Below are positions 1 to 64,000 of a stretch of DNA of 64,000 nucleotides, piece after piece. The notes below the pieces were generated by a model. It did no database searches. It saw nothing but the letters and a program-made list of their open reading frames with translations, and was not told the origin of the DNA. The stretch is taken from contig NZ_CP016438.1 in NCBI RefSeq assembly GCF_001685355.1, positions 9,734,001 to 9,798,000 of the forward strand, in the 5' to 3' direction. The position numbers and the translations under genes were made by a program. The first letter of the stretch is position 1. Each line of letters begins with the position of its first letter. The DNA comes from Streptomyces lincolnensis. GTDB lineage: Bacteria > Actinomycetota > Actinomycetes > Streptomycetales > Streptomycetaceae.

Positions 1-2
1 GG

Positions 3-332
3 GTCCTGCGCGAGGACGACCACGGCAGCATCCGGCCGGGGCAGGTGTGGAGCGAACTCGCCCGCCTGGTCTCCGAGTTCTCCGCGAACGAAGCGGACGT
101 CCAACTGCGCATGGCCGTGGCGGCCCGCGAGGCGCGGCTCGCCCCCGAGGTGGAGACCTCCGTGCATCGCGTGGTGCAGGAGGCGTTGACCAATGTGCGC
201 CGTCACGCGTCCGGTGCCGCGGTGGCCGTACGGGTCGACGTGGACGGTCACCGGCTGAGGGTGGAGGTGCACAACACGGCACCGGCCGGTTCCAGGTCGG
301 TCCTTGGTCCGGGCGTAGGCACGCGCGCCTAG
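3..332 (+). CDS. Truncated sensor histidine kinase, C-terminal fragment
   Basis: The reading frame is open from the left window edge, so the start lies outside. It contains the N-box of a NarL-type HATPase domain (HRVVQEALTNVRRHA), followed by a beta strand (LRVEVHNTAP). The frame then stops at GPGVGTRA, in the middle of the G1 glycine box. The rest of the ATP lid (usually G-L-x-G-M-R-E-R-V) is missing and was not found intact in another frame. A normal member would run about 40 to 60 residues further. The stop is 32 bases from the end of the converging gene on the other strand. The kinase is therefore probably inactive, or has lost its end to a small deletion. The family call is good; the state of the N-terminal part is unknown. 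Confidence 0.7.
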   Translation, partial: VLREDDHGSIRPGQVWSELARLVSEFSANEADVQLRMAVAAREARLAPEVETSVHRVVQEALTNVRRHASGAAVAVRVDVDGHRLRVEVHNTAPAGSRSVLGPGVGTRA

Positions 333-364
333 GGCCGGCGTGTCGAACGAGTTGATGAGTCCGG

Positions 365-907
365 TCATGACGTCGACGTTCCCGGCTCGTCGGACCGCAC
401 GCTGTCGCCGTTCTGCCGCCGGCGTTCCGCACGCTGCTGGACGAGTTCCTCGACGGCGCTGGGCAGAGTCGTCTCGAAGTCGATCAGTTTCGCCCACGTC
501 GGCGTCATCACGATGCGGACCATGCCGTCGTAGAGCGAGCGGATCTCGGCCTCCCACTCGACGCGTTGCTCCGCCGTCATCTCGTAGGAGCCGTTCATCT
601 CGAGGTACTCCTCGGGAATGCCCTCGACCTCGTCGAGTTCGACAGTGCCGCGGACGAGCAGGATCTTGGGCGGGTGCACCTCGGTGTCGATCGTGATGGC
701 GACAGCCGGGTTCTGACGGAGCGAAGCCAGCTTCGGGGCGTTCTTCGACGTGCACATCACGGCCTCCTTGCCGTTCCAGGCGAAGGCGATCGGGATGTTC
801 CGCGGTGTCCCGTCCTTGGCCACGTAGGCCAGTCGGCAGAGGTCACGGGCCAGCATCTCCTGGCTCAGCGGGCGGTCGAGAATCTCGGTGATCTGGTCGA
901 TCCTCAT
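365..907 (-). CDS. Pyridoxamine 5'-phosphate oxidase-like (FMN-binding split-barrel) protein
   Basis: A 180-residue protein of the PNPOx-like flavin/F420 split-barrel superfamily. Seen: an N-terminal strand pair (LCRLAYVAKDGTPRNIPIAF), a glycine turn before the barrel (WNGKEAVMCTSKNAPKLASL), and NPAVAITIDTE leading to ILLVRGTVEL, the usual core order. The C-terminal half is helical and charged. The start at 907 is chosen over the longer frame because GCAGGAGGCCCACC sits directly upstream. Family members bind FMN or F420 and reduce or protect small molecules; the substrate cannot be told from sequence. It converges on the truncated kinase gene and is followed upstream by a pseudogene, so it may stand alone. 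Confidence 0.8.
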   Translation of the reverse strand: MRIDQITEILDRPLSQEMLARDLCRLAYVAKDGTPRNIPIAFAWNGKEAVMCTSKNAPKLASLRQNPAVAITIDTEVHPPKILLVRGTVELDEVEGIPEEYLEMNGSYEMTAEQRVEWEAEIRSLYDGMVRIVMTPTWAKLIDFETTLPSAVEELVQQRAERRRQNGDSVRSDEPGTSTS

Positions 908-1037
908 GGTGGGCCTCCTGCGGGCTGTGCGTGCGACCACGGTGGTCGCCTCTGCCTCTGGGACGGAGCCGTCACACGGTTCTCGACATCCTTCGACGCG
1001 ATGCGGCCGTTCTCACGAACAGAGCCACTCGTCCCCA

Positions 1038-1540
1038 TCAGTGGTGGCCTTTGTCAAGAGCGGAAAGGTACTGGTCGGCGAGGTGGCCAAACGGTAGGCC
1101 GTCATGAACGTCGAGTGCACAGCGCGCTCGGTGAAGCGGCACCTGGACGACCACGGCCGGCAGTTCCCGGACAGCGGCAGCGTTTAGGGTCTGTTGCTGT
1201 AGGGCGCGCTGCTGGAGGAGGCCGATCGTGGCGATGTCGGCCAGGGCCCGGGCGAGCCTGACCTGTCCGGGAGGCGGTGCGTCGGTCTTGCCGCCCAAGA
1301 GGCCGAGAGCACCGATGGTCTGCTCTCTGATCTCTGAGCCTCAGCGGTACGGCAGCCACTGAGCGGAAGCCGAGCGCGTGTGCCCGCGGGGGCGAAGCGC
1401 GGCCAGGCCGCTCCCGCCTGCGGATGGTCCAGCGGGACGCCCGCCACCGGCTGCCCCGAGCGGAAGCAGTCGCGGCACGGTCCCTCGTCCCAGTCGACAC
1501 TGTTGTGTTCAAGAGTGGATGACGTCGAAGCCACTGGCCA
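1038..1540 (-). pseudogene. GAF/ANTAR-type regulator pseudogene
   Basis: Three overlapping minus-strand frames together spell one protein. The first gives EHNSVDWDEGPCRDCFRSGQ and LDHPQAGAAWPRFAP; the second gives AHALGFRSVAAVPLRLRDQ; the third gives GGKTDAPPPGQVRLARALAD and IATIGLLQQRALQQQ. This is the usual GAF-domain order of Streptomyces GAF plus ANTAR proteins, which bind RNA as antiterminators. At least two frameshifts separate the pieces. After the LLQQRALQQQ helix the sequence diverges, and no ANTAR three-helix domain follows. The N-terminal part before EHNS is also unreadable. It is a decayed gene, not a sequencing-error variant, because both ends are lost as well. Confidence 0.75.
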
Positions 1541-1954
1541 AGGTGTCCCCTTTCGTGCGCCGGACAGCGTGAAGGGCCGCTTTTCCCCACAGTGCGACGG
1601 TCATGCCACGGCCTGCACGACTCAACACCGCTGCTGTGAACCGTTGTTCGACGCCTGGCCGGAACGAGAACGAGCCGGCGCGACCGGTGGTCCGGGGCAG
1701 TCTGGCATCCGTGAATCCGACGACTGCATCTCATCTCACCAACGTGATCGATACCGTTCTGCCGTGGCAGTTGGCCGTTCGATGCCGGTCACATGTGATC
1801 TCTGATTTCTCGGCTCCGGGGCGCACGGGCATGATGGCGGTGTCCGGAGGAACGACACCGCCCCGGCCCCCGGCGGCGCGTCCGGACACGACCGGTGGCC
1901 GAGGGCCAGTCCGGTCCCGCCGACAAGAATTGCCAACCATGGTGGGGGTACACC
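1541..1954 (+). other. Intergenic region upstream of the STAS gene
   Basis: No reading frame here has family-like content. The left part may hold unreadable remains of the GAF/ANTAR pseudogene N-terminus. The right part contains a hairpin (1836-1862) and must hold the promoter of the STAS gene. Confidence 0.5.
1836..1862 (+). promoter_or_regulatory. Hairpin in the STAS gene leader
   Basis: GGCGGTGTC and GACACCGCC form a perfect 9-bp stem around a 9-base loop (CGGAGGAAC). It lies 93 bases before the chosen STAS start. It could be a leader structure or a terminator; no T-tract follows, and such tracts are often missing in Streptomyces. Confidence 0.4.
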
Positions 1955-2647
1955 ATGCGTGCCGACGAACCTGCCTTCGGGATGTGCCACCGAACCGTGG
2001 GCACAGCCCTGGTCATCGAACTGCGCGGGGAGATCGACATCTGTGCGACGTACGCCCTCGGCCCGACGACTGACGCCCTGCTCTCCCCGGACATCCGGCA
2101 GACCGTGGTCGACCTGACCGCGGTGACCTTCCTCGACCCCGGTGGCCTGCGGCTACTGACCCGGATCCGCAGCCGCGCCGCCCGCCGTGGCGGGTTGTGG
2201 CTCGTTCCGGGTCACCCCAGGATCATGCGAGTGCTCCGTCTGCCGAGCCTTCAGTCCGCCTTCGATCTCCTCGACGCGCTTTCACCCGCTCTCGCCGAGG
2301 GCTCCGACCACACCGGCAGTTCGACGGACTCAGACACCCACGTCTCCACAGCGCGTAGCCGAAGCCTGCGTGGAACGACTCGCATGGGTTCGGAGTCACG
2401 GAGCACGGTGTGCCTGCGGCGGCACGCACGGCGCGGGAGGGCGATGTCGTCGTCGCGTGCCGCGGACTTCATGGCTTGGTCGAGCAGGGAGCAGGGAGCA
2501 GGGAGCAGGGAGCAGGGGCAGCTCGCAGGTCGGACAGAGGGGTGGTGGGATCGAGGCCGAGGAGGAGTCCGGGGGGACTTGGAGGACGTCGGGGTGGCGC
2601 AGGGTGGGAAGTGTGGCGCCTGCTGCGTGTTCTGTGGCAGGCGGTGA
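1955..2647 (+). CDS. STAS-domain anti-sigma factor antagonist with aberrant C-terminal tail
   Basis: Residues 1 to about 105 form a STAS domain: VIELRGEIDICATYALG, then DLTAVTFLDPGGLRLL, where the residue normally phosphorylated (Ser/Thr after D/S) is in the DPGG turn, so the usual serine appears replaced. Such proteins bind anti-sigma kinases of the SpoIIAB/RsbW type. ATG 1955 was chosen because the STAS domain begins soon after; the GTGGGGGT upstream is only a weak binding site. After about residue 125 the sequence no longer looks like a protein domain. It includes SREQGAGSREQGQ, encoded by a GAGCAGG tandem repeat, and runs to 230 residues, about twice the usual length. The tail is probably readthrough into former intergenic DNA after loss of the original stop. 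Confidence 0.7.
   Translation: MRADEPAFGMCHRTVGTALVIELRGEIDICATYALGPTTDALLSPDIRQTVVDLTAVTFLDPGGLRLLTRIRSRAARRGGLWLVPGHPRIMRVLRLPSLQSAFDLLDALSPALAEGSDHTGSSTDSDTHVSTARSRSLRGTTRMGSESRSTVCLRRHARRGRAMSSSRAADFMAWSSREQGAGSREQGQLAGRTEGWWDRGRGGVRGDLEDVGVAQGGKCGACCVFCGRR
2482..2516 (+). repeat. Five tandem copies of GAGCAGG
   Basis: Five exact head-to-tail copies of the 7-mer GAGCAGG lie inside the C-terminal tail of the STAS gene. Because 7 is not a multiple of 3, a change in copy number would shift the downstream reading frame. Confidence 0.9.
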
Positions 2648-2754
2648 GGTGGTGAACGGTGCTCAGCGTCACTGCCTCGTCGCTGTCGTCGACCGAATTC
2701 CTGTCCGCGTGGCTGCGCGCGGGCGCCGACCCGGTCGGGGCCGCCCAGTGGACA

Positions 2755-3069
2755 GGAGTGGTCGGGACTCCAGTTTCAGACCGGGGGACGCACTCAGTTC
2801 ACCGAAGTACTGCTCGAAGAGCGGCTCCAGGTCTGGTCAGGACGAAGTCCATCTGGCGGAGGGCTGCCGAGCACAGCAGTCCGTAGAGCCTGCTTGCTCC
2901 AGCAGGTCACGTACAGGTGCAGTGCTTCCAGGGGTAGGCGTTCGTCGATCGGACGATGGTGCGCGCGCAGTTGCTCGCAGGGACTCGGGCTGGTCGTCCC
3001 GGTCCGGTGCTGGGAACAGCCGACCGGGGCTATCCAGGACGGCTCCAACGCCGTGATCGCCCCAGTCAC
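2755..3069 (-). pseudogene. TetR-family regulator, C-terminal remnant
   Basis: One minus frame reads IDERLPLEALHLYVTCWS. After a short insertion, a second frame reads SRLYGLLCSAALRQMDFVLT, and a third continues LEPLFEQYFGELS. Joined, this is the C-terminal ligand-binding end of a TetR regulator of the WHG type. Two frameshifts break it, and no N-terminal DNA-binding helix-turn-helix could be read upstream (3070-3172). It is a decayed gene and cannot make a functional repressor. Confidence 0.55.
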
Positions 3070-3172
3070 GTCAAGATCATTTCACCGTGCCCAGGAGCTA
3101 CGGGACGGCTGAGAGTGGTGCCTCACGACCCTGGTTCCACGGAAGTCGTCGGGGGCGAGCTGAGCCGTGCGG

Positions 3173-4051
3173 TCACTCATGGCTCGGTCCGTCCGCGGCA
3201 TCGCGCAGTAGTTGCCGGACTCCGCGAACAGGTCGGTAACCGAACGCGCTTCTGGCGGCAGTCGAGTCGTACACCCGGTCCAGGCGATCGGGCACTGACC
3301 ACCCCTGGTCTCGGAACGCCTGGAAGACGTCCGGAACCCGTTTGGCGAGCACCGCGCCCGCATCGTGGGAAAGGGCAAGGCAGTCCTCTCGGCGAAACGG
3401 GTGCGGCCCGGAGATGTTGAACCTGCCGGTGACGTTGGAGTGCGCCATGGCCAGGACCCCCGCCGCCGCTACGTCGGCAACGTCGACTGCCCGGTGTAGC
3501 AGGTGGCGGGCCCGCACAGGCAGTGGCTCGGGAAAGCACCGCGCTATGCGCAGCGTGACCGAAGAAAGGGTGCAGGCGGCGACCAGTTCCTCTGCAGCCA
3601 GTTTGGTCTCGTCGTAGATGTCCCTGGGAAGCGGCGTGAGCTGCTCGTCCACCCAGACGGCACGGTCGGTGGGCACCAGGGCGTGTCCGTACACACTCGT
3701 ACTGCTGATGTAGAGAACCCGCAGAGTGCCGAGGCTGGCAGCATCGTCGAGCAGGCCCGCAGTCACACCGACATTCACGGCTCGGAACTCTGCATCGGCC
3801 AGACGCCCGACGTGCGGAGCGTGCAGCGCGGCAGTGTGGACCAGGACATCGGCCGACTGCAATGCGGCCAGCCGCACGGGCCGGTCTCGCAGGTCTCCGA
3901 TGACGCTCGTCCAGCAGCCGGGAACACGGTCCACGCCGCGGACCACCCAGCCAGCTGCGTCGAATGCCGCAGCCAGGGCCGCTCCGACACGGCCCGAACT
4001 ACCCGTAACCGCAACCAGCCCAGCAGGGGCTCTTTTCGTTACTCCTTGCAC
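3173..4051 (-). CDS. NAD(P)-dependent epimerase/dehydratase, extended SDR family
   Basis: A 292-residue extended short-chain dehydrogenase. The nucleotide-binding motif is VTGSSGRVGAAL near residue 15, with the acidic end of strand 2 at GVDRV. DVLVHTAALH marks strand 4, SSTSVYG the active-site serine region, and YDETK the catalytic Tyr-x-x-x-Lys. Such enzymes epimerise, dehydrate or reduce nucleotide sugars or similar alcohols; the substrate is not evident. The start is a GTG. An AAGGAG sits just inside the frame after it and no better start follows, so the start is uncertain by a few codons. The gene is intact although both neighbours are decayed. Confidence 0.8.
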   Translation of the reverse strand: MQGVTKRAPAGLVAVTGSSGRVGAALAAAFDAAGWVVRGVDRVPGCWTSVIGDLRDRPVRLAALQSADVLVHTAALHAPHVGRLADAEFRAVNVGVTAGLLDDAASLGTLRVLYISSTSVYGHALVPTDRAVWVDEQLTPLPRDIYDETKLAAEELVAACTLSSVTLRIARCFPEPLPVRARHLLHRAVDVADVAAAGVLAMAHSNVTGRFNISGPHPFRREDCLALSHDAGAVLAKRVPDVFQAFRDQGWSVPDRLDRVYDSTAARSAFGYRPVRGVRQLLRDAADGPSHE

Positions 4052-4078
4052 GCGTCCGACTGTACGGCGTGAAACCGA

Positions 4079-4480
4079 TCAGCGGATGCGGTGCACCAGT
4101 AGGTCGAGCCCGGCCAGGGTGTATTCGACCCCGAATCCGCGGTGCACGATCTCAGCGATCCTCGTCAGTGTCCAGCACTGGTCGCTACAGCCGGACACGG
4201 CCGGACCTACATCCAACACCGCCTTCAACGCACACAGTTGACCGGCGTCAAGCTTGCAGCGAGCACCCTCAGGCCCTTTGGAGACCGGGGCCTGCCGCCC
4301 GCCCGAAGCCAGGGCCCGACGCCAGCGGTTCGCCGATATCCGCGTCACCTTGTACCGCCGGGCCACCCCCCGTCACTGGCCCCTGCCTCGATCAAGTTCG
4401 CCGCTGCGAGCCGGACTTACTCACGCCGGGCCTGCTCCTCAGCCGTCAGCCCACCGCTATCGGCAGACCTCATCCCTCCG
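4079..4480 (-). pseudogene. IS630-type transposase remnant (N-terminal winged-helix part)
   Basis: The longest piece (4079-4366) reads [17 protein letters not shown], then [19 protein letters not shown] and [21 protein letters not shown], ending [13 protein letters not shown]. This is the N-terminal helix-turn-helix and winged-helix region of IS630-family transposases. Upstream in other frames one can read SGGLTAEEQARRE and [13 protein letters not shown], broken by a stop and a frameshift. The DDE catalytic domain is absent. It is a dead insertion-sequence fragment; no terminal repeats were identified. Confidence 0.75.
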
Positions 4481-5223
4481 GCATAGCGCGGCCCCCACCA
4501 ACCGTCACGACCCGACGTAACCTCAGCCGTTAGAGATCTCTAGCTGCCGTGAGCCAGTGCTTTCCGAGACGGTGGCGGGGTGCCGCGGATGAGTCTGCGC
4601 CGTCGTAGGGATGGCTCCCGGTGAGCGCCTGCTCTCATGGCGGCCGATGGCGGAAGTGGGTTGGCCGCCGGTCGCCCTGTTGTCGGTGGAGTTGCTGGTG
4701 CATCGTTCTGTCGGTCGCGAGCACGGTGAGAGTCCGGCGGGTCTGGCAGAGCCTTGCGACGAGGCTCGGGGAGAGGGTGACTCAGGTGGGACCGGGTGGC
4801 GGGCACGAACAACCACGGGCGGTCGGTTCTGGCCCGCTGGCGCCGCTCCGGTCGGATTCCGGACGTCCCGGATCGGGCGTACTTGAACGGAGGCCGCGGT
4901 CACTGACACCTGCGTCCGTTGTGGCGCACCCTCATCACGCCGTTGGCTCCGGCGTCGGGGCCGAGCACCGGGGCTCGTGACATCGGCAACTGACGTCGTG
5001 GTGCCCCGTTCTCGGCCGGAGTGCCTGCTCGACGGGCGGATCCGAAGCGGTCTCGCGATCTCCGAAGGTCGCGCGGATCTGCCGAAAGACGCAGTAGACG
5101 GCTGCGGGCCGTGGGCGGCGCCGCGTTCGCTGCGGGCAGCCGGTTGCACGCTCCGATGTCACTCGATCAGTTCAGTACCATGGTTTCCCGGCGATCGCGC
5201 CGACCTGTATCACAGGAGGCGCC
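4481..5223 (+). other. Long stretch without a recognisable gene
   Basis: Several open frames of 75 to 200 codons exist on both strands, but none shows a known domain or consistent codon bias, and they overlap each other. The flanking IS630 remnant suggests degraded mobile or accessory DNA. The last bases (5214-5219) are the AGGAGG ribosome binding site of the next gene. Confidence 0.5.
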
Positions 5224-6078
5224 ATGGACACCGTGGACCCGTCAGTGCGTCGACGCCAGCAGCGTGATCGTCAGGTGGGTCATCCGGCGGCCCTGCGTAT
5301 GGGCATGATCTGGTTCGTCCTCGGTGCCGCGGGGGCCTTCGTGCTCGGGCTCCTCGTCTCTCTGTGGTTCGACGGGCTGCGCGCCATCGCCCTCAACGCG
5401 CCGTCCGGCGCCCACGTCTCGGGTGTCTCGGTCCCGCTCGTCGTGGTTGGGATGGGCGCAGGGGTTCTCCTGGTGGGCCTGGGGCTGCCGGTGGGCGTCC
5501 ACCATCTCGACGGCTACCGGGCTGTACGGGGCGGCGGGGGATGGGCGCTGGCGATCGGTGTCGGCGGCCTTGCCCTGGGTGTCGCTGTCGGGGCGCGGGG
5601 CTGGGTGGCGGCGGACCGTGTCGGGTGGGTGGTGACGGACTACGAGCCGCCGGAGCGATGGGGTTGGGGGCGGTGGATTCTCTACTACGCCGACCTCTGG
5701 CTGCCGGGCTTCCTGGTCGTGCTCTTGCTGCTGCTGGTGTGGTCGGCCGTCCGGGCCCAGCGCCGCATCACCGCGAGCGCCGCTACCCGGGACCGGCTGC
5801 TGATCGAGGGGCTGCGGACCACCGGGGCCATCAGCGAGCTGCGCGTCCACTACTCCAGCGACGACTCCGGTGGGCGGCACGTCGCGGGGGCCACCGCGAC
5901 GGTGACCTATGTCGACGCTGCTGGTACGCGCCGCTGGGTGACGCGTAAGTACGCCGATGCGTCTGTGCTCGTCCAGGGTGGCGCGGTGCAGGTGCTCCAC
6001 GACCCTGCCCGCCCGGACGACGACGACTCGGTGTTCGTCAGCTTCCTGCGGGAGCCGGCCGTCCTCGACTGGGTCTGA
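5224..6078 (+). CDS. DUF3592-like multi-pass membrane protein
   Basis: A 284-residue protein. Hydrophobic segments lie near residues 27-49, 66-88, 102-124 and 155-173. They are followed by a soluble C-terminal domain of about 100 residues rich in strands (ATATVTYVDAAGTRRWVTRK and GGAVQVLHDPARPDD). The cytosolic tail resembles the DUF3592 family, whose function is unknown. The ATG is preceded by AGGAGG at 5214-5219 with ideal spacing, which fixes the start. It has no operon partner: the next gene starts about 680 bases later. Topology is inferred by eye from hydrophobicity. Confidence 0.7.
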   Translation: MDTVDPSVRRRQQRDRQVGHPAALRMGMIWFVLGAAGAFVLGLLVSLWFDGLRAIALNAPSGAHVSGVSVPLVVVGMGAGVLLVGLGLPVGVHHLDGYRAVRGGGGWALAIGVGGLALGVAVGARGWVAADRVGWVVTDYEPPERWGWGRWILYYADLWLPGFLVVLLLLLVWSAVRAQRRITASAATRDRLLIEGLRTTGAISELRVHYSSDDSGGRHVAGATATVTYVDAAGTRRWVTRKYADASVLVQGGAVQVLHDPARPDDDDSVFVSFLREPAVLDWV

Positions 6079-6761
6079 CGGGCAGCTGGGCAGAACTTCT
6101 GCCGGGCGGCCACAGCCGGGGGAGGGGATGGGGCATGAGCACTGGCCGGAAGTCGAGGTGAGTCGACAGTGCTCCGAGAGACGTGACCCGTGCCCGTGCG
6201 CACCTGATGTGCACTGCCCGCGGGGACAAGGGGCGCCCGCTCGATTGAGAGGGTGTCGCCGCGCATCCCGCTGCCATTCGCTTCGTACAGTGCGGTACTT
6301 GGTCTTTACGACTGTGACGCCGGCCAGGGTTTTTGCCCGGTGGTGAACGGTTCGCGGGCCCGGAGCCTGCCATCTCCACGTGCGGTTACGAAGGGGCAGG
6401 GCGTTCGATGTCCGGCATCGGGACCCGCGTCGGCGCCCTGCTTCAGCCGGGACGTTGCGAAAGGGAGCGTGGATCGGGCTGATCGAACGAGGAGCTCGTT
6501 GCCCGGCTAGGAGGGCTCAACAGCCGTCCATAGCGTGCGCTTTGGCCGAAGGTGCCAGGTCAGGCATGGCGGAAACACACTGACTCCCCCACCGTGAACC
6601 CGACTTGGTCCCGATCTCGGTGCGCGGTGAAAGCGAGGCGGAATCCCCGGTGCCGTAGGTCGGTTCTCGACAGTCTCGTGGGGAATTCTCCGTTCCGCCG
6701 CTTTCGCGGCTCTATGCTCTTCGGGCACCGACATGAAAGACGATCTGGGGGGGCGTGTCAT
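6079..6761 (+). other. Intergenic region before the methyltransferase gene
   Basis: Small frames are present on both strands but none looks like a known protein. The region presumably contains the promoter of the methyltransferase gene at its right end. Nothing else was recognised. Confidence 0.5.
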
Positions 6762-7532
6762 ATGAGGGCAGCAAGGAGCGGGACGTCGGTATGGAAGTCG
6801 GGGGTCAAGCGGCTTGTCGGACGTACGGGATTCGACATTGTGCGCAGCACCAACAACCGGGGTGGAGTGGACGACTTCATCCCGTTCGAGGCGACGATGC
6901 GGGCTGCGCGGGCGGCCGGTCTGTCGGTCGGTGACTACATCGACGAGGTCATGAACGGGACGCCTGGCGCCACCCGGTCCACCGTCGATGAACTGCGTGC
7001 TCTCGGTATTTTCGCCGCAGATCCGCAGACGGTGCTGGAGATCGGCCCCGGCTCGGGACGGTATCTGGACAGGACGCTGAAGGAGTGTTCGCCGGGGCGT
7101 TATGAGATCTACGAGACGGCAGCGCCCTGGGCCGACTACCTGGTGGAGACATTCGGCGTGGTCGCCCAACCGACCGCGGAATTCAGTCTCGCCCCGACGC
7201 CCGACGACAGCATCGACCTCGTGCAGGCCCACAAGGTGTTCAACACCCTGACGTTCCTTGGTGCGTCCCGCTACTTCTTCGAGATGGCGCGTGTCACGCG
7301 GCCCGGTGGGCGGATCGTCTTCGACGTCATGACGGAGACCTGCCTGGATCCGGCCACGATGCGCGCCTGGGCGACGCAGGGTGGCGCGGGGCACGACTCC
7401 TACCCGGCCGCCATGCCCCGCCAGTCATGCGTGGACCTCTTCGCGACGCTCGGCTGCGGCCTCAAGGCCAGCTTCCTGGCCCCCATGGGCGTCGCCTCCA
7501 CCGAGGTGCTCGTCTTCGAGAAGACGACCTGA
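6762..7532 (+). CDS. Class I SAM-dependent methyltransferase
   Basis: A 256-residue protein. Residues about 88-100 contain the SAM-binding glycine loop (VLEIGPGSGRYLD). SIDLVQAHKVFNTLTF marks motif IV, and RVTRPGGRIVFDVM is a typical post-motif III helix and strand. The N-terminal 85 residues are helical and may recognise the substrate, which is unknown. ATG 6762 follows a G-rich tract (GGGGGGG, 11 bases upstream); the frame is open further upstream but without methyltransferase-like content. Placed 0.5 kb before the glycan locus on the same strand, it could methylate a sugar or lipid, but a strong hairpin (7547-7604) and a long gap separate it. Confidence 0.75.
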   Translation: MRAARSGTSVWKSGVKRLVGRTGFDIVRSTNNRGGVDDFIPFEATMRAARAAGLSVGDYIDEVMNGTPGATRSTVDELRALGIFAADPQTVLEIGPGSGRYLDRTLKECSPGRYEIYETAAPWADYLVETFGVVAQPTAEFSLAPTPDDSIDLVQAHKVFNTLTFLGASRYFFEMARVTRPGGRIVFDVMTETCLDPATMRAWATQGGAGHDSYPAAMPRQSCVDLFATLGCGLKASFLAPMGVASTEVLVFEKTT

Positions 7533-7546
7533 CCCATCGGCCTCGT

Positions 7547-7604
7547 CACAGGCCGCATGACGTGTCCTCGTCGTGGAGATGCTCACTGGCGGACACGGCC
7601 TGTG
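7547..7604 (+). terminator. Hairpin after the methyltransferase gene
   Basis: CACAGGCC (7547-7554) and GTGTCC pair in order with GGACAC and GGCCTGTG (7591-7604), leaving GCATGAC as a bulge and a loop of about 24 bases. It begins 14 bases after the stop codon, the position expected for a terminator. Confidence 0.5.
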
Positions 7605-7662
7605 CACCCAGCTTCAAAACTTGACCACAAATTCCACACACCACCCTCTCCAGGCGGTCTCC

Positions 7663-7678
7663 AATGGTCTAGATTGAC
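7663..7678 (+). promoter_or_regulatory. Possible DasR-type operator
   Basis: The sequence AATGGTCTAGATTGAC keeps the left half and centre of the DasR consensus ACTGGTCTAGACCACT (TGGTCTAGA exact) but loses the right half. DasR is the N-acetylglucosamine-responsive GntR repressor of Streptomyces. The site is about 360 bases upstream of the first glycan gene. Weak evidence. Confidence 0.3.
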
Positions 7679-7941
7679 GGATCACATGCCGGGACACCGA
7701 GCGACAAATCGTGATCTATGAGTCAGGCGTTGTGGGCGGCAAGTGATCGAGCTCCCGATGCCGGACGTGGGGGTGATCGATTTGTGAAGCTCAAGTGAGG
7801 GCCGCGGGTGCGGGGAGCGCCCGACGTTCGACGGGGCGCCGCGCACCCGGAGAGTCCGGCAGGACGTGCGAGTCCGTCGCCGTCCAGGGGAGTTGTTCGA
7901 GTGGCGCTGACGTAGGGGGATGCCGTTCGAGGGAGGTCAGG

Positions 7942-8039
7942 GCCTCCCGAGGGGAGGAGCAGCAGCGCGGTGCCGGGGGGCGGGGGTCTCCCGGGGGGAG
8001 TAACAGGGCGGGAGACGGGGGTCTCCCGAGGGGGAGGAA
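7942..8039 (+). repeat. Three related imperfect palindromes
   Basis: Near-copies begin at 7942 (GCCTCCCGAGGGGAGGAG), 7983 (GGGTCTCCCGGGGGGAGTAA) and 8019 (GGGTCTCCCGAGGGGGAGGA). Each can fold on CTCCC/GGGAG. The third supplies the ribosome binding site (GGGGGAGGA) of the priming glycosyltransferase, so the array could influence translation start. Confidence 0.7.
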
Positions 8040-8041
8040 TC

Positions 8042-9565
8042 GTGTTGGGCGAGCACGTCGAACCCACTGGCGACATAGGCAGAACGGTGCAACAGGGGGA
8101 ATTAGTCAGCCCGTTTCCGTCGGTACGCGGGCAGCCGACGGACGGGGAAATCAGCCGGCCCGCGATCGACTGGGAGCAGCGGTACCGCCGTACTGTGATC
8201 ATCAGCGATACCGTGGCCACCGCCTTCGTGGTGGCGGCCATCGGCGGCTTCTTCGGAGCCCGGGACGCGGCCAACTGGCATGAGAAGTGGAGAATTCTCG
8301 CCTTCGGCACCGAGCTCCTGGTGATCGGAGCGCTCGCGATGAGCCGGGCGTGGGCTCCGGCCGTACTCGGCCAGGGCGCCGAGGAGTTCCGCCGGCTCGG
8401 ACGCTCCGTGTTCACAGCGGCCGTCGTACTGTCGCTCGGCGGGATCGCCCTCAGCTCGCGCAACATCAAACTCTGGATCTTCGTCGCGGTCCCGGCGATC
8501 GCGCTCGTCACGATGACCGAGCGGTATCTGCTCCGCCTCTGGCTGCACAAACAGCGAAAACAAGGACGGTGTCTGCGACCGGTGCTCGCTGCCGGCAGCC
8601 CGGCCACCGTGCGCGACCTGATCGCCCGAGCCCGTAAGTTCCCGCATCTCGGCTGGCGGGTGGAGGCGGTCTGCACACCGAACGGTCTGGGGGTCGGCGA
8701 TGGCCGACTGGACGGCGTGCCGGTCGTCGGACGGCTGACGGACGTCGCTCACCAAGTCCGCCAGGGCGGCTACCGGGTCGTCGCGGTCACACCCGCCCCG
8801 GACTGGTCACCGGAGCGGCTCCAGCGGCTGGCCTGGAACCTCGAAGGCAGCGATGCCGAGATGGTCGTGGCCCCGGTGCTGATGGAGGTGGCCGAACCAC
8901 GGCTCCAGGTCGACGCGGTGCTCGGGATCCCGCTGCTGCGGGTCAGCATGCCGACCTTCACCGGGGGCCGCCGGGTGATCAAGGGGATCGTCGACCGGGT
9001 GGGCGCGGCGCTGCTGTTGGTGCTGTTCGCGCCGTTGATGGTGTTCATCGGGATACTCGTGCTGGCGGACAGCCCGGGCGGGGTGTTCTACCGCCAGCGC
9101 AGGGTCGGCAAGGCCGGCCGCGAGTTCACGATCTTCAAGTTCCGCACCATGGTCGCCGGGGCCCACGGGGCACGTGCCGCGCTGGCGGACCACAACGAGG
9201 GCGCCGGCCTGCTGTTCAAGCTCCGTAGGGATCCGCGGGTGACCCGGGTGGGGGCGGTGCTGCGCCGGTACTCGATCGACGAGCTCCCGCAGCTCTTCAA
9301 CGTGCTCACCGGCTCGATGTCGCTCGTCGGCCCGCGGCCACCGCTCCCGGAGGAGTCCGCCGAGTACGGCCCGGACATCCGGCGGCGGTTGCTGGTCAAG
9401 CCCGGGCTCACCGGCCTGTGGCAGATCAGCGGACGCAGCGACCTGCCGTGGGAGGAGGCGGTACGGCTGGACCTGCGGTACGTGGAGGACTGGTCGCTCG
9501 CCCTGGACGCAGTGATCTTGTGGAAGACGCTGCGTGCGGTGCTGCAGGGCCAGGGGGCGTACTGA
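8042..9565 (+). CDS. Exopolysaccharide polyprenyl glycosylphosphotransferase (priming enzyme)
   Basis: A 507-residue WbaP/CpsE-type enzyme. It transfers a sugar-1-phosphate to undecaprenyl phosphate at the membrane and starts each repeat unit. Several hydrophobic segments fill residues 45-160, followed by a CoA-binding-like cytoplasmic domain, one more membrane segment (ALLLVLFAPLMVFIGILVL) and the C-terminal catalytic domain. That domain shows FYRQRRVGKAGREFTIFKFR, DELPQLFNVLTGSMSLVGPR and KPGLTGLWQISGRSDLPW. GTG 8042 was chosen because GGGGGAGGAATC precedes it; TTG 8045 is an alternative. A TTA codon at 8102-8104 (about codon 21) suggests bldA-dependent translation. It heads the glycan locus. 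Confidence 0.9.
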   Translation: MLGEHVEPTGDIGRTVQQGELVSPFPSVRGQPTDGEISRPAIDWEQRYRRTVIISDTVATAFVVAAIGGFFGARDAANWHEKWRILAFGTELLVIGALAMSRAWAPAVLGQGAEEFRRLGRSVFTAAVVLSLGGIALSSRNIKLWIFVAVPAIALVTMTERYLLRLWLHKQRKQGRCLRPVLAAGSPATVRDLIARARKFPHLGWRVEAVCTPNGLGVGDGRLDGVPVVGRLTDVAHQVRQGGYRVVAVTPAPDWSPERLQRLAWNLEGSDAEMVVAPVLMEVAEPRLQVDAVLGIPLLRVSMPTFTGGRRVIKGIVDRVGAALLLVLFAPLMVFIGILVLADSPGGVFYRQRRVGKAGREFTIFKFRTMVAGAHGARAALADHNEGAGLLFKLRRDPRVTRVGAVLRRYSIDELPQLFNVLTGSMSLVGPRPPLPEESAEYGPDIRRRLLVKPGLTGLWQISGRSDLPWEEAVRLDLRYVEDWSLALDAVILWKTLRAVLQGQGAY

Positions 9566-9638
9566 TGCGCGGCGGCCGATGTCCGGCCGGCGCGCGGACC
9601 GCAGGCCGCAAGGGCCTGCCTGGGGGGAGGAACGGGTC

Positions 9639-10964
9639 ATGAGGGTCAGCGTCTTGGGGCTCGGCTACGTGGGCTGCGTGTCGGCAGCGTGCCTGGCCGA
9701 GATGGGTCACGAGGTCATCGGGGTGGACGTGAACCAGGCGAAGGTCGACCTGGTCAACGACGGCAAGGCCCCGGTGGTGGAGGAACGTATCGGCGAGGTC
9801 GTCGCCGAGGCGGTGCGGACGGGAGCGTTACGCGCCACCGACGACGTCCGCGAGGCGATCATGGGCAGTGAGGTGTCGTTGGTCTGCGTGGGCACGCCGT
9901 CGGAGCCCAACGGCAGCCTGTGCACCACCTACTTGGAGCGGGTCACCGAGCAGATCGGCGCCGCGCTGGCGGAGCGCGGTGGGAGCGGTGGGCGGCACAC
10001 CGTCGTGTTCCGCAGCACCATGCTCCCGGGCACCTGCCTGAACCTGCTGGTACCACTCCTGGAGAAATACGTCGGCGGCACGGCCGGGGTGGACTTCGGG
10101 GTCGCGGTCAACCCGGAGTTCCTGCGCGAGGGCACGAGCGTGCGGGACTTCTTCGACCCGCCCAAGACCGTCATCGGCGAGATCGACCCGGCGAGCGGCG
10201 ACGTGGTCGCGGCGCTGTACGACGGACTGCCCGGCGAGGTGTTCCGGGTGCCGGTCCCCACGGCCGAGGCGATCAAGTACGCGGACAACGCGTTCCACGG
10301 TCTCAAGATCGGCTTCGCGAACGAACTGGGCGCCATATGCCAGGCGCTCGGCGTGGACTCCCACCAGGTGGTGGACGTGTTCCTGGCCGACCGCAAACTG
10401 AACATCAGCCCCGCCTATCTGCGGCCCGGCTTCGCCTTCGGCGGCTCCTGCCTGCCCAAGGACCTGCGCAGCCTGGTCCACGCGGCACAACGCGCCGACG
10501 TCTCGGTGCCCATCCTCGCCCACGTGCTGCCCTCCAACTCCGCCCATCTGCAACGCGCGGTGGACCTGGTCGAGCGCACCGGCAAACGCCGGGTGGGCCT
10601 GTTCGGGCTGTCCTTCAAACCCGGCACCGACGACCTCCGCGAGAGCCCGCTCGTCGAGCTGGCGGAAAGACTCCTCGGCAAGGGCTACGACCTGAAGATC
10701 TACGACGGCAACGTGAACCTCTCCCGGCTGCTCGGCGCGAACCGCGAGTACATCGAGAACCGGCTGCCGCACATCGCGCAGCTGCTCACGGACTCCGTCG
10801 ACGAGGTGCTCGAACACGCGGAGGTGTGCCTGGTCGGCACCAAGGACCCGGCGGTGCTGTCGGCGCTGCCCCATGGTGACGGCCCGGTGCTGGTCGACCT
10901 CATCCGCCTTCCCGACGCCGAGGCGCGCCGGACCGAACCGGGGTACGTGGGCCTTGTCTGGTGA
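9639..10964 (+). CDS. Nucleotide-sugar dehydrogenase, probably GDP-mannose 6-dehydrogenase (AlgD-like)
   Basis: A 441-residue member of the UDP-glucose/GDP-mannose dehydrogenase family, which oxidises a sugar nucleotide twice with NAD to a uronic acid. The N-terminal Rossmann motif is VLGLGYVGCVSA. The central domain has KYADNAFHGLKIGFANE, and the catalytic cysteine lies in FGGSCLPKDL (about residue 271). FGLSFKPGTDDLRESP is conserved. The C-terminal signature NLSRLLGANREYIENRLPHI resembles AlgD more than Ugd, so GDP-mannuronate is the likely product. ATG 9639 follows GGGGGGAGGAACGGGTC. In-frame TTA at 9828-9830. Substrate choice is inference. Confidence 0.85.
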   Translation: MRVSVLGLGYVGCVSAACLAEMGHEVIGVDVNQAKVDLVNDGKAPVVEERIGEVVAEAVRTGALRATDDVREAIMGSEVSLVCVGTPSEPNGSLCTTYLERVTEQIGAALAERGGSGGRHTVVFRSTMLPGTCLNLLVPLLEKYVGGTAGVDFGVAVNPEFLREGTSVRDFFDPPKTVIGEIDPASGDVVAALYDGLPGEVFRVPVPTAEAIKYADNAFHGLKIGFANELGAICQALGVDSHQVVDVFLADRKLNISPAYLRPGFAFGGSCLPKDLRSLVHAAQRADVSVPILAHVLPSNSAHLQRAVDLVERTGKRRVGLFGLSFKPGTDDLRESPLVELAERLLGKGYDLKIYDGNVNLSRLLGANREYIENRLPHIAQLLTDSVDEVLEHAEVCLVGTKDPAVLSALPHGDGPVLVDLIRLPDAEARRTEPGYVGLVW

Positions 10965-10965
10965 C

Positions 10966-12219
10966 GTGAGGGGCGGTGCCGGGCAGGGCCGGCGCGCGCT
11001 GATTCTGGTGGAGAACCTGTCGGTGCCGTTCGACCGGCGGGTGTGGCAGGAGTGCACGACCCTGCGCGAGGCGGGCTGGGAGGTGCACGTCATCTGTCCG
11101 CGGGGACAGAAACGGGACACGGAGCCGGAGGCGGTGATCGACGGGGTGCGGATCCACCGCTACCCGTTGCGCGCGGCCACCGGAGGGCCGGCCGGCTACC
11201 TGCGGGAGTACGGATCGGCGTTGTGGCACACGGTCCGGCTGGCCCGCAAGGTCGGCCCGGTCGACGTGGTCCACGCCTGCAACCCGCCCGACCTGCTGTT
11301 CCTGCCGGCACTGTGGATGAAGCGGCGCGGCGCGCGGTTCGTCTTCGACCAGCACGACCTGGTGCCCGAGCTGTACCTCTCCCGGTTCGACCGCGGCGAG
11401 GACCTGCTCTACCGCGCCGTGTGCGCGCTGGAGCGGAGGACCTACCGGGCCGCGGACATCGTGCTCGCCACCAACGAGAGCTACCGGGACGTCGCGGTGC
11501 GCCGGGGCGGCCGGCGGCCGGAGGACGTCTTCGTGGTGCGCAGCGCGCCCCAGACCGACCGGTTCCAACCGGTGCCGTCCGAGCCGGAGTTGAAGCACGG
11601 CAAGTCTCATCTGCTGTGCTACCTCGGCGTCATGGGCCCGCAGGACGGTGTCGACTACGCGTTGCGAGCCCTGGCGAAACTGCGTGACGAGCTCGGGCGG
11701 ACCGACTGGCACGCGGTGTTCGTCGGGGCCGGCGACGCCTTCGACGCGATGGTGGAGCTGTCCGGGCGGCTCGGGCTGGCCGAGCAGGTGCAGTTCACCG
11801 GGCGTATCCCGGACGCCGACCTGGTGCGCTACCTGTCCACCGCCGACGTCTGTCTTTCGCCGGACCCGCGCAATCCGCTCAACGACGTGTCGACCATGAA
11901 CAAGGTCCTGGAGTACATGGCGATGGCCCGGCCGATCGTCTCCTTCGACCTGAAGGAGGCGCGCGTCTCCGCCGGCGACGCCGCCGTGTACGCACCCGCC
12001 AACGACGAGGCCGCGTTCGCCGGGCTCATCGCGGATCTGCTGGACGATCCGGAGCAGCGGGCCCGGATGGGCAAGATCGGCCAGGAACGGATCAGCGGGC
12101 CGCTCGCCTGGCGGAACTCCCAGGCGTCGCTGCTCGCCGCCTACGGCGCCGCCTGCCGCGACCAGGCTCCGGTGTCCGCGGGCGACCGGGTCAGGATCGG
12201 GAAGAGGCGCCGTAGTTGA
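10966..12219 (+). CDS. Glycosyltransferase family 4 (GT-B fold)
   Basis: A 417-residue GT-B enzyme. The N-terminal half has ILVENLSVPFDRRVWQE and VVHACNPPDLLFLPAL; the C-terminal half has CYLGVMGPQDGVDYALRA, HAVFVGAGDAF and the nucleotide-sugar site region DVSTMNKVLEYMAMARPIV. It should add a sugar from an activated donor to the lipid-linked repeat unit on the cytoplasmic face. The start is uncertain: GTG 10966 lies one base after the previous stop, while TTG 10954 would overlap it. Neither has a strong ribosome binding site, so coupling to the dehydrogenase gene is likely. The end overlaps the next gene by four bases. Confidence 0.85.
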   Translation: MRGGAGQGRRALILVENLSVPFDRRVWQECTTLREAGWEVHVICPRGQKRDTEPEAVIDGVRIHRYPLRAATGGPAGYLREYGSALWHTVRLARKVGPVDVVHACNPPDLLFLPALWMKRRGARFVFDQHDLVPELYLSRFDRGEDLLYRAVCALERRTYRAADIVLATNESYRDVAVRRGGRRPEDVFVVRSAPQTDRFQPVPSEPELKHGKSHLLCYLGVMGPQDGVDYALRALAKLRDELGRTDWHAVFVGAGDAFDAMVELSGRLGLAEQVQFTGRIPDADLVRYLSTADVCLSPDPRNPLNDVSTMNKVLEYMAMARPIVSFDLKEARVSAGDAAVYAPANDEAAFAGLIADLLDDPEQRARMGKIGQERISGPLAWRNSQASLLAAYGAACRDQAPVSAGDRVRIGKRRRS

Positions 12220-13586
12220 GCGAGGACACGATACGCCTGGTCACGATCGGGCGGGTCATTCATCGGCGGTGGCGGCTGCTCACCGTCCTCGCCGTGGTGG
12301 GCGCGCTCGTCGGCTTCGGCGCCTCCGTGGTGTTTCCGCCGCGCTACACGACGTCGGCATCGGTCCTGCTGTCGGGGCAGTGGGAGGAGCGTGAACTGCT
12401 GACCCAGACGGCGATCGCGACCAGTTCGGTCGTGGTCGACCGCGCGGCCGACAGGCTCGGCTGGACCGCGGTCAGCGGCAACGAACTGCGCGAACGTGTG
12501 ACCGCGACGGCCGCCGAAGGAAACATCATCAAGATCTCGGGTACCGCCGACACCCCCGAGCATGCGCAGCGGCTCGCCGACCAGGTGGCCGAGGAGTACG
12601 TCGCCTTCGCCGCGCGGCTCGCGGGCGACACCACCGACCCCGACGTGGCGACGCGGCCCGAGGCGCTGCGCAAGCTGGTGGTGCAGACCAGCCGCCGCAT
12701 CACCGAGCTGGCCGACGCGGCCGATCCGGGGCAGAGCGTGGAAAGCGTGCAGGGCCGCACCGAGCTCGAAAAGCTGCGCACCTCGCTCCTGGAAGCCATG
12801 GAAAAGCTGGAGCAGGTCGACCCCTCGCTCAACAAGGCCAACATGGTCGTCATGGGACCGGCGGCCCGGCCGGCCGGCGAGGCCCCGCCCACCAGGACGC
12901 AGTTCGTCGCCGCCGGGGCGCTGCTGTTCTTCCTGCTCGCCGTCATCGGCCATCTGGCCGCCGCACGGGTGAGCCGCCGACCGCGTACCGAACCGGAGAT
13001 GGCCGCGGCGCTGGGCTCGCCTCTGCTGGGGTCCGTCGACGTACCCGGTGAACGGCGCGCGCGGCGGCCCCGGGGCCGCGGCCCCGGGGCCTGGACGCGC
13101 TGGCTCCTCGGCGTCGACACCCGGTGGGACACACCGACCCCGCAGGCATCCGACGGCGAGGCCGGCCGGCAGATCCGCTACCGGAGAGTGTGCGCCCGCC
13201 TCCGGAACCAACTGCCGGCCACCCGGCGACAGCTGCTGGCGGTCGTCCCGGACGACGACGACACCGCCCGCCGCGCCGCCGAACGGCTCGCCGCCGAGGC
13301 AGGCGGCGATCCGCTGCTGCGGGTGGTGGAGCTCTCGGTGTCCCGGCCGCTGGTTCCGGACCGCGCCACCGAGTCCGGAGCCGTGGTCGTGATCGGCGCG
13401 GGCAGCCGGACCGCGGGAGAGCTCGCCGGCATCGCCGAGGCCTGTGCGGACGCCGGGCATGACGTGGTCGGCATCGTCATCGCCGACACGGTCCGGGTCC
13501 GTACGACGCGGTCTGCCGGCGCTCCGCCGGAGGGCACCGTGCCGGCGGCCGCGGTGGGCGCGGACACGGGGGGAGGCCCAGCGTGA
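12216..13586 (+). CDS. Wzz/PCP-type chain-length protein with degenerate kinase-like domain (first copy)
   Basis: A 456-residue protein. Residues 20-40 form a membrane helix (LLTVLAVVGALVGFGASVVF), then a periplasmic-type region with coiled-coil helices around 150-205, and a second membrane helix near 230-250 (FVAAGALLFFLLAVIGHLAA). This is the layout of Wzz and CapA-type polysaccharide co-polymerases. The C-terminal 130 residues follow the order of a bacterial tyrosine-kinase domain (LLAVVPDDDDTARRAAERLA, then AVVVIGAGSRTAGELAGI, then GHDVVGIVI), but no Walker A lysine motif is present. TTG 12216 overlaps the previous stop and follows GAAGAGG. It probably helps set polymer length with Wzy. 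Confidence 0.75.
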   Translation: MSEDTIRLVTIGRVIHRRWRLLTVLAVVGALVGFGASVVFPPRYTTSASVLLSGQWEERELLTQTAIATSSVVVDRAADRLGWTAVSGNELRERVTATAAEGNIIKISGTADTPEHAQRLADQVAEEYVAFAARLAGDTTDPDVATRPEALRKLVVQTSRRITELADAADPGQSVESVQGRTELEKLRTSLLEAMEKLEQVDPSLNKANMVVMGPAARPAGEAPPTRTQFVAAGALLFFLLAVIGHLAAARVSRRPRTEPEMAAALGSPLLGSVDVPGERRARRPRGRGPGAWTRWLLGVDTRWDTPTPQASDGEAGRQIRYRRVCARLRNQLPATRRQLLAVVPDDDDTARRAAERLAAEAGGDPLLRVVELSVSRPLVPDRATESGAVVVIGAGSRTAGELAGIAEACADAGHDVVGIVIADTVRVRTTRSAGAPPEGTVPAAAVGADTGGGPA

Positions 13587-15136
13587 CGACGAGCACGATG
13601 CCGGAGCCGCCGGCCACCGCTCCGCTCTTCGACGTACAGGCACTGGTGGTGGCGGTCCGCAGACGCCGCCGCTTGTGGTGCCTCGCCGCGCTGCTCGGCC
13701 TGCTGGCCGGTGCGGCGGTGGCGGTCCTGCTGCCGCCACCGCCGACCGCGGTGACCACGGTGCTGGTCGCGCACGAGGCGGATCAGCCGAACGACCCCGG
13801 AACGCTGATCCGCACCGACGCCGCACTGCTCCAGACCACGCGGATCGCCGGCCAGGCACTGAAGTCCCTGCGATCCCCGGAACGCCCGGAGGACTTCATG
13901 CTGGACTACCAGGGCGTCGGCCTCACCAACAACCTGCTGCGGATCACGGTGACGGGCGACAGCGACGCGGAGGCGGTGGCCCGCGCCAAGGCGCTGGCCG
14001 ACGCGTTCGTCCAGGACCACGTGCGCCGCATACAGCAGGCGGCGAGCGCCGAAGCCAAGGCTCTGCTCGGCCAGCGCGACGCCCTGCGCGACGAACTGGC
14101 GCAGGTCAACGCCGAGATCGGCGACGGAACGCCGGAGAGCGACCCGCAGACGTCGGCGAACCTGGAGTCGCTGTTCGCCCGCCGGGCCGAACTCACCTCG
14201 CGGATCGCCGACTTCGACCAGCGCGCCGAGCAGGCGCGTGTGGGCACGCCCCGGCTCATCGCGGGCACGCAGATCGTGGACGCCGCTCGCGCGACACAGC
14301 ACTCCGTGCCCAGGACCGCCGTCACCAACGCCGGGATCGGACTCGTCCTCGGACTCGTCCTCGGGCTCGCGCTGGCCGCGGTCGGCGTGGTGGTGGCGGA
14401 CCGCCCCGTGCTGCGCCGGCAGATCGCGACGCACCTGGGCGCCTCGGTCATCGCGGAGCTGCCCCGCCGGCCGGCACGGCTGTGGCAACGCCGACGGACC
14501 CGGGCGGCACGCGAACGGCTCACCGCGACCCTGGCCCGCACCGTGCGCGGCTCCGCGGAACCGCTGTCCCTGCTGGAACTGGGCTGTACGCGCAGTGCGA
14601 GCGCGATCGCCCTGGACCTCGCCCGGACGCTGGCGACGGAATCGCCGGTGGTCGTCGTCGACGGCCTGCCCGGCCGGCAGCTCGTCGACCGCCGCCGCGC
14701 GCCGGGAGATCCGACCGTGGTCAGCGGCGAGCACGCCGAGGCCGTATCGCCTCAGGAACGCCGGCTGGGCCTCGGCTCGGTCGCGCCCGGCACCGCGTGG
14801 ACCGACCTCCGTCACCTCGGCACGCAGACCGTGCTCGTCGTGCGGGCCGGGCACGGCAACGCCGCATGGCTGCACACCGTGGCGCGGCAGCTCGCGGACC
14901 AGCGCATCGAGGTGATCGGTGTGGTGCTGACCGACCCCGATCCACGTGACCGGACCGACGGCACGCTGTGGGACGGCGCGCACACCGCGCTGCGCGGCCG
15001 CGGCGAACGGCCGGCCCGGCAGAACGGTGGGGGTACCTCCCACGCCGTTCAGGCAGTGGGGGAGGGACGGCAGCGGACGGAGCGGGAGCCGATATGGGCC
15101 GCGCGGGTTACGGACAACGACCAGGAGGCGCGGTAG
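13583..15136 (+). CDS. Wzz/PCP-type chain-length protein with degenerate kinase-like domain (second copy)
   Basis: A 517-residue protein. A membrane helix near residues 33-52 (LAALLGLLAGAAVAVLLPPP) is followed by about 190 residues with long helices (EAKALLGQRDALRDELAQVN), a second membrane helix near 250-272 (IGLVLGLVLGLALAAVGVVV) and a CapB-like domain. In that domain the P-loop position reads LELGCTRSASAIALDLARTL, without the GKS lysine. The late strands TVLVVRAGHGNAAWLHTV and IEVIGVVLTD are kept. GTG 13583 overlaps the first copy by four bases. The last 45 codons include a short interspersed repeat (15026-15066) that adds GGGTSHAVQAVGEGR to the protein. Confidence 0.75.
   Translation: MTTSTMPEPPATAPLFDVQALVVAVRRRRRLWCLAALLGLLAGAAVAVLLPPPPTAVTTVLVAHEADQPNDPGTLIRTDAALLQTTRIAGQALKSLRSPERPEDFMLDYQGVGLTNNLLRITVTGDSDAEAVARAKALADAFVQDHVRRIQQAASAEAKALLGQRDALRDELAQVNAEIGDGTPESDPQTSANLESLFARRAELTSRIADFDQRAEQARVGTPRLIAGTQIVDAARATQHSVPRTAVTNAGIGLVLGLVLGLALAAVGVVVADRPVLRRQIATHLGASVIAELPRRPARLWQRRRTRAARERLTATLARTVRGSAEPLSLLELGCTRSASAIALDLARTLATESPVVVVDGLPGRQLVDRRRAPGDPTVVSGEHAEAVSPQERRLGLGSVAPGTAWTDLRHLGTQTVLVVRAGHGNAAWLHTVARQLADQRIEVIGVVLTDPDPRDRTDGTLWDGAHTALRGRGERPARQNGGGTSHAVQAVGEGRQRTEREPIWAARVTDNDQEAR
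15026..15066 (+). repeat. Streptomyces short interspersed repeat inside a coding sequence
   Basis: The stretch GGTGGGGGTACCTCCCACGC followed by CGTTCAGGCAGTGGGGGAGG matches a type of palindromic repeat common between Streptomyces genes. CTCCCAC can pair with AGTGGGGGAG. Here it lies inside the 3' end of the second Wzz-like gene and is translated without a stop. The family assignment is from memory of such repeats, not from a search. Confidence 0.65.
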
Positions 15137-15139
15137 CAC

Positions 15140-17062
15140 ATGTGTGGCATCGCAGGCACGTACCGATGGCCGGACGGGAAGATCGTGACCGACCGGCTCA
15201 CCGAAACCCTCGCCCACCGCGGCCCGGACGGAGCGGGCCGTTACGGCCACCCCGTCGGTGACGGCGAAGTCCAGCTCGGACACCGCCGGTTGGCGATCAT
15301 CGACCTGTCCGAGACCGGCGCCCAGCCGATGGTCTCGGACGGCCTCGCCCTGACGTACAACGGAGAGCTGTACAACGCGCCCGAACTGCGCGCCGAACTG
15401 GCCGCCGCCGGGGTGCGCTTCCGCGGCACCTCCGACACCGAGGTGCTCCTTGAGGCCTGGCGGCGCTGGGGCACCGACTGCCTGCCCCGGCTGCGTGGCA
15501 TGTTCGCGTTCGGGATCTTCGACGAGCGCACCGGCGAACTGGTGCTGGCCCGCGACCAGTTGGGCATCAAACCGCTGTTCCTGCTCCGGCGCGGCCAGGG
15601 CCTGGTGTTCGCCTCCGAACTCAAGGCGCTCGCCGCCGTGACCGGCGGATCGCTCCAGGTGGACCACGCGGCGCTGGTGGCCTCACTGCTGTACTACTGG
15701 GTGCCGGACTCACGGTGCGCGTTCCGCGAGGCGGAGAAGCTGCCGCCGGGGAGCTGGCTGAGGGTACGGCCCGACGGCCGGGTGGACAGCGGCCGGTACT
15801 GGAACCTGCGGGACGTCGCCGCCGAGGCCCGCGACAGTGAGCCACCGGACCTGGCCGCCGTCGTCGAGGAATCGACCCGGCGCCACCTGCTCTCCGACGT
15901 CCCCGTGGCGACCTTCCTCTCCGGCGGCCTCGACTCCAGCTACCTCACCGCGCTGGCGGCCCGTGACCGGCCCGGGATCCCCGCCTACACGATCGGGTTC
16001 CGCGCCGAGGACGCCAAGTTCGAGGCGATGCCGGACGACCTGCGCTACGCCCGACAGGTCGCCGAGCGGTTCGGCGTCGACCTGCGGGAGATCGAGATCG
16101 CCCCGAACGTGCTCGACCTGCTGCCGCAGATGACGTACCACCTGGACGAGCCGATCGGCGACCCGGCCGCGATCAACACCTTCCTGATCTGCAAGGCCGC
16201 CCGGGAGGCCGGGATCAAGGTGATGCTCTCGGGGATGGGCGCCGACGAACTGTTCGCCGGGTACCGCAAGCACCTGGCCAACCTGCTCGCGCTGCGCTAC
16301 CAGCGCGTCCCGCGGCCCCTGCGGCGCGGGGTGTCCGCGACCGTGGACCGGCTGCCGGTCGCGACGAGCCGCCGGGGCTACCGGTCGGTGCGCTTCGCCA
16401 AGCGGTTCCTCTCCTTCGCCGAACTGCCGGAGGAGACCGCCTTCCGGCGCAGCTACACCATGTACGACCAGAACGAACTGGTCGCCCTGCTCGATCCGGA
16501 CCTGGCCGGAACGGTCGAGGACGTACTGACCGAACACGCGGACACCTACCAGGACAACGTCCTCGACGACTTCGTCAACCGCATGTGCCTGACCGACGCC
16601 CGGATGTTCCTGCCGGGCCTCAACCTCGCGTACACCGACCGCTCCAGCATGGCCGCGTCGACCGAGGTGCGGGTGCCGTACGTCGACGTCGAGGTGGTCA
16701 AGGCGGCGTTCGCGGTGCCCGGCGACCGCAAGATCGTCGGGCGGCAGGGCAAGGCCGTCCTCAAGGAGGCGGCCGCCTCGATCCTGCCCCGGGAGATCGT
16801 GTACCGGCCCAAGGGCCTGTTCAGCGCCCCGCTGCGCGCCTGGATGAGCCGGGATCTGGCACCGCTGGTGCGCGAGGTGATCAACGACGGCGAGCTCGTC
16901 CGTTCCGGATTCCTGCGCCGCGACGCGCTGGCCCGGATGGTCGCCGAGGACGCCGCCGGGCAGCGGGACTTCTCCAAACATCTGTGGCATGTGCTGACCC
17001 TCGAGTACTGGTATCGCGGCGCGACCTCTGGGTCCGGTCAGAGCACTCGGTTATCGGCTTAG
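15140..17062 (+). CDS. Asparagine synthase-type glutamine-dependent amidotransferase
   Basis: A 640-residue AsnB-family enzyme. Cys2 (MCGIAGTYRW) is the glutaminase nucleophile; HRGPDGAGRY and LTYNGELYNAPEL complete the N-terminal glutaminase domain. The synthetase domain has the ATP-pyrophosphatase motif FLSGGLDSSY near residue 258. In glycan loci such enzymes (for example WbpS) amidate a uronic acid carboxyl group with glutamine-derived ammonia, and the upstream sugar dehydrogenase makes that role likely here. General asparagine synthesis remains possible. ATG 15140 follows CCAGGAGGCGCGGTAGCAC. A TTA codon at 17051-17053, four codons from the end, suggests bldA dependence. Confidence 0.85.
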   Translation: MCGIAGTYRWPDGKIVTDRLTETLAHRGPDGAGRYGHPVGDGEVQLGHRRLAIIDLSETGAQPMVSDGLALTYNGELYNAPELRAELAAAGVRFRGTSDTEVLLEAWRRWGTDCLPRLRGMFAFGIFDERTGELVLARDQLGIKPLFLLRRGQGLVFASELKALAAVTGGSLQVDHAALVASLLYYWVPDSRCAFREAEKLPPGSWLRVRPDGRVDSGRYWNLRDVAAEARDSEPPDLAAVVEESTRRHLLSDVPVATFLSGGLDSSYLTALAARDRPGIPAYTIGFRAEDAKFEAMPDDLRYARQVAERFGVDLREIEIAPNVLDLLPQMTYHLDEPIGDPAAINTFLICKAAREAGIKVMLSGMGADELFAGYRKHLANLLALRYQRVPRPLRRGVSATVDRLPVATSRRGYRSVRFAKRFLSFAELPEETAFRRSYTMYDQNELVALLDPDLAGTVEDVLTEHADTYQDNVLDDFVNRMCLTDARMFLPGLNLAYTDRSSMAASTEVRVPYVDVEVVKAAFAVPGDRKIVGRQGKAVLKEAAASILPREIVYRPKGLFSAPLRAWMSRDLAPLVREVINDGELVRSGFLRRDALARMVAEDAAGQRDFSKHLWHVLTLEYWYRGATSGSGQSTRLSA

Positions 17063-17079
17063 GAATCAGAGGAGTACGG

Positions 17080-19275
17080 GTGAAGCAGGTTGTACAGAAC
17101 TACAAGAGCGGCGAGCTGGCGGTGCTGGACGTGCCGGTGCCGGGGTGCAAGCCGGGCGGTGTGCTGGTCCGCAGCGCCTACTCGCTGATCTCCACCGGGA
17201 CCGAGCTGATGAAGGTGTCCGAGGCCGGCATGTCGATGCTGGGCAAGGCCCGTTCCCGTCCGGACCAGGTGGCCAAGGTCATGCAGAGCGTGGCCACCAA
17301 CGGGGTGCCCGCCACGTATCGCAAGGTGATGGGCAAGCTGGACTCCTACACACCGCTGGGCTATTCGCTGTGCGGGGTGGTCGAGCAGGTCGGCACCGGC
17401 ATCGACGACGTGAAGGTCGGCGACCTCGTGGCCTGCGCCGGCAACGAGCACGCGCTGCACGCCGAGCTGAACTGGGTGCCGAAGAACCTCTACGCCCCGG
17501 TCCCGGACGGCCTCGCGCCGCGGCACGCGGCCTTCGGCACCGTCGGGGCGATCGCGATGCAGGGCGTGCGCCGCGGCGAGCCGCAACTCGGCGACGTGGC
17601 ACTGGTCATCGGCCTCGGGCTGATCGGGCAACTGGTGGTGCAGCTCCTCACCGCTTCCGGTGCCCGCGTCGTCGGCGTCGACCCCGACCCGGCGCGGTGC
17701 GAGCTCGCCGAGCGTCTGGGCGCCGCGGCCTGCGGCGATCCCGCCTCCGAGGCAGTGGAGGCCGCCGTCGCCGACCTGACCAGCGGCCACGGTGTGGACC
17801 AGGTGTACCTGGCCGCCGGCGGCGGCAGCAACCAGCCCGTCGAGCTGGCCGCCCGGCTCTGCCGGGACCGCGGCCGGGTCGTCGACATAGGCAAGTGCCG
17901 CCTGGACCTGCCGTGGAACGCGTACTACGAGAAGGAACTCGACGTCCGGTTCTCCCGCAGCTACGGCCCCGGGCGCTACGACCCGGAATACGAACTGGAG
18001 GGACGGGACTACCCGATCGGCTACGTGCGCTGGACCGAGCGCCGCAACCTGGCGTGCTTCCTCGATCTCACGGCCCGCGGCCGCGTCGACGTGGAGCCCC
18101 TGGTCTCCCACGTCGCCGACTTCGACGACGCCGTCGAGACGTATCAGCGCCTGAAGGACGGCGATCTGAAGGCCGTCGCCGTGCTGTTCCGCTACCCCGA
18201 GCAGACGGCCGACGAGGCCGAGGCGAAGGCCCCGACGGTCGCCGTGCCCGCGGTGAACGTGAAGCCGGCTCCGGCCCGGCCCGCCAGGACACCGGTGCGC
18301 CTCGCGTTCGTCGGCGCGGGAAACTACGCCACCTCGATGCTGCTGCCGCACCTGGCACAGCGCGACGGCGTCGAGTTGTCGGCCGTCGTCACCACGACGG
18401 CGCTGTCCGCGGCCAACGCGCAGCGCAAGTTCGGCTTCACCGAGGCGACCACCGACCTCGACGCCGTACTCGGCGACAAGTCCATCGACGCGGTGTTCGT
18501 GGTCACCCGCCACAGCTCGCACGCCGAACTGACCCGTCAGGCCCTTCTCGCCGGCAAGGCGGTGTTCGTGGAGAAGCCGCTGGCCCTCACCGAGGACGAG
18601 CTGGCCGGGGTGCTCGCCACGGTGGAGGAGTCCGGCAACGACCGGATACAGGTGGGCTTCAACCGCCGGTTCTCGCCACTGCTGCGGGAGGCCAAACAGC
18701 GGTTCGGCGCCCGGACCGGTCCGGCGAGCCTGCGCTACCTGGTCAACGCGGGCCGGCTCCAGCACGGCAGCTGGTACCTCCAACAGGGCACCGAGGGATC
18801 GCGGTTCGCCGGCGAGGGCGGGCACTTCATCGACACGGCGAGCTGGCTGCTCGACGCCGACCCGGTATCGGTGTACGCGGTGGCCGCCTCCGGCACCGAG
18901 GACCTTCAGGTCGTCCTGCGCTACCCGGACGGGTCCACCGCCACCATCAGCTACGTCACCACCGGCGCGCCCGGCTTCCCCAAGGAGACGCTGGACCTGG
19001 TCGCGGACGGAAAGGTGCTGCGGCTCGACGACTTCGTCCGAGCGTCGCTGTATGCGGACGGCGGGGCCGGCGGCAAGCGGTGGGTGAGTTCGCGGCTGCC
19101 CAAGGCCCGGGACAAGGGCCAGAACGCCGAACTGGCCGCGTTCGTCAAGGCCGTGCGGACCGGCGGGCCGATGCCGGTGCCGCTCGCGTCGCTGGCCGCC
19201 ACCACGGCGGCCACCCTCGCCGTGCGGACCGCCCTCACGGGCGGCGCGCCGGTGACGCTGGCGAGGCCCCGATGA
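17080..19275 (+). CDS. Bi-domain oxidoreductase: zinc-type dehydrogenase fused to Gfo/Idh/MocA dehydrogenase
   Basis: A 731-residue fusion. Residues 1 to about 380 form a medium-chain alcohol dehydrogenase-like domain with its NAD site at VIGLGLIGQLVVQLL. After a proline/alanine linker, residues from about 405 form a Gfo/Idh/MocA domain (RLAFVGAGNYATSM, and the conserved EKPLALTEDEL). Such fusions recur next to heparinase-like genes in O-antigen and exopolysaccharide loci, and probably act on a nucleotide sugar or its keto form, but the reaction is not established. GTG 17080 follows AGAGGAGTACGG. Its end overlaps the heparinase-like gene by four bases, so the two are co-translated. Confidence 0.85.
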   Translation: MKQVVQNYKSGELAVLDVPVPGCKPGGVLVRSAYSLISTGTELMKVSEAGMSMLGKARSRPDQVAKVMQSVATNGVPATYRKVMGKLDSYTPLGYSLCGVVEQVGTGIDDVKVGDLVACAGNEHALHAELNWVPKNLYAPVPDGLAPRHAAFGTVGAIAMQGVRRGEPQLGDVALVIGLGLIGQLVVQLLTASGARVVGVDPDPARCELAERLGAAACGDPASEAVEAAVADLTSGHGVDQVYLAAGGGSNQPVELAARLCRDRGRVVDIGKCRLDLPWNAYYEKELDVRFSRSYGPGRYDPEYELEGRDYPIGYVRWTERRNLACFLDLTARGRVDVEPLVSHVADFDDAVETYQRLKDGDLKAVAVLFRYPEQTADEAEAKAPTVAVPAVNVKPAPARPARTPVRLAFVGAGNYATSMLLPHLAQRDGVELSAVVTTTALSAANAQRKFGFTEATTDLDAVLGDKSIDAVFVVTRHSSHAELTRQALLAGKAVFVEKPLALTEDELAGVLATVEESGNDRIQVGFNRRFSPLLREAKQRFGARTGPASLRYLVNAGRLQHGSWYLQQGTEGSRFAGEGGHFIDTASWLLDADPVSVYAVAASGTEDLQVVLRYPDGSTATISYVTTGAPGFPKETLDLVADGKVLRLDDFVRASLYADGGAGGKRWVSSRLPKARDKGQNAELAAFVKAVRTGGPMPVPLASLAATTAATLAVRTALTGGAPVTLARPR

Positions 19276-21224
19276 CCATGAGCGCGGGCTGGTACCTGCG
19301 GCGGCTGTCCCGGATGGGACCGGGCGAGGTCGCGGGCCGGGCGGGCGACGCGGTGCGCAGACGGCGCTGGCGCTCGGCACGGCCCAACTGCCCGAGCGTG
19401 ACCGGCGCCCGGTTCACCTCAGTCCTGCCCACCGGGACGATCGCCGCGATACCCCCGGACGCCGCGAAACGTCTCATCGCCGAGGCGGACCGGCTGATGT
19501 ACGGGCACGCCGAGTACTTCGGGGTGGTCCGCGACGACCTGACCGACCCGGACTGGTGGTACGACCCGAAGACCGGGCGCCGGGCTCCGTGGGGCTACGC
19601 CTTCGACGTGCCGTACCGCGACGAGGACATGGTCGGGGACATCAAGCAGATCTGGGAGCTGTCCCGGCACCAGTATCTGACCGTGCTCGCCGCCGCCTAC
19701 GCGATCACCGGGAACGAGCGGTACGCCGAGCGCGTGGCCGAGCACCTGCGCTCGTGGTGGGCGGCCAACGCACCGCTGCACGGAGTGCACTGGATCAGCG
19801 GCATCGAGCTGGGCATCCGGCTGCTGTCCTGGGTGTGGATCCGCCGGCTGCTCGACGGCTGGCCGGGCGCGGCCGAGCTGTTCGAGGACAACCCGGTGGC
19901 GCTGAACCAGATCTGGCACCACCAGCGCTGGCTGGCCGCCTTCCCCAGCCGGGGGTCCTCGCAGAACAACCACGTCATCGCCGAGACCGCCGGGCAGTTC
20001 GCGGCGGCCTGCGCGTTCGGCTGGTTCCCCGACTCTCAGCGGTGGCGGGCCGACGCGCTGCGGTCGCTGGACCGGCAGCTGCGCGGCAACACCTTCGCCT
20101 CCGGCCTCAACCGTGAACTGGCCACCGAGTACCACGGGCTGGTGCTGGAACTCGGCCTGGCCGCGGTGGCCGAGGCGGACGCCGCGGAAGTGCCGGTCCC
20201 CGCGTCGACCCGGCTGGTGCTGCTGCGGATGACCGACGCCCTCGCGGCCGTCGTGGACAACCGGCTGCGGCCACCGCGCCAGGGCGACGCGGACGACGGG
20301 CACGGTCTGGTCGTGGACGGCGCGGGCACCGACCGCTGGGCCTCACTGCTGGCCACCGGAGACGCCGTGTTCGGCCGACTGGCCTGGTGGCCGACGGTGA
20401 CCGGCACCGACGTACGCACCCCGCTGCTGGCCGCACTCATCCGGCCGTACACGAAGAACGAAACCCGGCCGGCCGACCGACCGGCCCACTTCGCCGACGC
20501 CGGGCTCACCGTCCTGCGGGGCCCGGGGGAGATCTGGTGCCGCTGCGACGGCGGCCCGCACGGCTTCTTGTCCATCGCCGCGCACGCCCACGCGGACGCG
20601 CTGTCGGTGGAGGTACGCCACGACGGCGTCGACGTGCTCGCCGACCCGGGCACGTACTGCTACCACGGGCAGCCCCAATGGCGGCAGTACTTCAGGTCGA
20701 CGCTCGGCCACAACACCTTGCAACTGGACGGCGATGACCAGTCCGTCTCCGGCGGCCCGTTCCTGTGGACCCGGCATGCCAAGAGCCGGGTCCTGGTCGC
20801 GGACACCTCCGGCAAGGGTGTGGCCCGCTGGTGCGCCGAGCACGACGGCTACCGGCGCTCCGTGCACCGCCGCAGGGTGGAGCTGACGGCCGCGAGCCGG
20901 GAGCTGACGGTGGTCGACGAGATCCGCGGCAGCCACGGCCCGCGCCGGGCCGTGCGGCTGGCGTTCCACCTCGGTCCGGCGATCACCGCGGATCTGGTGG
21001 GGAGCCGGGCGGAACTCACCTGGACCCGGGACGGCGAGGACCGCTCCGCGGTGCTCGATCTGCCCGGGCAGCTGTCCTGGCGGGCCCATCGCGGCGAGAA
21101 CGACCCGCCGCTCGGCTGGTACTCCGCCGGCTTCGGGCGCAAGGAACCCTCCACCACGCTGGTCGGCACCGGCTTCGCCGACGGCACGCAGGGGTTCACC
21201 ACCGTACTCAGGTTCCACGGCTAG
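19272..21224 (+). CDS. Heparinase II/III and alginate-lyase-like protein
   Basis: A 650-residue protein. An N-terminal alpha/alpha-toroid (residues about 120-400; WAANAPLHGVHWISGIELGI and SRGSSQNNHVIAETAGQFAA) precedes a C-terminal beta-sandwich of the heparinase II/III family, with the hallmark AHAHADALSVEV and DPGTYCYHG. This family cleaves uronic-acid polysaccharides by elimination. The putative catalytic Asn-His pair (NNHV) and His of the AHAHAD motif are present. No signal peptide or membrane segment is evident at the N-terminus (MTMSAGWYLRRLSRMG), so it is predicted cytoplasmic and may act on intermediates or as a non-lytic partner of the bi-domain oxidoreductase. ATGA overlap with the previous gene sets the start. 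Confidence 0.8.
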   Translation: MTMSAGWYLRRLSRMGPGEVAGRAGDAVRRRRWRSARPNCPSVTGARFTSVLPTGTIAAIPPDAAKRLIAEADRLMYGHAEYFGVVRDDLTDPDWWYDPKTGRRAPWGYAFDVPYRDEDMVGDIKQIWELSRHQYLTVLAAAYAITGNERYAERVAEHLRSWWAANAPLHGVHWISGIELGIRLLSWVWIRRLLDGWPGAAELFEDNPVALNQIWHHQRWLAAFPSRGSSQNNHVIAETAGQFAAACAFGWFPDSQRWRADALRSLDRQLRGNTFASGLNRELATEYHGLVLELGLAAVAEADAAEVPVPASTRLVLLRMTDALAAVVDNRLRPPRQGDADDGHGLVVDGAGTDRWASLLATGDAVFGRLAWWPTVTGTDVRTPLLAALIRPYTKNETRPADRPAHFADAGLTVLRGPGEIWCRCDGGPHGFLSIAAHAHADALSVEVRHDGVDVLADPGTYCYHGQPQWRQYFRSTLGHNTLQLDGDDQSVSGGPFLWTRHAKSRVLVADTSGKGVARWCAEHDGYRRSVHRRRVELTAASRELTVVDEIRGSHGPRRAVRLAFHLGPAITADLVGSRAELTWTRDGEDRSAVLDLPGQLSWRAHRGENDPPLGWYSAGFGRKEPSTTLVGTGFADGTQGFTTVLRFHG

Positions 21225-21234
21225 GGGGCTGGTG

Positions 21235-22881
21235 ATGGGTCTCCGTGGAAGTCTCGGTGGAAGAAGGCGCGCTCGGAGCGTGCTCTCGGCGTACCGGTGG
21301 GAGGGTCCCGGCGACGGACCGGGCGTACGGGGTGCTTCGGCCTCCGCGCAAGGCCGCTCGGGGATCACCTGGCGACGCTGGGCGTCGCCGGCGGCACCGC
21401 TGGCACTGGCCCTGCTGGCGGTGACCGGCTGCGAGAGCACACCGGCCGCGCGGGCGAAGCCGACCCCTGAGCCGTCGGCCACGCCTGTGGCGCGAGTGTG
21501 CGCCAAGCCCGCCCCCGGGCCGGCGACGGCGCCCGACGGCGCGGTGACGGTCGACCCCGCGGTGGTCGGCGACCTGGCCACGAAAACCAAGAACAGCCCC
21601 CCGAACACCACGTTCTGGCTTCGGCCGGGCAAGCACACGCTCACCCCGGACCGCTACGCCCAGGTCATCCCCAAGGAGGGCAACCGCTACCTCGGCGCTC
21701 CGGGCGCGGTGCTCGACGGCCGCAAGAAGAACCAGTACGCCTTCGGCGGAGCCGCCCGCGACGTCACCATCCGCCACCTGACCGTGCAGGGCTTCGTCGC
21801 TCCGCAGGACCAGGGCGTGGTCAACCACGACTCGGCCGACGGATGGGTGATCGAACACGCGACGATCCAGCACAACTCCGGTGCCGGGCTGATGGCCGGC
21901 GCCCGCCAGCAGGTCCGCGCCAGCTGCCTGCGCGGCAACGGCCAGTACGGCCTGAACGCGTACAAGCCCGGCAACTCCATCAAGGGCCTGGTGATGGAGG
22001 GCAACGAGATCGTCGGCAACAACACCGACGACTGGGAGCGGCGGCGGGAGGGCTGCGGCTGCACCGGAGGCGTCAAGTTCTGGGCCGTCAACGGCGCCGA
22101 CATACGCGGCAACTGGGTGCACGACAACCGGGGAACGGGGTTGTGGGCGGACACCAACAACAACGACTTCCGCATCGAGGACAACGTGCTGGAGGCCAAC
22201 GACGGTGCCGCGCTGATCTACGAGACCAGCTACAACGCGGTCATCCGGGACAACACGATCCGGCGGAACAACTGGGTCGAGGGCCGCGACAAGGCCGAAC
22301 GCGGCGACAGCTTCCCGTTCGCGACCGTCTACGTCTCCGAGTCCGGCGGCGAACCACGGATCCGAGCCCGCACCGACAAGATCGAGATCTATCGGAACGT
22401 GCTGGAGAACAACTGGTCCGGGATCACCCTGTGGGAGAACGCCGACCGGTTCTGCAACAGCCCGGCCAACACCTCCTCCGGCGACTGCACCCTGCTGGTG
22501 CGGGACACCGACCGGTGCGCGCGGCCGGCGATCGCCACCGCACCGCTCTACGCCGACTGCCGGTGGAAGACCCAGCGGGTGGAGATCCACGCCAACCGCT
22601 TCGTGCTGGACAAGTCCGTCGTCAAGTGCACGGAGAAGTGCGACCGCATGGCGCTGCTCGCCAACTACGGCACCTATCCGAAGTGGTCGCCCTACCAGGG
22701 CGAGAAGGTGGCCGAGGCGATCACGCGCGCGCAGCACAACCGCTGGCACGACAACGTCTACGTCGGTCCCTGGACCTTCGTCGCCCAGGACACGAGCCAG
22801 GTGCTCACCTTCAAGGGCTGGCAGGCCAAGCCCTACCAGCAGGACGCGGGCAGCACCCTGGCCCCACGGGCCGGTGGTTGA
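21235..22881 (+). CDS. Secreted right-handed parallel beta-helix lipoprotein
   Basis: A 548-residue protein. A long basic leader is followed by a hydrophobic segment and lipobox (LALLAVTGCES), then a Pro/Ala/Thr-rich linker. The main part has repeated beta-helix rungs (VTIRHLTVQGF, WVIEHATIQHNSGAGL, IEDNVLEANDGAAL, AVIRDNTIRRNNW, IEIYRNVLENNWSGI) of the pectate-lyase or AlgG type. Extra cysteines suggest disulfides outside the cell. It may modify (epimerise or cleave) or bind the polymer made by this locus. ATG 21235 or GTG 21232 are both usable after AGGGGGCTG. The unusually long leader leaves open an internal start nearer the signal sequence. Confidence 0.8.
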   Translation: MGLRGSLGGRRRARSVLSAYRWEGPGDGPGVRGASASAQGRSGITWRRWASPAAPLALALLAVTGCESTPAARAKPTPEPSATPVARVCAKPAPGPATAPDGAVTVDPAVVGDLATKTKNSPPNTTFWLRPGKHTLTPDRYAQVIPKEGNRYLGAPGAVLDGRKKNQYAFGGAARDVTIRHLTVQGFVAPQDQGVVNHDSADGWVIEHATIQHNSGAGLMAGARQQVRASCLRGNGQYGLNAYKPGNSIKGLVMEGNEIVGNNTDDWERRREGCGCTGGVKFWAVNGADIRGNWVHDNRGTGLWADTNNNDFRIEDNVLEANDGAALIYETSYNAVIRDNTIRRNNWVEGRDKAERGDSFPFATVYVSESGGEPRIRARTDKIEIYRNVLENNWSGITLWENADRFCNSPANTSSGDCTLLVRDTDRCARPAIATAPLYADCRWKTQRVEIHANRFVLDKSVVKCTEKCDRMALLANYGTYPKWSPYQGEKVAEAITRAQHNRWHDNVYVGPWTFVAQDTSQVLTFKGWQAKPYQQDAGSTLAPRAGG

Positions 22882-22882
22882 G

Positions 22883-24196
22883 ATGGGCGTCGACCTGCGG
22901 CGCGGCGCGCTGCCGAGCGGACCGGACACGGCGGGCGCACGGCCCGACCCCGGACCGCTCCCCGCCGGCCCACCGAAGATCGTCGGGATCGCCTGGGGGC
23001 TGCTGATCCTCAACACCCTCGGCTCCGCCGGGGCGAAGACCGTCATCCCGCTGCCCCGTTCCCTCATCCAGATGGTCACCATGGGGGCGCTGGCCGCCGC
23101 GTTCGCGCTGGCGCTCGCCGTCAATCTCCGGCCGCGCATCCGCGCCAGCGCCTACCTGCTGCTGCTCACCCTGCTGCTGGTGCCGAGTGTGATCGCCAGC
23201 GCGAACCTGGAGTCCGGGTTCGGAGCGCTCTTCCGCTGCGCCCGACTGGCCCTGTTCGTCGGCACGTTGTGGCTGCTCAGCCGCTGGTGGGACGGCAGCC
23301 TGACGTTCGTCCGCAGCCATATACGGATGTACTTCGCGGTGCTCGGGTCGGTGGCGGCCGGCCTGGTCATCTCACCGGGCGCGGCCCTGCCCGAGCTCTA
23401 CGGCGGGAGGCTGGTCGGCGCACTGTGGCCGCTCACCCCGCCGCAGATCGGACAGTACGCGGCGGTGATCATCGGGCTCACCGTGCTGCTGGTGGTGGGC
23501 CGCCGCACCGACCGGGCCAGTGCGGCGCTGGTCATCGTGCCGTCCCTGGTCCTGCTCGCGCTGACCCACACCCGCACGGCCACGCTCGGCCTGCTCATCG
23601 GGCTGACGCTGGCGATCGGCTCGCTCATCCTGACCAGCGCCGCCGCCCGCCGGTTCTTCGCCTGGGCGGTGCTGTGCGTGACGGTGGCGGCGGTGGGGTT
23701 CGGCTCCGCGTTGCAGGCATGGTTCCTGCGCGGACAGACCCAGGAGTACTTCACCAGCCTCACCGGCCGGGCCAAGGTCTGGGACGCCCTGCTGGCAGAG
23801 CCCCGGACGACCGTGCAGCGACTCTTCGGCACCGGCCTGGGCGACAAGTCCTTCGGGGGACTGCCCATCGACAACAGCTGGCTGGCCGTCTACCACGAGC
23901 AGGGTCTGACCGGCGTCGTCCTGGTGTCGGCCGTCATCGTCGTCCTCGGAGGTGTCGCCCTGCTGCGGCCGCCGTCGGTCCCAAGAGCCTGCGCGATCTT
24001 CCTGATCAGCTACTGCGCTATCGCGTCGTACACCGAGGCCGGGCTCGGCGACGCCTCGCCGTATCTGCTGCATCTGGCCCTGGCCGCCTCACTCCTCGCC
24101 GCACCCGCGGCACCCGCCGTGGCAACGCCCCTGCCGGCGCCCGCGGTTCCCCGACGACGCGTCCCGCGATGGGCCCATGGACCGGAGGTGAGCTGA
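22883..24196 (+). CDS. O-antigen polymerase/ligase-like membrane protein (Wzy candidate)
   Basis: A 437-residue protein with about ten to twelve hydrophobic segments, for example near residues 35-55, 65-85, 95-112, 145-165, 180-205 and 340-365. A hydrophilic extracytoplasmic loop (LRGQTQEYFTSLTGRAKVWD) and FGTGLGDKSFGG resemble the large Wzy/WaaL loop. It should join repeat units on the outer face of the membrane. It is the only polymerase candidate in the locus and sits beside the Wzz-like and Wzx-like genes. ATG 22883 is one base after the previous stop; an overlapping GTG 22874 is the alternative. Confidence 0.75.
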   Translation: MGVDLRRGALPSGPDTAGARPDPGPLPAGPPKIVGIAWGLLILNTLGSAGAKTVIPLPRSLIQMVTMGALAAAFALALAVNLRPRIRASAYLLLLTLLLVPSVIASANLESGFGALFRCARLALFVGTLWLLSRWWDGSLTFVRSHIRMYFAVLGSVAAGLVISPGAALPELYGGRLVGALWPLTPPQIGQYAAVIIGLTVLLVVGRRTDRASAALVIVPSLVLLALTHTRTATLGLLIGLTLAIGSLILTSAAARRFFAWAVLCVTVAAVGFGSALQAWFLRGQTQEYFTSLTGRAKVWDALLAEPRTTVQRLFGTGLGDKSFGGLPIDNSWLAVYHEQGLTGVVLVSAVIVVLGGVALLRPPSVPRACAIFLISYCAIASYTEAGLGDASPYLLHLALAASLLAAPAAPAVATPLPAPAVPRRRVPRWAHGPEVS

Positions 24197-24198
24197 TC

Positions 24199-25398
24199 AT
24201 GCACGTCCTCGTGGTGCACAACCGCTACGCCTCGGCGCAGCCGAGCGGGGAGAACAAGGTCGTCGACCAGGAGGTGGCGCTGCTGCGCGGGGCCGGCCAC
24301 CGGGTCGAGGTGTTCGAGCGGCGCAGCGACGACATCGCCGGCCGGTCCCTCCTCGGCAAGGCCGCGCTGCCGCTGCTGGTGCCGTGGAACCCCTCGGTCC
24401 GCAGGGAGCTCGCCGACCGGCTGCGCACCGACCGGCCGGACGTGGTGCACATCCACAACGTCTTCCCGCTGCTGTCGCCCGCGGTTCTCGCCGCCTGCGC
24501 CGACGCCGGCGTGCCCGCCGTCGCCACCCTGCACAACTACACCCAGGTCTGTCCGCCCGGCACGCTCCAGCGCGACGGACGGCCGTGCACCGAGTGCGTC
24601 GGGTCGTCGCCGCTGCCCGCCGTCCGGCACGGCTGCTACCGGAACTCCCGGCTGGCGACGGTGCCGCTCGCGGTGAGCCTGTCGGTCAACCGGCGGCGCT
24701 GGTGGTCCGGCGTGGAACGGTTCCTGTGCATCTCCGCGGCGCAGCGCGACGTTCTGGTGGGGGCAGACATGCCCGCGGAGCGGCTGGTGGTGAAGCACAA
24801 CTTCGTGCCCGACCCGGGCACGCTCCGCGCCGGCGCCGGCGAGCATCTGCTGTATCTCGGCCGGCTCGCGGAGGCCAAGGGCGTACGGCTGCTGATGGCC
24901 GCGTGGGACGAGATCGCGGCGAGCGGCGGTGTGGGCGTGCCGCTCGTGATCGCCGGTGCGGGGCCGCTGGAGCCGGAGGTGACCGCCTGGGCGGCGGGCC
25001 GGGACGACGTGCGCCACGTCGGCCTGCTGGACCCGGCACAGTGCCGTCAGGCCGTCGCCCGGTCGGTCGCCGTGGTGGCTCCCTCGACGTGGCTGGAGGC
25101 GTTCGGCCTGGTGGTCGTGGAGGCGATGGCGGCGGGAGTCCCGGCCGTCGCCGCCGGTCACGGCGCCTTCGTCGAACTCGTCGAAGACGGGGTGACCGGG
25201 CTGCTGCACCGGCCGGGCGATGCCGCCTCCCTCGCGTCGCGCATCCGCGAGATCGCGGCCGACCAGGACCACAACCGGCAGCTGGGCCAAGCGGCCCGGC
25301 GCCGTTACGACCAGGGCTTCAGCCCGCAAGTCGGGCTGAAGCGACTGGTGGACGAGTACCGCATCGCAATCACTGGTGGAAGCAATGGGGGGCAGTAA
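24199..25398 (+). CDS. Glycosyltransferase family 4 (GT-B fold)
   Basis: A 399-residue GT-B enzyme. The N-terminal half contains VVHNRYASAQPSGENKVVDQ and VVHIHNVFPLLSPAVLA. A cysteine-rich stretch (CPPGTLQRDGRPCTECVG) is typical of one GT4 subgroup. The C-terminal half has YLGRLAEAKGVRLLM, APSTWLEAFGLVVVEAMAAG and a terminal helix. The role is addition of one sugar of the repeat unit. ATG 24199 follows CGGAGGTGAGCTGATC, a strong ribosome binding site. From here on, genes are packed with four-base overlaps or gaps under ten bases up to 35756. Confidence 0.87.
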   Translation: MHVLVVHNRYASAQPSGENKVVDQEVALLRGAGHRVEVFERRSDDIAGRSLLGKAALPLLVPWNPSVRRELADRLRTDRPDVVHIHNVFPLLSPAVLAACADAGVPAVATLHNYTQVCPPGTLQRDGRPCTECVGSSPLPAVRHGCYRNSRLATVPLAVSLSVNRRRWWSGVERFLCISAAQRDVLVGADMPAERLVVKHNFVPDPGTLRAGAGEHLLYLGRLAEAKGVRLLMAAWDEIAASGGVGVPLVIAGAGPLEPEVTAWAAGRDDVRHVGLLDPAQCRQAVARSVAVVAPSTWLEAFGLVVVEAMAAGVPAVAAGHGAFVELVEDGVTGLLHRPGDAASLASRIREIAADQDHNRQLGQAARRRYDQGFSPQVGLKRLVDEYRIAITGGSNGGQ

Positions 25399-26634
25399 AT
25401 GACACGATGCCGACTGTGCGGCTCGGAGGCGCCGGCAAGCGTCGTCGATCTCGGGGCCACACCACCGTGCGAGAGCTTTCTCGCCGCCGACCAACTGGAC
25501 CAGCCGGAGCCGGCGTACCCGCTGCACCTGCGGGTCTGCACCGACTGCTGGCTCGCGCAGATCCCTCCGCTGATCACCCCGGAGGAGACGTTCAAGGAGT
25601 ACGCCTACTTCTCGTCGTACTCGACCTCCTGGGTGGAGCACGCGCGCACCTTCGTCGCCGACGCCGTACAGCGTCTGGCGCTCGGCTCCGACGCCTTCGT
25701 GGTCGAGGTCGCCAGCAACGACGGATACCTGCTGAGGCATGTACTGGACCGGGGGATCCGCTGCCTGGGCATCGAGCCGTCGGTCAACGTCGGCGCCGCG
25801 GCCCGGGACGCGGGTGTGCCCACGCTCACCGAGTTCCTGGACCCGGACACCGGCTCGGCCGTCCGCGCGGAGCACGGCCCGGCCGACCTGGTCGTGGCCA
25901 ACAACGTGTACGCGCACATCCCCGACGTGGTCGGCTTCACCCAGGGACTGCGCGCCCTGGTCGCCGACGACGGCTGGGTCTCCATCGAGGTGCAGCACCT
26001 GCTGACCCTGATCGAGGAGAACCAGTACGACACGATCTACCACGAGCACTTCCAGTACTACACGGTCGCGTCCGCGGCCCGGGCCCTCGCGAGCGGCGGA
26101 CTCACGCTCGTGGACGTCGAGTTGCTGCCCACGCACGGCGGCTCCATCCGGCTGTGGGCCCGGCCGGCCGAGGCCGCCGGCGAACCGACCCGGCGGGTGG
26201 CCGACGTGCTGGCCCGGGAGAAGGCCGCCGGACTCCAGGAGCTGTCCGGGTACACCGAGTTCTCCGCCCGGGTGGCCAAGGTGCGCCGGGACCTGCTGCG
26301 GTTCCTCATCGAGGCGGCCGAGCGCGGCGAGACGGTCGTCGGCTACGGCGCCCCGGGCAAGGGCAACACCCTGCTCAACCACTGCGGCATCCGGCCCGAC
26401 CTGCTCGCGTACACGGTCGACCGCAACCCCTACAAGCACGGCCGGTTCACGCCGGGCACCCGCATCCCGATCCTGCCGCCCGAGCAGATCGCCGCCGACC
26501 GGCCGGACTACGTCCTCGTTCTGCCGTGGAACCTGCGGGCCGAGCTGGTCGAGCAGCTGTCCTACGTGCACGAGTGGGGCGGCCGACTGGTCTTTCCCAT
26601 CCCGGAACTGAGCATTGTCGAGGTCACGCGATGA
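25399..26634 (+). CDS. Sugar C-methyltransferase with N-terminal zinc-binding domain
   Basis: A 411-residue three-domain enzyme of the TylCIII/NovU type. Cysteines 4, 7, 47 and 50 (CRLC and CTDC) form the N-terminal zinc site. The central SAM domain has FVVEVASNDGYLLRHV (usual ExaSNDGxLL motif) and DLVVANNVYAHIPD. YHEHFQYYTV contains the catalytic His region, and the C-terminal domain ends VLVLPWNLRAE. These enzymes add a branching methyl carbon to a 4-keto-6-deoxy nucleotide sugar. The ATG directly follows the previous TAA. It implies a branched deoxysugar in the polymer. Confidence 0.85.
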   Translation: MTRCRLCGSEAPASVVDLGATPPCESFLAADQLDQPEPAYPLHLRVCTDCWLAQIPPLITPEETFKEYAYFSSYSTSWVEHARTFVADAVQRLALGSDAFVVEVASNDGYLLRHVLDRGIRCLGIEPSVNVGAAARDAGVPTLTEFLDPDTGSAVRAEHGPADLVVANNVYAHIPDVVGFTQGLRALVADDGWVSIEVQHLLTLIEENQYDTIYHEHFQYYTVASAARALASGGLTLVDVELLPTHGGSIRLWARPAEAAGEPTRRVADVLAREKAAGLQELSGYTEFSARVAKVRRDLLRFLIEAAERGETVVGYGAPGKGNTLLNHCGIRPDLLAYTVDRNPYKHGRFTPGTRIPILPPEQIAADRPDYVLVLPWNLRAELVEQLSYVHEWGGRLVFPIPELSIVEVTR

Positions 26635-27425
26635 AGGTCGTACTGTTCTGCGGCGGTTACGGGATGCGGATGCGCGAGGGCGCCTCCGACGACGTGCCCA
26701 AGCCGATGGCGATGGTCGGCCCGCGACCGCTGATCTGGCACGTCATGCGCTACTACGCGCACTTCGGGCACACGGAGTTCATCCTGTGCCTCGGCTACGG
26801 GGCCCACCACATCAAGGACTTCTTCCTCAACTACGAGGAGACGACGTCCAACGACTTCGTGCTGCGGGGCGGGCGGACCGAGCTGCTGTCCACCGACATC
26901 GCCGACTGGACGATCACGTTCGCGCAGACCGGCATCGAGTCACCGATCGGGGAGCGGCTGCGCCGGGTGCGGCACCACCTGGACGGTGACGAGATGTTCC
27001 TCGCCAACTACGCCGACGTGCTCACCGACGCCCCGCTGCCGGAGATGATCGAGAAGTTCGCCCTGCGCGACGCCGGTGCGTCGATGATGGTGGTGCCGCC
27101 GCAGTCGTCGTTCCACTGTGTGGAGTTGGGCGAGGGCGGCATGGTCGGTGGCATCACCGCGGTGAGCGACATGCCGCTGTGGGAGAACGGCGGCTACTTC
27201 GTGCTCCGCCAGGAGGTCTTCGACCACATACCGGAGAACGGGGACCTGGTCGCCGACGGATGCGCCCAACTGGCCAAGCGCGGCCGGCTGGTGGCGCACC
27301 AGCACCGCGGTTTCTGGAAGCCGACCGACACCGTGAAGGAGCGGGCCGCACTCGACGCCGCCTACGTCCGGGGCGACCGGCCCTGGGCCGTGTGGGAGCA
27401 CGACCGTGCGGGGGTCGGGGCGTGA
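26631..27425 (+). CDS. Sugar-phosphate nucleotidyltransferase, glucose-1-phosphate cytidylyltransferase-like (RfbF type)
   Basis: A 264-residue nucleotidyltransferase. The N-terminal signature is VLFCGGYGMRMREGASDDVP with the following KPMAMVGPRPLIWHVM. GYGAHHIKDFFLNY, FLANYADVLTDAPL (metal-binding Asp) and HRGFWKPTDTVKERAAL match RfbF along the length. RfbF makes CDP-glucose, the precursor of 3,6-dideoxy and branched sugars. The first motif has FCGGYG rather than LAGGLG, so base or sugar preference could differ. Overlaps the C-methyltransferase by four bases and the deacetylase by four. Confidence 0.8.
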   Translation: MKVVLFCGGYGMRMREGASDDVPKPMAMVGPRPLIWHVMRYYAHFGHTEFILCLGYGAHHIKDFFLNYEETTSNDFVLRGGRTELLSTDIADWTITFAQTGIESPIGERLRRVRHHLDGDEMFLANYADVLTDAPLPEMIEKFALRDAGASMMVVPPQSSFHCVELGEGGMVGGITAVSDMPLWENGGYFVLRQEVFDHIPENGDLVADGCAQLAKRGRLVAHQHRGFWKPTDTVKERAALDAAYVRGDRPWAVWEHDRAGVGA

Positions 27426-28069
27426 TCCGCCTCGGGAGCGGGGGCCTGGAGCGGATCGCCGCGGTGGGCGCGCACTGCGACGACATCGCCATCGGAGCCG
27501 GCGGCACACTGCTCGCGATGTGCCGCGCGCGCCCGGGATTACGCGTCGACGCGCTGGTGCTCTCCGGCGGCGGCAGCGAGCGCGAGCAGGAGGAACAGGC
27601 CGCGCTCGCCGCCTTCTGCCCCGGCGCCGACCTGCGGCTGACCGTGCACAAGCTGCCGGACGGCCGGCTGCCCGCGCACTGGGAGGAGGCCAAGTCGGCC
27701 GTCGAGGAGCTGCGCGAGCGGACCGACCCGGATCTGGTCCTCGCGCCGCGTACCGATGACGCGCACCAGGACCACCGAGGCCTGGCGCGGCTGATACCGA
27801 CCGCGTTCCGCGACCACCTGGTCCTCGGCTACGAGATCGTCAAGTGGGACGGCGACCTCGGCCGTCCGGCGGCGTACCAGCCGCTGTCACCGGAGATCGC
27901 CGAGCAGAAGGTACGGCTGCTCCAGGAGCACTACCCCTCGCAGCGCCACCGGCCCTGGTACGACCGCGAGGCCTTCCTGGGCCTCGCCCGGATCCGCGGC
28001 ATCGAATGCCACGAGCGCTACGCCGAGGCGTTCGCCGTCACCAAACTCGTTCTCGACCTGGGGGATTGA
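27422..28069 (+). CDS. PIG-L family N-deacetylase
   Basis: A 215-residue LmbE/PIG-L protein. The zinc motif AHCDD (His and Asp) is near residue 17, and the second histidine pair is in DAHQDHRGLARL near residue 118. The family removes N-acetyl groups from amino sugars on lipid or nucleotide carriers. Here it could deacetylate a repeat-unit amino sugar. GTG 27422 overlaps the upstream gene as GTGA. A TTA codon lies at 27539-27541, another sign of bldA-dependent translation in this locus. Confidence 0.85.
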   Translation: MIRLGSGGLERIAAVGAHCDDIAIGAGGTLLAMCRARPGLRVDALVLSGGGSEREQEEQAALAAFCPGADLRLTVHKLPDGRLPAHWEEAKSAVEELRERTDPDLVLAPRTDDAHQDHRGLARLIPTAFRDHLVLGYEIVKWDGDLGRPAAYQPLSPEIAEQKVRLLQEHYPSQRHRPWYDREAFLGLARIRGIECHERYAEAFAVTKLVLDLGD

Positions 28070-28072
28070 ACC

Positions 28073-29098
28073 TTGCGCGTACTGCTCACCGGACACCAGG
28101 GCTACCTGGGCACCGTGATGGCCCCGGTCCTCACGGCCGCCGGACACGAGGTCGTCGGCCTCGACTCCGGCCTGTTCGCCGACTGCGTCCTCGGCCCGAC
28201 ACCCGCCGACCCGCCCGGGCACCGGGTCGACCTGCGCGACGTCACAGCGGAACACGTGGCCGGCGTCGACGCCGTGATCCACCTCGCCGCGCTGTCCAAC
28301 GACCCGCTGGGCTCCCTGGCACCGCAGCTCACCTACGACATCAACCACCACGCGTCCGTACGACTGGCCCGGCTGGCCCGCGACGCCGGAGTGCGGCGCT
28401 TCCTGTACGCATCGACCTGCTCGGTCTACGGCGCCGCCGGCGGTGACGACCTGGTGGCCGAGGACGCCCCGCTGCGCCCGGTGACACCGTACGCGGAGTC
28501 CAAAGTGCGGGTGGAGGACGACCTGCACGCCCTGGCCGACGGCGACTTCAGCCCCGTGTACATGCGCAACGCCACCGCCTTCGGCTACTCGCCCCGGCTG
28601 CGCGCCGACATCGTGCTCAACAACCTGGTCGGCCACGCGCTGCTGTCCGGCGAGGTGCTGGTGCTCTCCGACGGCACCCCCTGGCGTCCGCTGGTGCACG
28701 CCGCCGACATCGCCCGGGCCTTCACGGCCGCGCTGACCGCGCCGTACGAAGCGGTGCACGACCGGGCGTTCAACATCGGCAGCGAGATCAACAACGTCAC
28801 GGTCGCCGAGATCGCCGCGCAGGTCGCCGAGGCGGTGTCCGGCTCCAAGGTGGTGATCACCGGCGAGAACGGGGCCGATCCGCGGTCGTACCGGGTCGAC
28901 TTCTCCCGGTTCCGCGCCGCGCTGGAAGGCTTCGACTGCGAATGGACGGTGAAGCAGGGCGCCCTCGAACTCGCCGACGCCTACCGCAAACACGGGCTGA
29001 CCGGGGAGGACTTCGAGCGACGCTTCACCCGCCTCGCCGTGCTGCGCGCGGCGACCGACACCGGCGCCGTCGACGACACCCTGCGGTGGCGCCGATGA
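28073..29098 (+). CDS. NAD-dependent nucleotide-sugar epimerase/dehydratase
   Basis: A 341-residue extended SDR. The N-terminal motif is VLLTGHQGYLGTVMAPVL, with VIHLAALSNDPLG, ASTCSVYGAA and the catalytic YAESK. PLVHAADIARAF and FNIGSE are typical of the sugar-modifying group. It could be a 4-epimerase, a 4-keto reductase or a 4,6-dehydratase; the sequence alone does not decide. TTG 28073 is used because GGGGGATTGAACC precedes it and the Rossmann strand begins at codon 2. Its end overlaps the next gene by four bases. Confidence 0.8.
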   Translation: MRVLLTGHQGYLGTVMAPVLTAAGHEVVGLDSGLFADCVLGPTPADPPGHRVDLRDVTAEHVAGVDAVIHLAALSNDPLGSLAPQLTYDINHHASVRLARLARDAGVRRFLYASTCSVYGAAGGDDLVAEDAPLRPVTPYAESKVRVEDDLHALADGDFSPVYMRNATAFGYSPRLRADIVLNNLVGHALLSGEVLVLSDGTPWRPLVHAADIARAFTAALTAPYEAVHDRAFNIGSEINNVTVAEIAAQVAEAVSGSKVVITGENGADPRSYRVDFSRFRAALEGFDCEWTVKQGALELADAYRKHGLTGEDFERRFTRLAVLRAATDTGAVDDTLRWRR

Positions 29099-30393
29099 CC
29101 GAGACCGGCGCGCAGCCGACGACCACCACCGGCGAGGAGATGCACTCGCTGGTGGAACGGCTGTACCCGCTGTGCCGCAGCATCACCGGCGACGGAGTGC
29201 GCGCCACCTTGGACATCGTCGGCGAGTACATCCCGCTGCGGGTGCACGAGGTACCGACCGGAACCCAGGTGCTCGACTGGACGGTGCCGCAGGAGTGGAA
29301 CATCCGCGACGCGTACATCGCCGACAGCACCGGCCACCGGATCGTCGACTTCGCCGCGTCCAGCCTGCACGTGCTCGGCTACAGCGTGCCGATGTCGGCG
29401 ACCATGCCGCTGGCCGAACTGCGCGCACACCTGCACACCCTGCCGGACCACCCGTCCTGGGTGCCGTACCGCACCAGCTACTACAAGCCGGAATGGGGGT
29501 TCTGCCTGGCCCAGGACACCCTGGACGCGATGCCGGACGGCGACTACGAGGTGCGCGTCGACTCCACCCTCGCCGACGGCCACCTCACCTACGCCGAGCA
29601 CGTGGTCCCCGGCCAGGTCGCCGACGAGGTGATCGTCTCCTGCCACGTCTGCCACCCGTCGCTGGCCAACGACAACCTGGCCGGCATCGCGGTGGCGGCC
29701 TTCCTGGCCCGCGCGCTGGCGGCTCAGAAGCCGTGGTACACCTACCGGTTCATCTTCGCGCCCGGCACCATCGGGGCGATCACCTGGCTGGCCCGCAACG
29801 CGGAGCGGGTGGAACGGGTCAGGCACGGCCTGGTGCTGGCCTGCGCGGGCGACCCGGGCCCGCTGACGTACAAGCAGAGCAGGCGCGGCGACGCGGAGAT
29901 CGACCAGGTGATGCGGCACGTGCTCACCGCCTCCGAACGCCCGCACCGCGTCACCGAGTTCACCCCGTACGGCTACGACGAACGGCAGTACTGCTCGCCC
30001 GGGTTCGACCTCGGCGTGGGCTCGCTCACCCGGACCCCGTACGCCGGCTACCCCGAGTACCACACCTCGGCGGACAACCTGGACTTCGTCTCCCCGGAGG
30101 CGATGGCCGACACCCTCGCGGTCTGCCGCGAGGCGTTCGCCGTACTGGACCGCAACCGGAGGTACGTCAACCTCAGCCCCTACGGCGAACCACAGCTGGG
30201 CCGGCGCGGGCTGTACGACTCGCTCGGCGGCCGCAGCGACGCCCAGCAGGCCCAGATGGCCATGCTCTGGGTGCTCAGCCTCTCCGACGGCGAGCACAGC
30301 CTGCTCGACGTCGCCGAGCGGTCCGGGCTGGCGTTCGACACCGTCGCCGCCGCGTCCGACGCCCTGCACGGCGCCGGGTTGATCAAGGCATGA
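29095..30393 (+). CDS. DUF4910 / M28 aminopeptidase-like protein with winged-helix tail
   Basis: A 432-residue protein. The first part (MHSLVERLYPLCRSITGDGV, and WTVPQEWNIRDAYI) is the hallmark of the DUF4910 family. The centre has an M28 peptidase-like metal site: CHVCHPSLANDNLAG and YHTSADNLDFVSPEA. The last 70 residues resemble a winged helix (LDVAERSGLAFDTVAAASDA). These genes recur inside sugar-modification operons next to PIG-L and RfbF-like genes, so it probably removes or transfers an acyl or aminoacyl group on a sugar rather than degrading protein. That role is inference. ATGA overlaps on both sides. Confidence 0.75.
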   Translation: MTETGAQPTTTTGEEMHSLVERLYPLCRSITGDGVRATLDIVGEYIPLRVHEVPTGTQVLDWTVPQEWNIRDAYIADSTGHRIVDFAASSLHVLGYSVPMSATMPLAELRAHLHTLPDHPSWVPYRTSYYKPEWGFCLAQDTLDAMPDGDYEVRVDSTLADGHLTYAEHVVPGQVADEVIVSCHVCHPSLANDNLAGIAVAAFLARALAAQKPWYTYRFIFAPGTIGAITWLARNAERVERVRHGLVLACAGDPGPLTYKQSRRGDAEIDQVMRHVLTASERPHRVTEFTPYGYDERQYCSPGFDLGVGSLTRTPYAGYPEYHTSADNLDFVSPEAMADTLAVCREAFAVLDRNRRYVNLSPYGEPQLGRRGLYDSLGGRSDAQQAQMAMLWVLSLSDGEHSLLDVAERSGLAFDTVAAASDALHGAGLIKA

Positions 30394-31697
30394 CGGCGAT
30401 GACCACCGAGGGGGAGGAGACGGCGCCGTCGGCACCCAGGGCCGCGCTTGCCTGGCGTGCCGTCGCCGGACGGCTTTCCTGGGGACTCGCCGACCAGGCG
30501 GCCTCCAGCCTGACCAACTTCGCGGTGGGCATCTACGTGGCACGCTCGCTGGGGCCGGCCGCGTTCGGCGTGTTCAGCCTGGCCTGGGTGACCTACGGCG
30601 TCGTGCTCAACGTCTCCCGCGGGCTGGCCACCGACCCCCTGATGGTGCGCTTCAGCGCGGTGCCGGCCGCCTCCTGGCGCGCGGCGGTGGCCCGGTCGTC
30701 GGGTACCGCGCTCGGCGTCGGCACCGCGCTCGGCGCGGCGTGCGCGGTGGTCGGGCTGATCCTCGGCGGCACCGTGGGCCTCGCGTTCGTCTGGCTCGGC
30801 GTCGTGTTGCCGGCGCTGCTGCTCCAGGACGCCTGGCGGTTCGCGTTCTTCGCCGCGGGCAGTGGACGCAAGGCCGTCGTCAACGACCTGGTGTGGGGCG
30901 TCACCCTCATCCCGGCCATGGTGGTGGCCGCTCGCGTGGGCAGCGTGGCCGCCTTCGTGGTCGCCTGGGGCGCGTCCGCCGCCCTGGCCGCGGTGTACGG
31001 CTGCGTTCAGTCCGGCATCCGGCCCCGCGTGACAGGAGCGCGCGGGTGGCTTCGCGAGCACCGCGACCTCGGCTACCGGTACCTGGTCGAGAACGTCAGC
31101 CTCAGCGGCGCGGTCCAACTGCGGGCCTACGGGCTCGGCGCGATCGTCGGTGTCGGCGCGGTGGGTGTGGTCCGAGGCGCCGAACTGCTCCTCGGACCGT
31201 TCCTCGCCGTGCTGATGGGACTGTCGCTGGTCACCGTCGCGGAGGCGGCACGGGTGCTGCGCCAGGCCCCGCACCGCCTCGCCAAGTTCTGTCTCCTGCT
31301 GGGCGGCGGGCAGGCCGCCGCCGCGCTGCTGTGGGGCGCGGCCCTGCTGCTGGTGCCGGACCGCGGCGGCGAGCTCGTGCTCGGCGCTGTCTGGACCTCC
31401 GCCTCGGAGCTCATCGTGCCCGCCACCCTCGGCGTCGCGGGCGCCGGCCTCGGCGTCGGCGCGGCGGCCGGACTGCGCGCGCTCGGCGCGGCCCGGCGCA
31501 GCCTGCGCAGCCAGCTGTTCGCCTCCGCCTGCTACGTCACCGGCGGACTCGGCGGAGCGGCCGTCGCCGGCACGATCGGCTCGGCCTGGGGCGTCGCCGC
31601 GGCGACCCTCAGCGGCTCGGCCGTGTGGTGGCTGCACCTGCGGTCCGCCCTGCGCGCGCACCACCAACCCCCCATCCGTGAAGTGAGGACTCCATGA
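30390..31697 (+). CDS. Oligosaccharide flippase-like membrane protein (Wzx candidate)
   Basis: A 435-residue protein with about twelve hydrophobic segments. The N-terminus (ADQAASSLTNFAVGIYVARS and LGPAAFGVFSLAWVTYGVV) has the layout of MOP-superfamily polysaccharide exporters. It should flip the lipid-linked repeat unit to the outer face, before Wzy polymerises it. It is the only exporter candidate in the locus. Start ATG 30390 overlaps the upstream stop; a second in-frame ATG four codons later is possible. Confidence 0.75.
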   Translation: MTAMTTEGEETAPSAPRAALAWRAVAGRLSWGLADQAASSLTNFAVGIYVARSLGPAAFGVFSLAWVTYGVVLNVSRGLATDPLMVRFSAVPAASWRAAVARSSGTALGVGTALGAACAVVGLILGGTVGLAFVWLGVVLPALLLQDAWRFAFFAAGSGRKAVVNDLVWGVTLIPAMVVAARVGSVAAFVVAWGASAALAAVYGCVQSGIRPRVTGARGWLREHRDLGYRYLVENVSLSGAVQLRAYGLGAIVGVGAVGVVRGAELLLGPFLAVLMGLSLVTVAEAARVLRQAPHRLAKFCLLLGGGQAAAALLWGAALLLVPDRGGELVLGAVWTSASELIVPATLGVAGAGLGVGAAAGLRALGAARRSLRSQLFASACYVTGGLGGAAVAGTIGSAWGVAAATLSGSAVWWLHLRSALRAHHQPPIREVRTP

Positions 31698-32641
31698 CCG
31701 CCCATCCCCGGTTGAGCATCGGCCTGCCCGTCTACAACGGCGAGCAGTACCTGCCCGAATCGCTCGACGCGCTCCTCGGCCAGACCTACGAGGACTTCGA
31801 ACTGGTCATCTCCGACAACGCCTCGACCGACAGGACCGAGGAGATCTGCCAGAAGTACGCCGCCCGGGACTCCCGCATCCGCTACCTGCGGCTGCCCCGG
31901 AACATCGGCGCCGCACCGAACCACAACTACGTGTTCACCCAGTGCCGCGGCGAACTGTTCAAGTGGGCCTCGCACGACGACCTGTACGCCCGGGACCTGC
32001 TGTCGCGCTGCGTCCAGGCGCTGGACGAGCGGCCGGACGTGGTCCTCGCCCACGCCGACCAGGCGGTCATCGACGGCGACGGCCAGGTGAAGGTCCCCTA
32101 CGAGTACACGCTCGCCACCGCCTCGCCGCACGCGCCGGAACGATTCCGCAGCTTTCTGTACGAGCCCGGCGGCGACGACTTCTACGGGGTGATGCGGGCC
32201 GACATGCTGCGCAGGGTCAAGCCGCACGACAGCTACCACCACGCGGACCGCACGTTCGTCGCCGAGATCGTGCTGCACGGGCCCTTCCACCAGGTGCCGG
32301 AACTGCTGTACTTCCGCCGCGACCACCCCGACCGGGCCGAGCGGGCGAACCCGTCCAAGCGTTCCCGGTGCGCCAACCTGGACCCGCGCCGGGCAGGCCC
32401 GCTGCACCCGACGCCCCGACTGCTCGCCGAGTACGTCTGGGGCTTCGCCTCGGCGATCCGGCGGGCGCCGCTGTCCCCGGCCGACCGGCGCGCCTGCTAC
32501 CGCCACCTCGCGCTGTGGATGACCAGCCGGGTCCGGCCGGGCGCCGGCGAGCGGGTCGAGGACCGCGCCCCCGTCGACCCGGCCCTGCTCACCGTCTCCG
32601 TCGACGACGTCGTCGCCGGCCGAGAGGGAAGGCAGCTGTGA
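31694..32641 (+). CDS. Glycosyltransferase family 2
   Basis: A 315-residue GT-A enzyme. LSIGLPVYNGEQYLPESLDA begins the nucleotide-sugar domain, with DFELVISDNASTDRTEEI and the metal-binding region FKWASHDDLYARDLL (the DxD equivalent is HDD). The C-terminal 80 residues are helical. It should add one sugar of the repeat unit in the cytoplasm. ATGA and GTGA overlaps link it to the flippase and the pyruvyltransferase genes. Confidence 0.88.
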   Translation: MTAHPRLSIGLPVYNGEQYLPESLDALLGQTYEDFELVISDNASTDRTEEICQKYAARDSRIRYLRLPRNIGAAPNHNYVFTQCRGELFKWASHDDLYARDLLSRCVQALDERPDVVLAHADQAVIDGDGQVKVPYEYTLATASPHAPERFRSFLYEPGGDDFYGVMRADMLRRVKPHDSYHHADRTFVAEIVLHGPFHQVPELLYFRRDHPDRAERANPSKRSRCANLDPRRAGPLHPTPRLLAEYVWGFASAIRRAPLSPADRRACYRHLALWMTSRVRPGAGERVEDRAPVDPALLTVSVDDVVAGREGRQL

Positions 32642-33867
32642 ACACCCCGGTGCGCGTCGGGGTGTTCGGCCTGCTCGGCTCGGGCAACCTCGGCAACGAC
32701 GGGTCGCTGGAGGCCGTACTCGGCTACCTGCGCGCCGCGCACCCGGAGGCGGCCGTGGACGCCCTGTGCGGCGGACCCCGGGTCGTCGAGGCCCGGTACG
32801 GGATCCCCGCGACACGGCTGCACTGGAACCGCGGCGAGTACCGGACCGCCTCACGCGCCGGCGCGATCGCGGCCAAGGGCCTGGGCAAACTCCTCGACGC
32901 CGTCCGCACCGCCGCCTGGGTGCGCCGCCACGACGTGGTGATCGTGCCGGGCATGGGCGTCCTGGAGGCCACCCTGCCGCTGCGGCCATGGGGCTTCCCG
33001 TACTCACTGTTCCTGCTCTGCGCCAGTGGCCGGCTGCTGCGCACCCCGGTCGCGCTGGTCGGCGTAGGCGCCGCCCCGATCGGCGACCGGCCGACCCGGG
33101 CCCTGGTGCGCTGGTCGGCACGCCTCGCTGCGTACCGCTCCTACCGTGACACCGCCTCCCGTGACGCGATGCGGGACATGGGCGTGGACACCGGACGCGA
33201 CGAGGTCTACCCGGACCTCGCGTTCGCCCTGCCGGCGCCGGAGGCGAGCGCGCCCCCGGACGGCCCGCCGGGCACGGTCTGCGTCGGCGTCATGGACTTC
33301 CACGGCGGCAACGACGACCGGGCCCGGGCCGAGGAGATCCACCGGCGCTACCTCGACGGGACGACCCGCTTCGTCCGGGCACTGGTCGAGGACGGCAGAC
33401 CGGTCCGGCTGCTCACCGGCGACCAGTGCGACGCGGCGGTGGTCGCCGCGATCCTCGACGCGGTCGACTCGCCGCTGGTCACCGCCGCCGAGACGGCCTC
33501 GCTGGCCGACCTGATGAAGGAGACGGCGGCTGCCGACACCGTGGTGGCGACCCGCTACCACAACCTGATCTGCGCCCTGAAGGCCGGCACACCGACGCTC
33601 GCGCTCAGCTACGCGTCCAAGAGCGACGCGCTCATGGACCGGATGGGCCTCGGCGCCTACTGCCACCCGGCCCGCGAGGTCGACGCCGACCGGCTGCTGG
33701 AGCAGTTCCGGGCGCTGGAGAAGCGATCGGCGCAGCTGCGGCAGACACTCCGCGAGCGCAACCAGGTCGCCGCCCGGCAACTCGAGGACCAGTTCACCGC
33801 CTTGACCGGCGCCCTGTTCCCCTCGGCAGACCACACCCACGCCCACGCGTACAAGGAGGTCCGATGA
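32638..33867 (+). CDS. Polysaccharide pyruvyl transferase family protein
   Basis: A 409-residue protein of the CsaB/WcaK type. The N-terminal GVFGLLGSGNLGNDGSLEAV and the C-terminal VVATRYHNLICALKAGTPTL with ALSYASKSDALM are family hallmarks. It would attach a pyruvate ketal to a sugar of the polymer, adding negative charge; surface-layer proteins often bind such groups. The donor is normally phosphoenolpyruvate. GTG 32638 overlaps the previous stop. A Lys/Arg-rich helical tail precedes the next gene. Confidence 0.82.
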   Translation: MNTPVRVGVFGLLGSGNLGNDGSLEAVLGYLRAAHPEAAVDALCGGPRVVEARYGIPATRLHWNRGEYRTASRAGAIAAKGLGKLLDAVRTAAWVRRHDVVIVPGMGVLEATLPLRPWGFPYSLFLLCASGRLLRTPVALVGVGAAPIGDRPTRALVRWSARLAAYRSYRDTASRDAMRDMGVDTGRDEVYPDLAFALPAPEASAPPDGPPGTVCVGVMDFHGGNDDRARAEEIHRRYLDGTTRFVRALVEDGRPVRLLTGDQCDAAVVAAILDAVDSPLVTAAETASLADLMKETAAADTVVATRYHNLICALKAGTPTLALSYASKSDALMDRMGLGAYCHPAREVDADRLLEQFRALEKRSAQLRQTLRERNQVAARQLEDQFTALTGALFPSADHTHAHAYKEVR

Positions 33868-34415
33868 AGGCGACCGAAGTCCCGGAGATCTCCGGCGCGT
33901 ACCTGTTCGAGCCGACGCCGTACGCCGACGAGCGCGGCTTCTTCTGCCGCACCTTCGACGCCGACCTGGTCCGCTCGGTGGGCCTCGACCCGGACGCCTT
34001 CGTCCAGGACAGCCTGTCCCGCTCGCTCCGGGGCGTGCTGCGCGGCCTGCACCTGCGCTCCGGCGCCGGCGAGGCCAAGCTCGTGCGCTGCTCGTACGGG
34101 AAGATCTTCGACGCCGTCGTGGACCTGCGGCCGGACTCGCCGACGTACCTGGGCCGGGCCTTCTTCGAGCTGTCCGGCGAGACGCAGGCGACCTTGTACA
34201 TCCCGGCGGGGTGCGCGCACGGCTTCCAGGCGCTGACGGAGACCGCTGACACCTCGTACCGGATCGACCGTCCGCACGATCCCGCCGAGGACGTGACGAT
34301 CGCCTTCGACGACCCGGAGCTCGCCATTCCCTGGCCGCTGCCGGTCACCTCGATGTCCAAACGGGACCGGGAGGCGCCGAGCCTCGCCGAGGTCCTTTCG
34401 CAGAAGGAGAGTTGA
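33864..34415 (+). CDS. dTDP-4-dehydrorhamnose 3,5-epimerase-like protein (RmlC family)
   Basis: A 183-residue cupin of the RmlC family. PTPYADERGFFCRTFDADLV, GVLRGLHLRSGAGEAKLVRC (with the catalytic His in RGLHL), GKIFDAVVDLRPDSPTYLG and YIPAGCAHGFQALTETADTS are all conserved. It should epimerise C3, C5 or both on a 4-keto-6-deoxy nucleotide sugar. No RmlA, RmlB or RmlD is in the window, so its substrate is probably the keto sugar of the RfbF-type pathway. It overlaps the previous gene by four bases. Confidence 0.85.
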   Translation: MKATEVPEISGAYLFEPTPYADERGFFCRTFDADLVRSVGLDPDAFVQDSLSRSLRGVLRGLHLRSGAGEAKLVRCSYGKIFDAVVDLRPDSPTYLGRAFFELSGETQATLYIPAGCAHGFQALTETADTSYRIDRPHDPAEDVTIAFDDPELAIPWPLPVTSMSKRDREAPSLAEVLSQKES

Positions 34416-34421
34416 GGCCGC

Positions 34422-35756
34422 GTGGACACCGAAGACACCGGAGAGCTCGTGCTGCCCCGGTCGCGGCTGGCGAACGAGCGGCTGCACGCCCTGATCCCCG
34501 GCGGCACGCACACCTACGCCAAGGGCGACGACCAGTACCCCGAGAACCTGGCCCCGGTCATCAGCCACGGCCGCGGCGCCCACGTGTGGGACATCGACGG
34601 CAACCGGTACATCGAGTACGGCTCCGGCCTGCGCTCGGTCAGCCTCGGCCACGCCCACCCCCGCGTGACCGAGGCGGTGCGGCGGGAACTCGACCGCGGC
34701 AGCAACTTCGTCCGGCCGTCCATCCTGGAGGTCGAGGCCGCGGAACGCTTCCTGGCCACGGTGCCCACCGCCGAGATGGTGAAGTTCGCGAAGAACGGCT
34801 CCGACGCCACCACCGCCGCGGTACGCCTGGCCCGCGCCGCCACCGGGCGCCCGCGGGTGGCCCTGTGCGCCGACCATCCGTTCTTCTCCACCGACGACTG
34901 GTTCATCGGCACCACGCCGATGTCCGCCGGCATCCCGGCGTCCACCACCGATCTCACCGTGGCCTTCCCCTACGGCGACCTGGCCGCCACGGAGGACCTG
35001 CTCACCCGGCACCAGGGCGAGGTCGCCTGTCTGATCCTCGAACCCGCCACCTACACCGAGCCGCCGCCCGGATACCTCGCCGGCCTGCGGGAGCTGGCCG
35101 ACCGGCACGGGTGTGTCCTGATCTTCGACGAGATGATCACCGGCTTCCGTTGGTCGGAGGCGGGCGCCCAGGGCCTGTACGGCGTCGTCCCCGACCTCTC
35201 CACGTTCGGCAAGGCGCTGGGCAACGGATGCGCCGTCTCCGCGCTGGCCGGGCGCCGCGAGCTGATGGAACTCGGCGGGCTGCGCCACTCCGGCGAGCGG
35301 GTGTTCCTGCTGTCCACGACACACGGCGCGGAAACGCACTCCCTGGCAGCCGCGATGGCCGTGCAGACCACCTACACCGAGGAGGGCGTCACCGCGCGGC
35401 TGCACGCCCTCGGCGAGCGGCTGGCCGCCGGTGTCCGCGACGCCGCGGCGAGCATGGGCGTCGGCGACCATGTCGTCGTGCGGGGCCGGGCCAGCAACCT
35501 GGTCTTCGCCACCCTCGACGAGAACCGGCAGCCGTCCCAGCAGTACCGCACCCTGTTCCTGCGCCACTTGCTCGCGGGCGGGGTGCTGGCCCCGTCGTTC
35601 GTGGTGAGCGCCGCGCTCGACGACGCCGACATCGATCACACCGTCGACGTCGTGGCCCAGGCATGTGCGGTGTACCGGAAGGCACTGGACGCCGCCGACC
35701 CCACGCCCTGGCTGGCCGGGCGGCCGGTGAAGCCCGTGTTCCGCCGCCTGGCCTGA
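34422..35756 (+). CDS. Class III PLP-dependent aminotransferase, glutamate-1-semialdehyde aminomutase-like
   Basis: A 444-residue fold-type I PLP enzyme. YIEYGSGLRSVSLGHAHPRV, MVKFAKNGSDATTAAVRLAR, LIFDEMITGFRWSEAGAQG and the PLP lysine in STFGKALGNGCAVSALAG are family features. True HemL belongs to tetrapyrrole synthesis, but this gene ends a sugar-modification operon, as related enzymes do elsewhere; it may aminate or isomerise a keto sugar. GTG 34422 follows AGTTGAGGCCGC. It converges on the PAP2 gene with only seven bases between stops. Confidence 0.82.
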   Translation: MDTEDTGELVLPRSRLANERLHALIPGGTHTYAKGDDQYPENLAPVISHGRGAHVWDIDGNRYIEYGSGLRSVSLGHAHPRVTEAVRRELDRGSNFVRPSILEVEAAERFLATVPTAEMVKFAKNGSDATTAAVRLARAATGRPRVALCADHPFFSTDDWFIGTTPMSAGIPASTTDLTVAFPYGDLAATEDLLTRHQGEVACLILEPATYTEPPPGYLAGLRELADRHGCVLIFDEMITGFRWSEAGAQGLYGVVPDLSTFGKALGNGCAVSALAGRRELMELGGLRHSGERVFLLSTTHGAETHSLAAAMAVQTTYTEEGVTARLHALGERLAAGVRDAAASMGVGDHVVVRGRASNLVFATLDENRQPSQQYRTLFLRHLLAGGVLAPSFVVSAALDDADIDHTVDVVAQACAVYRKALDAADPTPWLAGRPVKPVFRRLA

Positions 35757-35763
35757 CGGGAGG

Positions 35764-36447
35764 TCAGAAGCGCTTCAGCCGGCCGGCGTCGGCCATTCGG
35801 TCGTCCAGCCGGTCGGCGGTCCGGTCGATCAGCCACGCGGTCGCCGGCACCACCGCCATTGCGGTGCACCAGCCGCCGAGGACGTCGGTGGGATAGTGCG
35901 CGCCCAGGGAGACCTGAGCCCAGCCCATGGCGGCGCCGGCGACCAGCGCCGCGGCGAGCACGAGGACCGTGCCGGCCGTCCTGCCGAGGCCGAGCCGGCC
36001 GGTCGCGAGCAGCGCCACCGCGAGGGCGACCGCGGTGACGAAGGCGGTGTGCCCGCTCGGGTAGGACAGGTTGCCCTCGCCGTGGATGGTGCGCCCCACC
36101 AGAGGCTTGAGCAGTGTCGTCGTCCCCACCGTCAGGCCGGCGCCGGCCACGACGAGCACCGCCGCGCGAGGACTCCGAAGCAGCAGACAGCCCGTCACGG
36201 CGGCCACGACCAGCAGCGCCGCTCCGACGGGTTCCCCCCAGAAGTCCGTGGCCAGAGCGATGTCCCGCCACGGCGACCGCACATCCTCGACCGTCGGCTG
36301 AAGCCACCCGTCCACCCGGCCTGGCTTGCCGCCGTCGGCATACAGGACCCCGAGCACGAGGACCACCAGCGCGGCGAGAACCGCGGCCAGCCCGAGCCAC
36401 CCGCGCGGCGGAGCAGGCAGCACCGCGCGTCCCGGCCGGCCGGTCAC
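35764..36447 (-). CDS. PAP2-superfamily membrane phosphatase
   Basis: A 227-residue membrane protein with about six hydrophobic segments. The three PAP2 motifs are in order: KPLVGRTIHGEGNLS (motif 1), YPSGHTAFVTA (motif 2) and SLGAHYPTDVLGG (motif 3). The family dephosphorylates lipid phosphates. Beside a glycan locus, recycling of undecaprenyl pyrophosphate is a reasonable role, not proven. GTG 36447 was chosen because GGAGGACGT precedes it; the upstream frame extension is low-complexity. Confidence 0.82.
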   Translation of the reverse strand: MTGRPGRAVLPAPPRGWLGLAAVLAALVVLVLGVLYADGGKPGRVDGWLQPTVEDVRSPWRDIALATDFWGEPVGAALLVVAAVTGCLLLRSPRAAVLVVAGAGLTVGTTTLLKPLVGRTIHGEGNLSYPSGHTAFVTAVALAVALLATGRLGLGRTAGTVLVLAAALVAGAAMGWAQVSLGAHYPTDVLGGWCTAMAVVPATAWLIDRTADRLDDRMADAGRLKRF

Positions 36448-36854
36448 ACGTCCTCCGCGTCCGGTCGACCGGCGGCAGGGGCAAGCATGAAGGGGGCTGG
36501 GCCGACGCCCAGTTGCTCCCCGGCCGGGCGATCCAACACGAGCCCCCCTGTCGTGCCTGCACAGCCCCAACTCGCCGACACGGCCGTCACCTTGGCCATG
36601 GGCATCGGGTTCAGCCTTCACTTGTCACCCTAACCAACCCCGCGCGCCTCGCGCAGGCGATGGCACGGAGATCCGATTCCCCGTCTCCCGCTGCCTGGTG
36701 TCGGGGTCCCGCAACAGATGTCACTGGCGCGTCACAGCCCGCCCGGGCCCCACAACCCCCGCCGGGACCGCCGGGTCGAACCACGCGTCGGACCGGACCA
36801 GCCGACTGACACAGCATCACCATCGATCATCAACGTCCCACGGGGGGAACAGAT
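36448..36854 (+). other. Divergent promoter region between PAP2 and FG-GAP genes
   Basis: No gene was recognised. The region must contain promoters for both divergent genes; the right end carries CACGGGGGGAACAGAT, the ribosome binding site of the FG-GAP gene. Confidence 0.6.
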
Positions 36855-38368
36855 ATGAGCATCGCCGCGCGCACCGCCCGACGCACCACAGGCTCGGCCG
36901 CCGTCACCGCGGCGTCCTTCCTGCTGCTGGCGGGAGCGGGCATCCTGGCCGCCCCCGCCGCGTTCGCGGGCATTCCGGGCGCCTCGTCCGCCGTCGACCG
37001 CAACGACGACTTCAACGGCGACGGCTACGCCGATCTGCTCACCGGTGCCCCGGAGGGCGCCGTCGACGGCAAGGAGGGCGCCGGGTACGTCACCGTCCAG
37101 TACGGAGCGCCGAACGGCATCGGCACCGGCACCACGGTGCCCAAGGGCCGGGTCCAGGTGGTCAGCCAGTCGACCAAGGGTGTGCCCGGTACCTCCGAGG
37201 CGGGGGACCGTTTCGGGCAGGCGGTCGCCACCGGTGACCTGGACGGTGACGGCTACGACGACGCCGTCGTCGGCGTGCCCGGCGAGGACGAGGGCGCCGT
37301 CGAGGACGCGGGCCGGGTGACCGTCCTGTACGGCTCCAAGGCGGGTCTCGGCGCCGAGAACACCGTGACGGTCACCGCCGCCGAGCCCACCGCCGGCGCC
37401 CGGTTCGGCCTCGCGGTGGCGGCGGCCCGGTTCTCCGGTGACATCGACGCCGACCAGATGGTCGTCCTGGACCAGAAGACGGGCCTGAACGTCTTCACCT
37501 ACCACGCGGGCGTCCTCCGGCAGGTCGGCACACCGCAGTCCACCGGTCACGCCGTCCAGGGCGCCTACCTGACCACCGGCGACTACGACAGCGACGGCCT
37601 CGCCGACCTCGTCGTGTCCGGCTACAGCCCCGACGACGACTACACCAAGGGCTGGTCCGCCTACTACGCGGGCGGGACGGAGGGCCTCGGTCACCGGCGC
37701 GACCTGCGCGGCGGCCTGGGCACGGCCTCCGGTGACATCAACGGCGACGGCTACGACGACCTCGTGGTGGGCCAGCTCAGCGCCGTGGACGACACCGCCG
37801 GAGCCGCCGACGCGCCCGGTGGCCTGGTCGGCGTCTACTACGGCGGCGAGGACGGCCCGGCCGGCACCGAAGGCCCCGGCACCGCCCCCGAGTGGTGGTC
37901 GCAGAACTCCCCGGGCGTGCCCGGCAGCGCCGAGCCGGACGACGCCTGGGGCAACGACCTGTCCGTGGCCGACGTCGACGCCGACGGCTACGCGGACGTG
38001 GCCGTCGGTGCGCCCGGCGAGGACGTGGGCTCCGCCGCCGACGCCGGCGCGGTGTGGCTGCTGCGCGGCTCGCCGACCGGCCTGACCGCCACCGGGGCCC
38101 AGTCCTTCGACCAGAACACCCCGGCATCCCCGGGAGCGCGGAGACCGGCGACGGGTGGGGTGCCCAGGTGCGGCTGGTGGACACCGACGGTGGCGGCTGG
38201 CGCGAGCTGGTGGCCGCCGCACCCGAGGAGAACGCGGGTGACGGCGGGGTGTGGGTGCTGCCCGCGAGCGGGAACGGACTGCTCGCGGACGGCTCCTGGA
38301 CGTACGGCGCCGCCGCCCTCGGTGGCAGCGCCCACGGCGCCCGCTTCGGCGCCGTGATCGACGAGTAG
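36855..38368 (+). pseudogene. Secreted FG-GAP repeat (integrin-like beta-propeller) protein with a 1-nt frameshift
   Basis: A signal peptide (residues 1-38, ending APAAFA) is followed by calcium-loop repeats DFNGDGYADLLTGAP, DLDGDGYDDAVVGVPGED, DINGDGYDDLVVGQ and DVDADGYADVAVGAPGED: a seven-bladed beta-propeller for adhesion or ligand binding. The first frame ends at 38357 with a tail unlike the family. The proper ending (GSAETGDGWGAQVRLVDTDG to ARFGAVIDE, stop at 38368) is in the next frame. Adding one G near 38121-38126 (ACCCCGGCATC to ACCCCGGGCATC) restores DQNTPGIPGSAETGDGWG. It is either a recent mutation or a base-calling error in a G/C run; in the latter case the gene is intact. Confidence 0.8.
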
Positions 38369-38389
38369 CCGACGCGGGACACGGACCGC

Positions 38390-39412
38390 CTACCCGCACG
38401 GGCCGGCGGCCGTGGCCCTCGGCACGGTCGCCCCGCTGCCGGACAGCAGACTGTGGGCCAGCGGTGTCGCCGAGTGCTCGACATGTTTGCCGTCCCGGCG
38501 GCTGACGAGGAGTCCCGCCCCGCGCAGGACACCGATCTGATAGCTCGCGCTGGCCGGTGCCAGTCCGAGGGTCTGTGCCACCTCGGTGGTGGTACGCGTG
38601 CGGTGACCCGCCACGTCGGCGAGAACCGCGCTCCTCGTCCGGCCCAGCAGCCGTTCGAGCCCTTCCTCACCGGCCGGCGCGATGTCGAACGGCTGCTTCG
38701 CGACGGGATAGACGAGGACCGGGTCGAGGCCGGGGTCGGCCGGGGCCGTGGGTCTGCGCCAGCAGAAGTACGACGGCACGAGCGTCAGCCCGCGGCCGTC
38801 CAGGCGCAACTCCCGCTCGATGGGATAGTCCACGTCGAGATACGGCGGGTTCCATCGGGCGAACGGGTGCAGGCCCTTCAGAAGAGCCGAGGTCCCTCCG
38901 TCGAGCAGGGTCTGCGTGCGGACCGCGATGTCGTCGTCCACTGCCGACCGCACCTGCCGCCAGTACGGTTCCAGCAGCGTCCGGAACGAGTCCCGCAAGG
39001 AGTCCGCGACGAGCGCGAGGGAGGCGGTGGCCCGTTCGTGCGGACCTCGGATCCATCCCGGTAACGGTCTCGAATCGGCGAGCCGGGTCAGTTCTCCGAC
39101 CAGCCGGTCACGGGGCGTCGCCCGCACTTGGTCCAGTGCCGCGTCCAGGTACTCACCCGTGACCGGAGGCGTCAGGAAGTCGGGGATGTAGCCCGCGGCC
39201 GGGATGACGGTGCGCAGTGTGCGCAGGGCGTCGGAGGCGTGGTCGTCCCGCGACAGCCGGCGGGTGGTCGCCTGGCGCCAGTGTCCGAACTCCAACGGCC
39301 CCTGGTACGTCTGAAGGCGGCAGACGGCGCACATCAACTCCCACAGCGGATCGGGCTGCCGAGCCAGGCGCACGTTCTCAAGATCGCGCCATCCGAAGTG
39401 GATGCGAAGCAA
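38390..39412 (-). CDS. ArsR/winged-helix transcriptional regulator
   Basis: A 340-residue protein. The winged helix is C-terminal, around residues 255-325: LLGRTRSAVLADVAGHRTRT, then EVAQTLGLAPASASYQIGVL and LLVSRRDGKHVEHS. The N-terminal 240 residues (HFGWRDLENVRLARQPDPLW) are a sensor-like region found in Streptomyces regulators of this layout, with no known ligand. TTG 39412 is well supported by GGAGGCGCCAC directly upstream. It is divergent from the LysR gene, with 179 bases shared as promoter region. Confidence 0.8.
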   Translation of the reverse strand: MLRIHFGWRDLENVRLARQPDPLWELMCAVCRLQTYQGPLEFGHWRQATTRRLSRDDHASDALRTLRTVIPAAGYIPDFLTPPVTGEYLDAALDQVRATPRDRLVGELTRLADSRPLPGWIRGPHERATASLALVADSLRDSFRTLLEPYWRQVRSAVDDDIAVRTQTLLDGGTSALLKGLHPFARWNPPYLDVDYPIERELRLDGRGLTLVPSYFCWRRPTAPADPGLDPVLVYPVAKQPFDIAPAGEEGLERLLGRTRSAVLADVAGHRTRTTTEVAQTLGLAPASASYQIGVLRGAGLLVSRRDGKHVEHSATPLAHSLLSGSGATVPRATAAGPCG

Positions 39413-39591
39413 GTGGCGCCTCCATTACGGCGGTTCCGCCTCGTGGACGGCCCCGGGGCGGGGGCGCACCGGATGCCGACGTGGCCGTTATGCCCGCTGT
39501 CGGAACAACTCCCTTGATCCTGACGGATCGTGTCCGGGCGGAACAGTAGAGATCGAGAGAGGATCCCCACCATGCCGATAGCTTTTCCACT

Positions 39592-40518
39592 ATGAGTCCT
39601 GGTCGCGGCACCGGTGGCACACGAGAGCCGAGCCTGCACCAGCTCCGGCTCTACCTCGTCCTCGCCCAGGAACTCCACTTCGGTCGGGCGGCGGCACGCG
39701 TCTATGTCACCCAGCCCACCTTCAGCCAGCAGATCAGGTCGCTGGAACAGCGGCTCGGCGTCACACTCGTCGAGCGCGGTGGCCGGGGAGTGCGGCTCAC
39801 CGCGGCCGGTCAGGCCCTCGCCGAGGAGGCCAGGTCGGTGGTCGACGCCATGGCCCGATTACGGCAGACCGCCGACCGCCACGTCGGCACGGCGCGTGGG
39901 CGCCTGCGTCTGGGCAGCCTCGGCGCGGAGGCCGCCATGCCCCATGCCCAGACCGTCCTCGCCCACCTCCGCGACCGGCACCCCGACCTGGAGATCGAGG
40001 TCCGCAACCTCACCTTCGTCGACATGTTCAGCACCCTGCTCACCGGGGAGGTCGACGCCGCGTTCCTGCGCGGCCCCCTGCCGGGCGGGATCCAGTCCCT
40101 GCACCTGCACACCGAGACACGGGTGGTGTGCCTGCCCGCCGACGACCCGCTCGCCGGCCGGGACACCGTCACCCTCGCCCACCTCGCCGACCGCGCGGTC
40201 GTCGACATGCCCCCGGAAGTGCCCCGTGCGTGGTGGGACCACCTCACCGTCAACCCGCGCCCCGACGGCACACCGGTCCGCTTCGGTCCGGTCGTGAGGG
40301 ACACCGAGGCCATGGTCCTCGCCGTCACCCAGAAACAGGCGATCACCTTCCTGCCCTCCGCGGCCCGTCACCTCTACCCGCGCGCCGGCATCACCTACGT
40401 CGACTGCTCCGAACTGGGGGTGTCCACGGCCGAACTCGCCTGGCTCCCCGACAACCGCGACAGCCCGGCCGTGACCGCTCTGCGCGAGGCGGCCCACCGG
40501 ACCCTTCGGCAGGCATAG
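39592..40518 (+). CDS. LysR-family transcriptional regulator
   Basis: A 308-residue LTTR. The N-terminal helix-turn-helix reads [20 protein letters not shown] and [20 protein letters not shown]. The substrate-binding domain follows from residue about 100 ([15 protein letters not shown]). Located directly before betA on the same strand, it may control choline oxidation or its divergent neighbour. A TTA codon at 39859-39861 makes its translation likely bldA-dependent. ATG 39592 sits within ATAGCTTTTCCACTAT, an inverted repeat that could be an autoregulatory site. No strong ribosome binding site is seen, so the start could be a little later. Confidence 0.85.
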
Positions 40519-40545
40519 AGCACGGACCCCGACCTCTGGAGTTGC

Positions 40546-40557
40546 GTTGCGCGCAAC
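40546..40557 (+). promoter_or_regulatory. Palindromic operator candidate upstream of betA
   Basis: GTTGCGCGCAAC is a perfect 12-bp palindrome 67 bases before betA, set in GAGTTGCGTTGCGCGCAACCTG. A near-identical context (GAGTTGCGCAACCTG) lies before the dehydrogenase gene at 50941. Probable site of a shared regulator. Confidence 0.6.
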
Positions 40558-40624
40558 CTGGTGCGCATGGTGCTACCGGTCTACGATGCCTGGCGTATCT
40601 GTGGCGCGAGCGAGACGAGGCACC

Positions 40625-42277
40625 ATGGCTTCCCAGCAGTACGACTTCGTCATCGTCGGCGGTGGTTCGGCCGGCAGTGCACTGGCGAACAGACTCTCCG
40701 CGGATCCCGACAACCGGGTGCTGGTCCTGGAGGCGGGCCGGTCCGACTATCCCTGGGACGTGTTCATCCACATGCCCGCGGCGCTGACGTATCCGATCGG
40801 CAGCCGGTTCTACGACTGGAAGTACGAGTCCGAGCCCGAGCCCCACATGGGCGGCCGGCGTGTCTACCACGCCCGCGGCAAGGTGCTCGGCGGCTCCAGC
40901 AGCATCAACGGCATGATCTTCCAGCGCGGCAACCCCATGGACTACGAGCGCTGGGCGGCCGACGCGGGCATGGAGAGCTGGGACTACGCGCACTGTCTGC
41001 CCTACTTCCGGCGCATGGAGAACTGCCTGGCGGCCGATCCGGACGACGAGTTCCGCGGCCACGACGGCCCCCTCGTCCTGGAGCGCGGCCCGGCCACCAA
41101 CCCGCTCTTCGGTGCCTTCCTCAAGGCCGCCGAGGAGGCGGGCTACGCGCCGACGGACGACGTCAACGGCTACCGTCAGGAGGGCTTCGCCCAGTTCGAC
41201 CGCAACGTCCACCGCGGCCGCCGCCTGTCGGCGTCGAAGGCCTACCTCAAGCCCGCCATGAAGCGGCCGAACCTCACCGTCACCACGCGCGCCCTCGTCA
41301 CCCGCGTCCTGTTCGAGGGCAAGCGCGCCGTCGGCGTCGAGTACCGGCGCGGCCGGGGACCGGCCCAGAGGGTACGGGCCGGGGAGGTCATCCTGTGCGG
41401 CGGCGCGATCAACTCCCCGCAACTGCTCCAGCTCTCCGGCGTCGGCAACGCCGAGGAGCTGACCACCCTCGGCGTCGACGTCGTGCACGACCTGCCGGGC
41501 GTCGGCGAGAACATGCAGGACCACCTGGAGGTCTACGTCCAGTACGCCTGCAGGCAACCCGTGTCCATGCAGCCGTACATGGCGAAGTGGCGGGCCCCCT
41601 TCATCGGCCTCCAGTGGCTCTTCCGCACCGGCCCGGCCGCCACCAACCACTTCGAGGCCGGCGGCTTCGCGCGCAGCAACGAGGACGTCGACTACCCCAA
41701 CCTGATGTTCCACTTCCTGCCCGTCGCGGTCCGCTACGACGGCTCCTCACCCTCCGGCGGCCACGGCTACCAGGTGCACGTCGGCCCCATGTACTCCGAC
41801 GCCCTCGGCTCGGTGAAGATCAGGAGCAGGGATCCGCGGGTGCACCCGGCGCTCCGCTTCAACTACCTCTCCACCGAACAGGACCGCCGTGAATGGGTCG
41901 AGGCGATCCGGGTGGCCCGCAGGATCCTCGAACAGCCCGCGCTCGCCCCCTACAACGACGGGGAGATCTCACCCGGGCCGACGGTGGCGACGGACGAGGA
42001 GATCCTCGCCTGGGTCGCCAAGGAGGGCGAGACCGCCCTGCACCCGTCCTGCACCTGCAAGATGGGCACCGACGACCTGTCCGTCGTCGACCCCGCCAGC
42101 ATGCGCGTGCACGGTCTGGACGGCCTGCGCGTGGTGGACGCCTCCGTCATGCCCTACGTCACCAACGGCAACATCTACGCACCTGTCATGATGATCGCGG
42201 AGAAGGCCGCCGACCTGATTCTCGGCAAGGAACCGCTCGCGCCGTCGAAAGCCGCGTACTACCGCCACGGCGGCTGA
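40625..42277 (+). CDS. betA: Choline dehydrogenase / GMC oxidoreductase
   Basis: A 550-residue FAD enzyme of the GMC family. The ADP-binding motif is [17 protein letters not shown] at the N-terminus. [20 protein letters not shown] is GMC signature 1 and [20 protein letters not shown] signature 2. The active-site histidine lies in [11 protein letters not shown], and [20 protein letters not shown] ends the FAD domain. It should oxidise choline to betaine aldehyde, handing on to the next gene. The neighbouring betaine aldehyde dehydrogenase and betaine transporter support choline as substrate. ATG 40625 follows GACGAGGCACC. Confidence 0.85.
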
Positions 42278-42421
42278 ACGCTCGTCGTATACAACAGGGG
42301 GGCGTCCGGGACGTCGTCCGTGGTCGGGGGAGTGCCCGCCTGGTCGAATCGTCATCCGCCAACCCCTTGACGTGGGTCCGGCCATTCGCCAGGGTGTTCC
42401 ACCACAAGCAATCGGGTGCAC

Positions 42422-42431
42422 GATGCGCAAC
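42422..42431 (+). promoter_or_regulatory. Operator-like half-palindrome before betB
   Basis: GATGCGCAAC matches the GTTGCGCAAC site before the dehydrogenase gene at 9 of 10 bases. It lies 25 bases before the chosen betB start, which suggests separate control of betB and disfavors the longer frame starting at ATG 42423. Confidence 0.4.
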
Positions 42432-42455
42432 GACTTCGTTCGAAAGGCTCGGCGC

Positions 42456-45030
<2,575 letters not shown>

Positions 45031-45031
<1 letters not shown>

Positions 45032-47031
45032 TGACCGTCGTCATGGAGAAACCCGGGAAGACGGAGTCGGCGCGACCCGCCGCTCCGGTCAAAGAAGCGC
45101 GCAGGCCGAGCCGGTTCATGATGGTGGCCGGGATCGTCGTCCTGTGGCTGGTGCTGTTCGCCGTACTGCGCGGGAAACAGACCCTGGCCCTGGCCGCGGC
45201 GGACCTGACCGACCTGCACCGGTGGTTCAACGACGTCAACGACTCCATCGGCGCCAACCGCAACTCCAACCCGCTCTTCCTGTACTTCTTCAACGAGATC
45301 CGCCTGGTCATCGACACCCTGGTGACCTTCGTCCAGGAGCTGATCTCCCAGCCCTCGGGCGACCGCCCCCTGCCGCAGATCGGCTGGCTCGGAGTCGTCG
45401 GCATCGCCGGCTATGTCTCCTGGGCCGTGGGCAACTGGCGGGTCGCCCTGCTGGCGGTGGCCGGTTTCACCTTCCTGGGCCTTCAGGGCCTGTGGCAGGA
45501 GAGCATGGACACCCTGGCGCTGACCCTCACGGCCGTCTTCGTGGCGCTGCTGTTTGCGATCCCGATCGGGGTGTGGGCCGGGCTGTCGGACCGGTTCAAC
45601 CGGATCGTCACGCCCTTCCTGGACTTCATGCAGACGATGCCGACCTTCGTCTACCTGGCACCGCTGACCCTGTTCTTCCTCATCGGCGGCGCCTCCGCCA
45701 CCATTGCCACCGCGATCTACGCGGCCCCGCCGACCATCCGCATCACCGCGCACGCCATCCGCAACGTCTCCAGGACGACGGTCGAGGCGGCCGACTCCCT
45801 CGGCGCCACCCGCCGCCAGTCGCTGCTGAAGGTCCTGCTGCCGATGTCCAAGCGGACCGTGGTGATGGGCGTCAACCAGACCATCATGGCCGCCCTGGCC
45901 ATGGTGACCATCGCGGCTCTGATCAACGCGCCGGGCCTCGGCGTGGTCGTCCTGCAGGCGCTGCAGTCGCTCGACGTCGGCACGGCCTTCAACGCGGGCC
46001 TCGCCATCGTGGTCATGGCGATCGTCCTGGACCGGGTGACCACCGCGGCCGCCGCCCGCGAGGAGAACGCGCGGCGCTCCAATAACCGCCTCCTGAAGTG
46101 GCGGCGGCCGCTGCTGGGCGCCGGTGCGGCCGTCACAGCGGTCCTGGTCTATCTGTCGCACACCTTCCTGTGGGCGGCCGACTTCCCCGGTGACGGCACG
46201 GTCGGCAGCCACATCGCGAGCGCGGCGGACAGCGCGACCAACTGGGCGCAGGACAGCCTCTCGGGCGTCACCAACGCCATCCGTGACGTCATCACCAACG
46301 GTCTGCTCAACCCGTTCCAGACGCTGGTCACCGACTCCCCGTGGTGGCTCGTCGGCGCGGTGCTGGTGGCGCTGAGCGTGGTGCTCGGCGGCTGGAAGTC
46401 AGGGGTCACCACGGCCGTGTGCCTGGGCCTGCTGGTCGGCACCGGTCTGTGGTCGGACGCCATGACCACCCTGGCCTCGACGCTCGTCGCAACGGTCCTG
46501 GTGATGGCGCTCGGCATCGTCTTCGGGGTGTGGATGGGGCGGAGCATGATGGTGGACCGGCTGATCCGGCCCACCCTGGACGCCGCCCAGGTCATGCCGC
46601 CCTTCGTCTACCTCGTGCCGTTCCTCGCGCTGTTCGGCCCCACCCGCTTCACGGCCATCGTCGCCGCGATCGTCTACGGGGCCCCGGTCGCCATGAAGAT
46701 CATCGCGGACGGGATCCGGGCGGTGCCCGAGACCACCGTGGAGGCGGCGACCTCCGCCGGGTGCAACACCTGGCAGATCATCACCAAGGTTCAACTGCCG
46801 ATGTCACGCAGTGCTCTGACGCTTGCGACCAACCAGGGCCTGATCTACGTGCTGTCGATGGTTGTTGTGGGCGGCCTGGTAGGTGCGGGCGCCCTCGGCT
46901 ACGACGTCGTGGCCGGATTCTCACGGGGGGAGCTGTACGGGAAGGGGCTTGCCGCGGGTCTGGCCATCGTCCTTCTCGGAGTCATGTTCGACCGGATCAC
47001 TCAGGCCGCGGCGCGCCGCGCCACCGCTTAA
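45031..47031 (+). CDS. Glycine betaine ABC transporter permease, tandem-domain fusion
   Basis: A 666-residue membrane protein with two complete binding-protein-dependent permease modules. The first has TLALTLTAVFVALLFAIPIG, then AADSLGATRRQSLLKVLLPM (EAA loop). The second has TLASTLVATVLVMALGIVFG and EAATSAGCNTWQIITKVQLP. Usual ProW proteins have one module and dimerise; here both halves are in one chain. About twelve hydrophobic segments are visible, with a polar loop around residues 385-425 between modules. ATG 45031 overlaps the previous TGA by one base (TGATG). Confidence 0.88.
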
Positions 47032-47044
47032 GGAGCACGACACC

Positions 47045-48007
47045 ATGGCAAGACACTGGCGAGCCGGCGCGGCCGGCCTGGCCGTCCTCGGCCTCACCCT
47101 CACCGCGTGCGGCGGGGCGAAGGTCGGAGACAGCTCCTCCGCGGGCTCGGAAAGCTCGGGCAAGTGCGGCACCTTCAATCTGGCCATCAACCCGTGGGTG
47201 GGCTACGAGGCGGACGCGGCGGTCGTCGCGTACGTCGCCCAGCACAACCTCGGCTGTACGGTCAACAAGAAGAACCTCAAGGAAGAGATCGCCTGGCAGG
47301 GCTTCGGCTCCGGCGAGGTCGACACGGTCCTGGAGAACTGGGGCCACCCCGACCTGGTGAAGAAGTACATCGACCAGCAGAAGACCGCCGTGGACGCCGG
47401 CCCGACCGGCAACGAAGGCCTCATCGGCTGGTACGTGCCGCCGTGGCTGGCCAAGGCGCACCCCGACATCCTCGACCACAAGAACCTCAACAAGTACGCG
47501 TCGAAGTTCAAGACGTCCGAGTCGGGCGGCAAGGGCCAGCTCCTCGACGGCGACCCGTCGTACGTCACCCACGACGAGGCGCTGGTGAAGAACCTGAAGC
47601 TGGACTTCAAGGTGGTGTACGCGGGCAGTGAGACGGCGCTGATCCAGGCCTTCCGCACCGCCGAGAAGAACAAGCAGTGGCTGATCGGCTACTTCTACGA
47701 GCCGCAGTGGTTCCTGTCCGAGGTCCCGCTGAAGAAGGTCAGCCTGCCCCCGTACAAGGACGGCTGTGACGCCGACGCGGCGAAGGTCGCCTGCGACTAT
47801 CCCGTGTACAAGCTCAACAAGATCGTCAGCGCGAAGTTCGCCAAGTCCGGCAGCCCCGCCTACAACCTGGTGAAGAACTTCAACTGGACGAACGACGACC
47901 AGAACGAGGTCGCCAAGTACATCGCGCAGGACAAGATGACGGACGAGGCGGCGGCCAAGAAGTGGGTCGAGGCCAACAAGGACAAGGTCGACGCCTGGCT
48001 CAAGTAG
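47045..48007 (+). CDS. Glycine betaine ABC transporter substrate-binding lipoprotein
   Basis: A 320-residue lipoprotein. The lipobox is LTLTACGG (Cys about residue 22), then a Ser/Gly-rich linker and an OpuAC domain beginning NLAINPWVGYEADAAVV. ENWGHPDLVKKYIDQ and GLIGWYVPPWLAKAHPDILD are typical; aromatic residues in these segments commonly form the trimethylammonium-binding box. ATG 47045 follows AAGGAGCACGACACC, 13 bases after the permease stop. A 14-bp inverted repeat after the stop probably ends the operon. Confidence 0.9.
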   Translation: MARHWRAGAAGLAVLGLTLTACGGAKVGDSSSAGSESSGKCGTFNLAINPWVGYEADAAVVAYVAQHNLGCTVNKKNLKEEIAWQGFGSGEVDTVLENWGHPDLVKKYIDQQKTAVDAGPTGNEGLIGWYVPPWLAKAHPDILDHKNLNKYASKFKTSESGGKGQLLDGDPSYVTHDEALVKNLKLDFKVVYAGSETALIQAFRTAEKNKQWLIGYFYEPQWFLSEVPLKKVSLPPYKDGCDADAAKVACDYPVYKLNKIVSAKFAKSGSPAYNLVKNFNWTNDDQNEVAKYIAQDKMTDEAAAKKWVEANKDKVDAWLK

Positions 48008-48029
48008 CGCCGGCGTCCGCCGCTGATGT

Positions 48030-48086
48030 GGTTGTTCTCCGGCCAAGGCTCCGTGGGTGTGTTGCGTGAACTGCCGGAGAACAACC
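48030..48086 (+). terminator. Long inverted repeat after the betaine transporter operon
   Basis: GGTTGTTCTCCGGC (48030-48043) and GCCGGAGAACAACC (48073-48086) are perfect 14-bp inverted copies around a 29-base loop. The hairpin starts 23 bases after the stop codon, fitting a terminator. Confidence 0.65.
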
Positions 48087-48138
48087 TATTTCGCCCGCGA
48101 TTCCTCCCGAATTCCACCATGAAATCCTCACCTGGAGC

Positions 48139-48231
48139 ATGGCCGCCGGTAAAATGGTTCAAGCTGCGGCAAAAATGATTTCCGAGGCCCGCGGTGAAGG
48201 CATCTCCCCGGTAAGATCTCGTCCGGAATGA
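48139..48231 (+). CDS. Possible 30-residue small ORF
   Basis: The frame reads MAAGKMVQAAAKMISEARGE and ends GISPVRSRPE. It is alanine- and lysine-rich and could form an amphipathic helix. CTGGAGC is directly upstream, with short spacing. The same frame stays open some way upstream (HHEILTWS), so it may be the end of a lost gene. It lies in lower-GC DNA before the lectin-like gene. Function unknown; possibly not expressed. Confidence 0.25.
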   Translation: MAAGKMVQAAAKMISEARGEGISPVRSRPE

Positions 48232-48276
48232 CACACGGTTACGACCAAACCCAAATTCATTCGGAAACGGGGAGAC

Positions 48277-48762
48277 GTGGGGATTCGCAAATATACGCGG
48301 AGCGCTCTGATTGCCGGGATGCTGCTTGGGGCATCCATCTTCACACCGGCCACTCAGGCTGACGCTGCAGCTGGGCAGTACCACTTGAACCTCGGTCAGA
48401 AGCTGACCGTCGGGAAGTGCATCGTGTCCACCAAGGGGCAGCGCGGGGCTGTCGCAAAGCTTTGCATGGGCAAGTATGCCAACGCGCTCATCTACTACAA
48501 AGGTGTTCTAAAGGCTGAGTTCGGACCGAATCACGTGACGGCGGCTCAGCCCAAGGCCTATATCACGCTCGCGTCCGACCACAACGTCAAGATTTATAAG
48601 TACTCCGGTGGACCGCTGCTGTTCAACAGCAAGACCGCCGGGAAATTCCCGGCGACCCAGCTGTGGATCGACTCCTGCGCGGCTCTTCCTTACTGGAACG
48701 TCGCCCTGGTCAAGCCTGGAAGCTTCAACTGGCCCTGGAAGGGCGAACACTGCGTCGGCTAG
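48277..48762 (+). CDS. Small secreted protein, possible bulb-type (B-lectin) fold
   Basis: A 161-residue protein with a signal peptide (residues 1-31, IAGMLLGASIFTPATQADAAA). The mature part shows three similar units: AKLCMGKYANALIYYKGVLK, YITLASDHNVKIYKYSGGPL with FNSKT, and LWIDSCAALPYWNVALVKPG. The spacing N-x-x-x-Y followed by G and W/F resembles the mannose-binding rungs of bulb-type lectins (beta-prism II), though the full Q-x-D-x-N-x-V-x-Y motif is not kept. Four cysteines of the mature part could form disulfides. GTG 48277 follows CGGGGAGAC. Codon use and GC are lower than in neighbours, suggesting transfer. The fold is inferred by eye. Confidence 0.5.
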   Translation: MGIRKYTRSALIAGMLLGASIFTPATQADAAAGQYHLNLGQKLTVGKCIVSTKGQRGAVAKLCMGKYANALIYYKGVLKAEFGPNHVTAAQPKAYITLASDHNVKIYKYSGGPLLFNSKTAGKFPATQLWIDSCAALPYWNVALVKPGSFNWPWKGEHCVG

Positions 48763-48783
48763 TTGTACCCGGCCAGTCGGGTA

Positions 48784-48811
48784 GGGACCGCCGCATTGCT
48801 GCGGCGGTCCC
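48784..48811 (-). ncRNA. Hairpin: intron domain VI or terminator
   Basis: GGGACCGCCGCA and TGCGGCGGTCCC form a perfect 12-bp stem with a 4-base loop. On the minus strand it occupies the domain VI position of the intron remnant. On the plus strand it lies 21 bases after the lectin-like gene and could now serve as its terminator. The bulged branch-point adenosine expected in domain VI is not obvious. Confidence 0.6.
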
Positions 48812-48817
48812 TCCTCA

Positions 48818-48853
48818 GAACCGGCCGTGCGGGCTTTCCCCGCAGCTCGGCTC
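48818..48853 (-). ncRNA. Group II intron domain V-like catalytic hairpin
   Basis: On the minus strand GAGCCGAGCTGCGGGGAAAG then CCCGCACGGCCGGTTC matches the domain V pattern: GAGCCG pairing with CGGUUC, a GAAA-type cap, and the two-base AC bulge on the 3' side. It is 36 bases where 34 is usual. Confidence 0.65.
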
Positions 48854-49217
48854 AAGCAAGCCCGAGAGGCTCACAGGCGTGCAGTGCAGGACGAGTGGAT
48901 GAGACGGAGTTGCACCCCGTCCGACGTTTCGATCCCGCGATAGGTGATTTTCCTGGTGGTGATCGCCTGTCGGGTGCCTCGCAGCTATTGTTCCCACTCG
49001 GTGGGGCTGGACGGCGGAGCGTCGGCGTGCAGCAGCGGTCCCCGGCAGATCAGACACTGCCCGTTCTGCGCCTGGAGCAGGCGCAGGGTGGCACGGTTGA
49101 TCGGCGGTGGTGGGCTGGTGCGGCGCCGTTCGGCCCAGTAGGTCGCCAGGGCAGGGTCGTCCGGGGATGCCGAGCCGTGGACCATCTGGTGTCGGACGAT
49201 CTTCGTCCAGGCGTGAT

Positions 49218-50503
49218 ATGACTTCGTGTCTGTCAGGCCGCGTTGCCGCTCGTGCTCTGCGGGTCAAGTTTGATCAGATCCTCCCGCACTTCGATGAGCG
49301 CCGCCGTCGGTTGTACCTGGCCAGTGAGGCGACGGCCCTCGGCCGCGGCGGAATCGTCCGGGTCGCCGCTGCCTCAGGCACCAGCACTGCAACCATCGCG
49401 CGAGGCATGGCCGAGTTGGCCGGTTGCCCCTCGCCGACCCTGGGGGTCCGGGTTCCAGGTGCGGGCCGCAAGCGGCTGACAGACACCGACCCTGGTCTGT
49501 GGCCCGCGCTGGAGTCGCTGATCGAGCCGCACACCCGAGGCGACCTCGTCTCCCCGTTGCGGTGGACCACGTTGTCGTTACGGGCCCTGGCCTCAACCCT
49601 CACCACACAGGGCCACCCGGTCAGCGCTTCAACCGTCGGATACCTGCTGCACACCCTGGGCTACAGCCTGCAGGGAACCGCGAAGACAACAGAGGGCGCC
49701 CGGCTCCTGATCACCGCCGACTCCGGCGGCTCCAACGACCCCCGCCGCTGGACCTGGAAAAGCAACCTTGCCGCCTTCGCACGAGAGAGCGGCCTGGGGA
49801 TCACAGTCTGTCACCTACCGCCGGGGACTTCGAAGTGGAACAAGACAGAGCACCGGATGTTCTGTCACATCACCGCGAACTGGCGGGGCGGCCGCTGACC
49901 AGCTACCAGGTCGTCCTCGAGACCATCGCCGCCACAACCACCAGGATCGGCCTGACCATCGGGGCCGAACTGGACACAGGCAGCTACGACCTCGGCGTCA
50001 GCGTCACACCCGCCGAGTTCCACGCCCTTCCGATCACACCCAGCACCTTCCACGGTGACTGGAACTACACGCTGTCTCCCGTTCCACCGCGAGCGCCAGA
50101 CGCGCCGGCAACGACACACCGGACCGACCCGGCCCTGACCGGCATGTCACGAACCGCCTTCAAGCATCTGGTGGCGGTCTCGGAGCCTTTCTGGGACGCC
50201 TTGGCCGAGGCGGCATTCCAGCGACGCTTCCACCGCCCGCGCAGCTACCGCCACCCACAGACGAGCAGCGTGGACCACACCCACCGGCTCCTGGCAGCCA
50301 TCCTGCGCCGCCGCAGAGCGGTGACCATGACGTTCCTGGCGCAACTACTGGGCGTCAACCGCACCAGCTTGTCCATCCAGTACCAGGACGCAAAACGAAT
50401 CCTGGACCTGCACTGGATCCTCGTCACACCAATACCCGGATCGCCCGCCCGCACATGGGAACAACTACACGCCCGAACAACCCCCGCGGAAGCCCGTCGC
50501 TGA
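49218..50503 (+). pseudogene. ISAzo13-type transposase pseudogene
   Basis: The first frame (to 49898) begins KFDQILPHFDERRRRLYLAS, continues SPLRWTTLSLRALASTLTTQ and SASTVGYLLHTLGYSLQGTA, then jumps to LLITADSGGSN, CHLPPGTSKWNKTEHRMFCH and NWRGGR. About 100 residues with the first catalytic aspartates are missing between KTTEGA and RLLITAD. A frameshift near 49890 moves the rest (LTSYQVVLETIAATTTRIGL, FHGDWNYTL and a C-terminal helix-turn-helix-like segment, stop 50503) to another frame. The transposase is dead. Terminal inverted repeats were not identified. It lies between the betaine transporter operon and the demethylation operon. Confidence 0.75.
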
Positions 50504-53379
<2,876 letters not shown>

Positions 53380-53415
53380 CAACCAGCGTCGACTCCGAAG
53401 GAAGGAACACCGCCG

Positions 53416-54276
53416 GTGAACGCACAGTTGCTCGACGGCAGGGCGACCGCCGCCGACCTCCGCTCCGAACTCGCCGAGCGCGTGGCGAAGCTGACCGTCA
53501 CAGGCACCCGCCCGCCGGGCCTCGGCACCGTCCTGGTCGGCGACGACCCCGGCAGCCACGCCTACGTCGCCGGCAAGCACCGCGACTGCGCCCAGGTCGG
53601 CATCGCCTCCCTCCGCCGCGAACTGCCCGCCGACGCCTCGCAGCGGCAGGTCGAGGAGACGATCGACGAGCTCAACGCCGACCCGGCCTGCACCGGCTAC
53701 ATCGTCCAACTCCCGCTCCCACGCCACCTGGACGCGCACGCCGTACTGGAACGCATGGACCCGGCCAAGGACGCCGACGGCCTGCACCCCGTCAACCTCG
53801 GCCGGCTCGTCCTGGGCGGCGAGGCCCCGCTGCCGTGCACTCCACGCGGCATCGTCGAACTGCTCCGCCGCCACGCAGTGCCGCTCGCCGGAGCACGGGT
53901 GTGCGTGATCGGCCGGGGCGTCACGGTCGGACGCCCCCTGGGCCTGCTCCTCACCCGCCGCTCCGAGAACGCCACCGTCACCCTCTGCCACACCGGCACC
54001 AAGGGACTGGCCTGGCATGTGCGCGAGGCGGACATCGTCGTCGCGGCCGCCGGCTCGCCCGGACTGATCACCAAGGACATGCTGCGCCCCGGCGCGGCGG
54101 TCCTGGACGTCGGCATCACCCGCACCGACGGCACACTCGTCGGCGACGTCCACCCGGACACCGCGCAGGTCGCCGGGTGGCTCGCGCCGATGCCCGGGGG
54201 AGTGGGACCCATGACACGGGCGATGCTCCTCGCCAACGTCGTCGAGGCCGCCGAGAGGAACGCGAACGCCGTATGA
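53416..54276 (+). CDS. folD: Methylenetetrahydrofolate dehydrogenase/cyclohydrolase
   Basis: A 286-residue Fol[15 protein letters not shown] carries the catalytic Tyr-x-x-x-Lys, [12 protein letters not shown] and [14 protein letters not shown] are conserved, [20 protein letters not shown] binds NADP, and [18 protein letters not shown] is the C-terminal signature. It converts 5,10-methylene-THF from demethylation to 10-formyl-THF. A second housekeeping FolD is expected elsewhere; this copy is dedicated to C1 disposal with PurU. GTG 53416 follows AAGGAAGGAACACC. Its stop overlaps a 12-codon ORF that leads to soxB. Confidence 0.92.
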
Positions 54277-54311
54277 ACCTGTCCCTGCCCGAGGGCGGAG
54301 CCGTCCGATGA
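54273..54311 (+). CDS. 12-residue linker ORF between folD and soxB
   Basis: The [15 protein letters not shown] starts with ATGA overlapping the folD stop (54273) and stops with ATGA overlapping the soxB start (54308). It contains GAGGGCGGAGC, the only ribosome binding site candidate for soxB. It may serve only to carry ribosomes from folD to soxB. Confidence 0.35.
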
Positions 54312-55540
54312 ACCCCCGCACGCCCGGAGCAGCGCTCCCGGAGCACCCCGACCGGCTGTGGCGCACACCCGAGCCGAAACGGTCCTACGACGTCGTGATC
54401 GTCGGCGGTGGCGGACACGGCCTGGCCACCGCCCACTACCTGGCGAAGAACCACGGCATCACGAATGTCGCCGTCCTGGAGAAGGGCTGGCTGGCGGGCG
54501 GCAACATGGCCCGCAACACCACCATCATCCGGTCCAACTACCTCTGGGACGAGAGCGCGGGCATCTACGAGCACGCCCTCAAACTCTGGGAGGGCCTGGC
54601 GGACGAACTCGACTACCCGATCCTGTTCTCCCAGCGCGGCGTGCTGAACCTCGCGCACAGCCTCCAGGACGTCCGCGACAGCGTGCGCCGCGTCGAGGCC
54701 AACCGGCTCAACGGCGTGGACGCCGAATGGCTGGACGCCGAGCAGGTCAAGGACGTCTGCCCGATCGTCAACATCTCCCCGGACGTGCGCTATCCCGTCC
54801 TCGGCGCCACCTACCAGCCCCGCGCCGGCATCGCCAAGCACGACCACGTCGCCTGGGGCCTGGCCCGCTCCGCCGACACCGCCGGCATCGACATCATCCA
54901 GAACTGCGAGGTCACCGGCCTGGACGTGGTGGGCGGCAGGGTCGTCGGAGTACAGACCACCCTCGGCCCGATCGCGGCGGGCAAGGTGGCCCTGTGCTCG
55001 GCGGGCCACAGCTCGGTGCTCGCCGCGATGGCCGGCATCGAACTCCCGCTCCAGAGCCACCCCTTGCAGGCACTGGTGTCCGAGCTGCTGGAGCCGGTCC
55101 ACCCCACGGTGGTCATGTCCAACGCGGTCCACGTGTACGTCAGCCAGGCCCACAAGGGCGAACTCGTCATGGGCGCCGGAATCGACGCCTACACCTCCTA
55201 CACCCAGCGCGGCGCGTTCCACATCATCGAGGAACAGATGGCCGCGGCACTGGAACTCTTCCCGGTCTTCGCCCGCGCCCACGTCCTGCGCACCTGGGGC
55301 GGAATCGTCGACGTCAGCCCCGACGCCTCCCCGATCATTGGCCTCACCCCGGTCGACAACCTCTACCTCAACTGCGGCTGGGGAACCGGCGGCTTCAAGG
55401 CCACCCCGGGCGTCGGCTGGGTCTACGCCCACACCATCGCCCACGACACCCCGCACCCCTTGAACGCCCCCTTCTCCCTCGACCGTTTCACCACCGGCGC
55501 GCTCGTCGACGAGCACGGCGCGGCCGCGGTGGCCCACTAG
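54308..55540 (+). CDS. soxB: Sarcosine oxidase beta subunit
   Basis: A 410-residue subunit of heterotetrameric sarcosine oxidase. The FAD motif is [40 protein letters not shown], covering the covalent-flavin His region, and HLNL-type motifs are in place; the C-terminus has [20 protein letters not shown]. It oxidises sarcosine to glycine with oxygen and yields methylene-THF with the alpha subunit. The order soxB-soxD-soxA-soxG follows. Confidence 0.92.
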
Positions 55541-55568
55541 GACCACTGGACCCTCTGGGAGCCGACCC

Positions 55569-58500
55569 ATGCTGCTCATCCCCTGCCCCTGGTGCGGGCC
55601 CCGCGACGAGGCCGAGTTCCACTACGGCGGCCAGGCCCACGTCCCGTACCCCGAAAACCCGTCGGACCTGACCGACGAGGAGTGGGCCCGCTACCTCTTC
55701 TTCCGCACCAACCCGAAGGGCCCCTTCGCCGAGCGCTGGACCCACGCGGCGGGCTGCCGCAAGTGGTTCAACGCGGTACGGGACACATCGACGAACGAGA
55801 TCCTGACGGTGTACCGGTCGGGAGAGGAACGCCCGGCGCCTGTTGAGCCGAGGCCGGTGTTCTCGGCGGGGTCTGGGGCGGCAGCCCCAGAAGGGGCGCG
55901 GGGAACTGCGCGGCCAGCCCCCACCCACCCGCAGCCGAATGACAATCCTGGCGGGGTCGAAGGGGCGCAGCCCCTTCAGGATGGGACGGGTAGGGGCGGC
56001 GGGGGCGAAGAAGGCCAACCGTCCCGCCACCCCACCCGCGGCCGAATCCACCGGGACACCCCCCTCACCTTCACCTTCGACGGCGTCGAATACCACGGCT
56101 ACCAGGGCGACACCCTCGCCTCCGCCCTCCTCGCCAACGGCGTCATCCAGACCGCCACCAGCATCAAACTCGGCCGCCCCCGAGGGATCTTCTCGGCCGG
56201 CGTCGAAGAACCCAACGCGGTCATCCAGATCGAGGAACCCTTCCCCGAGCCGATGCTCCCCGCCACCACCGTCGAGCTCTACGACGGCCTGGTCGCGACC
56301 AGCCTCCCCGGCCAGGGCCGCCTCGCCACGGACCCCGACCCGGCCCGCTACGACGCCGTACACGCCCACTGCGACCTCCTGGTCGTCGGCGCCGGCCCGG
56401 CCGGCCTCGCGGCAGCCGCGGCGGCAGCGCAGAGCGGCGCCCGCGTCATCCTCGCCGACGACCAGCCGGAGCCGGGCGGCAGCCTCCTGGGCACCGGCGA
56501 ACACCTCGACTGGGTGTCGGAGGTCGCCGAACTCCTCGACGCCGAACCCGAGGTCCGCGTCCTGCGCCGCACCACCGTGTTCGGCTACTACGACGACAAC
56601 CACCTCCTCGCCGTGGAACGCCGCACCAACCACCTCGGCGCGGCAGCCCCCGACACCGTCTCCCGCGAACGCGTCTGGCGCATCCGCGCCCGCCACGTCG
56701 TCCTCGCCACCGGCGCCCACGAGCGGTCACTGGTCTTCGCGGACAACGACCGCCCCGGCGTGATGCTGGCCGCCTCGGCCCGCACGTACGCCAACCGCCA
56801 CGGCGTACTCCCCGGCCGCCACGCGGTCGTCCTCACCACCAACGACAGTGCCTACGCGGCGGCGTTGGACCTCGACGCGGCGGGCCTCGCCATCGCGGCG
56901 ATCGTCGACACCCGCCCCGAACCGGGGGAGTGGGCGGAGCATGCGAGGGCGGCCGGAATCGAGGTGCTGCCCGGACACGCCGTCACCGGCACGGACGGCG
57001 ACCCACGCCTCACCGCCGTGACCGTGGCCCCGTACGGAGAGTCCGTGGGGCGGCGGGAGTTCGCCGCGGACCTGCTGCTGGTCTCCGGCGGCTGGAACCC
57101 GGTGGCACACCTGTTCAGCCAGTCCGGCGGCAAGCTCCGCCACGACGAGGAGCTGGGCTCCTTCGTCCCCGACACCTGCCATCAGGCGGTCGAGGTCGTG
57201 GGCAGCGCGAGCGGAGTCCTCGACCCGGGCACCGCCCTGGCGCAGGGCGCGGCCGCCGGAGCCCGCGCGATCGAGGCCGAGGGCTACACCGCCCGCACGC
57301 CCCGCCTCCCGCGGATCCCCGCCCAGCCGCGGCCGACACCCCCGATGCACGTGTACGTCGTCCCGGGCGCCGAGGGCGGCCCCCGTTTCGTGGACCTCCA
57401 ACGGGACGTCACCGTCGACGACCTGGCGCGGGCGACCGGCGCCGGGATGCGCTCGGTCGAGCACACCAAGCGCTACACCACGGCGGGCACCGCCAACGAC
57501 CAGGGCAAGACCTCCGGAGTCCTGGCCGGCGGCGTGGTCGCCGGCCTCCTCGGCGTCGACATCTCCGCCCTCGGCACGACCACGTTCCGGCCGCCCTACA
57601 CGCCGGTCTCCTTCGCCACGCTCGCCGGCCGCGACCGGGGCGCGCTGCACGACCCGATCCGTACGACGGCCCTGCACGCGTGGCATGTCGAGCACGGCGC
57701 CCTGTTCGAGAACGTCGGCCAGTGGAAGCGCCCCTGGTACTACCCCCGCGACGGCGAGGACATGGACGCAGCGGTCCTGCGCGAATGCGCCGCCGCCCGC
57801 GAGAGCGTCGCCTTCATGGACGCCTCCACCCTCGGCAAGATCGACGTCCAGGGCCCGGACGCCGCCGTCCTCCTCGACCGGCTCTACACCAACATGATGA
57901 GCACCCTGAAGGTCGGCATGATCCGCTACGGCGTCATGTGCCACCTGGACGGCATGGTCTTCGACGACGGCACCGTCATCCGCCTCGCCCAGGACCGCTT
58001 CCTGATCACCACGACCACGGGCAACGCGGCCGCCGTACTGGACTGGATGGAGGAGTGGCTCCAGACCGAGTGGCCGGAGCTGAAGGTCCACTGCACCTCC
58101 GTGACCGAACAGTGGGCCACCGTCGCCCTCGTGGGGCCGAAGTCCCGCACGGTCCTCGGCGCACTCGCTCCCCGACTCGCCGTCGCCAACGACGACTTCC
58201 CGTTCATGGCCTGGCGGGACGCGACCGTCGCGGGCATCGAGGCCAGGGTCTGCCGGATCAGCTTCTCCGGCGAACTCGCCTACGAGATCAACGTGTCACC
58301 CTGGCAGGCCCTCGCCCTGTGGGAGGCACTGGACGAGGCCGGCGCTCCGTACGGCATCACCCCGTACGGCACGGAGACCATGCACGTCCTGCGCGCCGAG
58401 AAGGGCTACCCGATCATCGGCCAGGACACCGACGGCACCGTCACCCCGCACGACCTCGGCATGAGCTGGGCGGTGTCGAAGAAGAAGCCCGACTTCATCG

Positions 58501-58832
58501 GCAAGCGCTCCTACGCCCGCGCCGACACCGTCCGCCCCGACCGCAAGCACCTGGTGGGCCTGCTCCCCGAGGATCCGGGCACCTTCCTGCCCGAAGGCAC
58601 CCAACTGGTCGCCGACAGCGTGCTGCCCGCCCCGCCCGTCCCGATGCTCGGTCACGTCACCTCCAGCTACCGCAGCGCCGCCCTCGGCCGGACCTTCGCG
58701 CTCGCCCTCATCAAGGGCGGCCGCGACCGCATCGGCGAGCGCCTCTTCGCCCCCGTGGGCGACCGGCTGGTTCCGGTGACCGTCGCGAGCCCCGTCCTCT
58801 ACGACCCCGAGGGAGCCCGCCGCGATGGCTGA
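55569..58832 (+). CDS. Fused sarcosine oxidase delta-alpha subunit (SoxD-SoxA)
   Basis: One uninterrupted frame of 1087 codons. Residues 1-90 are SoxD: MLLIPCPWCGPRDEAEFHYG with zinc-type cysteines, EEWARYLFFRTNPKGPFAER and HAAGCRKWFNAVRDTSTNEI. Residues about 91-155 are low-complexity, encoded by an inserted repeat. Residues about 156-1087 are SoxA: RIHRDTPLTFTFDGVEYHGY, the NAD site LLVVGAGPAGLAAAAAAAQS, and a GcvT end (ISFSGELAYEINVSPWQALA). These are normally separate genes. No in-frame ATG lies between them; a GTG near 55855 might start SoxA alone. The end overlaps soxG by eight bases. Confidence 0.85.
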   Translation: MLLIPCPWCGPRDEAEFHYGGQAHVPYPENPSDLTDEEWARYLFFRTNPKGPFAERWTHAAGCRKWFNAVRDTSTNEILTVYRSGEERPAPVEPRPVFSAGSGAAAPEGARGTARPAPTHPQPNDNPGGVEGAQPLQDGTGRGGGGEEGQPSRHPTRGRIHRDTPLTFTFDGVEYHGYQGDTLASALLANGVIQTATSIKLGRPRGIFSAGVEEPNAVIQIEEPFPEPMLPATTVELYDGLVATSLPGQGRLATDPDPARYDAVHAHCDLLVVGAGPAGLAAAAAAAQSGARVILADDQPEPGGSLLGTGEHLDWVSEVAELLDAEPEVRVLRRTTVFGYYDDNHLLAVERRTNHLGAAAPDTVSRERVWRIRARHVVLATGAHERSLVFADNDRPGVMLAASARTYANRHGVLPGRHAVVLTTNDSAYAAALDLDAAGLAIAAIVDTRPEPGEWAEHARAAGIEVLPGHAVTGTDGDPRLTAVTVAPYGESVGRREFAADLLLVSGGWNPVAHLFSQSGGKLRHDEELGSFVPDTCHQAVEVVGSASGVLDPGTALAQGAAAGARAIEAEGYTARTPRLPRIPAQPRPTPPMHVYVVPGAEGGPRFVDLQRDVTVDDLARATGAGMRSVEHTKRYTTAGTANDQGKTSGVLAGGVVAGLLGVDISALGTTTFRPPYTPVSFATLAGRDRGALHDPIRTTALHAWHVEHGALFENVGQWKRPWYYPRDGEDMDAAVLRECAAARESVAFMDASTLGKIDVQGPDAAVLLDRLYTNMMSTLKVGMIRYGVMCHLDGMVFDDGTVIRLAQDRFLITTTTGNAAAVLDWMEEWLQTEWPELKVHCTSVTEQWATVALVGPKSRTVLGALAPRLAVANDDFPFMAWRDATVAGIEARVCRISFSGELAYEINVSPWQALALWEALDEAGAPYGITPYGTETMHVLRAEKGYPIIGQDTDGTVTPHDLGMSWAVSKKKPDFIGKRSYARADTVRPDRKHLVGLLPEDPGTFLPEGTQLVADSVLPAPPVPMLGHVTSSYRSAALGRTFALALIKGGRDRIGERLFAPVGDRLVPVTVASPVLYDPEGARRDG
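55873..55977 (+). repeat. Intergenic-type Streptomyces repeat joining soxD and soxA
   Basis: Two perfect hairpins: CTGGGGC-GGCA-GCCCCAG (55873-55890) and GAAGGGGC-GCA-GCCCCTTC (55959-55977). Between them is AAGGGGCGCGGGGAACTGCG followed by CGGCCAGCCCCCACCC. This string is common between Streptomyces genes, by memory of the repeat rather than a search. Here it is translated. Confidence 0.7.
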
Positions 58833-59433
58833 CACCGCCCTTACCGCCCCGCTCCGCAGCCCTCTGACACACACCGCCGACCGCCTGGCCGCCGCCACCC
58901 GCACGTCGGGTGGGGCGGTCCGGCTCGCCGAACTCCCCTTCCTGACCCAGATCGACGTGCGTCTCGACGCCAAAGGCGCGGCGGCGGAAGCCGTCGGGCT
59001 CACGCTCGGCCTCCAACTGCCGCTCCAGCCCAACACCGCCGTCCGCGCAGGGGAGTTGACCGCGCTGTGGCTCGGCCCCGACGAATGGCTCCTGGTGAGT
59101 CCCCCGGGCGGCCGGCGGGACCTGGAGAACCGCATCCGGGAAGCCGTCGCCGGAGACGACGAGCCCGTCTCCGTCACCGACGTCTCCGCCCAGCGCACCA
59201 CACTCCTCGTCAGCGGCCCCCGCGCCCGCGACCTGCTGGCCCACGGCTGCTCCCTGGACCTGCACCCACGGGCCTTCGGAGCCGGACGCTGCGCACAGAC
59301 GACCCTGGGCCGCGCCCACGTCGTCCTCGTCGCCCGGGACGAACCCAGGGCCGGATTCTGGGTCCTGGTCCGCTCGTCGTTCGCCGGCTATCTGACGGAC
59401 TGGCTGCTGGACGCGGCGACGGAATACGTCTGA
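58825..59433 (+). CDS. soxG: Sarcosine oxidase gamma subunit
   Basis: A 202-residue subunit with the late-GcvT-like fold of SoxG: FLTQIDVRLDAKGAAAEAVG, ELTALWLGPDEWLLVSPPGG, VTDVSAQRTTLLVSGPRARD and FWVLVRSSFAGYLTDWLLDA. It bridges the beta and alpha subunits and helps channel the folate product. ATG 58825 is inside the end of the previous gene with an eight-base overlap; GAGGGAGCC precedes it. A bidirectional hairpin follows 16 bases after its stop. Confidence 0.88.
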   Translation: MADTALTAPLRSPLTHTADRLAAATRTSGGAVRLAELPFLTQIDVRLDAKGAAAEAVGLTLGLQLPLQPNTAVRAGELTALWLGPDEWLLVSPPGGRRDLENRIREAVAGDDEPVSVTDVSAQRTTLLVSGPRARDLLAHGCSLDLHPRAFGAGRCAQTTLGRAHVVLVARDEPRAGFWVLVRSSFAGYLTDWLLDAATEYV

Positions 59434-59448
59434 ACGAGCTGACGCGAA

Positions 59449-59475
59449 AGGGGGGCCACCGAGTGGCTCCCCCCT
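59449..59475 (+). terminator. Bidirectional terminator between soxG and glyA
   Basis: AGGGGGGCCAC pairs with GTGG-CT-CCCCCCT around a CGA loop, with a two-base bulge. It lies between two converging genes and can serve both. Confidence 0.75.
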
Positions 59476-59493
59476 GACGCATACCGACAGGAT

Positions 59494-60771
59494 CTACTCG
59501 TTGAGCCCCGGGTACAGCGGGTGCTTGTCGGCGAGCGCCCGGACCCGGGCCCCGAGCGCCCCGGCGTCGGCCCCCTGGAAGGGAGAGGGCGCCTTCAGCG
59601 CTTCGGCGATCACGTCCGCGACCTCGGTGAAGTCCTCGGCGGTGAAGCCGCGGGTGGCCAGGGCCGGGGTGCCGATGCGCAGGCCCGAGGTGACCATCGG
59701 CGGGCGCGGGTCGTTCGGGACGGCGTTGCGGTTGACCGTGATGCCGACCTCGTGGAGACGGTCCTCGGCCTGCTGCCCGTCCAGTTCCGACTCGCGCAGG
59801 TCGACGAGGACGAGGTGCACGTCGGTGCCGCCGGACAGCACGTTCACCCCGGCCTCGCGGGCGTCCGCGGCCGTCAGACGCTCGGCGAGGATCCGCGCAC
59901 CCTCCACCGTACGCCGCTGCCGCTCCTTGAAGTCCTCGGAAGCGGCGACCTTGAAGGAGACGGCCTTCGCCGCGATCACGTGCTCCAGGGGACCGCCCTG
60001 GAAGCCCGGGAAGACGGACGAGTTCAGCTTCTTGGCGAAGTCCTTCTTCGCCAGGATGATTCCGCCGCGCGGTCCGCCGAGGGTCTTGTGCGTGGTGGAG
60101 GTGACGACGTCGGCGTACTCGACCGGGTTCGGGTGCAGCCCCGCCGCGACCAGGCCGGCGAAGTGCGCCATGTCGACCCACAGGAAGGCTTCGACCTCGT
60201 CCGCGATCCGGCGGAACTCGGCGAAGTCGAGCTGGCGCGGGTACGCCGACCAGCCCGCGATGATCACCTTCGGCCGGTGCTCCTTGGCGAGCCGCTCGAC
60301 CTCGGCCATGTCGACCAGACCGGCGTCGTCCACGTGGTAGGCGACCACGTTGAACTGCTTGCCGGAGAAGTTCAGGCGCATGCCGTGGGTGAGGTGGCCG
60401 CCGTGCGCGAGGTCCAGGCCGAGGATGGTGTCGCCGGGCTGGGCCAGGGCGAACAGGGCGGCCTGGTTGGCGGAGGCGCCGGAGTGCGGCTGGACGTTGG
60501 CGTACTCGGCGCCGAACAGTTCCTTGAGCCGGTCGATGGCGATCTGCTCGGTGACGTCGACGTGTTCGCAGCCGCCGTAGTAGCGGCGGCCGGGGTAGCC
60601 CTCGGCGTACTTGTTGGTGAGGACCGAGCCCTGGGCCTCCATGACCGCCAGCGGGGCGAAGTTCTCCGAGGCGATCATTTCGAGGGTGGACTGCTGGCGC
60701 AGGAGCTCGGCGTCGACCGCGGCGGCGACCTCCGGGTCGAGCTCGTGCAGGGGCGTGTTCAGAACGGACAT
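59494..60771 (-). CDS. glyA: Serine hydroxymethyltransferase
   Basis: A 425-residue PLP enzyme. [20 protein letters not shown] and [20 protein letters not shown] are at the N-terminus, and the PLP lysine is in [20 protein letters not shown]. It combines glycine from sarcosine with methylene-THF to give serine. ATG 60771 follows CGGAGACCGCAG, 40 bases after purU, so purU-glyA is one operon. It is probably a second, pathway-specific SHMT. It faces the sox operon, so regulation must be coordinated in trans. Confidence 0.93.
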
Positions 60772-60811
60772 CTGCGGTCTCCGGGTACGGGGGCGACGAC
60801 GGTGCGGGGCC

Positions 60812-61684
60812 TCAGCGGAAGACCACGGTGTGGTGGCCGTTGAGCAGGAGGCGGTTCTCGGTGTGCCACTGCACGGCCCGTGCCAGTACCTGGGCCTCGA
60901 CGTCCTGTCCCAGCGTGACCAGCTCGTCGGGGTCGTGGGAGTGGTCCACGCGGACCACGTCCTGCTCGATGATGGGCCCCTCGTCCAGGTCGGGCGTGAC
61001 GTAGTGGGCGGTCGCGCCGACCAGCTTGACTCCCCGTTCATGGGCCTGGAGATAGGGGCGGGCCCCTTTGAAGCTGGGGAGGAAGGAGTGGTGGATGTTG
61101 ATGGCCCGGCCCTCAAGCCGCTTGCAGAGGTTGTCCGAGAGGATCTGCATGTAGCGAGCGAGCACCACGAGGTCGATCCGGAGCCGCTCCACCAGGTCCA
61201 GCAGTTCCGCCTCCGCGTCCGCCTTGGTGTCACGGGTGACCGGGATGTGGTGGAAGGGGATGCCGTGGCTCCGCGCGAGCGGCTCGAAGTCCCGGTGGTT
61301 GGAGACGATCGCGGGGATCTCGACGTTGAGCACGCCGGTGCTCCTGCGGAACAGCAGGTCGTTGAGGCAGTGGCCGTACTTGGACACCATGATCAGCGTA
61401 CGGGCGGGGGCCGCGGCGTCGCGCAGCCGCCAGTCGATCCGGTAGGCGTCGGCGACCGGCGCGAAGTCGGCGTTCAGGCGCTCGGGCGACATGGCGGGGT
61501 CGGAGACGTCGAAGTGCACGCGCATGAAGAAGCGGCCCTGGCGCCGGTCGTCGAACTGCTGGCTCTCCAGGATGTTCCCGGAGTGGGCGAGGAGGAACCC
61601 GCTGACGGCGTGGACCAGTCCGGCCTGGTCGGGACAGGACAGGGTGAGGACGAACTCGTGGCCGGGATGCGGACGAGGCGGCAT
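60812..61684 (-). CDS. purU: Formyltetrahydrofolate deformylase
   Basis: A 290-residue PurU. An N-terminal ACT domain ([20 protein letters not shown]) senses a small molecule, often glycine or methionine. The hydrolase domain has [33 protein letters not shown] and [20 protein letters not shown], with the catalytic Asn-His-Asp set. It releases formate from 10-formyl-THF and so regenerates THF for the demethylases. ATG 61684 is chosen because CTGGAGGATGCC precedes it and homology begins there; the longer frame (from 61732) overlaps the repeat operator. Confidence 0.9.
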
Positions 61685-61697
61685 GGCATCCTCCAGT

Positions 61698-61816
61698 GCG
61701 CGATGAGCAACAGGATGAGCAATACGCAACATGGTCCAAGCGGGAGGGGTGTCCGGTCAAGGGTGCAGCCCTTGAACTTGTTGTGCAGGGTGAAAAACTC
61801 CGCGCGATGAGCAACA
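61698..61816 (+). promoter_or_regulatory. 15-bp direct repeats in the purU/poxB divergent promoter
   Basis: GCGCGATGAGCAACA occurs at 61698-61712 and again at 61802-61816. A partial copy GGATGAGCAATA lies at 61713-61724, followed by CGCAAC. One copy is beside the purU start and one about 100 bases from poxB. Probable binding sites for a regulator controlling both directions. Confidence 0.5.
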
Positions 61817-61917
61817 CGCGGGGGCGTCGTCGAGGAAACACTTGACGCATCAACTATATTCGGGGGTGGTCAAGAGCCTACGACTTGGGTGTGCAGCCCA
61901 GAAGGAGAGATCCGGCG

Positions 61918-63657
61918 ATGCGACATGTGACGGTGGCCCAGCAACTGGTCGACATCCTGCGTCAGGCGGGCGTGGAGCGGATCTACGGAGTGGTGGGCGA
62001 CAGCCTGAACTCGGTGGTCGACGCGGTACGCCGCACCGACGGCATCGAGTGGGTGCATGTCCACAACGAGGAAGCGGCCGCCTTCGCCGCGGCGGCGGAG
62101 GCGCAGCTGACCGGCAGGCTCGCGGTGTGCGCCGGAAGCTGCGGCCCCGGCAACACCCACCTGATCCAGGGACTGTACGACGCGCACCGCTCCGGGGCGC
62201 CTGTGCTGGCGCTCGCCTCGCACATCCCGACCCACCAGATCGGCACCGGCTTCTTCCAGGAGACGCACCCGGAGCGGCTGTTCACCGAGTGCAGCGACTA
62301 CTGCGAGATGATCGGCACCCCGGAGCAGATGCCCCGGGTACTGCGGATCGCCCTGCAACGGGCGCTCGGCAACAGCGCGGTGTCCGTGCTCGTCATCCCG
62401 GGCGACGTCGCGCACGCCCCGGCGACCCACCCCACCGGCACCACCGACCTGGTCACCGAACGCGGACGCGTCGTCCCGCCGGACACGCAGGTCCGGGCGC
62501 TGGCCGAGAAGCTCAACGCGGCACGCAAGGTGATGCTGTTCGCCGGCGCCGGGGTCAGGGACGCACACGCCGAGGTCATGGCCCTCGCCGAGAAGACCGC
62601 CGCCCCGCTCGGGCACTCGCTGCGCGGCAAGGAGTGGATCCAGTTCGACAACCCCTACGACGTCGGCATGAGCGGACTGCTCGGCTACGGAGCCTGCTTC
62701 GACGCGATGCACGAGGCCGATCTGGTCGTCCTGCTGGGCACCGACTTCCCGTACAACGACTTCCTCCCACAGGCGCGCACCGTGCAGATCGACCACGACG
62801 CGGGACGACTCGGCCGCCGTACGGTGCTGGAACTCGGCGTCCACGGCGACGTACGGGAGACCCTGCGCGCCGTGCTGCCGCTGGTCGAGGCCAAGCCGGA
62901 CCGTTCCTATCTGGACCGCATGCTGCGCAAGCACGCCAAGTCCCTTGAGACAGTGGTCGGCGCCTACACCCGCAACGTCGAGCGGCACCTGCCGATCCAC
63001 CCCGAGTACGCGGCCGCGGTCCTCGACGAACTCGCCGCCGACGACACCGTGTTCACCGTCGACACCGGGATGTCCAACGTCTGGGCCGCGCGCTATCTGA
63101 CGCCCAACGGGCGACGCAGGGTGATCGGTTCGTTCCTGCACGGCACGATGGCCAACGCGCTGCCCCACGCCATCGGCGCGCAGTTCGCCGACCGCGGACG
63201 CCAGGTGATTTCGATGTCGGGCGACGGGGGACTCGGCATGCTGATGGGTGAACTGCTCACGGTGAAGCTGCACGAACTGCCGGTGAAGACGATCGTCTTC
63301 AACAACTCCTCCCTCGGCATGGTGAAACTGGAGATGCTGGTCGAAGGACTGCCCGAGCACGAGACCGACCACGGTCCCGTGGACTACGCGGCGATCGCCC
63401 GCGGCGCGGGCATCGAGGCGATCCGCATCGAACGTCCCGAGGACGTCGTCGGCGGCCTCAAGCGGGCGCTGGCCCACGACGGCCCGTTCCTGGTCGACCT
63501 GGTGACCGACCCCAACGCGCTGTCGGTCCCGCCGCACATCTCGGCCGGTCAGGTGAAGGGCTTCGCCTTCGCGGCGGGCCGGACCGTGCTCGACGGAGGC
63601 GTCGGCAGGATGCTCGACCTGGCACGCGCCAACCTGCGCAACATCCCCCGTCCCTGA
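61918..63657 (+). CDS. poxB: Pyruvate oxidase / quinone-dependent pyruvate dehydrogenase, TPP-dependent
   Basis: A 579-residue TPP enzyme close in pattern to E. coli PoxB. The TPP-activating glutamate is in [40 protein letters not shown] and [20 protein letters not shown] follow, the FAD domain has [20 protein letters not shown], and the TPP-binding motif is [20 protein letters not shown] with FNNSSLG after it. It oxidises pyruvate to acetate and CO2 at the membrane; the C-terminal helix ([14 protein letters not shown]) may bind lipid. ATG 61918 follows AAGGAGAGATCCGGCG. Confidence 0.88.
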
Positions 63658-63680
63658 CCGTCGTCGACCCGAGGAACGTC

Positions 63681-64000
63681 ATGGCAACGCACAGCTCAGC
63701 CCCTGCCCGCGGAGCGGCCCTGCTCGCCGATCCACTGCTCAACAAGGGGACCGCCTTCGATCCCCGGGAGCGTGCCGAACTCGGCCTGGACGGGCTGCTG
63801 CCACCCGCCACGGAGACGCTCGACGAGCAGGCGGACCGTGCGTACGAGGCGTTCCTCGGGTACGACAAGCCGCTCAACCGGCACATCTACCTGAGGCAGC
63901 TCCAGGACACCAACGAGGTGCTCTTCTACGGCCTGCTCACCCGGCACCTGGAAGAAATGCTGCCGGTCGTCTACACCCCGACGGTCGGCGAGGCGTGCCG
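63681..64000 (+). CDS. NAD-dependent malic enzyme, N-terminal part
   Basis: The gene runs off the right window edge; 106 residues are visible. [40 protein letters not shown] and [20 protein letters not shown] match the N-terminal domain of MaeA/SfcA-type malic enzymes. These decarboxylate malate to pyruvate with NAD or NADP. ATG 63681 follows GAGGAACGTC, 23 bases after poxB, so the two are probably co-transcribed and act around pyruvate. Confidence 0.85.

Follow-up and report, generated by a model that had tools for sequence, protein, structure and literature searches.

A conserved Streptomyces polysaccharide operon pairing an AlgD-type dehydrogenase with a heparinase-fold enzyme without a recognizable signal peptide

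The window, a 64,000-nucleotide stretch of the Streptomyces lincolnensis genome, carries at positions 8042 to 35756 a Wzx/Wzy-type polysaccharide operon of 21 genes (g01 to g21), all on the forward strand and in an order common across Streptomyces. The gene families that a first-pass annotation had named in this region are indeed present, and the search for the same gene order that it proposed recovered genes 1 to 17 in identical order in 76 of 80 named relatives (the best 80 of 363). All 21 genes were found in order at three further loci. Furthermore, g02 and g21, which lie 25 kb apart, occurred together in 91 of the 92 genomes carrying g02 among 246 genomes of the same genus. Given this co-occurrence and the maintained order of genes 1 to 17, we do not consider the locus a chance assemblage. 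Judged by published descriptions alone, the operon corresponds in gene number and gene order to the "deoxysugar/glycosyltransferase cluster" SCO0381-SCO0401 of Streptomyces coelicolor, a match absent from the first-pass annotation, as was the C-methyl/CDP-sugar module at 25399 to 35756. PMC2000904 and a table in PMC3610822 describe SCO0381-0401 as 21 genes, possibly one operon, and the transcriptome and proteome papers assign it no product in the passages that name the cluster.

The operon opens with g01 (8042 to 9565), a polyprenyl glycosylphosphotransferase predicted to start repeat-unit assembly on a lipid carrier (Bac_transf, 215 bits; TIGR03025, 400 bits, above its cutoff); its start at 8042, a GTG after GGAGG, is probable. 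Two Wzz-like co-polymerases follow, each with two transmembrane-like segments: g04 (12216 to 13586) narrowly misses the Wzz cutoff (24.9 versus 25.5 bits), while g05 (13583 to 15136), which has a cytoplasmic tail, exceeds it at 40.9 bits. The Wzy-like polymerase candidate g10 (22874 to 24196) and the Wzx-like flippase candidate g17 (30390 to 31697) are both polytopic, with 10 and 9 transmembrane-like segments, respectively; the Wzy_C match of g10 (20.1 bits) lies below the cutoff of 31.7, and g17 matched no Pfam or NCBIfam model. Candidates for Wzx, Wzy, and Wzz are all present, and the family matches of the operon as a whole support the undecaprenyl Wzx/Wzy route, combined with an AlgD-type dehydrogenase and a uronic acid-bearing exopolysaccharide, that had been suggested earlier.

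The dehydrogenase, g02 (9639 to 10964; here GMD), is clearly of the AlgD type by sequence, as had been claimed: it scores 469 bits against Pseudomonas aeruginosa AlgD (1mfz) versus 222.6 for the next solved dehydrogenase, is nearer to AlgD along its full length than to UDP-glucose or UDP-ManNAc dehydrogenases, and falls far under the cutoffs of the NCBIfam equivalog models for other kinds of sugar dehydrogenase. Aligned with 1mfz, it is identical to AlgD at Lys210, Asn214, His217, Asn252, Arg259, and Cys268, which we take to be substrate-site residues, and has Ala in place of AlgD Tyr256. Next to it lies g03 (10969 to 12219, exact start uncertain), a family 4 glycosyltransferase (GT4a) and predicted mannuronosyltransferase with a weak PDB match (31 bits) to a GDP-mannose-dependent mannosyltransferase; in other phyla, GT4a often accompanies GMD. 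The AsnB-type amidotransferase noted previously is g06 (15140 to 17062; Asn_synthase, 313.9 bits). Since it starts with MCG, the glutaminase Cys2 is present. Other AsnB-type proteins encoded in the genome differ from g06, to which they show 36 to 42% identity or partial matches. The best NCBIfam models for g06 (TIGR03108, 450 bits against a cutoff of 817) and GT4a (TIGR04063), both below cutoff, recall XrtA/PEP-CTERM exopolysaccharide loci; we rejected an XrtA locus, as exosortase PF09721 is absent from the genome (the control matched in 1 of 14).

A second set of genes points to a different sugar. The sugar 3-C-methyltransferase g12 (25399 to 26634) matches 4rv9, a D-mycarose 3-C-methyltransferase (293.5 bits), 5t6b, a sugar 3-C-methyltransferase (271.9 bits), and TcaB9 (257 bits), and it is followed by an RfbF-like sugar-1-phosphate cytidylyltransferase, g13 (26631 to 27425; TIGR02623, 183.8 bits against a cutoff of 300; 1tzf, 146.5 bits), a PIG-L family deacetylase, g14 (27422 to 28069), an SDR epimerase/dehydratase, g15 (28073 to 29098), and a DUF4910 protein, g16 (29095 to 30393; 385.8 bits; solved relative 3k9t, 497 bits). 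Near the end of the operon are an RmlC-like 3,5-epimerase, g20 (33864 to 34415; dTDP_sugar_isom, 178.2 bits; TIGR01221, 151 bits, narrowly below the cutoff of 156), and a class III aminotransferase resembling glutamate-semialdehyde mutase, g21 (34422 to 35756; NF004856, 718.7 bits, above the cutoff of 486). Two further glycosyltransferases, g11 of family GT4 (24193 to 25398, with an ATG at 24199) and g18 of family GT2 (31694 to 32641), and a polysaccharide pyruvyl transferase, g19 (32641 to 33867, exact start uncertain; PS_pyruv_trans, 97.2 bits), complete this part of the operon.

Between g06 and the polymerase candidate lie three genes that bear on the fate of the uronate. The first, g07 (17128 to 19275, exact start uncertain), is a bi-domain oxidoreductase joining a zinc-ADH-like and a GFO/IDH/MocA part. 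The second, g08 (19272 to 21224; here Hep), had been called heparinase/alginate-lyase-like; the heparinase half of that description stands (Hepar_II_III_C, 166.6 bits), but the Alginate_lyase match, at 20.6 bits, falls below the cutoff of 22.2. It has the PL12/heparinase III fold with the catalytic Asn, Tyr, and His, and N233, Y287, and H438, by what we take to be the heparinase III numbering of these residues, are kept in 44, 44, and 45 of 47 Hep family members. None of the 47 has a hydrophobic N-terminus, and in this g08 departs from secreted polysaccharide lyases: heparinase III is exported, whereas g08 has no recognizable signal peptide. With the catalytic residues mostly kept and no hydrophobic N-terminus, Hep proteins probably act in the cytoplasm. 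The structural relatives of g08 include uronate lyases, with heparinase III and PL17 lyases closest in fold, and also the C5-epimerase DS-epi1, which is a Golgi luminal protein according to PMC8006597, unlike g08 with its lack of a recognizable signal peptide. The same paper suggests that minute changes in the active site can convert a lyase into an epimerase.

The third gene, g09 (21232 to 22881), encodes a beta-helix lipoprotein (lipobox LLAVTGC) that had been assigned to the AlgG/lyase type. It resembles AlgE/AlgG in fold only, and the catalytic motif is missing: YGFDPH or DPHD, which we take to be the motif of the AlgG/AlgE beta-helix C5-epimerases, was found in none of 30 family members, the window protein included. 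A looser DxH[DE] is present in 23 of these members, but g09 itself lacks it. A PDB sequence search with g09 gave no match up to an E value of 10.

Altogether, it is very probable that the operon assembles and exports a mixed surface polysaccharide that includes a mannose-derived acidic sugar. The phosphoglycosyltransferase that initiates synthesis, the three additional glycosyltransferases, the pyruvyltransferase, and the 3-C-methyl module imply a heteropolysaccharide; we infer its substrates and the order of steps as follows. g01 would load the first sugar onto the polyprenyl carrier, g02 would convert GDP-mannose to GDP-mannuronate, a donor already proposed for SCO0381-0401 (PMC5982138), and g03 would transfer mannuronate to the lipid-linked unit. 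g08, in the cytoplasm, and g07 would remodel the uronate, most likely by C5-epimerization, and g06 would amidate its carboxylate. The products of g12 to g16, g20, and g21 would supply the second sugar, 3-C-methylated, probably aminated, and probably CDP-linked, while g11 and g18 would add further sugars and g19 pyruvate. After flipping by g17, polymerization by g10, and length control by g04/g05, the lipoprotein g09 may trim, modify, or bind the polymer outside the cell. As a whole, this scheme of one heteropolysaccharide made by the Wzx/Wzy route, with remodeled and amidated mannuronate and a second, C-methylated sugar, is one that we hold with moderate confidence. With its donor sugars and steps named, the S. 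coelicolor cluster becomes testable with a handful of deletions.

The same polymer might be made with g08 as a true lyase, removing faulty lipid-linked units or trimming the chain, and with the uronate remaining D-mannuronate or its amide; we regard this as less likely but quite possible. The mostly kept catalytic residues and closest folds of g08 would fit it, as would the heparinase plate assay described for HepP in PMC5732420. However, since hydrophobic N-termini are lacking throughout the family, such a lyase would cleave the cell's own cytoplasmic building blocks, and Hep is kept beside biosynthetic genes in several phyla. We favor uronate C5-epimerization by g08, which looks like an intracellular enzyme acting during polymer building, misnamed "alginate lyase."

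Other products are far harder to accommodate. The S. coelicolor label "deoxysugar synthase" suggests a deoxysugar pathway whose product decorates a secreted small molecule. Such a pathway would suit the antibiotic-sugar-type methyltransferase g12 and the grouping of the cluster with secondary or specialized metabolism in PMC3610822 and PMC8981147, but it is very unlikely, because this conserved operon also encodes two Wzz-like proteins, candidates resembling Wzy and Wzx, and the transferase that initiates assembly on the polyprenyl carrier. The alginate-like mannuronate/guluronate polymer exported by Wzx/Wzy that the first-pass annotation proposed shares with alginate biosynthesis (AlgD/Alg8/Alg44/AlgG) the AlgD-type dehydrogenase and the AlgE-like beta-helix fold of g09, and g08 adds its heparinase-like family and subthreshold alginate lyase match. 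We nevertheless find it unsupported and most improbable, because initiation and export are lipid linked, a 3-C-methylated, probably CDP-linked sugar is encoded, and g09 lacks the catalytic motif; three glycosyltransferases besides the initiating one and a pyruvyl transferase also imply several more sugars than alginate has, and g08 does not look secreted. No Alg8/Alg44 synthase was recognized among the 21 genes, and the AlgX/AlgJ acetylation family PF16822 had no match in the genome or in the controls. A teichoic- or teichuronic-type wall glycan might be suggested by a uronic acid in a Gram-positive host and by g18 and g11, which weakly resemble the TuaG and TuaC models at scores far under cutoff. 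It is similarly remote, as no polyol-phosphate family appears among the matches of the 21 genes and g02 scores 230.8 against the TuaD cutoff of 700.

More tentatively, and with considerable doubt, we propose that g07 and g08 form a previously undescribed hexuronate 3,5-epimerization module, with C3 oxidation and re-reduction by g07 and C5 inversion by g08, that would convert manno-uronates to the L-galacto form before export. In the window, this would yield L-galacturonate derived from GDP-mannuronate, subsequently amidated by AsnB. A similar pair, likened here by description, is zbdP-hepP of P. aeruginosa PA14, in which a zinc-dehydrogenase and GFO/IDH/MocA protein is followed by a heparinase-family protein (PMC5732420); PMC2997053 reports L-GalNAcA in the PA14 O-antigen, which in such O-antigen or capsule loci would derive from UDP-ManNAcA. 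That system differs in having an amino-uronate rather than mannuronate and in serving a Gram-negative O-antigen, and we found no report of a zbdP/hepP role in L-GalNAcA synthesis in the open-license literature. WbgV/WbgZ of L-AltNAcA pathways were rejected as a heparinase precedent, since PMC9723277 names WbgZ a C-5 epimerase and its main text mentions neither "heparinase" nor "alginate lyase." If the module is real, the "lyase" fold would serve as a biosynthetic epimerase inside bacteria, and L-guluronate would be expected where Hep occurs without the oxidoreductase (Rhizobium, Shinella). More generally, if Hep proteins are biosynthetic epimerases, many "alginate lyase" and "heparinase" annotations in bacterial surface polysaccharide loci would be misleading, and Hep would be a candidate enzyme for producing the L-configured uronates that bacterial glycans contain.

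Outside Streptomyces, GMD, GT4a, and Hep are often, but not always, found together, a grouping seen in Actinomycetota, Pseudomonadota, and Deinococcota that seems to be new; no description of such a module was found in the open-license literature. Actinoplanes EPS clusters (PMC13390465) were rejected as a match, with "heparinase," "asparagine synth-," and "mannose" missing from the main text. Of 10 GMD loci from actinobacteria other than Streptomyces, 5 have a GT4a relative beside GMD, 4 have none within 1.5 kb, and the remaining one has just a relative of 33% identity upstream. No GMD was found at 7 of 10 non-Streptomyces Hep loci (7 to 20 kb examined) or at any of 18 other loci of the bi-domain oxidoreductase, a count that leaves out G417, G491, and G532 as partial matches. 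In the plasmid collection, GT4a adjoins GMD in 9 of 9 records whose surroundings were examined, mostly chosen because Hep is nearby, with 22 of 30 GMD records outside the neighbor count, and all 10 Hep records (E ≤ 1e-20) have an AlgD-like GMD within ~10 kb. In two distant actinobacteria, G286 and G329, GMD, GT4a, AsnB, the bi-domain oxidoreductase, and Hep are kept together.

Positions 8042 to 35756 of the window, which covers 9,734,001 to 9,798,000 in a genome of 10.3 Mb on one contig, hold 21 genes, all on the + strand and most overlapping or touching. Domain searches assigned g01 to g21, in order, to a polyprenyl glycosylphosphotransferase, a nucleotide-sugar dehydrogenase, a GT4 glycosyltransferase, two Wzz-like proteins (g04 and g05), an AsnB-type amidotransferase (g06), a bi-domain oxidoreductase (g07), a heparinase II/III-like protein (g08), a beta-helix lipoprotein, a Wzy-like protein, a second GT4 (g11), a C-methyltransferase (g12), an RfbF-like cytidylyltransferase, a PIG-L deacetylase, an SDR (g15), a DUF4910 protein, a Wzx-like protein (g17), a GT2, a pyruvyl transferase, an RmlC-like epimerase (g20), and a class III aminotransferase (g21). 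This operon is real, conserved, and previously catalogued, and the label given to it in the first-pass annotation, an alginate-like uronic-acid exopolysaccharide locus, is ill suited as far as alginate is concerned. The parts that merit testing are the mannuronate supply, a module shared across phyla, and the probably cytoplasmic heparinase-fold enzyme.

Counting the window genome, g02 was found in 92 of 246 same-genus genomes, with 89 full-length copies at ≥88% identity and three frame-split copies at 84 to 91%. The terminal gene, g21, was found in 91 of the 246, all of which carry g02; G161 was the sole genome with g02 but without g21. Spacing between the two genes was 24.7 to 25.1 kb in the 11 genomes measured. 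A scan of GTDB contigs returned 363 stretches encoding g08 relatives, and the best 80 of these were analyzed; by record title, two were Kitasatospora, one was an "Actinobacteria bacterium," and the rest were Streptomyces. Genes 1 to 17 were collinear with the window in 76 of these 80; one of the other four lacked just a g01 match, and three had partial gene sets, consistent with the three short stretches (9 to 14 kb) in the set. Three loci read at full length (G088, G107, and G013) had 21/21 genes in window order, and the operon also occurs on Streptomyces plasmids.

The operon matches SCO0381-0401 of Streptomyces coelicolor in gene number, order, and descriptions, a likeness drawn from published descriptions rather than sequence. 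That cluster is described as 21 genes, possibly one operon, with TTA codons in two genes and proteins lowered in a bldA mutant (PMC2000904). A published table lists SCO0381 as a glycosyl transferase, SCO0387 as a bi-domain oxidoreductase, and SCO0401 as a glutamate-1-semialdehyde aminomutase, and the same source reports transcripts raised in the second mycelium (PMC3610822). It goes by the name of a deoxysugar cluster, in further papers too (PMC8981147, PMC2267785, PMC6414726), a list of genes lowered in a Streptomyces lividans adpA mutant includes nine from this cluster (PMC4021200), and SCO0382 has been entered as algD (PMC6629963). TTA codons occur in the window at 8102 (g01), 9828 (g02), 17051 (g06), and 27539 (g14). 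Among the 76 complete named relatives, 48 have at least one TTA codon in the aligned parts of genes 1 to 17, and 39 have one in g02. These codons agree with the reported bldA dependence.

By its sequence, g02 is an AlgD-type dehydrogenase. Searched against all solved structures, it matched Pseudomonas aeruginosa AlgD at 469 bits, with the runner-up at 222.6. The functional residues Lys210, Asn214, His217, Asn252, Arg259, and Cys268 of AlgD are all conserved in this alignment, and Tyr256 is replaced by alanine. The K...N..H stretch is present in six plasmid relatives (L150, L151, L152, L155, L159, and L161), whereas the search pattern did not match it in L153, L154, and L160, which are more distant; all nine have the LNxS...GGSCLPKD stretch. 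Among NCBIfam dehydrogenase models, g02 passes only the general subfamily model; with the equivalog models, among them those for the UDP-glucose and UDP-ManNAc enzymes, it falls far below the cutoffs.

The bi-domain oxidoreductase g07, a fusion of two redox domains, has relatives in 28 of 396 phylum genomes (5 Streptomyces, the distant actinobacteria G286 and G329, and 21 others). In 18 of these 21 (three with partial matches were left out, and some stretches were short, at 3 to 10 kb), g08 relatives lay near g07 in 8, AsnB in 11, and WecB-like and/or WecC-like proteins in 10, the WecB-like matches being at 33 to 52% with one weak and partial. WecB and WecC supply UDP-ManNAc and ManNAcA. An AlgD-type gene was near g07 in none of the 18, and in none was another superfamily dehydrogenase (three window-genome paralogues as queries, their type presumed) the best match. 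Gene order is g07-g08-WecC-WecB, consecutively, in Parabacteroides, WecB-WecC...g07-g08 in Sphingobium, and WecB/WecC-g07-AsnB in Streptomyces HUAS 15-9. By type, the dehydrogenases observed beside g07 would thus yield a manno-configured uronate. Conversion of D-ManNAcA to L-GalNAcA entails inversion at both C3 and C5. An operon of P. aeruginosa PA14 pairs zbdP (zinc-dehydrogenase plus GFO/IDH/MocA) with hepP (PMC5732420), and α-L-GalNAcA is reported as a constituent of the PA14 O-antigen (PMC2997053). One component of Vibrio cholerae VPS is 2-acetamido-2-deoxy-guluronic acid, which was proposed to arise by C5 inversion of ManNAcA (PMC3901696). Taken together, the g07 neighbors, the PA14 pair, and the VPS proposal suggest that g07 acts at C3 and g08 at C5. 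Against this, recombinant HepP was reported positive in a heparinase plate assay, and hepP and zbdP mutants differed in pellicle, biofilm, and worm killing, a difference for which the authors nonetheless suggested hepP expression from within zbdP as the cause (PMC5732420); furthermore, co-occurrence of g07 and g08 is not constant.

The dehydrogenase g02, the adjacent GT4 g03, and g08 often, but not always, occur together across phyla. In a collection of 72,556 plasmid records, 10 had g08 relatives (E ≤ 1e-20), all with an AlgD-like dehydrogenase within ~10 kb; nine belong to our list of 30 records with a g02 relative, and in the tenth, Rhizobium 32-5/1, the genes are split. Hosts were three Streptomyces, two near-identical Shinella, three Rhizobium, Deinococcus aetherius, and Paroceanicella, or about seven independent lineages. 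The weakest linked dehydrogenases, from R. rhizoryzae (39.5% identity, 291 bits to g02) and Rhizobium 32-5/1 (main piece 269 bits), are just moderately nearer g02 than are other same-genus dehydrogenases (up to ~210 bits). A g03 relative (46 to 51% identity outside Streptomyces and Nonomuraea) adjoined the dehydrogenase or lay within ~1.2 kb in 9/9 opened records (L150 to L155 and L159 to L161), a count biased by their being mostly chosen for a nearby g08 relative, with 22 of the 30 listed records unopened. In D. aetherius, relatives of g01, AsnB, g08, g02, and g03 are consecutive, with RmlC, SDR, and cytidylyltransferase relatives nearby, and G286 and G329 carry g02, g03, g06, g07, and g08 together at 47 to 64% identity. 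Other counts argue against a fixed module. In phylum-wide samples, g08 relatives were found in 15 of 296 genomes and g02 in 15 of 396, 10 outside Streptomyces in each case. Only 3 of the 10 non-Streptomyces g08 stretches read contained g02, and among the 10 non-Streptomyces g02 loci, a g03 relative adjoined in five, a 33% GT4 lay upstream in one, and no g03 relative was found within 1.5 kb in four. Two Rhizobium plasmid records carry the dehydrogenase gene, the heparinase-like gene, or both in pieces, at 9424 to 13891 of L160 (Rhizobium 32-5/1) and 16904 to 18566 of L150, through either sequencing error or decay.

A second sugar module is also encoded. The nearest matches of g12 (293.5 bits) are sugar 3-C-methyltransferases from the biosynthesis of antibiotics, that of g13 is glucose-1-phosphate cytidylyltransferase, and that of g16 is the DUF4910 protein 3k9t (497 bits), whose family has a proposed role in modified polysaccharide synthesis (PMC4000134). 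Together with g14, g15, g20, and g21, these matches suggest a 3-C-methylated, perhaps amino, deoxysugar. On the Nonomuraea gerenzanensis record L161 (15001 to 31293), a g02-g03-RmlC row is accompanied by cytidylyltransferase, PIG-L, SDR, DUF4910, and GT2 relatives in a block on the opposite strand (35 to 78% identity), and over the 31 kb read, relatives of g06, g07, and g08 were absent. This record thus combines the CDP-sugar and mannuronate modules without the remodeling genes.

About 1 kb downstream of the operon, at 36855 to 38357, is an FG-GAP repeat protein with a signal-like N terminus; on a Streptomyces KN37 plasmid, an FG-GAP protein lies ~18 kb upstream of the operon copy. A probable choline/betaine locus follows at 39592 to 48007, with a LysR regulator, a GMC (choline-oxidase-like) oxidoreductase, an aldehyde dehydrogenase, ABC transporter parts, and a glycine-betaine-type binding protein. 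Sarcosine oxidase subunits, a folate dehydrogenase/cyclohydrolase, an FAD/GCV_T protein, and SHMT at 50920 to 61233 probably form a betaine/sarcosine one-carbon degradation locus. The two catabolic loci are separated by a partial-length DDE transposase match (ISAZ013 type) at 49424 to 50503.
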